33,464 bases of DNA from Parcubacteria bacterium C7867-006 (GTDB lineage Bacteria; Patescibacteriota; Minisyncoccia; Phycocordibacterales; DATDWN01). How positions within the stretch are numbered: position 1 is the stretch's first letter; each line of letters starts with the position of its first letter. Made by a program: the position numbers and the translations under genes. The DNA lies in the NCBI GenBank assembly GCA_001189155.1, contig LFCP01000006.1, forward strand, positions 1-33,464, given 5' to 3'. Positions 1-33,464 of this stretch are shown one piece after another. A model generated the notes under the pieces. It saw only the letters and a list, made by a program, of their open reading frames with translations, was not told the DNA's origin and ran no database searches.

Positions 1-18
1 ACGACGCTCTTCCGATCT
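1..18 (+). other. Illumina TruSeq adapter remnant (ACGACGCTCTTCCGATCT)
   Basis: Exact match to the 3' 18 nt of the well-known TruSeq read-1/universal adapter ...CTACACGACGCTCTTCCGATCT, at the very first base of the window. Confidence 0.96.
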
Positions 19-313
19 ATCCAAGATTCAAAAGCTCATCTGATTTATCCAACCTATATGCATCTATGTGTATCAAATGCGTAAACTTCTGGTTCTGCAA
101 TTCGTATATTTTTTCAATAACAAAAGTTGGACTCGTAACCGTATCTTCTACCCCGAGAGACTTTGCGATACATTTTGTAAACGCAGTTTTGCCGGCGCCC
201 AAGTCGCCAGATAAACCAACAACAGTTGCGCCACTATCTTTTGTATAAAGTTTTGAAACAAAATCATTGGCGATTTTTTGTGTATCTTCAATACTATGAG
301 AGATGTATTTCAT
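17..313 (-). CDS. tsaE: tRNA threonylcarbamoyladenosine biosynthesis ATPase TsaE, C-terminally truncated by the contig end/adapter
   Basis: MKYISHSIEDTQKIANDF...VVGLSGDLGAGKTAFTKCIAKSLG...VTSPTFVIEKIYEL...LIHIDAYRLDKSDELLNLG: Walker A GDLGAGKT, SPTF and HxDxYRL motifs of TsaE. Start set at the ATG at 313, not the upstream start at 382. The apparent TAG at 17-19 includes two adapter bases. Confidence 0.93.
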   Translation of the reverse strand: MKYISHSIEDTQKIANDFVSKLYTKDSGATVVGLSGDLGAGKTAFTKCIAKSLGVEDTVTSPTFVIEKIYELQNQKFTHLIHIDAYRLDKSDELLNLG

Positions 314-341
314 AACTTTGATACTACCATATTTTAAGTAT

Positions 342-366
342 GAAAAAAGACCAGCATCTGCTGGCC
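342..366 (-). terminator. Intrinsic terminator of the lipoprotein gene
   Basis: Minus strand AAGGCCAGCAGATGCTGGTCTT hairpin (CCAGCA/TGCTGG core) followed by TTTTTT. Confidence 0.75.
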
Positions 367-369
367 TTA

Positions 370-397
370 TCCGCGGAGGCACTATTGCCCCCGCGGA
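370..397 (-). repeat. GC-rich inverted repeat between the lipoprotein stop and its terminator
   Basis: TCCGCGGaGGC actatt GCCcCCGCGGA, about 10 bp stem with one mismatch. Confidence 0.6.
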
Positions 398-414
398 AAT
401 GTTCTAATCCTCGG

Positions 415-1146
415 CTACTTGATATTCCAGTAACCAAAGAACTCGTACTGACAGCCGATGGAGGTGCACTTCCGCATATAGATCTGCGGAGAAATCAGTG
501 TCCTCACACCTTTGTCAGACTGGATGATTGCGCTGTAACCAACGACCGAGTACCCATCCAAAGGGCTCAGTCGTTCCTGTAGATTGATCGTGCCACCAGG
601 ACACAAATCCTCTACAACAACTGGCCCGCCGTTGCCGGCAACTCGGCGAATCTTGACCCAGCTAGAAGTCTCGTTCGAGATCAACATGCTGGTATGTGTC
701 GAAGCAACCCATCTGCGACTGACTGCTCCACTGATCCAAACAAGATCTTCATCGTCCGGATTCTGACAACGAAGCCCAGTGTCAATAATGGCCTTCGTGC
801 GAGCGTGATCTTTTCTTTCGCTCGCACGAACTTGTTTGTCGTACTCCAGTCGGGCTTCGCGCTCGACAGGAGTTTCGCTCTTCTGTTTGAGTGAAGCCTC
901 GTGCAGATCTCTCTGCTTGTAAAGTTTCTCAAGCGCGATGAGTCGGATTGCTCTGTCCCTTGCGGACTCATCCTTCGGCTCAACTTCGAGTCGAGCGATC
1001 GACTCTTCGATAGTCTCGACCCCGTTCATGGTGACGGGCTGATCCATCCGAAGTGCCCTGCGCTGTCTGATTGACTCAGAGCTTGCGCATCCCGTCGCCA
1101 GAATGGCGAGCATGATCGCAACAAACAAACGTGAAATGGTGTGCAT
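415..1146 (-). CDS. Putative lipoprotein of unknown function (244 aa)
   Basis: MHTISRLFVAIMLAILATGCASSES...: signal peptide with LATGC lipobox; AGGAGG Shine-Dalgarno 7 nt upstream of the ATG at 1146 on the minus strand; promoter and terminator flank it. The track start at 1164 is probably too early. Confidence 0.8.
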   Translation of the reverse strand: MHTISRLFVAIMLAILATGCASSESIRQRRALRMDQPVTMNGVETIEESIARLEVEPKDESARDRAIRLIALEKLYKQRDLHEASLKQKSETPVEREARLEYDKQVRASERKDHARTKAIIDTGLRCQNPDDEDLVWISGAVSRRWVASTHTSMLISNETSSWVKIRRVAGNGGPVVVEDLCPGGTINLQERLSPLDGYSVVGYSAIIQSDKGVRTLISPQIYMRKCTSIGCQYEFFGYWNIK

Positions 1147-1165
1147 TGGGCACCCTCCTGCCACA

Positions 1166-1195
1166 ATTATACACCATTTTATAGGCTTTTGTCAA
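1166..1195 (-). promoter_or_regulatory. Consensus sigma70-type promoter for the lipoprotein gene
   Basis: Minus strand TTGACA (1190-1195), 18-nt spacer, TATAAT (1166-1171). Confidence 0.85.
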
Positions 1196-1265
1196 TAGAT
1201 TTAAAAGTATGTTAAAAACCGCCTATTTTAAGGCTTTATTTGTGATATTATATTTAGACAAAACT

Positions 1266-2942
1266 ATGGTCCAATTTGATGAAGACAAACAAAATAAACG
1301 AGTAGAAGATCTGCACAAACAAGAAGAAGAAACTCTAGCTCAAACCCTATCATCCAAATATGGGGTTCCTTATATCGACCTCACCACTACCCCACTAGAT
1401 ATTGATGCTCTACGTATTATAAATGAAGCTGAATCTCGCGAATCAAATGTAGCTGTTTTCAATGAAGTAAATAAAATAGTAAGCCTTGGAGCTCTCGCAC
1501 CAGAAAGTCCAAAAACAAAAGAAATCATACAAACCATCAAATCAAAAGGATACGAGGTGGAACTGTTTATGGTTTCAGAAACAAGTTTGAAAAAAGTTTG
1601 GGAAAGATATAAAGACCTATCGTACTCATTTGAAACAAAATCTGGTGCTCTAGATATTTCCAATGAACAAATCACGGAATTCCTTTCCAAGGTACACACC
1701 ATCCCAGATGTACAGAACCTTATCGGTGAAGTTTTGCAGATGAAAAAAAGTTACAGAATCTCTAGAATAATGGAAATCATTATTGCTGGAGCTCTTGCCA
1801 CAAACGCTTCTGATATTCACCTTGAACCAGAAGAAGAATTTGTGAGACTACGATACAGACTAGACGGAATGCTAACAGAAATACTCCAATTTGATTTGGA
1901 TACATACAAACTTTTACTTTCAAGAATAAAACTCATTTCAAACCTAAAACTAAACATCTCTGGAGCACAGGATGGACGTTTCAGTATAAAAGTTAGTGAT
2001 AGTGAAATAGAAATCAGAACCTCTCTTCTGCCTGGCGCATACAACGACTCTGTTGTGCTTCGAGTTCTAAACCCAAAGTCAATTGCAGTTCCATTAGGAG
2101 AGCTTGGTATCCATCCTAAACTTCTAGAAGTTATTGATCATGAAATAACAAAACCTAATGGAATGTTGCTGATCACAGGACCAACAGGTTCAGGAAAAAC
2201 AACAACTCTATATGCCCTACTAAAAAAGGTTCACACTCCAGAAATAAAAATTATTACCATAGAAAATCCTATCGAATACCATCTGTCTGGAATAGTTCAA
2301 ACTCAAACAGATGAAAAAAAAGAATATGGTTTTGCAGAGGGTCTACGTAGCGCACTACGTCAGGACCCAGACGTAATCATGGTTGGTGAAATCCGCGACA
2401 GCGAGACAGCGGAAATCGCGATAAACTCAGCCCTTACTGGTCACCTGGTGTTCTCTACTCTACACACCAACAATGCTGCTGGAACATTTCCGCGACTTAT
2501 TGATCTTGGAGTTGATTCTAAAGTTATTTCATCAGCAATAAATCTAGCTATGGCTCAGAGACTTGTTAGAAAACTCTGCACAAACTGTAGAAAACAGATT
2601 GATCTAGAAAATGAAGATAAAAAAACCATAGATGACATTGTAAATACAATATCAGATAAAAATTATTTGAAGGATGTAGACCTAACACACGTATGGGAAT
2701 CAGTTGGTTGTGACAAATGTAACATGACTGGATTCAAAGGGAGAATAGGAATACACGAAGCTATAAAAATGGATTACGACATTGAACTTATTGTTCGAGA
2801 AAACTCGAGTGAAAGAGAAATTAAAAAAGCAGCAGAAAAACAAGGACTACTGAACCTGAGACAAGATGGAATATTAAAAGTTTTATCTGGAATTACAACA
2901 CTAGAAGAACTACGAAGAGTTATAGATATCGAAAAAGAATAA
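1266..2942 (+). CDS. pilB: Type IV pilus assembly / type II secretion ATPase (PilB/GspE family)
   Basis: Walker A GPTGSGKTTTLYALL, Asp box, GEIRDSETAEIAINSALTGHLVFSTLHTN, and a CxxC...CxxC zinc motif (CTNCRK / CDKCNMTG). Likely start MVQFDEDKQ at 1266 rather than 1209. Confidence 0.93.
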   Translation: MVQFDEDKQNKRVEDLHKQEEETLAQTLSSKYGVPYIDLTTTPLDIDALRIINEAESRESNVAVFNEVNKIVSLGALAPESPKTKEIIQTIKSKGYEVELFMVSETSLKKVWERYKDLSYSFETKSGALDISNEQITEFLSKVHTIPDVQNLIGEVLQMKKSYRISRIMEIIIAGALATNASDIHLEPEEEFVRLRYRLDGMLTEILQFDLDTYKLLLSRIKLISNLKLNISGAQDGRFSIKVSDSEIEIRTSLLPGAYNDSVVLRVLNPKSIAVPLGELGIHPKLLEVIDHEITKPNGMLLITGPTGSGKTTTLYALLKKVHTPEIKIITIENPIEYHLSGIVQTQTDEKKEYGFAEGLRSALRQDPDVIMVGEIRDSETAEIAINSALTGHLVFSTLHTNNAAGTFPRLIDLGVDSKVISSAINLAMAQRLVRKLCTNCRKQIDLENEDKKTIDDIVNTISDKNYLKDVDLTHVWESVGCDKCNMTGFKGRIGIHEAIKMDYDIELIVRENSSEREIKKAAEKQGLLNLRQDGILKVLSGITTLEELRRVIDIEKE

Positions 2943-2943
2943 C

Positions 2944-2994
2944 AACCGCACGAAGTCGAGTGGTCATTCGACCATTGCTCGACTTCGTGCGGTT
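2944..2994. repeat. Long near-perfect hairpin (17-bp outer stem plus 5-bp inner stem) after pilB
   Basis: AACCGCACGAAGTCGAG TGGTC ATTC GACCA TTG CTCGACTTCGTGCGGTT; outer arms 2944-2960 and 2978-2994 are exact reverse complements. Confidence 0.9.
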
Positions 2995-3109
2995 ACAGTC
3001 GTATGACCATTTTAAAAAAATCAAGATTGCTAAAAGTGTCAGTTTTGTGTCTGAATTAGTTATACACTTGCTAAAGACACCTTCATATGGATAATTACTA
3101 TTAGGAGTA

Positions 3110-3343
3110 ACAAAAAACTCCAAAGCATAAATCTCTAAGCAACACTTTTAATAATCGATACCAAAAGCTAAGTATTTCGCAAAGGATAACTCCAGAGTAT
3201 TACACAAGGTAATACCCAGAACGTCCTCGCAGGAACACTCGTAAACATAAAATGCTTAGTTGCTTAGAGATTTATATTTTGGAGCTATAAAATCACCCGA
3301 AGGTGATCTCAAAAACTGCCTCTTTTCAATGAATACTATTGAG
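3110..3343 (-). ncRNA. Putative structured non-coding RNA, family not recognised
   Basis: Intergenic with no credible ORF. Arms 3259-3284 and 3118-3143 form a 26-position helix (24 Watson-Crick, 1 G-U, 1 mismatch on the minus strand), immediately followed on the minus strand by TTTTTT (3112-3117). ATCACC-TTCG-GGTGAT tetraloop hairpin near the 5' end. Consensus-like promoter upstream. Confidence 0.6.
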
Positions 3344-3349
3344 ACTGGT

Positions 3350-3378
3350 AGTTTAGCATACATTATTTTTCTTGTCAA
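3350..3378 (-). promoter_or_regulatory. Promoter for the putative ncRNA
   Basis: Minus strand TTGACA (3373-3378), 17-nt spacer, TAAACT (3350-3355). Confidence 0.7.
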
Positions 3379-3427
3379 CTACCATTTCCACACCATTTTA
3401 GGGTGATAGACAACCAAAACTTTATAG

Positions 3428-3440
3428 TATAATTGTATCT
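3428..3440 (+). promoter_or_regulatory. -10 element of ruvB placed 7 nt before the ATG (probable leaderless mRNA)
   Basis: TATAAT 3428-3433, then 7 nt, then ATG at 3441; no Shine-Dalgarno. Confidence 0.65.
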
Positions 3441-4454
3441 ATGAATAAATCGGCAAAGAAAATCGATGAAAATGAGATAGATAAAGACGCTCTATTTCTA
3501 GACACAACACTCAGACCATCCAGATGGGATGATTACATTGGTCAATCAAACATCAAAAAAAATCTGCAGATACTTTTAACTGCAGCGAAGGAACGCAATC
3601 ACCCACCAGAACACATACTATTTTATGGCTCTCCTGGTTTGGGTAAAACAACACTCGCTCACCTGATCGCAAAAGAGATAAATGCACAGATGAAAGTAAC
3701 ATCAGGACCTGCAATAGAAAAAGTTGGCGACCTTGCATCTATTCTTACAAACCTTTCTGCTGGCGACATACTTTTTATAGACGAAATACATAGACTAAAT
3801 AAAACTATTGAGGAAGTTCTCTACCCAGCTATGGAGTCTGGTTCATTGGATATTATTATTGGAAAAGGTCCGAGCGCAAGAACAATACAACTAGAACTAC
3901 CTCCATTTACTCTCATTGGTGCAACGACTCGTATTGCAATGATTTCCTCCCCTCTTCGATCACGCTTCTCTGGAGGAATATTTAAACTAGAGTTTTATAC
4001 AAACAAAGAAATAGAGAAGATTATCGAACGATCATCAAAAATTTTGGGAATAGAACTAAACGAACAAGCTGGTGCGGAAATAGCAAAACGCTCAAGATAT
4101 ACTCCTAGAACTGCCAACTATCTTTTGAAACGTGCACGTGACTACTCACAGGTAAACAAAACTGATTTAACAAAAGAGTCTGTGGATGAGGCTTTAAAAC
4201 TACTCGGTATAGATGAGGTCGGTCTCTCTCCTGCTGACCGAGACATACTCCACACTATTATCAATAAATTCTCTGGTGGACCTGTTGGACTCAATACACT
4301 TGCCGCTGCAATGTCGGAGGAGCAAGCAACTATTGAGGAGTTCAATGAACCATACCTAATACAGCTTGGATTTCTTGATAGAACACCTCGTGGACGAACA
4401 GTGACAGCATCTGGTTATGAGCACCTTGGACTTACACCAAAGAGTTTGTTATAA
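3441..4454 (+). CDS. ruvB: Holliday junction branch migration ATPase RuvB
   Basis: LRPSRWDDYIGQSNIKKNL, GSPGLGKTTLAHLIAKE, LFIDEIHRLNKTIEEVLYPAME, IGATTRIAMISSPLRSRF: RuvB AAA+ motifs; winged-helix C-terminus ending RTPRGRTVT. Confidence 0.98.
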   Translation: MNKSAKKIDENEIDKDALFLDTTLRPSRWDDYIGQSNIKKNLQILLTAAKERNHPPEHILFYGSPGLGKTTLAHLIAKEINAQMKVTSGPAIEKVGDLASILTNLSAGDILFIDEIHRLNKTIEEVLYPAMESGSLDIIIGKGPSARTIQLELPPFTLIGATTRIAMISSPLRSRFSGGIFKLEFYTNKEIEKIIERSSKILGIELNEQAGAEIAKRSRYTPRTANYLLKRARDYSQVNKTDLTKESVDEALKLLGIDEVGLSPADRDILHTIINKFSGGPVGLNTLAAAMSEEQATIEEFNEPYLIQLGFLDRTPRGRTVTASGYEHLGLTPKSLL

Positions 4455-4463
4455 AATACAAAT

Positions 4464-4991
4464 ATGGCAGGACATAATAAATGGTCAAAAATAAAAAGAC
4501 AAAAGGAAAAGACTGACGGTCAAAAGTCAAAGATTTTTGGAAAGATGGTTAAACTTATTTCTGTTGAAGCAAAAAAAGCTGGAGGTAATATTTCTTCTCC
4601 TGGACTAAAAGCTGCGATAGAAAAAGCAAAATCAATGAACGTTCCGAACGATAACATTGAAAGGGCTATCAAAAAATCTGCGGAATCAAAAGAGATGGAG
4701 ATGGTTGTGTACGAGGCATACGGACCAGGAGGATGTGCAATGATAATAGAGGCTTTGACTGATGCAAAAAACCGTGCAAATCAAGAAATTAAAACTATTT
4801 TAGCAAAACACGATTGTGCGATGGCTGGCGTTGGTGCAGCTAGCTGGGCATTCACTCACAACATTGGCGAGGAATGGATTCCGACATCAACCGTTCCACT
4901 ATCTGAGGAAGATGGAGAAAAACTTTCTAAACTAATTGACGAACTCGAGGAAAACGATGAAGTTAATGATGTTTATACGAATGCGGAATAA
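4464..4991 (+). CDS. yebC: YebC/TACO1-family protein, short form (175 aa)
   Basis: MAGHNKWSKIKRQKEKTDGQKSKIFGKM...YEAYGPGGCAMIIEALTDAKNRANQEIKTIL: YebC signature; internally shorter than typical YebC. Confidence 0.93.
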   Translation: MAGHNKWSKIKRQKEKTDGQKSKIFGKMVKLISVEAKKAGGNISSPGLKAAIEKAKSMNVPNDNIERAIKKSAESKEMEMVVYEAYGPGGCAMIIEALTDAKNRANQEIKTILAKHDCAMAGVGAASWAFTHNIGEEWIPTSTVPLSEEDGEKLSKLIDELEENDEVNDVYTNAE

Positions 4992-5000
4992 CCACTAAAT

Positions 5001-5474
5001 ATGAAAATGATTTCTATAGATCCTGGTTACGAGAGGCTGGGACTTGCTGTAATCAGTAAAGATAAAGGTAAAAAGGAAGAATTGGTTTTTTCTGAATGTT
5101 TTAAAACTTCAGCCAAGCTCCCCCACAACGAAAGACTAACCCTAATTGGAGACAGAATAAAAGAAGTGATTAAAAAATATAAACCAGAGCTACTTGCCAC
5201 TGAAAAGCTTTTCTTTTCTGGTAACCAGAAAACGGCAATGCTTGTGGCAGAAGCTCGTGGAGTTATCCTCTACGCAGGAAGCTCATCTGGACTCCCTATT
5301 TTTGAATACACACCAAATGAAGTGAAAATCGCCATCACTGGATACGGCAGAAGTGAAAAAAGACAAATGATAGATATGGTAAAAAAACTAATAGTTGTAG
5401 ATTGTAAAAAAAGTAGTGACGACGAGTTCGACGCTATAGCCATCGGCCTCACACACTTTGCAATACAGAGATAG
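5001..5474 (+). CDS. ruvC: Crossover junction endodeoxyribonuclease RuvC
   Basis: MISIDPGYERLGLAVI, LLATEKLFFSGNQKTAMLVAEARGVI, YTPNEVKIAITGYGRSEKRQM, SSDDEFDAIAIGLTH: RuvC catalytic acidic residues and motifs. Confidence 0.95.
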   Translation: MKMISIDPGYERLGLAVISKDKGKKEELVFSECFKTSAKLPHNERLTLIGDRIKEVIKKYKPELLATEKLFFSGNQKTAMLVAEARGVILYAGSSSGLPIFEYTPNEVKIAITGYGRSEKRQMIDMVKKLIVVDCKKSSDDEFDAIAIGLTHFAIQR

Positions 5475-5503
5475 TGTGATTTACTACAAAAAGGAGAAGC
5501 TAT

Positions 5504-5668
5504 ATGAGAATTCGGGCTCTGAGAGCTGCAACTGCGGCAGCAATACTTCTTGTCATTGCAACTTTCATGGTCGCTGTGACTACTGAAATGCCGACAGTAA
5601 ATGACCTGAAGATCATCGCGCTGCTGTTCTTTCCGGGTTTTGTTAGTCTCTACATGATGAAAATCTAG
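5504..5668 (+). CDS. Small membrane protein (54 aa), unknown function; not in the supplied ORF track
   Basis: ATG at 5504: MRIRALRAATAAAILLVIATFMVAVTTEMPTVNDLKIIALLFFPGFVSLYMMKI, stop TAG at 5666-5668. AAGGAG Shine-Dalgarno at optimal spacing, hydrophobic segments, hairpin downstream. Confidence 0.7.
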   Translation: MRIRALRAATAAAILLVIATFMVAVTTEMPTVNDLKIIALLFFPGFVSLYMMKI

Positions 5669-5681
5669 CGACGCCGGTCGG

Positions 5682-5709
5682 ACAGGAAACTGTTCCGGCC
5701 GTTTCCTGT
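5682..5709 (+). terminator. Hairpin downstream of the 54-aa ORF, probable terminator
   Basis: ACAGGAAAC (5682-5690), 10-nt loop, GTTTCCTGT (5701-5709): perfect 9-bp stem; poor U tract. Confidence 0.55.
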
Positions 5710-5751
5710 TACATACTAAATGATAAATTATCTGTTAAGTATTTGTGAGGA

Positions 5752-5852
5752 TTTTTGGCCGATTTCAAGGCGCGAGTGAGTACTGTGACTAAAGTGTATA
5801 AATATACTCTGCGGGAACAGGCGGAGCGAGCAACGCAGAAATCGGACAAAAA
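5752..5852. repeat. About 100-bp element bounded by 15-bp inverted repeats, between the 54-aa ORF and lepA
   Basis: TTTTTGGCCGATTTC (5752-5766) versus GAAATCGGACAAAAA (5838-5852): inverted with 1 mismatch. Interior more GC-rich than flanks. Confidence 0.6.
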
Positions 5853-5863
5853 GACCACAAAGA

Positions 5864-7663
5864 CTAACTTCTCATCATTTTGAGGAAAACATCGTGTGGT
5901 ATGTCTACAGTCCCCATCCCCCTCTCTTTCATTTTCTTCTTTCCTTTCTTCTGCTTTTCTCGTAGTTTCATTTTTCGAGTAATGTCTCCTCCATACATAT
6001 GTTGAGTCACATCTTTACTGTACGCCTTCACAGTCTCTGAAGAAATAATTCGCCCAAGAGCCCTCGCTTGAATCTTCATAACAAACATCTGTCGTGGAAG
6101 TATTTTGTGTAATTTTTCTACAGAAGATTTTGCCTCTTCTTCTACTATTCTTCTGGAAATAACTTTTGAAAAAGCTGGGACCACCTCATCTGCAACTAGA
6201 ATATCCATACGCACAACATTTGCATCCCTCATCCCCTCTATCTCATATGACATAGACGCAAAACCAGAAGAAGCACTCTTTAACTTATCAAAAAAGTTTC
6301 GCATCAACTCTCGCAATGGCATTTTCATAACAAGTCGTGTTCTATCCCCTCCAAAGTTTTCTGAGTCCTGTAACTCTGCCTCATGCTCATAGAAAAGCGG
6401 CATAAGATTTGGAAGAAATCTTGATGGTGTAATAATAGTGCAAACAACCCATGGTTCTCGTATGTTGCTCAAAAGACCTTCATCAGGAAAATATGCTGGT
6501 GAATATATTATTTCTGTCTTCCCTGATTTTGGCCCATTTTTATATGTCACTTCATATGTAATGGTCGGCATTGTTACAACCAAATCCAAACTGAACTCAC
6601 GATGAAGTCTCTCTGTAATTATCTCCAAGTGGAGCATTCCCAAAAATCCACATCGAAATCCACGACCTAAGGCCCCCGATGATTCCTCTTCAAATGTAAA
6701 AGAAGAGTCAGATAGTTTAAGCTTTCCTAGAGATTGTTTAAGAGTGGTAAAGTCATCCTGACTCTCTGGATAGATAGACGCCCACACAACAGGTCTTGGT
6801 AACATATAACCATGAAGTGGAGGGTTAGTATCATTAAAAGATGCGACAGTATCTCCAACTGATGCAATACCTGGCTCTTTAATACCTGTAACAATATATC
6901 CAATCTCACCAGCAGACAGAGAATCAACCGGCTTTTCATCCGGAGAAAATATTCCAGTTTCAATAGAGTTAAAAGTTTCTTTTGCAACTTTAAAAATAAG
7001 TTGGTTGTTTCTAGAAACTGAGCCAGACATCACACGAATAAAAACTATAACTCCTTTGTGTGTTGAATATTTAAAATCAAAAATAAGAGATCTAAAAGCA
7101 TTTCCTTCTATAGGTGTAGGCGCTGGGATTTTATTTATTACTTCCTTTAAAAGATCTTCGACTCCTATACCTGTTTTTCCAGATGTCTCTAGTATCTCGC
7201 TCGGGTCACAGTCTAGTAACTTTACAACTTCAGCTTTTATCTCTTCCACCCTAGCTAGAGGTGAATCAACTTTTGATAAAACCGGTATTATCTTCAAACC
7301 TGACTCACGAGCCATACCTAGGGTTGTTAGTGTTTGAGCCTGAACTCCTTGAGTCGCATCCACAAGCAAAATAGAGCCCTCTACAGCCTTTAGAGCTCGA
7401 GAAACCTCGTAAGAAAAATCTATGTGCCCAGGAGTATCTATGAGATTTAGAATATACTCTTTCCCCTCGTATTTATACTTCATACGCACAGGTTGCATCT
7501 TTATAGTGATGCCTCGTTCCCGCTCCAACTCCATAGAATCCAAAACTTGATCCTGCATTTTCCGCTTTTCTATAGTACCCGTTATCTCGAGCATTCTGTC
7601 TGCTAGAGTAGATTTTCCGTGATCTATATGGGCTATGATTGAAAAATTCCGTATGTTTTCCAT
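5864..7663 (-). CDS. lepA: Elongation factor 4 (LepA GTPase)
   Basis: MENIRNFSIIAHIDHGKSTLADRMLEITGTI...LDSMELERERGITIKMQ...NLIDTPGHIDFSYEVSRAL; C-terminal LepA-specific MYGGDITRKMKLREKQKKGKKKMK. Confidence 0.98.
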   Translation of the reverse strand: MENIRNFSIIAHIDHGKSTLADRMLEITGTIEKRKMQDQVLDSMELERERGITIKMQPVRMKYKYEGKEYILNLIDTPGHIDFSYEVSRALKAVEGSILLVDATQGVQAQTLTTLGMARESGLKIIPVLSKVDSPLARVEEIKAEVVKLLDCDPSEILETSGKTGIGVEDLLKEVINKIPAPTPIEGNAFRSLIFDFKYSTHKGVIVFIRVMSGSVSRNNQLIFKVAKETFNSIETGIFSPDEKPVDSLSAGEIGYIVTGIKEPGIASVGDTVASFNDTNPPLHGYMLPRPVVWASIYPESQDDFTTLKQSLGKLKLSDSSFTFEEESSGALGRGFRCGFLGMLHLEIITERLHREFSLDLVVTMPTITYEVTYKNGPKSGKTEIIYSPAYFPDEGLLSNIREPWVVCTIITPSRFLPNLMPLFYEHEAELQDSENFGGDRTRLVMKMPLRELMRNFFDKLKSASSGFASMSYEIEGMRDANVVRMDILVADEVVPAFSKVISRRIVEEEAKSSVEKLHKILPRQMFVMKIQARALGRIISSETVKAYSKDVTQHMYGGDITRKMKLREKQKKGKKKMKERGMGTVDIPHDVFLKMMRS

Positions 7664-7703
7664 TGGCTATAGTTAAGCACAAAATCAACTAAATTAGAAA
7701 TTA

Positions 7704-9383
7704 TTATTGCAAGTCGGCATCTGGTGCAATAACTTTCGCCTTCCATATTTTCTTATGTAATGTAACCCAAACTTCTGACAGCTCTCTGCTACCCAGTAGA
7801 TATAACACCCCAACAGCCACCACAATACCAACCAAACCAGAAAATAATCCTTGAGAAAATATTCCCAGTAAAGTATTTATATCGAACAACCCATCAAAAA
7901 TCCCCAACATTTTATATGTTACATAACCCATTATTGTTGAAGCAGAAACAGTTTCAAACAAAGTTCTTTTAACTGGTCTTGAAAAGTTTGGAAAATGTAA
8001 ACTAAAACCCCACCAGTGGATAATAAGATTTACAATGACACCAATTGAGTAACCCAAAGGAAGCATTAGTACAACTGTACCTGGAATACCGTTAACTTTC
8101 AGCATTGATTCTATGAATGTTCTGAAAAATAGACTGTGATTGAAAAATTGAACTAAATAGAAACTACCGATAACAATCAGTCCAGCTGATAACATATTCA
8201 TAAACAATGGAGTTTTTGTTTTGCCTTGTGAGTAATATGATCTAACAAAAAGAGTAACTAGGTTTTGAGCAACAAGTGACATTGTAAACAAAGCTAACGC
8301 TGCTGCCGTTAGTCTAGTGTCATCCCAATTAAACCTTCCAACCCCTAAAACTGTTCTAACTATCTGTGCCCTCAACACCACAAACAAAACTGATATGGGA
8401 ATAGACCAAAAAATAATATGCCTAGAAGAATTTATCATCTGTTCTACAAACTCTCCCCTGTCTCCATTTGAAAACAGTTTTGTTAGAGTTGGAAAAGCTG
8501 CAAGAGAATAAGAAACTCCTATAATACTAAATGGAACTGACTGCAAATTAAATGAGAAATTAAAAACCGAAATTGAACCAACTGTGAAAAACGAAGCGAA
8601 GGAAATAAGAAACAGCTCAGCTAACTCGTTAGATGAAACTGTGATAGTTCTAGGTAAAGATGTAAAAACGATACTTTTAATAAAACTAAGTTTTATTGGA
8701 AAACGGAATACAGGAAACATTTTTTGGGAAACAATGAAGGGTATCTGTATAGCGAAATGCAAAAATGCACCAATTACAACACCGAAACCAAGTCCAGAAA
8801 GACCAAATATTGGATAAAGAAAAACTATTCCAAAAATGATTCCGAGATTATACACCACCGGAGAGATAGCATAGATAAAAAATCTCCTATTGATCTGTGT
8901 GATGCTCGCCAGCAAGTTAGAGAAACCTAGAAAGACCGGAGAAAGCAGTAGAATACGGGTTAATTTTATTAATTCTGGAAATGAATCAGACTTTGCAAAA
9001 AGTGGAAACAGTACACTCATAAAATAAGGAGTTGTTATATAAGCAACAACACCAACTGAAAACATAAATAGAAAAAAGAAAGAAAAAACCGTATCAATAA
9101 ACTCTTTAGCCTCTCCTTCCCCTTTCTCAAAACGCTCAACAAGAAATGGGATTAGAACAGAAACCGAAACAATAGAAGCCACTGTTACAAACAAAATATC
9201 TGGAATTCTAAATGCAGAATAATACAAATCCAAAGTATTGCTAGCCCCAAACTGAGCCGCCAGTATTCTGTCTCTAATTAAAGCCAAAACCTGTGAACAA
9301 ATAGCAAAGAAGCCCAAAAGATAAGCGGCCTGGTGTAGGCCGACTATCTCTTTATTTAATAAATTAAAGAATCTCTTAACCAT
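7704..9383 (-). CDS. murJ: Lipid II flippase MurJ / MviN family
   Basis: Multi-TM protein with GFFAICSQVLALIRDRILAAQFGASNTLDLYYSAFRIPDILF, as in MurJ/MviN. Confidence 0.93.
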   Translation of the reverse strand: MVKRFFNLLNKEIVGLHQAAYLLGFFAICSQVLALIRDRILAAQFGASNTLDLYYSAFRIPDILFVTVASIVSVSVLIPFLVERFEKGEGEAKEFIDTVFSFFFLFMFSVGVVAYITTPYFMSVLFPLFAKSDSFPELIKLTRILLLSPVFLGFSNLLASITQINRRFFIYAISPVVYNLGIIFGIVFLYPIFGLSGLGFGVVIGAFLHFAIQIPFIVSQKMFPVFRFPIKLSFIKSIVFTSLPRTITVSSNELAELFLISFASFFTVGSISVFNFSFNLQSVPFSIIGVSYSLAAFPTLTKLFSNGDRGEFVEQMINSSRHIIFWSIPISVLFVVLRAQIVRTVLGVGRFNWDDTRLTAAALALFTMSLVAQNLVTLFVRSYYSQGKTKTPLFMNMLSAGLIVIGSFYLVQFFNHSLFFRTFIESMLKVNGIPGTVVLMLPLGYSIGVIVNLIIHWWGFSLHFPNFSRPVKRTLFETVSASTIMGYVTYKMLGIFDGLFDINTLLGIFSQGLFSGLVGIVVAVGVLYLLGSRELSEVWVTLHKKIWKAKVIAPDADLQ

Positions 9384-9387
9384 TTAT

Positions 9388-11814
9388 CTACTGTTGCTTC
9401 TCTTTTACTGGTAAAGTTTTCGCCTTTTCTGGTTTTTCCTCTTCTGCGTTTGTGAATATTGGTTTACCAGCCAATAGATTTTCTAGAATAGTTTTTACCT
9501 CCTGACTATCTGGATTAGTCTTTGCCAAATCTTGGAACTGAGCGATAGCCTTATCATGTTGTTTTGTCATCTCGTATGACAATCCCAAGAAATACTTAGC
9601 GTTAGCATAATCTGGAGTCATTGTTGTAGATTTTTCTAGAGCCTGTATAGCACCGGTAAAATCTCCTGCGTTGTATTTAAGTAAACCAAGCTGGAAAAAT
9701 ATTGCTGGATTTGTTGGATCAATAACAGATGCTGCTGTTACAGAACTAATAGCTCCTTGAATATTCTGTGTTGCAACTTCTATTTGTGATAACAAGAAAT
9801 ATGCATCTAGATAGTTATTCTTTGCCTGTATAGCTTGTAAAGCATAAGACTCTGCAGCCTTTAGGTCGTTATGATTTACAGCTAATCTAGCAAAAAGCAT
9901 AAATATCCCAGGATTTTTTGGATTTCGTCTTAATGCCTCCTGATAAGCCAGACTGGCACTCTCATACGCACCTTGAACATTTAGCTGTGGAACAGAAACT
10001 GCCTCGTAAACTCTACCTAAAGAAACCCAGTTCATATAATTAGATGAATCAGCATCCTTTGCTCCGATTCCAGCCTTGATTGCAGAAGTCAAAACATCAC
10101 TAAACTGTTTCTGTACATCTTCAGGTTTTACTTTTTTTGTGTCTTGAGACAAAACCTCATTTAACTTGTAAATTTCAATTTCAGAAAGAGCTCTATAGTA
10201 AATATCCATTGGTACAGTTTTGATCGCCTTTAACATATACTCCTCTGATATTTTTGAATCTTTAGAAGTATTAAGAGCGTAAGAACTCTTCTGGAAATAC
10301 CAGAGAGATTTTGAGTTTTGGAATAAACCGTATCCCAAAGCTGCACCACTAACAATAAATACAACAATAAAGAATGATGAGATAAAGCCTGTTCGAGGAT
10401 TAGCAGAAAACTTTCTATCTGTTACTGGCACAAGACCCGCAATATATACTGAAGCAAAAAATAGCCCTGTGAAGAAAAATGTCAAAATAAATATTACAGT
10501 ACTAGGCACATAAACAAATGTCATTATCCATAGATAGAGTGATACAAAGAAAGATGATGTTAAAATATACTTAACAAACGAATCACTAAATCTAGAGAAA
10601 ATAGACTTTACTCCAAAATAAACGAAGAAACCAAGAAACAGTAACCACGACAAAACTCCAATTAAACCTGTTGTTACAGCAAATGTTGGTATAAGTCCAA
10701 TACCATTATTAAAATCTGTGTTCCAAAAAACAGTAGTAATAATGTCACTTGGCTTATAAACCAACCATTGATTAACAAAGGTATTTGGACCAGAACCAAA
10801 CAGAGGTCTTTCTTTTATTGTATTTCTAGCAATATCCATTGTTACAGAAAGAGATGGTCTAACCTCTATATTTGTTACAGAAAGCTTGTTAGCCAAATAA
10901 GCTCCGACTGTTGTTCCCCATAAAACAAATATAACTGAAATTGCAAGAACTATTAAAGGGTAAAGTGGAATGCGACTTAACCTAGCAACAAAAGAAACAC
11001 TCTCACCTTCAGAACTTTCAATATTAAAAACGCTGTAGAGAATAAATAAGAATGAACAGACTCCTAATATAATCCAAATTATGGAGAAATTAACTAAGGC
11101 CAAAAATAATAAAGATAAAGCTAGTGCAATAGAAACTACTATTTTTACTATCTTGTTAGCATTTAACATTTGGAATGTTACAAGAGAAAGAATTGCACAT
11201 ATTCCAAAAAATATTCCGACATTATTCCAAGTTCCGAGCACTGTAGAAGTCACATCAGTAAATAAGCCGAAGGCTAGAACTTTTGCACCAAAAAATATTC
11301 TAACCAAAAGCCAAATAGAAAATACTAGAGATGAAACCACAAATGCAAAGTAGGCGTTAAACACTCTCTCTTTTGTTTTGAATATCAAAGAAACAAGAAA
11401 CATATAAACAAAAGCGAGAACGATAAACCCGACTGTATTTATATCAAATGTATATCCAAAGAAAGACATCCTAGAGAAACCATTTGATACACCAGCCAAA
11501 ACATATACCAAAGGTACAACTGCACTGAAACCAATTATATATTTGCTTGGTTTTGGAAATTCAAGTGAGCCATTTGATAATCCGGAAACTAGATATATCA
11601 AAATGGAAATAATAACTCCAAAGGCAAACAAAAGACTTGTGCCGAATTGAGTAGATATAAATGAAACTGGCACAAAAAATAACGGTGCAAGAGCTGTCAC
11701 AGCCAAAAGTATTCCAAAAGATATTTTGTCAAAAATTGATTTTTTACTACTTACAGAACTCGCTTCGACACGACTTTCGTTTGTTACATTGACTGGTGCA
11801 CTTACTGGATTCAT
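9388..11814 (-). CDS. O-antigen ligase (Wzy/WaaL-like) multi-TM protein with C-terminal TPR repeats
   Basis: About 12 hydrophobic segments, ligase-like loop ARNTIKERPLFGSGPNTFVNQWLVYKP, then TPR repeats (NPAIFFQLGLLKYNAGDFTGAIQALEKSTTMTPDYANAKYFLGLSYEMTKQHDKAIAQFQ). ATG at 11814 preceded by AAGGA; the track start is 11829. Confidence 0.85.
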   Translation of the reverse strand: MNPVSAPVNVTNESRVEASSVSSKKSIFDKISFGILLAVTALAPLFFVPVSFISTQFGTSLLFAFGVIISILIYLVSGLSNGSLEFPKPSKYIIGFSAVVPLVYVLAGVSNGFSRMSFFGYTFDINTVGFIVLAFVYMFLVSLIFKTKERVFNAYFAFVVSSLVFSIWLLVRIFFGAKVLAFGLFTDVTSTVLGTWNNVGIFFGICAILSLVTFQMLNANKIVKIVVSIALALSLLFLALVNFSIIWIILGVCSFLFILYSVFNIESSEGESVSFVARLSRIPLYPLIVLAISVIFVLWGTTVGAYLANKLSVTNIEVRPSLSVTMDIARNTIKERPLFGSGPNTFVNQWLVYKPSDIITTVFWNTDFNNGIGLIPTFAVTTGLIGVLSWLLFLGFFVYFGVKSIFSRFSDSFVKYILTSSFFVSLYLWIMTFVYVPSTVIFILTFFFTGLFFASVYIAGLVPVTDRKFSANPRTGFISSFFIVVFIVSGAALGYGLFQNSKSLWYFQKSSYALNTSKDSKISEEYMLKAIKTVPMDIYYRALSEIEIYKLNEVLSQDTKKVKPEDVQKQFSDVLTSAIKAGIGAKDADSSNYMNWVSLGRVYEAVSVPQLNVQGAYESASLAYQEALRRNPKNPGIFMLFARLAVNHNDLKAAESYALQAIQAKNNYLDAYFLLSQIEVATQNIQGAISSVTAASVIDPTNPAIFFQLGLLKYNAGDFTGAIQALEKSTTMTPDYANAKYFLGLSYEMTKQHDKAIAQFQDLAKTNPDSQEVKTILENLLAGKPIFTNAEEEKPEKAKTLPVKEKQQ

Positions 11815-11885
11815 GTGGTTTCCTTCCATATATTTCTTTTTATATTCAATTAATAAATTTTTAATAAATTAAAATTCGTCCCTAT

Positions 11886-11914
11886 ATTATATAGAAAAAT
11901 ATGGCTAACTTCAA
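11886..11914 (-). promoter_or_regulatory. Promoter for the O-antigen-ligase-like/murJ gene pair
   Basis: Minus strand TTGAAG (11909-11914), 17-nt spacer, TATAAT (11886-11891). Confidence 0.75.
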
Positions 11915-11963
11915 ACAAACTTTTTACTTTTTTGTTGATAAAATTATTTAAAAATAAAAAGAG

Positions 11964-11992
11964 AAAACCACGTCGTTTTAGGACGTGGTTTT
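11964..11992 (-). terminator. Terminator downstream of rnpB
   Basis: AAAACCACGTC gttttag GACGTGGTTTT, perfect 11-bp stem, followed on the minus strand by CTCTTTTT. Confidence 0.8.
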
Positions 11993-12002
11993 CATCTTTA
12001 TT

Positions 12003-12343
12003 TGTTGTGTCTATAAGCCGAATTCTGTACCACATGAGATAGTTCTTGCGAAGCATCTCGTGTGGCGATAGTCATTTATCTGTCATCTACATTGCTGTAG
12101 TGATCAAGCGGCACTCCACATTGCTGTGGCACGGCCTTGCATTGAGGTAAGAATTTTGCCGTTTCACTCTTATATTTCTACAAGATTACTCCTTGCGGAG
12201 TTCCTCTGCTTTCGCTTTGGACGTCACTGCTCGCATCTCTTGGATTGCTCCAGACGGGCGTTACCCACTACCCATGTTAATCAAATAACCCAATGTTCGG
12301 ACTTTCCTCCCCCGCAAAAACGGAAGTAACTACCCAACACAAC
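12003..12343 (-). ncRNA. rnpB: RNase P RNA (class A)
   Basis: Minus strand contains GGGGGAGGAAAGTCCGAAC near the 5' end and ACAGAATTCGGCTTATAG near the 3' end, both universally conserved RNase P cores. Ends pair as P1 (TTGTGT/ACACAA). Confidence 0.95.
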
Positions 12344-12349
12344 AAATCA

Positions 12350-12378
12350 ATAATACAACAAGTATTATTGATTGTAAA
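12350..12378 (-). promoter_or_regulatory. Probable rnpB promoter, embedded in a 12-bp perfect inverted repeat
   Basis: Minus strand TTTACA (12373-12378), 17-nt spacer, TATTAT (12350-12355). Overlaps inverted repeat AATCAATAATAC/GTATTATTGATT (12345-12356 / 12362-12373). Confidence 0.65.
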
Positions 12379-12385
12379 TAGTATT

Positions 12386-15300
12386 TTACGGAGCAGCTCC
12401 TCCAGCACCACCACCTGGAGTTCCACCACTAACACCGCCTCCACCACCATCACCACCGCCATTAGTTGATCCTCCACCATCATTTCCACCAGTAACTAGA
12501 TTACCTCCACCGTCTCCACCGTCTATTCCTCCACCTCCACCTCCACGACTTGCGCCACAAGAAGCCTCACCGTTGGTCCAGTTTGAGTTTGAGAATGTAG
12601 ATACATACGTCGTCAAGGCTCCAAGCATATCAGTAACGGAAAGATTATAAAGCGTGAAAGTTCCTGCTCCGGACCATGTTCTCTGTGTAGCACCTACTGA
12701 TGAGGTGATAGCTATGTCGTCTACACCATCGGTACATTGTGAACCGTTGTTTGAGTTGAGAGTGATTGTTCCTGCATTTGATACATTTCCACCTAGGATG
12801 ACATCTCCTGTTCCTGTGTTGGACCATGTGCCGTTTGAACCAACAGTTAATGTTCCACCCGTAAGCAAGTTGTAAGAAGCACCTTGAGATAATACACCTT
12901 TTGTTATTGTCACAGTCTGACCAGAAGAATTCCAATCAGCATTCGATGCCAAAGTAACAGTGTCACTGTTACTTGTTTTATTGATCGTAATATTTCCATT
13001 CAATTCATTTCCTCCATTATCAGTATAAGTCTGCGCAGCGGAACCAGTAAAAGACAAAGCTGTTGTACCACCATTAGCATTCGCATTAATAACAACGTTA
13101 CCTCTAACTTCCACAATCCCCGTATCCATCGCTCCATAGGTTTGAGTAAATGTATTCTCGATAATGAGAGTATCTCCAGTGCCTAATGTTAAAGTTCTGG
13201 CAGATGCACCGCAACTATACGTACACAACTCAAAATTGTAAAAAGTTTCACTTGTCGTCACGTCCATAGTATTACCCAAATCACCAATATATTTAACTGT
13301 GCCGTTATTGTGGTTAAATGTCCCGCCCCCAGTATGCGTCCAAGGGTCATTAGACACATCGTCTACAAGTCCAACACTGAGTGTTCCACTTGTACTGGTA
13401 AAGGTCCCACTAGAAAGTGTCAGACCACGAATGGTGAGGTTACCTGTAACACTTACCGTGTCGGATGACTTGTTAATGTTAAGTAGGCTCGTACCACCTC
13501 CGCTACTAGTTATCGTTTGATTGCCAGTAACCAGGAACGAAAGCACACCTGTACCACTAACTGCTGCATTTGAGTTTCCGATAACTACATTTCCTTGTGC
13601 TTCTATAGTACCAGTGTTAAAAAAACCATTAGTTTGGGTAAATGTTCCGGTTACTATTAATGTGTCTCCAGATGCAATAGTCAGCCCCCTACTTGGACTG
13701 CCACCGCAACCATACACACAGATCTCAAAGTTGTTGAATGTTTCACTTGTGCTTACATCCCATGTACTATTATCTCCTACATACTTAACTGTACCGCTAT
13801 TATGTACAAATGTGCCTCCAGCAGTATGCGTCCAACTATCATTTCCAATATCATCAGCTACACCGATTGTCATTGTTCCTGCGGTAGCATTAAATGTTCC
13901 TCCAGTTAAAACAAAACTTCTAAAATTGTCAGAACTTGATCCTCCATTAAATGTTCCTCCCACCTGTTTGTATGGAAGCGTTGTTACATTCCCCCCTGGT
14001 GTAAACGTTCCACTCAACACATACAACGTATTTGTGTTGAGAACTGTGAGTGCTCCACCTGTTGCGGTGAAATTGATATCAGCATCCTGACCTGAATCAT
14101 AGAGATCAAATTCAGATGCTGATATAGCCGAAGCATATTCATTTCTCACAATGACAAAGTTTTGGTAGAGGTTAAATCCAGTGAGAGTTCCGCTTGATTG
14201 ATTTGATCGAGAAATTGTTACAGCATCTTCTGTTGCACCATCAAGGAATGCTGTGATGGTATCTCCTTCATTCATCACTACTCCAGATACTGTATATGTA
14301 CCGTCAGCACCTGTAGTTGTTGTGTAGTCTCCTGCTCCTGAAACTTTGATACGCACTGTTCTACCGGATCCCATTGCCGTACTACCCTCGTCCGTGTACA
14401 CAGTTCCTGATACAGCCACAGTACACACACCGTTGGTCCAGTTGGAGTTTGTCATTGTCGAGTTGTATGGAGTGAGTGCTCCCAACATATCTGTCACAGC
14501 GAGGTTGTAAAGTGTAAATGTTCCTGCCCCAGACCATGTACGTTGTGTGCCACCAGATGATGATGTGATTGCGATGTCGTTTGTTCCGTCGGTACATTGT
14601 GAACCGTTACTTGAATTGAGTGTGATGACTCCTGCGTTAGTTACGTTGCCACCGAGTACAATATCTCCTGTTCCAACGTTTGACCAGGTACCACTAGCAC
14701 CGATGTAAGTAGTACTCGCTGTAGTGTAGTTGTAACTCGCGCCTTGTGAAAAAGTTCCTGTATTCACTACGAGACCATTTGTAAACGTATAGTTAGAAGC
14801 CAGAGTTACGGTATTAGCACCACTGGTCTTGTTTATACTAACCATGCCGGTTGGGGCTGTTCCTCCGGAGTTAGTGATAGTTTGTGATGCGGAGCCTGTA
14901 AAGTTAAAAGCTGTAGTGCCACCACTAAACGAGCTACCAATAATCACATTACCTTGTGCTTCAACTGTACCACTATTGCTAGCACCAGCAGTTGCAGTAT
15001 ATGTACTCGTAACGATAAGGGTGTCTCCTGATGAGATAGTCAGTGTACCACCACTGTTTACTGTAAAATTATAGAAGGTCTCACTACTAGCAAAGTCCCA
15101 AGTATTATTTCCAGACGAAAACGTCACTGTACCATTATTGTGATTAAACGTTCCCCCTGCAGTGTGAGTCCATGTGCCGGCAACATTAAGATTACCAGAT
15201 GTAGAAGTGAAAGTACCGCCTGCAAGAGTAAAAGAGTCAGCAGTTAGATCTCCGCCTGTTATACTGACTGTACCTGATGGCTTATTGATATTAATTTTGC

Positions 15301-18300
15301 CAATTCCTCCACCTCCGGAGTTAGTTATAACTTGATCCCCCGCGACCAAGAATGACACTGTGCCACTACCTGATGTAGATGAGCTTCCGATTGTTACACC
15401 ACCCTGAGCTTCAACTGTACCGGTATTGATGCCACCTGCAGTAGCAGTATATGTACCAGTAACAATAAGAGTGTCCCCTGATGCGATAGTTAGCATACCA
15501 CCCGCATTCAACGTAAGATTATAAAAAGTTTCATTAGTAGCTACATCCCAAGTCGTATTAGTATTTGTAGATGTCACTGTTCCACTGTTATGAGTAAATG
15601 TGCCGCCTCCAGTATGTGTCCAGCTACCACTGACCGAGAAAAAAAATGAAGTGGCTGTATAAGTTCCACCAGATAAAGTAAAATTATCTACTGAAATTGA
15701 CCCACTACCACCATCAAATGATCCGAGTGATTGATTATATGATCCGGTTGTAGTCATCTGCCCACCTGGTGCATATATCGCAGTGGAATCTTTGAGACGA
15801 ATAGTTCTCGCTGTACTCACTCTCCATTGACCAGATGCAAAGTTTGATGTGAATCCAATATCTGTTGTAGAACAACCCGTGCCAGAATCATTATCACAAC
15901 TTGAAAGATTTGTGTTCGTCAGAGCTGAGCCATCTTTACTATCAAATATTATCTCATCGCGGTAGATGGAGAGACCTGTACAACTGGAGTAGCCCGTACA
16001 TGATGAACCATATCGAAAAACAAGAGTTCCCTTTTCTGTCGCACCATCAATCCATATGGTGATAATGTCCCCTGCCGATGGCGCTGGTGTTACATTAGTA
16101 AAGCTAAAGTTTCCTGAACCATCTGCCGCGACTGTTGTTGCTGCACCACCGTTTACCGACATCTTTACATTCGGTGTTGTAGCGATCGGAGTGGACTCAT
16201 CTGTTCCATACAACGTTCCTGAAATTGTAACCGTAGCTATTGTTTGCGATGCTTGGACCAAAATACGCGATGCATATACATCGTTGTTGTTTGTTGTTGC
16301 CTTTGTGTCGAGGTCTCCGTTTGCCGGCATGGTCACAGCACTCGTTGATGTCGCATGGTTATCCGGAGATGTAACTGTTGAGTTTGTGAGGAGTGTCCCC
16401 GCAGAAGTGTTGAGCGTCACAACAGATGTTGAGTTATCTGCGGCATCAACTGCGTGCAGATATGTATTAGTCGCACCAGTCCATTCCGATGAATCCCACT
16501 TTGTTAAAAAATTTTGAAGTGATGTTCCAGAAGATATTTTTGTGTTGGCCAAAAGATACTGTGACTCGAGTTCACTAAAGTTAGAAGCTGTTAATTTGTA
16601 TATATCCGCGTTAACAACAGCTGCATATACATTTTGATTCGATGAATCCACTGTTATACCCCACCATGAATCTCCACTACGAATTTGATTAAAATTTCCT
16701 GACCCTGCTGATTGTTTATATATGCCATTACCATTGTTACTTCCCGCATATACATCATGTGTTGATGAATCCACGGCAAGTGAGTATGGTTCCGGGACAG
16801 TGACACCTGTATCATTAAAATTACCAGAACCTGCTGTTTGTTTATAAACATTTCCATCTTGTGTAACCGCATAGACGTCATGAGTCGATGAATCAACCGC
16901 TATACCTGACCAAAAACGACTTGTCTGGCCGAGAGCGACAAAGTTTCCACTACCTGCTGTTTGTTTATATATATCACCACTAAGTACTACAGCGTACACA
17001 TCATGTGTGGAAGAGTCGACGGCTATGCCCCACCACTGTCTAGTAGTCTGACTAAGTGCATTAAAACTTCCAGACCCTGCTGTTTGTTTATATATATCAC
17101 CATTAAATACTGTTGCATACACATCATGTGTGGAGGAGTCAACTGCTACTCCATACCAACCACGACTAGTTTGACTTAATGCATTAAAACTTCCAGACCC
17201 TGCTGTTTGTTTATATATATCACCTCCATCTACAACTACATAAACATTCTGATTTGATGAATCAACTGACATACCCATCCAACCTCGTGATGTTTCTCCG
17301 AGTGACACAAAACCAGTGGATGACCCCTTCACAGAATCTACTATAATTTTTGAATTATATATTGCATGTACGGTTCGGCTATCACCAGATCTAAATGCAA
17401 TTCTATAGTGTCGTCCGTTTGTTGGAGTAAACGCAGAAGATCGTATTCGAGTTGATGTGGCGTATCCACCACCAGTTAGAATATAAGCCTTGTCAGTCCA
17501 ACTACCAAAAGAGCCATCATCTTCCTGAATAGCAATAGTCGTAGTAGCTATATAATTTACAATCAATGCCTGACCAGCACCTCCGGCACCTCCAGTCACC
17601 GTACCTCCATTACCTGCTCGAAAAGCTCCTCCTCCACCTCCTCCAGGAGCATTACCTGCATTTCCATCAGTTTTAGATGTTGTATTTTTAGCACCACCAT
17701 CACCTCCCGGACCACCTGTACCAGCCACACCTGCACCTGTTGCACTATTTCCCGTGCCACTTCCACTCGCACCCTCTCCTCCACCAGCACCATATGTTGT
17801 TGTTCCTCTTCCACCGCCACCACCCGCGATACAAGTATCAGCAACACACCCTGTTGTGTTTCCAGTTGTCGACGCTGTAACTTGTCCACCACCATCACCA
17901 CCAGCAGCAACCACCACAGTCGAATCCCATGTTGAACTAGCCCCTGTAGCGCATGTACCAGAGGTACATCCAGCTGTTGAAGCGGCGACAACAAGAGTTT
18001 TAGTTAATCCTGACAACCCATAGACAGTCGAACTGGCATATTGACCTCCAGCACCTCCACTTCCTCCACTTGGGTTAGCTGCAGCTGGACCTCCAGCACC
18101 TCCTCCACCCCACAGCTGAATCGATGTAGACGCTGTACCACTTGGAATAACTACGGTTTTAGTTCCAGCTGTTGAGTACAATGTGGACGATGCAACCGCC
18201 TGAAGAGTTTTATACGTTATCTCTGCATAAAAAGTTGTTCCCCCATCCCATTTTGTAGAGTCATATGTCCAATACTTTGGCGATGCAAATGTTGATGTTG

Positions 18301-18862
18301 CAGTGTTACTGTATGTTTCCTCATTTCCAATTTCAATCTGTGTCTGTGTCGAAGTGGCAGCACTGCTTGCTGTATCAGCAAAACTTTGAAGCACAACGAG
18401 TCGAACTGCTTTTACACCTGTTGTTCCGCTTGCAGATGAGCTGATACGAGCGACATATTCTGTTGCAGTAGATGGCATCGTACATGCAGACGAACGAATG
18501 AGAGTATAACTAGTCGTTCCCCCAGGAATGTTTATCGTACAGTCATCTGTTCCTGTTCCATTTCTACGAAGTGTGATGGTGTTTGTAAAACTCGCAGATG
18601 TCGATGCAACAGCTTCAAAATATACAGTCACGGTTCCTGAATATTTTGTTGGATCAAAATAAATAATAGCGGATGAGGTAGCAACCGTGTTTGCTGCTGC
18701 TGCAAAGTATCCGTCGGTTATGTTTATCTCCTGTCGTATGTTCCATGCATTTGCGGCAGCTACTGGATCAGGAAACAAGAAACTAGAAAACACCAGCATC
18801 ATCAGTGCTATGGAAAGTATTTTGCTGTGTATTTTTTTTGATTTTTTCATAATAATTTTCAT
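12386..18862 (-). CDS. Giant secreted surface protein (2158 aa): Gly-rich region, beta-propeller-like repeats, carboxypeptidase-regulatory-like domains, tandem beta-rich repeats, Gly-rich tail
   Basis: N-terminal signal peptide (MKKSKKIHSKILSIALMMLVFSSFLFPDPVAAANAW). Repeats: VDSSTHDVYA..GDIYKQTAGSGSFNALSQTSR; THTAGGTFNHNNGTVTF...NTWDFASSETFYNFTVNSGGTLTISSGDTLIVTSTYT. Long single frame with no TGA. Confidence 0.9.
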   Translation of the reverse strand: MKIIMKKSKKIHSKILSIALMMLVFSSFLFPDPVAAANAWNIRQEINITDGYFAAAANTVATSSAIIYFDPTKYSGTVTVYFEAVASTSASFTNTITLRRNGTGTDDCTINIPGGTTSYTLIRSSACTMPSTATEYVARISSSASGTTGVKAVRLVVLQSFADTASSAATSTQTQIEIGNEETYSNTATSTFASPKYWTYDSTKWDGGTTFYAEITYKTLQAVASSTLYSTAGTKTVVIPSGTASTSIQLWGGGGAGGPAAANPSGGSGGAGGQYASSTVYGLSGLTKTLVVAASTAGCTSGTCATGASSTWDSTVVVAAGGDGGGQVTASTTGNTTGCVADTCIAGGGGGRGTTTYGAGGGEGASGSGTGNSATGAGVAGTGGPGGDGGAKNTTSKTDGNAGNAPGGGGGGAFRAGNGGTVTGGAGGAGQALIVNYIATTTIAIQEDDGSFGSWTDKAYILTGGGYATSTRIRSSAFTPTNGRHYRIAFRSGDSRTVHAIYNSKIIVDSVKGSSTGFVSLGETSRGWMGMSVDSSNQNVYVVVDGGDIYKQTAGSGSFNALSQTSRGWYGVAVDSSTHDVYATVFNGDIYKQTAGSGSFNALSQTTRQWWGIAVDSSTHDVYAVVLSGDIYKQTAGSGNFVALGQTSRFWSGIAVDSSTHDVYAVTQDGNVYKQTAGSGNFNDTGVTVPEPYSLAVDSSTHDVYAGSNNGNGIYKQSAGSGNFNQIRSGDSWWGITVDSSNQNVYAAVVNADIYKLTASNFSELESQYLLANTKISSGTSLQNFLTKWDSSEWTGATNTYLHAVDAADNSTSVVTLNTSAGTLLTNSTVTSPDNHATSTSAVTMPANGDLDTKATTNNNDVYASRILVQASQTIATVTISGTLYGTDESTPIATTPNVKMSVNGGAATTVAADGSGNFSFTNVTPAPSAGDIITIWIDGATEKGTLVFRYGSSCTGYSSCTGLSIYRDEIIFDSKDGSALTNTNLSSCDNDSGTGCSTTDIGFTSNFASGQWRVSTARTIRLKDSTAIYAPGGQMTTTGSYNQSLGSFDGGSGSISVDNFTLSGGTYTATSFFFSVSGSWTHTGGGTFTHNSGTVTSTNTNTTWDVATNETFYNLTLNAGGMLTIASGDTLIVTGTYTATAGGINTGTVEAQGGVTIGSSSTSGSGTVSFLVAGDQVITNSGGGGIGKININKPSGTVSITGGDLTADSFTLAGGTFTSTSGNLNVAGTWTHTAGGTFNHNNGTVTFSSGNNTWDFASSETFYNFTVNSGGTLTISSGDTLIVTSTYTATAGASNSGTVEAQGNVIIGSSFSGGTTAFNFTGSASQTITNSGGTAPTGMVSINKTSGANTVTLASNYTFTNGLVVNTGTFSQGASYNYTTASTTYIGASGTWSNVGTGDIVLGGNVTNAGVITLNSSNGSQCTDGTNDIAITSSSGGTQRTWSGAGTFTLYNLAVTDMLGALTPYNSTMTNSNWTNGVCTVAVSGTVYTDEGSTAMGSGRTVRIKVSGAGDYTTTTGADGTYTVSGVVMNEGDTITAFLDGATEDAVTISRSNQSSGTLTGFNLYQNFVIVRNEYASAISASEFDLYDSGQDADINFTATGGALTVLNTNTLYVLSGTFTPGGNVTTLPYKQVGGTFNGGSSSDNFRSFVLTGGTFNATAGTMTIGVADDIGNDSWTHTAGGTFVHNSGTVKYVGDNSTWDVSTSETFNNFEICVYGCGGSPSRGLTIASGDTLIVTGTFTQTNGFFNTGTIEAQGNVVIGNSNAAVSGTGVLSFLVTGNQTITSSGGGTSLLNINKSSDTVSVTGNLTIRGLTLSSGTFTSTSGTLSVGLVDDVSNDPWTHTGGGTFNHNNGTVKYIGDLGNTMDVTTSETFYNFELCTYSCGASARTLTLGTGDTLIIENTFTQTYGAMDTGIVEVRGNVVINANANGGTTALSFTGSAAQTYTDNGGNELNGNITINKTSNSDTVTLASNADWNSSGQTVTITKGVLSQGASYNLLTGGTLTVGSNGTWSNTGTGDVILGGNVSNAGTITLNSNNGSQCTDGVDDIAITSSVGATQRTWSGAGTFTLYNLSVTDMLGALTTYVSTFSNSNWTNGEASCGASRGGGGGGIDGGDGGGNLVTGGNDGGGSTNGGGDGGGGGVSGGTPGGGAGGAAP
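16575..17310 (-). repeat. Tandem repeats of about 41 aa (123 bp), six recognisable units, beta-propeller-like
   Basis: Units of the form GWYGVAVDSSTHDVYATVFNGDIYKQTAGSGSFNALSQTTR repeated head to tail with DNA similarity (TGCTGTTTGTTTATATATATCACC recurring). Confidence 0.8.
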
Positions 18863-18871
18863 ATATTTTTA

Positions 18872-19864
18872 CTAATAGTGATTGTTGTTCACTTGGTTGT
18901 AAACAAACTCAGATATCTGTGCTATAGCCGAGGAAAGATCCTCAAAACTTCCACCCCTACTCATCACACAAATCAAATATGGATGATCTGGATAATAAAC
19001 AATCCCACAGTCGTGTAACTGATTTAGCCCGTTGTCACTTCTAATACCAAATTTATGAGATACGACTATATTTTTAGGAAGTAGAGCTGTTAATCCTCTA
19101 TCAAATTTAGTGCGAGAGAGCATCTCCAGTGTCTTCTCCGAATACTCTTTGTTTACATATGAAGCGTTAAACAAAATCCTGAAAAATCCTGCATAATTTC
19201 TAACGTTTACAGGATATGGAACATTAAACTGTGGTTTACCCAAACCTAGGGCTTCAAAAACTTTATCCATTTTAGAATCATCAATCTCTTCAGCCAAAAG
19301 ATCTGCTGCATTGTTATCAGAATAATATGTCATATATTCCAATAATTCATTAACTGTATATTCCCCACCAACCTCTAAGACTTTTTCTGAAGGATAGTAC
19401 TGATCATCACTTAAAATCTTTGTTGTATATTTTATTTTTTTATCAAGAATACTTTTATCATCTTCAGCCAATTTCATATAAGAAATAAGTATGGGAACCT
19501 TTAAAAGACTGGAGCCGATAAACTCCTCCTTTTCATTTATTCCTATCCATGGACCATTATTCAAATCCCTGATATATACGGAGATAAAATCCACCTTATT
19601 TTTAGCAAGAAGAGTGTTAACAAAATTTATCATTTCGGGTTTTGAAATTTTTATTTGATCAAATATCCCATCACCTCCATCACTTGAACACTCTAAAAGT
19701 GGACTAGTAAACACTCCACCACCCTCATGCTTCTCAGTTAGTCTGGAAATTTTAGACTCAAATATAGGAGTGAAAAAATGATATTTGTGATTCAAATTAT
19801 AGACAACAAACTCCAATGCTATGCAGATGACTATTCCTATTAATATTTGATTATAATTTTTCAT
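18872..19864 (-). CDS. Membrane-anchored serine beta-lactamase-fold hydrolase / penicillin-binding-protein-like (330 aa)
   Basis: N-terminal hydrophobic anchor; SLLK (SxxK) in EFIGSSLLKVPILISYMKLAE; SDN in YYSDNNAADLLAEE; HKFG in IVVSHKFGIRSDNG at the KTG position. Confidence 0.8.
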   Translation of the reverse strand: MKNYNQILIGIVICIALEFVVYNLNHKYHFFTPIFESKISRLTEKHEGGGVFTSPLLECSSDGGDGIFDQIKISKPEMINFVNTLLAKNKVDFISVYIRDLNNGPWIGINEKEEFIGSSLLKVPILISYMKLAEDDKSILDKKIKYTTKILSDDQYYPSEKVLEVGGEYTVNELLEYMTYYSDNNAADLLAEEIDDSKMDKVFEALGLGKPQFNVPYPVNVRNYAGFFRILFNASYVNKEYSEKTLEMLSRTKFDRGLTALLPKNIVVSHKFGIRSDNGLNQLHDCGIVYYPDHPYLICVMSRGGSFEDLSSAIAQISEFVYNQVNNNHY

Positions 19865-19868
19865 AAAT

Positions 19869-22800
19869 TTATTGTGGTATTACTTCTACAGTTCTAGTCG
19901 CATAACCCCAGTTACCAGAACCATCAACCGCACTGTAGATAATTGTGTGAGTTGTTGTAGCTACTGGTGTAGTTGTTGGAGCTGTTGTGTCTATCATTAC
20001 ATTCAACATATCAACCCCATCAACATTGAAATATATACCTAGATTATTGTTTACATTTCCATTTTCATCTGTATCTGTAACTGTCGCACCAAGATCAACG
20101 TAATTTGTTCCGTACATTATTACTGCAGGATTATTCCCCATCATAGATATAACTGGTGATGTAATATCTGTTGATGTTGCTGTAGTAGGCGGCGTTGATG
20201 TTGATATAGATTCACAAGTTCCAGCTATAGAAACCATCGCGCCATTTCTCATCTTTAGACAGTATGGTTCATTTGTAACTTCATCATACAAAGTAATACC
20301 TGCTGGTTTTGTGCTTGTACCTATTGTTAGACTCTCTGTTACTATGTTTTTGAAGTATGCGATACCAGCGACAAACTTTGCACCTATAGTATCAAACTGA
20401 TCTACAAATGCCTGCATTACATCACTAAATGTTATTCCTGATGCTGTAGGAGTTGATGATGCAACTATTGCCTCTAGATTTGTTAGTCTTGCATCTATAC
20501 TTGTCATCTTCATATCTAGTTCCTGTATTGATTTTGCAAGAACTGAAGTTAGTTCATCATATCTTATAGATGTAGAAGTTCCGAAAGCATCATGATTTAC
20601 GAGTCGTGGTTCAAGAAGATCGACCTCATCAGCAATAAATCCTAAATGGCCTTCACTACTGTTGCTATAACTAAACTCTACTGGATTTAATTTCTTTACC
20701 AACTCTAGACCTGATGTAGATGATGCAATATTTTGCATATCAACCCGTCTCTGTGTTCCACAATTTGTTGAACCGCTATTCACAGTTAACTCGTTAGAGT
20801 TAGATAAGCATACTGCAGATGAACCTACAGATGTAGTAGACAGACCAGCCAAAGTTACATTTCCTTGAACTGCGAGAGTTGTTGTTGGAGTTGTTGTTCC
20901 GATTCCAACATTTCCAGAAACTTCAGTTATATTTGATGTTGATGAAGCAATAGCCTCAAGAGTTGCCAGTCTGGCTTTAATAGAATCAATCTCTGTTCCA
21001 GTAATATTGTCCGCGTGTAGAATTGTAGTATCAATATTTTGTGCTGTTAGTTTTGGAGTGACTATTTCCTGACTAGCCGAAAGTCTATCCGCTGTTATAT
21101 CTGATTGATCAAAAGATGTTGTTGTTGAAACAGAATTAAAGAGTGTTAATAAATCTGTTGATGTAGGAACATTTCCAGTAACTGTAAGACCAAAGTTTTT
21201 AAATGAACCAGAGTAGTATGTATTCTTTACGAATACTGATATTTTACCTTGACCTGGACCATTCCAATCTTCCAAAGCCTGACCAACAACCTGACCGGCC
21301 TTGATTGCTTTCATACCAACTCCAGGAGTAGATGAAAGTGTAATATAGTCACCAGCTTTGATTGGTCCATTTTGAGTATTTACTTTTGTTGGAATACGAC
21401 CGTTTAGTGCTACGGGAACTTTTCTTGCATCATATTCATCAAGATCACCTCCCAAAGTTAATCCTGGGTCTGTTGATATTATACCTAGAGGAGCTGTTGT
21501 GTTTGTGCTTGTTGCTATTTTTACAAAGTTTGTAGGAGTTGTGATAGCAACTATGTCTCCAGTTTCAACAGTATCATTTGTTAGATACATTTCAGCAACG
21601 TCGGAAGCTGCTGTAATAAACCCTCTTGAATAGACTCTTCCACCAGTAGATGTAGCGGCTATACAGTAACCGTCAGAGTCAACACAGATGTTTCCTCTAG
21701 GAATCATAATAGTTGTAGAAGAAAGACCGTTTCCAAACCAAACATGATTACCTTTAATCATAGGTGTTCCGGCACCAGCAGTAAGACCTGTTGTTGTCGA
21801 CATGAAGAATCCGATTGTTGTAGTTGCTGCGTTTGATTGGATTGATATAACTGGATTTGTTGAAGTTGCATATGTTGTTGGAGAAGTGGTACTCAAATAT
21901 AAGTTGTTACCAACACTTCTAAATGCATATGACAGATTACCAGCAACACCATCCTGAAGAGCAAGTTGGGGTGCAGTTGATCCTGCAACAGTCAATGCCC
22001 AAGCTGGTGTTGTTGTTCCAATACCAACCTTTCCACTCACAGCGTTCAAAGTGGCGATACCTCCAGAAATTATTTGCAAAACATTGGATGATACTTCATG
22101 TATTAATGTATCTCCAGCCATACCCACACCATCGAAGTAAATCCGGCTCATCGCATCAATCCCTATATCACCACTACCATTCACACGTAGCCTTTCAGTA
22201 CCATTTGTCGCAATGCTAATTAAACTAGAGCCTGGAGAGAAAATACCTGTATTTGTATTCGCTGTGAAAGAATAAGAAGGAGCTGTTGCGGTTCCTGAAG
22301 GAACTAATATCTGTCCAGTTGTTCCACTTATCGTTAGTGCTGCAGTAGATGTTGTTGCTGTTCCTGCTACTGTTGTTGTAGATAGATATAGATTTCCTCC
22401 TGCGTTTCGGAATGCCCATTGTGCTAGTCCTGCTCCAGCTGAGAGTGCGAATTGAGAACCAGTTGTAGAAGCGATTGTTAGATCATAGAAAGGTGTTGTT
22501 GTCCCAAAACCAACAGGGTTAACAAAATTTGTCTTTCCACCTGTTCCTGGGTTAAAGCTTATTTGCATCGCAGAACCAGTATTATCCAAAACAATCGCAT
22601 CAACTACTCCAGTCTTGGCAAATGAAAATTTATCAAGTGCACCATTAGCTCCCATATGCCACAAACTTCCACCAGCATTTTCAAATTGTATTTTAGGCGC
22701 CGCAGATGAATTTTCAGATTTTAGGTATATAAGAGGGTTTGTATTTGATGAACTTCCCTGAACACTTAAGACTCCTGCTGGTGTTGAAGTTCCTATTCCA

Positions 22801-25800
22801 ACATTACCGTTTCCTGTAACAATCAAACGTGTAGCTGATGATGATCCAACAACAAACTCTGGAACGCCACTACCTAGTGCGTCTGGATTAACTGAAAGCT
22901 GTGCCCATGGCGTTGTTGAACCAAGACCAAAGTTTCCGTTTGCCTTAAGGAGTGCTTTTGTTAAACCATTAGCTGGCTGGAAGATTATTGAATCATTTTG
23001 ATCCAATCTAATTGCCTGACCATTTCCCTGACTAATTATAAGTGTACCCGCTGTCGTTTTCATCTCCTGAATACTTGAACCATTTGAATTTGTAAAGAAT
23101 TGTAATTCATTTCCTCCGGTAGTATCTTTGATAATAAATGAAGGCACATTCATTGTTGCAGCTTCCTCAACAGAAAGTTTTGCATATGGAGTTGTTGATC
23201 CAATACCAACATTAGCTGTGTTGTAATAGATCGCACTTCCTGCTCCAGTTGTCCATTGTGATGAGCCGGAGCCACAAGAGCCACTGTATAGCAAACCTGA
23301 TGAACTAACGTTTATACATCCAGTTGTTGATGTTGCTAGTGATATTGCTCCTGTTGTTCCGTTGATTGTAAGAGCGGATGTAGATGTTGTTGCTGTTCCT
23401 GCTACTGTTGTAGTAGATAGGTATAGATTTCCTCCTGCATTTCGGAATGCCCACTGTGCGAGGCCAGCTCCGGCTGAGAGTGAGAGTTGAGGAGCGGTTG
23501 ATGAAGCAGATGTCAGAAGATATGTGGCTGTGGTAGTTCCCACTCCTGTATAACCATTGTTTATATTCAATGAATTAATTCCACCTGCAATCAAAGACAG
23601 AATATTATCACTAGCCCAACCCATACCAGTATCATTATCTCCATAATATGGAGTGAAGCCTGGAGTAGTAGCAGAAACTGTAACATTCTGCATTCCTGGT
23701 CCAGCAACTCCACCAGCAGTAGTGATTGCATTATAAGCAATATTCCACTTATCGCCACCAGTAATTGCAACTTTCAATACATTACTTACATCGTCATAAT
23801 AAAGACCTGAAGCATATCCATTTGCTGAATCGTTACCAATCATTATTGAAGGTGTTGTTAAGGAACCATTTTGAGACACATCCAAACTCGCTCTAGGACT
23901 TGATGTTCCAATTCCCACATTTCCACCTCCTGTCACAACAAAGTGTGTAGCTGATGATGATCCAACAACAAACTCTGGAACGCCACTACCTAGTGCATTT
24001 GGATTGATTGAAAGAAGTCCCCACGGAGTTGTTGATGCAACTCCAACATTTCCTGAAGTTGGGTTGAGTGATCTCAAATTCAAATCTCGATATTGACCTG
24101 TTGTTTTATTATTTATCTCTAGAACGCCCGCAGCAGATCGAGCAATCTGAGTATCGCCATCGAACGCACCGAAGTTAATTGCTCCAGCATCTCTGTTTAG
24201 ACCCAAAATACCACCTTGACCAAATCTATATATTGCATTTGTTGGTTGAGCTATATCCATAATATCAAGCTCACCAACCTGAGTTCTGAAATACCAAGTA
24301 GTATCTGTATTTGAATCAACAGTAAATCCAAGTCCGTAATTAATAGCGCTATTTCCAACTGTTAAACTATATACTGGAGTTGTTGTTCCAATACCTATCT
24401 TTCCACTTGCAACTGGTGCTGATGATACGGAGCTACCGTTATACAAACTAGTACCATACAATACATTTCCAATGTTCAACTGCTGACTACCTGTCACACT
24501 TGGAGCATCCACATTGAATCCAATGATTGTGTTAAATGCTCCTGTTGTTACTCCGTATCCAGCCTGGTAACCAAGTAATGTGTTTGCATTTGAACCATTT
24601 CCGGCTGAGTACCCAGCCTGGTAACCGACATATGTACTTGATGCATTACTATATGTTCCAGTACCACTTCCAGCAAATGCACCGACTGCTACTGTAGATG
24701 ATGCTGAACTATTTCTATAAAGTGCATTATGACCGATCGCAACATTATATGAACCTGTAACACTGTTATTTAATGCATAGCTTCCAAGTGTAGCGTTTGA
24801 TCGTCCTGTTGTATTGTATTGAAGTGCACTCATGCCGATGGCTGTATTTTGAATTCCTGTAGTTGTATATAGTGCTGAGAGAGAACCGAATGCTGTGTTC
24901 TGATTTCCAGAAGTATTGCTGTATAGAGACTGATAACCTACACCCGTATTTGCCCAACCAGAGCCAGAGTCGTTAGCACTTGGCTGTGCATTTCCAGCCT
25001 GAGCACCAACATACAAGTTCCATGTATTCCAGTTAGAACCTGTTACATCTGGATCCCCCGCAACTATTCTCAAAGTTTCTGTTCCAGCCTTGTCATACAT
25101 AAATATTCCTGTACTTGTTGCAGCATATGCACCAACAAATCCATTAGTTTTTATCGCTAGAGGTGTTGCTGTTGCAGCACTTGTATCAATAGAAAGTTTT
25201 GCAAACGGTGATGTTGTTCCGATACCCAACTTACCATCATCAGTTAATCTCATCTTTTCTGAACGTGTTGTTCCTCCAATATCAGTTGTACTGAAATTAA
25301 TATATGTACCTTGATTTGTACTACTAAAGTTCTCTGCGGCGTATATACCAATCAAACCTTTGTTTGCTGAACTCCAACCAGTGTTTGTATATCCGGAACC
25401 ACCCAAACCAGCAAGTAGGTTTCCCGAAGAAGCTGCTGTTGCGGCTCCTATAGTTCCATTTGCATATCTTCCACTAAATGCAGCTGGTGTACCTATTTCT
25501 GTAAGCATCAATCCTAATCCACTTCCAACCACTTCCATTACTCCTCCTGATGGTGTTGATGTTCCAACACCAAGAGTGCCCAAGAAGTATGAAGTAGCTG
25601 TTGTTGTAGCTATCAAGTTACCTACTGTTAACTGTGTACCTGTCGCCATAAGTGCACCACCAGCATCAGTTGTCACTATTGAGTTTGCTGCTCCTGTAAA
25701 CGATGTTCCTGAAATGGTTACTGTTGTAACAGCACCAGAATCAGAAGCTGTTACTCCAGCACCTACAAAGTTTAGAGTAGTTCTAGCTGTAAGTGACCCA

Positions 25801-28800
25801 CCTTCATCTTGTACCAAGTTATAACCACCTCCAGCCGCACATGATGCAGAATATACTAATCCAGATGTGTTTACATTTAGACAACCTGCTGTTGATGTCG
25901 CTAGTGATATTGCTCCTGTTGTTCCGTTGATTGTAAGTGCTGATGTTGATGTTGTTGCTGTTCCTGCTACTGTTGTTGTTCCTAGGTAGAAGTTACCTCC
26001 TGCGTTTCGGAATGCCCACTGTGCGAGTCCTGCTCCAGCTGAGAGTGAGAGTTGTGGTGCTGTTGAGGAGAACGGAGTTAATCTATAAACGGGAGTTGTT
26101 GTTCCAACACCAACAAAAGTATTTACTGTTGGAATACTTATGGCTTCATTTATTGAAGAATAAATAGAAATTCTCTGTCCTGGATTATCTGCGTTATCAA
26201 TATATCTAATTCCCCCTGCGCCTGGAGCGCCATCTCGCCCAAACTCAAGTGATGCTGTTTTTGTTTGCGCTGTATTTACGAACAACTGAGTATCATTACC
26301 AGAGTTTGAAACTGTAAGTTTAGAAGTACTATATGGATTTTCTGTACCAATTCCAACAGCTCCTCCATTTAAAATAGTAAACAATGTTGCAGCTCCTGAT
26401 CCTGTTGTTGTTGCTGTTCCTGCAACTGTAGTAGTTTGAGCATATAGGTTTCCTCCTGCGTTTCGGAATGTCCACTGTGCTATTCCTGCTCCGTCTGAAA
26501 GTGAGAGTTGTGGACCAGTAGATGATGCAATTGTTACACCGTAGTATGCAGTTGTAGTTCCGATTGCAAGAGAGCCTCCATGAGTAAATCTGGCTCTTTC
26601 AGTTCCGTTACTAAGGAATGTTGCTATTGGGAAGTTTGGTCCTGTAGTTGGGAAATCAGTTCTATCTACAATTAGAAAACCTTGATTTCCACCTGCTCCT
26701 CCAGACAATGTAAGGTCGCCAGTACCCAGTGTCATACTAGCAGCTGCCAAACTTGTAGACTTAAATCCAATTGAACCTGTACCGAAAACAATCTGTCCTC
26801 CAACATTCTGATTATCTCCGATAGTAAAGCTTGTTGGTCCATCAATATCACCAGTTAAATCAATACTTCCAGCAACACTCAATTTCTGACTTGGAGAAGT
26901 TGAACCGATACCAACATTTCCATTTCCTGTAACTATCAACCGTGTAGCTGATGACGAACCAATCACAAACTCTGGAACTCCTGAACCGAGAGCGTTTGGA
27001 TTTACAGATAGTAGACCCCATGGAGTTGTTGTTGCACCAATGCCAACATTTCCTGAAGCCATTATTTTCAATCTTTGTGTTCCAGCATTTTTAACACTAA
27101 AAATAGCATTAGTTGTATAATCATCAATACTATCAAACTCAAAAGCATCAACACCGCCAGGACTACCAAATGTCAACTTTTCACTTGTGCCTCTTTGTAT
27201 CTGCATATCACTCATAACCAGGCCGTTTGAACTTTCACTTGTGTTAAATCCACCCGTAGCTCTAAATTGACCGACAGTAAATATTTCACTAAAGCCTCCG
27301 TTTGTATATCTCATACCTCTTGTACTTGAATCTTGTGAGAAAGTGCCTCCTTCAAAAGCTAGTGTATTACTGAAAGTAGCAGCCCCTGTTGTTCCATTAA
27401 TACTTAACTGAGCATTTGTTGATGTTGCTGTTCCTGCAACAGATGTCGTTGATAGATAGAAATTTCCTCCTGCGTTTCGGAATGTGAACTGTGCAAGTCC
27501 TGCTCCTGCTGAGATTGCTAGTTGAGGACCGTTTCCTGTTTGAATACTTAATTGTGTGTTACTTATTCCTTGAGTTGACGTACCGATATAAGTAACCCCT
27601 CCATTATAATTTGCATAAATAGTCCCACCATTTGCAATCTTAAATATATCTGAACCACCTATACCAAACAACATATCTGTACCAGACATCCAAATTCGAT
27701 TATTTGACCCACCAAATTGCAACATTTTTGAAGAACCAGCAATATTTATATTTCCATTAAATGTGTTATCTGCAGTAGTTGTTGCAATCAAATTCCCCAC
27801 TGTTAACTGTGTGCCTGTAGCTATTAGGTTACCAGACGAGTTAGTTGTAATGATTGAGTTTGGAGAGAATGTTGTAGCTGAGAATACTTGTGAAGCTAGT
27901 GTTGAAGTTGAGATTGTTGACACTAGACCGTTTGATCCGATGAATGCGTATCCTTGTGCTACATCAGATAGTTTTGTTCCGTTTAGTGTTGTAGATGATA
28001 GTGAGAAGAGTCCAGCTGTGAATCCGATTGCTGTGTTAGTTGAGTTGTATCCAGCTACTGATGTGAATGGGAATGTTCCTGATAGGTTTAAGCAAGTTCC
28101 GTTGATTGCGAAACATCCTGCTGTGATGTTGAATCCAACGTTAGATGTTGATGTGGCTTGGCCACTGATGTTCAATCCTCTTACTGTAGTTGTTCCGAAT
28201 CCACCTAGTGCTATTTCAAGCATTGATATAGATGTCGTTGCTGTTCCTGCTACTGTTGTTGATGAAATGTAGAAGTTTGTTCCATCGTTTCTGAATGCTG
28301 TCTGTGCTAGTCCTGCTCCTGCTGAGAGTGAGATTTGAGGTGCTGTTGAGGAAGCGATTGTTAGATTGAACTTTGGAGTAGTTGTTCCGATACCAAGATT
28401 CCCACTACCTGTAAGCCTCATTCTTTCTGCTAATGTACCAGCGTAACGAGAACTGAATAATAGGTCAGCAGTTTCTGCACTTGTTGTGGTTGAAACCTGA
28501 AGAGCTTGGATGTTTGCACCAGTATATGCACTGAATCCTACGTTAGTGAAATTGAATTTAAATGTACCAGTATCACCATCAGTTCTGTTTGAGTTATACA
28601 AAGTGAAACCGTCATAGTTTGCAGAAGAACCAGATTGAGAAACTACCCCACCAGTATTAACAAGCAATCCTGAATTTATGTAAGCACCTGCACCATTACC
28701 ACCATTTACATGAAGGCTATAAGCTGTGCCAGATACTATGTTAGTGTTTGAGCCAATCGCAACTGCCCCATCATTTGTCAAATCTTGATCGTACAAAACT

Positions 28801-31800
28801 GTAAACAAAGGTGAATATGTTGATGAAGCAATAGCAAACAAAGTTGAATTATCAGCTAGTGCAGAAGTTGCTTGTAGAGAAATAGGAGCCACAGGTGTAG
28901 TTGTTCCAACACCAATGTAACCAGCATTTGTAATTGTTGTTGTTGCTGTTCCTCCAAAATATGCAGTATACGCTGAGAATATAGACGATGAAGCGTTTAA
29001 GAATCTGTTTACTCCTGTAAATGAGTTAGTATCAGACAATAGTGTAGATGATGCAAATGTCCATGTAGATGTTGAGTAGCTGTATACTAAACCGCTAGCA
29101 TTTACCCCAAGAGCTCCGTTTGATAGTGCTGGTAGTCTAAATGCTCCACTGATTGTTGATGAAGCGGTTGAGAAGAATCCGTTTAGTAGACCTAGTGTTG
29201 TAGAGGTAGAAGCTCCATATGATGTAAATGTGAATATTTGTGAAGCTAGTGTTGATGTTGAAACTGAAGATACTAGACCGTTTGATCCGATGAATGCGTA
29301 TCCTTGTGCTACATCAGATAGTTTTGTTCCGTTTAGTGTTGTAGATGATAGTGAGAAGAGTCCTGCTGTGAATCCGATGACTGTGTTAGTTGAGTTGTAT
29401 CCAGCTACTGATGTGAATGGGAATGTTCCTGATAGGTTTAAGCAAGTTCCGTTGATTGCAAAACATCCTGTAGTGATGTTAAAGCCAACGTTAGATGTTG
29501 ATGTGGCTTGACCACTAATGTTCAATCCTCGTACTGTTGTTGTTCCGAATCCTGAACCTGAGATAGTTAGAGCTGCAGTAGATGTTGTTGCTGTTCCTGC
29601 TACTGTTGTTGTTGAGATAAATAGATCACCTGCAAATGTTGCAAGATAATTTGGAGTTGATGTTGCTAAACCAAGAAGACCACTCTGATCCAATCTCATA
29701 GTTTCAACAGCAGTAATAGAGTTGTTTGGAGTTGTTAAGAAAGTAAGAGCTGTTCCTCCTGCTGAATCAGTAAATGCTTGAGTTGCAACTCCTCTAATAA
29801 CACCCGTCGCACCAAGGAATCCTGTGGTGCCATAACCCATAAAAGATATTTGTCCGATGTTGTTGTCTATTGCCAATGCTGAAGGGTTTGCGGCTCCTGT
29901 ATTTGATCGTCTAAATGTTAGGTTTGTATTGTTATTGAAAGATTCAATAGTAACTCGTGTTGGAGAACTGTCCGCTCCTGAGAATGTGGCAATGGTTGCC
30001 AAAGATGCAGCAGGAAGAGACGCTGTGTTGTTTGTAACAGTTAATTTTACATTTGATGTTGACGCTGTACCAATAGCAACTTGTCCTGCCCCATCCACTA
30101 CAAAGTGTGTAGCTGATGTGGAACCAATAACGAATTCTGGCACACCACTACCTAGTGCATTTGGATTTACTGAAAGTAATGCCCAAGGTGTAGTTGTTCC
30201 AATTCCAAACCTTCCTGCTGTAGTAAATCTTGCAACTTCTGTGGCATTTGTCTGCAACAATAGAGGATTATTTGTTGCTGTACCAATAGTCGCAAATCCC
30301 CCAGACCCATCATTTGCATACATGTATAACTGTGTAGTGTTTGACTGAACATTCAAGATTTGTTGACCTGTAGCACCATATACATTGAGTTTTGTCGTTG
30401 GAGCCGCAGTTCCTACTCCAACAAACCCAGTTGTCCTATCTACATACAGTGCAGGTGTGGATGTACCGACAGTGAATAATCCGTTACCCCAAGGCGTAGT
30501 TGTTCCTACTCCTACTGCTCCAGAAAATGTAGACGTCGCAGTAGTTGTTGCAATCAAATTCCCCACTGTTAGCTGTGTACCAGTAGCTATTAGGTTACCT
30601 GATGAGTTAGTTGTAATGATTGAGTTTGGTGAGAATGTTGTAGCTGAGAACACTTGTGAAGCTAGTGTTGATGTAGATACTGTAGATACTAGACCGTTTG
30701 ATCCGATGAATGCGTATCCTTGTGCTACATCAGATAGTTTTGTTCCGTTTAGTGTTGTAGATGATAGTGAGAATAATCCAGCTGTAAATCCGATGACTGT
30801 GTTAGTTGAGTTGTAGCCAGCTAATGATGTGAATGGGAATGCTGAAGATGATGCTGAGATACATGTTCCATTCACTGCAAAACATCCTGTAGTGATGTTG
30901 AATCCAACGTTAGATGTTGATGTAGCAGAGCCTGAGATGTTTAGACCAGATAGAGTTGTTGTTCCGAATCCTGAGTTAGATACTCGTAACCATGGAGCTG
31001 TTGTTGATCCAACCCATAGTGAGAATTCATCTCCTGCTACTGAGTTCACTGCTAGTCTAGCTGATGGTGATGATGTACCTACTCCTAGTAGACCACCAGA
31101 AGTGATTCTAGCTTTCTCTGTATTTGTTAGACTTCCATCATCCGAGATTGTTCCGAATGCTAGATAACCAGCACCGTTTCCTGATGTACTGTTTTCTTTT
31201 CTACCAGCAACTGTTGCAAAGTTTACTCTGTTACTTCCATCAAACATTCCACTTAGGGTTATCTGTCCTCCCTTATTTATTGCAAATGCGTCATCTGAAC
31301 CAACATTTAAATTACCCCAACTATCTGTCACTCCATTTGCTGAAGTTATATCAAGAGCTGTTACTGGATTTGATATTCCTATTCCAACGTTTCCTGTTGA
31401 AAAATCAACAACTAGATTTGACGCCCCAACCATCAATCCTCCTCTAAATGTAGATGTTGCTGTTGTTGATGTCGCAAGCAAGTTTCCAACTGTTAACTGT
31501 GTGCCTGTAGCTATTAGAGCAGAACCATCAAAGTTAGATGTGATGATTGAGTTTGGAGAGAATGATGTTGCTCCAGTTCCTCCGTATAGAACTCCGATAG
31601 ATGTTGTTGCTGAGACCACTCCAGCATTTGCTTGTAGAGGACCGTTTAATGAACCAATTGTTGTACCACCTTGTAGAGAAACACTTCCATCAAACTGTGA
31701 TGAACCAGTTCCGACACTTATTGATCTCCATCTTGCAGTTGGAGTGCCCAAAGTAAAGTTTGAGTTGTTATCTGAATATGGATTTAGAGATGCTTGCCAA

Positions 31801-33464
31801 CCAAGCTGGAAGTTTCCAACTAGCTGAACATACGCGTCAGAGAACCCTGCTCTACTAAACTGAATTGCCCAAGGGTTAGATGATGCACCCTGATCTACAA
31901 CCAACACAGATGAATCTGTTGATTGAGCCAGAACATGCAGTCTTCCTGTAGGAGCTGCTGTACCCACCCCAACAAATCCTGTATTTATATCAGCAACCAA
32001 ATTTGAACCGCCAACTGATAGTCCGCCCATCAATGTTGATGTTGCTGTTGTAGATGTTGCAAGTAAGTTACCTACTGTAAGCTGTGTACCAGTAGCTATT
32101 AGAGCAGAACCATCAAAGTTAGATGTGATGATTGAGTTTGGAGCAAATGATGTTGAACCTGTTCCTCCATTTGCAATTGTATTAACAAATGAAGTTAGAC
32201 AATTACCACCAACTGCGAAACATCCGTTAGTGATGTTGAATCCAACGTTAGATGTAGATGTAGCTTGACCAGAAATATTCAAACCTCTTACTGTTGTTGT
32301 ACCGAATCCTGAACCTGAGATAGTTAGAGCTGATGTAGATGTTGTTGCTGTTCCTGCTACTGTTGTTGTTGAGATAAATAGATCACCTCCTGCATTTCTG
32401 AATGTGAACTGTGCGACACCTGCTCCAGCTGAGAGTGAGAGTTGAGGAATAGTTGAAGAAGAAAGAGTTGTTAAATAATTACCGCTTGTTGTAGTTCCTA
32501 CCAAGAAATATCCTGTTCCAGTAAATCTACCTTTCGATGAGCTACTTCCGTTTATTCTTGTAAAGAATGATAAATCTCCAGATCCTGTTGTTGCAGAATG
32601 ATCCAGATATACAGCATCTAGACCTGCTATAGTAGACCCGTTTGCGTTTTGGAAATACAAGCTACTCCTATTACCAGCGGTTGAGTTTGAATTTCTTATT
32701 GCAATTGTTGGAGCATTTGGATTTCCTGCACCAATCGTTGAGTTATTGTCATTTGCTTCAACATATAGTTTTGTGGTTGGTGTTGTTGTTCCAATACCAA
32801 CATTTGAATTACCTGAAGTTCCAGCAGTGACAACAAATATTGTTGCAGTCGATGAACCAACAACAAATGCTGGAACTCCTGAACCTATTCCATTTGGATT
32901 TACTGACAACTGTGCCCAAGGTGTAGTTGTTCCAACACCTAGGAATCCTGCATTTGTAAATGTAGATGTTGCTGTTCCACCAAAGTATGCTGTGTATGCT
33001 GAGAATAGAGATGATGAAGCATTTGCAAATGTCTGTAGTGCTGTCCATGAGTTAGCGTTACTTAGGTTAAGTGAGATTGTAGAAGCAGAACCACCCAGTA
33101 GAGCTCCTAGTGTACCTGATACTGAAAGTGATGAGTTAGTTGTTACCGATGATGTAGCTACTGTGTTTAGTGTTCCATTTGATCCTGTTGTGTATGTTAC
33201 TCCATTAGATGTTAGGTTTGAAAGGTTTGTAATGTTCTGTGTAGTGTTAACGTTGAATGCATTACCTGAGTATGTAAGTCCTGTACCTGCTGTTGTTGTA
33301 GCACCACTTGATACTACTCCTCCAAATACTGCTAGACCACCATTAGATAGTGCTGGTAAGTTTAATGCTCCAGAGAATGTTGATGATGCTGTTGAGAATA
33401 GTCCAGCTGTGAATCCGATGACTGTGTTAGTTGAGTTGTATCCAGCTACTGATGTGAATGGGAA
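19869..33464 (-). CDS. Giant fibre/adhesin-like protein, 5'-partial (at least 4531 aa, open at the window edge), with S74-like intramolecular chaperone domain near the C-terminus
   Basis: The track ORF starts at an internal TTG (32909), but the same frame stays open upstream to 33464: ...FPFTSVAGYNSTNTVIGFTAGLFSTASSTFSGALNLPALSNGGLAV...NAGFLGVGTTTPWAQLSVNPNG. Many SVNPNALGSGVPEFVVGSSSATHFVV and LSLSAGAGLAQWAFRNAGGNLYLSTTTVAGTATTSTSALTI repeats. Confidence 0.92.
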   Translation of the reverse strand, partial: FPFTSVAGYNSTNTVIGFTAGLFSTASSTFSGALNLPALSNGGLAVFGGVVSSGATTTAGTGLTYSGNAFNVNTTQNITNLSNLTSNGVTYTTGSNGTLNTVATSSVTTNSSLSVSGTLGALLGGSASTISLNLSNANSWTALQTFANASSSLFSAYTAYFGGTATSTFTNAGFLGVGTTTPWAQLSVNPNGIGSGVPAFVVGSSTATIFVVTAGTSGNSNVGIGTTTPTTKLYVEANDNNSTIGAGNPNAPTIAIRNSNSTAGNRSSLYFQNANGSTIAGLDAVYLDHSATTGSGDLSFFTRINGSSSSKGRFTGTGYFLVGTTTSGNYLTTLSSSTIPQLSLSAGAGVAQFTFRNAGGDLFISTTTVAGTATTSTSALTISGSGFGTTTVRGLNISGQATSTSNVGFNITNGCFAVGGNCLTSFVNTIANGGTGSTSFAPNSIITSNFDGSALIATGTQLTVGNLLATSTTATSTLMGGLSVGGSNLVADINTGFVGVGTAAPTGRLHVLAQSTDSSVLVVDQGASSNPWAIQFSRAGFSDAYVQLVGNFQLGWQASLNPYSDNNSNFTLGTPTARWRSISVGTGSSQFDGSVSLQGGTTIGSLNGPLQANAGVVSATTSIGVLYGGTGATSFSPNSIITSNFDGSALIATGTQLTVGNLLATSTTATSTFRGGLMVGASNLVVDFSTGNVGIGISNPVTALDITSANGVTDSWGNLNVGSDDAFAINKGGQITLSGMFDGSNRVNFATVAGRKENSTSGNGAGYLAFGTISDDGSLTNTEKARITSGGLLGVGTSSPSARLAVNSVAGDEFSLWVGSTTAPWLRVSNSGFGTTTLSGLNISGSATSTSNVGFNITTGCFAVNGTCISASSSAFPFTSLAGYNSTNTVIGFTAGLFSLSSTTLNGTKLSDVAQGYAFIGSNGLVSTVSTSTLASQVFSATTFSPNSIITTNSSGNLIATGTQLTVGNLIATTTATSTFSGAVGVGTTTPWGNGLFTVGTSTPALYVDRTTGFVGVGTAAPTTKLNVYGATGQQILNVQSNTTQLYMYANDGSGGFATIGTATNNPLLLQTNATEVARFTTAGRFGIGTTTPWALLSVNPNALGSGVPEFVIGSTSATHFVVDGAGQVAIGTASTSNVKLTVTNNTASLPAASLATIATFSGADSSPTRVTIESFNNNTNLTFRRSNTGAANPSALAIDNNIGQISFMGYGTTGFLGATGVIRGVATQAFTDSAGGTALTFLTTPNNSITAVETMRLDQSGLLGLATSTPNYLATFAGDLFISTTTVAGTATTSTAALTISGSGFGTTTVRGLNISGQATSTSNVGFNITTGCFAINGTCLNLSGTFPFTSVAGYNSTNTVIGFTAGLFSLSSTTLNGTKLSDVAQGYAFIGSNGLVSSVSTSTLASQIFTFTSYGASTSTTLGLLNGFFSTASSTISGAFRLPALSNGALGVNASGLVYSYSTSTWTFASSTLLSDTNSFTGVNRFLNASSSIFSAYTAYFGGTATTTITNAGYIGVGTTTPVAPISLQATSALADNSTLFAIASSTYSPLFTVLYDQDLTNDGAVAIGSNTNIVSGTAYSLHVNGGNGAGAYINSGLLVNTGGVVSQSGSSANYDGFTLYNSNRTDGDTGTFKFNFTNVGFSAYTGANIQALQVSTTTSAETADLLFSSRYAGTLAERMRLTGSGNLGIGTTTPKFNLTIASSTAPQISLSAGAGLAQTAFRNDGTNFYISSTTVAGTATTSISMLEIALGGFGTTTVRGLNISGQATSTSNVGFNITAGCFAINGTCLNLSGTFPFTSVAGYNSTNTAIGFTAGLFSLSSTTLNGTKLSDVAQGYAFIGSNGLVSTISTSTLASQVFSATTFSPNSIITTNSSGNLIATGTQLTVGNLIATTTADNTFNGNINIAGSSKMLQFGGSNNRIWMSGTDMLFGIGGSDIFKIANGGTIYANYNGGVTYIGTSTQGISNTQLSIQTGNGPQLAISAGAGLAQFTFRNAGGNFYLSTTSVAGTATSTNAQLSINGTTGAATFSNTLAFEGGTFSQDSSTRGMRYTNGGFSEIFTVGQFRATGGFNTSESSNGLVMSDMQIQRGTSEKLTFGSPGGVDAFEFDSIDDYTTNAIFSVKNAGTQRLKIMASGNVGIGATTTPWGLLSVNPNALGSGVPEFVIGSSSATRLIVTGNGNVGIGSTSPSQKLSVAGSIDLTGDIDGPTSFTIGDNQNVGGQIVFGTGSIGFKSTSLAAASMTLGTGDLTLSGGAGGNQGFLIVDRTDFPTTGPNFPIATFLSNGTERARFTHGGSLAIGTTTAYYGVTIASSTGPQLSLSDGAGIAQWTFRNAGGNLYAQTTTVAGTATTTGSGAATLFTILNGGAVGIGTENPYSTSKLTVSNSGNDTQLFVNTAQTKTASLEFGRDGAPGAGGIRYIDNADNPGQRISIYSSINEAISIPTVNTFVGVGTTTPVYRLTPFSSTAPQLSLSAGAGLAQWAFRNAGGNFYLGTTTVAGTATTSTSALTINGTTGAISLATSTAGCLNVNTSGLVYSASCAAGGGYNLVQDEGGSLTARTTLNFVGAGVTASDSGAVTTVTISGTSFTGAANSIVTTDAGGALMATGTQLTVGNLIATTTATSYFLGTLGVGTSTPSGGVMEVVGSGLGLMLTEIGTPAAFSGRYANGTIGAATAASSGNLLAGLGGSGYTNTGWSSANKGLIGIYAAENFSSTNQGTYINFSTTDIGGTTRSEKMRLTDDGKLGIGTTSPFAKLSIDTSAATATPLAIKTNGFVGAYAATSTGIFMYDKAGTETLRIVAGDPDVTGSNWNTWNLYVGAQAGNAQPSANDSGSGWANTGVGYQSLYSNTSGNQNTAFGSLSALYTTTGIQNTAIGMSALQYNTTGRSNATLGSYALNNSVTGSYNVAIGHNALYRNSSASSTVAVGAFAGSGTGTYSNASSTYVGYQAGYSAGNGSNANTLLGYQAGYGVTTGAFNTIIGFNVDAPSVTGSQQLNIGNVLYGTSLYNGSSVSSAPVASGKIGIGTTTPVYSLTVGNSAINYGLGFTVDSNTDTTWYFRTQVGELDIMDIAQPTNAIYRFGQGGILGLNRDAGAINFGAFDGDTQIARSAAGVLEINNKTTGQYRDLNLRSLNPTSGNVGVASTTPWGLLSINPNALGSGVPEFVVGSSSATHFVVTGGGNVGIGTSSPRASLDVSQNGSLTTPSIMIGNDSANGYASGLYYDDVSNVLKVAITGGDKWNIAYNAITTAGGVAGPGMQNVTVSATTPGFTPYYGDNDTGMGWASDNILSLIAGGINSLNINNGYTGVGTTTATYLLTSASSTAPQLSLSAGAGLAQWAFRNAGGNLYLSTTTVAGTATTSTSALTINGTTGAISLATSTTGCINVSSSGLLYSGSCGSGSSQWTTGAGSAIYYNTANVGIGSTTPYAKLSVEEAATMNVPSFIIKDTTGGNELQFFTNSNGSSIQEMKTTAGTLIISQGNGQAIRLDQNDSIIFQPANGLTKALLKANGNFGLGSTTPWAQLSVNPDALGSGVPEFVVGSSSATRLIVTGNGNVGIGTSTPAGVLSVQGSSSNTNPLIYLKSENSSAAPKIQFENAGGSLWHMGANGALDKFSFAKTGVVDAIVLDNTGSAMQISFNPGTGGKTNFVNPVGFGTTTPFYDLTIASTTGSQFALSAGAGLAQWAFRNAGGNLYLSTTTVAGTATTSTAALTISGTTGQILVPSGTATAPSYSFTANTNTGIFSPGSSLISIATNGTERLRVNGSGDIGIDAMSRIYFDGVGMAGDTLIHEVSSNVLQIISGGIATLNAVSGKVGIGTTTPAWALTVAGSTAPQLALQDGVAGNLSYAFRSVGNNLYLSTTSPTTYATSTNPVISIQSNAATTTIGFFMSTTTGLTAGAGTPMIKGNHVWFGNGLSSTTIMIPRGNICVDSDGYCIAATSTGGRVYSRGFITAASDVAEMYLTNDTVETGDIVAITTPTNFVKIATSTNTTAPLGIISTDPGLTLGGDLDEYDARKVPVALNGRIPTKVNTQNGPIKAGDYITLSSTPGVGMKAIKAGQVVGQALEDWNGPGQGKISVFVKNTYYSGSFKNFGLTVTGNVPTSTDLLTLFNSVSTTTSFDQSDITADRLSASQEIVTPKLTAQNIDTTILHADNITGTEIDSIKARLATLEAIASSTSNITEVSGNVGIGTTTPTTTLAVQGNVTLAGLSTTSVGSSAVCLSNSNELTVNSGSTNCGTQRRVDMQNIASSTSGLELVKKLNPVEFSYSNSSEGHLGFIADEVDLLEPRLVNHDAFGTSTSIRYDELTSVLAKSIQELDMKMTSIDARLTNLEAIVASSTPTASGITFSDVMQAFVDQFDTIGAKFVAGIAYFKNIVTESLTIGTSTKPAGITLYDEVTNEPYCLKMRNGAMVSIAGTCESISTSTPPTTATSTDITSPVISMMGNNPAVIMYGTNYVDLGATVTDTDENGNVNNNLGIYFNVDGVDMLNVMIDTTAPTTTPVATTTHTIIYSAVDGSGNWGYATRTVEVIPQ
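20500..20765 (-). other. S74-like (endosialidase-type) intramolecular chaperone domain inside the giant protein
   Basis: QRRVDMQNIASSTSGLELVKKLNPVEFSYSNSSEGHLGFIADEVDLLEPRLVNHDAFGTSTSIRYDELTSVLAKSIQELDMKM resembles the S74 pattern (..LnPveFsY...GfiAdEv....P.lV......yd.lt..L..siqel). Confidence 0.8.
21205..21645 (-). other. Peptidase-G2 / IMC-autoproteolysis-like region inside the giant protein
   Basis: ASDVAEMYLTNDTVETGDIVAITTP...APLGIISTDPGLTLGGD...RKVPVALNGRIPTKVNTQNGPIKAGDYITLSSTPGVGMKAIKAGQVVGQALEDW resembles the layout seen before autoprocessing chaperones in tail-fibre-like proteins. Confidence 0.55.
24505..25010 (-). repeat. YadA-head-like short repeats inside the giant protein
   Basis: GVGYQSLYSNTSGNQNTAFGSLSALYTTTGIQNTAIGMSALQYNTTGRSNATLGSYALNNSVTGSYNVAIGHNALYRNSS...VGYQAGYS...LLGYQAGYG: N-x-A-x-G left-handed beta-roll repeats typical of trimeric adhesin heads. 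Confidence 0.8.
27888..28170 (-). repeat. Copy A of long internal repeat (VAGYNSTNT.IGFTAGLFSLSSTTLNGTKLSDVAQGYAFIGSNGLVS)
   Basis: 92 bp (27922-28013) identical to 29272-29363; the first 86 bp also identical to 30688-30773. Confidence 0.95.
29231..29515 (-). repeat. Copy B of long internal repeat
   Basis: Exact 92-bp match to copy A (29272-29363); a separate 59-bp segment (29365-29423) is identical to the window's last 59 bases. Confidence 0.95.
30644..30931 (-). repeat. Copy C of long internal repeat
   Basis: 86-bp exact match (30688-30773) to copies A and B, then divergence. Confidence 0.95.
33384..33464 (-). repeat. Copy D of long internal repeat, truncated by the window edge
   Basis: 33406-33464 is identical to 29365-29423 in copy B. 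Confidence 0.9.

Follow-up and report, generated by a model that had tools for sequence, protein, structure and literature searches.

A giant fibre gene and a gene for a membrane-anchored PBP-A-like enzyme recur as neighbours in Patescibacteria

The window analysed here, a complete contig of 33,464 bp (C5), belongs to a genome of 674 kb that is 98% complete. Three open reading frames adjoin one another on its minus strand: a giant fibre gene that is open on its 5′ side, a gene for a 330-aa enzyme, and a gene for a second giant protein of 2158 aa; the latter two start with ATG (Table 1). The gap between the fibre stop and the enzyme start is 4 nt, and that between the enzyme stop and the giant start is 9 nt. 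A sequence-only reading of this DNA had described three adjoining genes with these narrow gaps, and the coordinates agree with it, the fibre being truncated at its 5′ side. The run may be transcribed as a single 21-kb transcript. Its downstream end is marked, directly past the giant, by rnpB and a terminator-like hairpin, which are followed by a TPR-containing membrane protein, MurJ and LepA. At the other end of the contig, a 249-aa lipoprotein-like reading frame (415–1164, minus strand) adjoins a TsaE gene that is short at its C-terminus. This frame has no Pfam match and a GC content of 47%, against 31–46% elsewhere, so that a foreign origin or mis-assembly may be considered.

Table 1. Positions of the features discussed, numbered along the window
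Feature	Coordinates	Strand	Remark
Giant repeat fibre, at least 4531 aa	19869..33464	-	5′-truncated by contig end
Conserved fibre module A1, ~145 aa, 'DVAEMY..GDY..GQALED'	21201..21638	-	Nearest fold: phage pre-neck-appendage-type domain
S74-like (endosialidase chaperone) segment	20619..20732	-	Below Pfam cut-off (19.7 bits, cut-off 22)
Fibre C-terminal bacterial-surface Ig-like domain	19881..20150	-	Below Pfam cut-off
PBP-A-like membrane-anchored serine hydrolase	18872..19864	-	Class A beta-lactamase fold
Enzyme N-terminal membrane anchor helix, residues 4–28	19781..19855	-	
Enzyme SxxK motif, S119–K122	19499..19510	-	Ser and Lys invariant in 122 homologues
Enzyme SDN motif, residues 182–184	19313..19321	-	
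Enzyme KFG motif, residues 271–273	19046..19054	-	Replaces KTG/KSG
Secreted giant, 2158 aa	12386..18862	-	Signal peptide, Gly-rich, propeller-like and S/T-rich repeats
rnpB, RNase P RNA class A	11998..12345	-	97.6 bits, E 1.3e-30; gathering score 100
Intrinsic-terminator-like hairpin after rnpB	11963..11993	-	Strong
Large protein, hydrophobic N-terminus, C-terminal TPRs	9388..11829	-	Wzy/O-antigen-ligase-like by eye; conserved flank
MurJ lipid II flippase	7704..9383	-	Conserved flank

The 330-aa protein is a member of PF13354 (Beta-lactamase2, E 9e-36). It also matches the NCBIfam model bla_class_A, with a score of 82.6 bits that does not reach the equivalog cut-off of 200. Several features were found among its 122 homologues. 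One is that, besides the SxxK residues, SDN is conserved at 97–100%. Another is that K-x-G is nearly invariant with Phe as the middle residue in 110 of the 122, neither Thr nor Ser being among the residues seen at that position. It was also found that no conserved Glu lies between SDN and KFG to serve as the omega-loop general base of beta-lactamases (E166), and that the family carries conserved H-D-C-G residues beside KFG. The AlphaFold model (mean pLDDT 90) consists of the N-terminal helix, a loose linker of about 45 aa and a class A fold, for which the best match in the PDB is PBP-A (E 3.6e-15); PBP-A is also among the top sequence matches to solved structures. PBP-A is a DD-carboxypeptidase/endopeptidase that lacks the omega-loop Glu (PMC11189452). 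Judged by motifs, fold and this likeness, the enzyme looks like a membrane-anchored relative of the PBP-A-like serine DD-peptidases, and its DD-peptidase activity is predicted. The serine beta-lactamase fold assigned by the earlier reading agrees with the PF13354 and PBP-A matches, and the suggested editing of peptidoglycan suits an enzyme of the DD-peptidase type.

The nearest relatives that carry the enzyme are a Patescibacteria metagenome-assembled genome (JACDEV010000001.1) and Ca. Zambryskibacteria (PPGI01000002.1; genome G006), so the source genome probably belongs to that lineage. It encodes other wall proteins, namely two PBPs (one bifunctional, the other monofunctional), an S11 carboxypeptidase and MurJ, as well as a second homologue of the enzyme on contig C3 (7567–8529), for which a recent duplication was ruled out by its distant position on the tree. 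A foreign-looking gene for a 226-aa secreted protein adjoins this second homologue (G000:C3:6778-7458, locus L005). In Falkowbacteria-type genomes (L131, L150, L152, L199), members of the enzyme family lie, as judged by eye, with an EnvC-like M23 peptidase gene on one side and a WecG/TagA-like gene on the other, the product of the latter having a NUDIX-like C-terminus. The PBP-A-like family also occurs in metagenome-assembled genomes of Bacteroidota, Nitrospirota, Omnitrophota and Elusimicrobiota (L133–L189), there without a neighbouring fibre module.

The contig ends within one of the repeats of the fibre gene: its last 87 bp recur three more times at about 90–92% identity. The fibre is therefore truncated and has no start, its true length exceeds 4531 aa, and the listed TTG start is unreliable. 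The missing N-terminus was not found on any other contig of the genome. A further Ser/Thr/Gly-rich surface gene is likewise broken by a contig end (G000:C1:197575-199521), and surface repeats seem to break the assembly of this genome. The A1 module is common to the fibres of relatives and has no match in Pfam. Its modelled fold leads to phage pre-neck appendage domains (best viral match E 1.7e-12, 30% identity). The model of the fibre C-terminus has a mean pLDDT of 53 and is usable in the A1 and Ig parts only, so that the viral fold search was interpreted for these two parts. The fibre has no match among the PHROGs. The Ig-like domain scores 21.4 bits against a Pfam cut-off of 27 in the window, and above the cut-off in the fibre of G003, a relative with a signal-like N-terminus. 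Fibre C-termini have no conserved sorting motif; they end in the Ig-like domain or in acidic or proline-rich tails. As to the S74-chaperone fibre of the earlier description, an S74-like segment is present, but it stays below the Pfam cut-off, and S74 occurs in only some family members, another domain taking its place elsewhere. It is thus not the conserved feature of the fibre.

The giant of 2158 aa has a signal peptide-like N-terminus, Gly-rich regions at about residues 245–440 and 2100–2158, and six propeller-like repeats of about 40 aa that are visible in the sequence at about residues 510–770. Same-genus genomes conserve the rnpB-TPR-MurJ-LepA block, whereas the surface genes upstream of it differ. 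At this site, the giant stands alone in G002 and G010, without fibre or enzyme; G006 has a fibre, an enzyme and other genes, the giant being absent; and in G011 (L235 568-10759), which has no enzyme there, a single reading frame joins propeller repeats of the giant type to an S74/Ig end of the fibre type, an indication that surface modules recombine. The rnpB gene with its terminator-like hairpin (11963–12345, minus strand) occupies the same position in several same-genus genomes. Among 118 genomes, 10 others encode relatives of the giant (P0001), most of them lacking the enzyme, and the giant is absent from the other fibre-enzyme loci examined. The earlier reading had treated fibre, enzyme and giant as one unit and had staked this on the co-occurrence of the three genes in relatives. 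What was found is that the pair of fibre and enzyme is conserved while the trio is not, the giant occurring without the pair and the pair without the giant; the three-gene unit was consequently rejected. The giant is a local neighbour, an independent occupant of the variable surface-gene site upstream of rnpB-MurJ.

The pair was then followed through 297 genomes of the order, in which the fibre was tracked by its module. The fibre module is present in 89 genomes and the enzyme family in 78; both occur in 28, against about 23 expected under independence. Each gene is often found singly, so neither strictly needs the other. In 13 of the 28 genomes with both genes, where 0.24 would be expected, the enzyme lies less than 6 kb downstream of the fibre on the same strand (nominal P about 2e-20, a significance inflated by the relatedness of the genomes). 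This arrangement spans 8 families, and the enzyme is upstream of the fibre in none of the 28. Named contigs with the pair include those of Zambryskibacteria, Taylorbacteria, Magasanikbacteria, Nomurabacteria and Doudnabacteria. A convergent orientation was seen in two genomes of the order and on two named contigs. On the enzyme tree, the fibre-linked members cluster (10 changes, against a mean of 22.3 after shuffling) and yet fall into several groups, which suggests that the linkage was retained, lost or regained several times over. Between fibre divergence and enzyme divergence there is only a weak correlation (Mantel r 0.17, p 0.03), and strict co-evolution was dropped on this ground. The fibre-enzyme pair, with the fibre first, is largely a real conserved unit.

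In relatives, the clustering of neighbouring genes gives a longer order: the fibre, the enzyme, a protein of about 138 aa with one transmembrane segment, a secreted dockerin protein of about 441 aa, and two or three cohesin-type proteins. The ~138-aa protein has no Pfam match; in searches across the order, 21 of the genomes listed have both it and the fibre, and it follows the fibre in 17 of them and never precedes it. The dockerin protein is downstream in 8 of 15 genomes with both, again never upstream. A Dockerin_1 domain was detected in 11 of 16 members of the dockerin family and a Cohesin domain in 9 of 32 cohesin-type proteins (both at E ≤ 1e-3), some of the latter having C-terminal membrane segments; in the G003 cluster the two domains score 34.5 bits (cut-off 22.9) and 25.2 bits (cut-off 24.1), respectively. 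No dockerin, cohesin-type or clear ~138-aa homologue of these families was detected in the source genome, and the locus in the window is accordingly a reduced version. Dockerin and cohesin genes beside Patescibacteria fibres were seen at L122 (9486-13336), L049 (5470-8671), L127, L156, L172, L202, L204 and L221; no obvious cellulosome genes and no glycoside hydrolases were noticed at such loci.

The explanation that we favour, to which we give an about even chance, is that the fibre and the anchored PBP-A-like peptidase form the core of an appendage cluster in which the peptidase opens the cell's own wall for the fibre, the giant being independent. It starts from what is observed, that is, the gene order and its conservation, the fold, the catalytic motifs and the membrane anchor. 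The two genes would be the core of a surface-appendage cluster common to many Patescibacteria. The secreted fibre would end in phage-appendage-like modules, with an S74-type chaperone in some members. The predicted DD-peptidase, acting as a carboxy- or endopeptidase near the membrane, would cut stem peptides in the peptidoglycan of the cell that carries it, and this cutting would let the fibre thread through the wall or seat in it. The most likely task of the enzyme, as we infer it, is thus to trim the own peptidoglycan at the site where the fibre is mounted; a use of the fibre in attachment may follow. In many relatives, the ~138-aa, dockerin and membrane-anchored cohesin proteins follow and probably dock surface proteins. 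Several observations count against this explanation: KFG differs from KTG/KSG, the co-divergence is weak, each gene often occurs alone, and some pairs are convergent. More tentatively, and with somewhat less than an even chance, the cluster may represent a new surface apparatus of Patescibacteria for contact with host cells. It would be composed of the giant fibre with its phage-type tip modules and a dedicated PBP-A-like peptidase for opening or reshaping the wall, joined in full versions by the ~138-aa membrane partner and by cohesin-dockerin coupling through which surface proteins are mounted on the cell.

The main rival is that fibre, enzyme and giant merely gather at exchange-prone sites, a hot spot of surface genes with no shared mechanism. 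The differing surface genes upstream of rnpB-MurJ in same-genus genomes, the weak co-divergence and the recombined chain of G011 speak for it, and it suits the giant well. It suits the fibre-enzyme pair poorly: gene order and strand stay fixed across many families although the chromosomal sites differ, the intergenic gaps are near zero, and a small conserved partner of ~138 aa accompanies the pair. We consider it unlikely, at a chance of somewhat under one in four. Some Patescibacteria live as epibionts, and this, together with the linkage to a fibre, would fit an enzyme that targets another cell's wall, a neighbour's or a host's, where the two cells touch. The anchor and the linker of about 45 aa restrict the reach of such an enzyme, however, and the family also lies beside wall genes without a fibre and in other phyla, which leaves this a distinctly unlikely target. 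It is still less probable that the acyl-enzyme step serves, in the manner of a sortase, to form a covalent bond between peptidoglycan and the fibre or some other protein. The same fold class does make acyl-enzymes, as in the PBP-A-penicillin complex (2j8y), and the conserved KFG and H-D-C-G residues are unusual, but the fibre C-termini offer no conserved sorting motif. A class A beta-lactamase for antibiotic resistance, beside the fibre by accident, would account for the PF13354 and bla_class_A matches; it was rejected on the motifs (no omega-loop Glu; KFG, not KTG), and the score far under the cut-off, the closer fold match to PBP-A and the recurrence of the fibre linkage leave it very improbable. 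That the fibre is a prophage remnant, as the likeness of its tip module to phage appendage domains might suggest, is hardly credible, since no other phage gene was recognised in the window, the fibre has no PHROG match, the G003 relative has a signal-like N-terminus, and the cellular context is conserved.

Patescibacteria are tiny, mostly uncultured bacteria. For the study of their surface structures and attachment, the recurring order of fibre, wall peptidase, small membrane protein, dockerin and cohesins supplies named, testable parts in many genomes, and it suggests a mode of surface-appendage assembly that has not been described. No account of these parts combined in Patescibacteria was found in the open-access papers searched. 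The association also suggests a function for the PBP-A-like family, which is widespread and would be labelled β-lactamase by automated annotation.

Among known systems, PBP-A of Thermosynechococcus elongatus (PDB 2j7v, 2j9o) shares with the enzyme the class A fold, SxxK and the absence of the omega-loop Glu; the enzyme differs in its identity of only about 19%, in KFG, in the conserved H-D-C-G residues and in the neighbouring fibre gene, and its function is predicted. With class A beta-lactamases it has the fold, SxxK and SDN in common, but it lacks both the catalytic omega-loop Glu and KTG/KSG and scores far below the curated cut-offs. The loci of relatives resemble cohesin-dockerin systems such as cellulosomes in carrying type I dockerin and cohesin domains in neighbouring genes, and non-cellulosomal cohesin-dockerin modules are described in giant ORFs of Omnitrophota (PMC10066038). 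Unlike in those systems, these genes, none of which was detected in the source genome, adjoin fibre and DD-peptidase-like genes. Finally, the A1 fold and the S74-like segment are like the tips of phage appendages and tail fibres (the pre-neck appendage barrel and the S74 endosialidase chaperone); here, with S74 below its cut-off and A1 without a Pfam match, these modules belong to a giant protein of a bacterium, encoded among bacterial genes.
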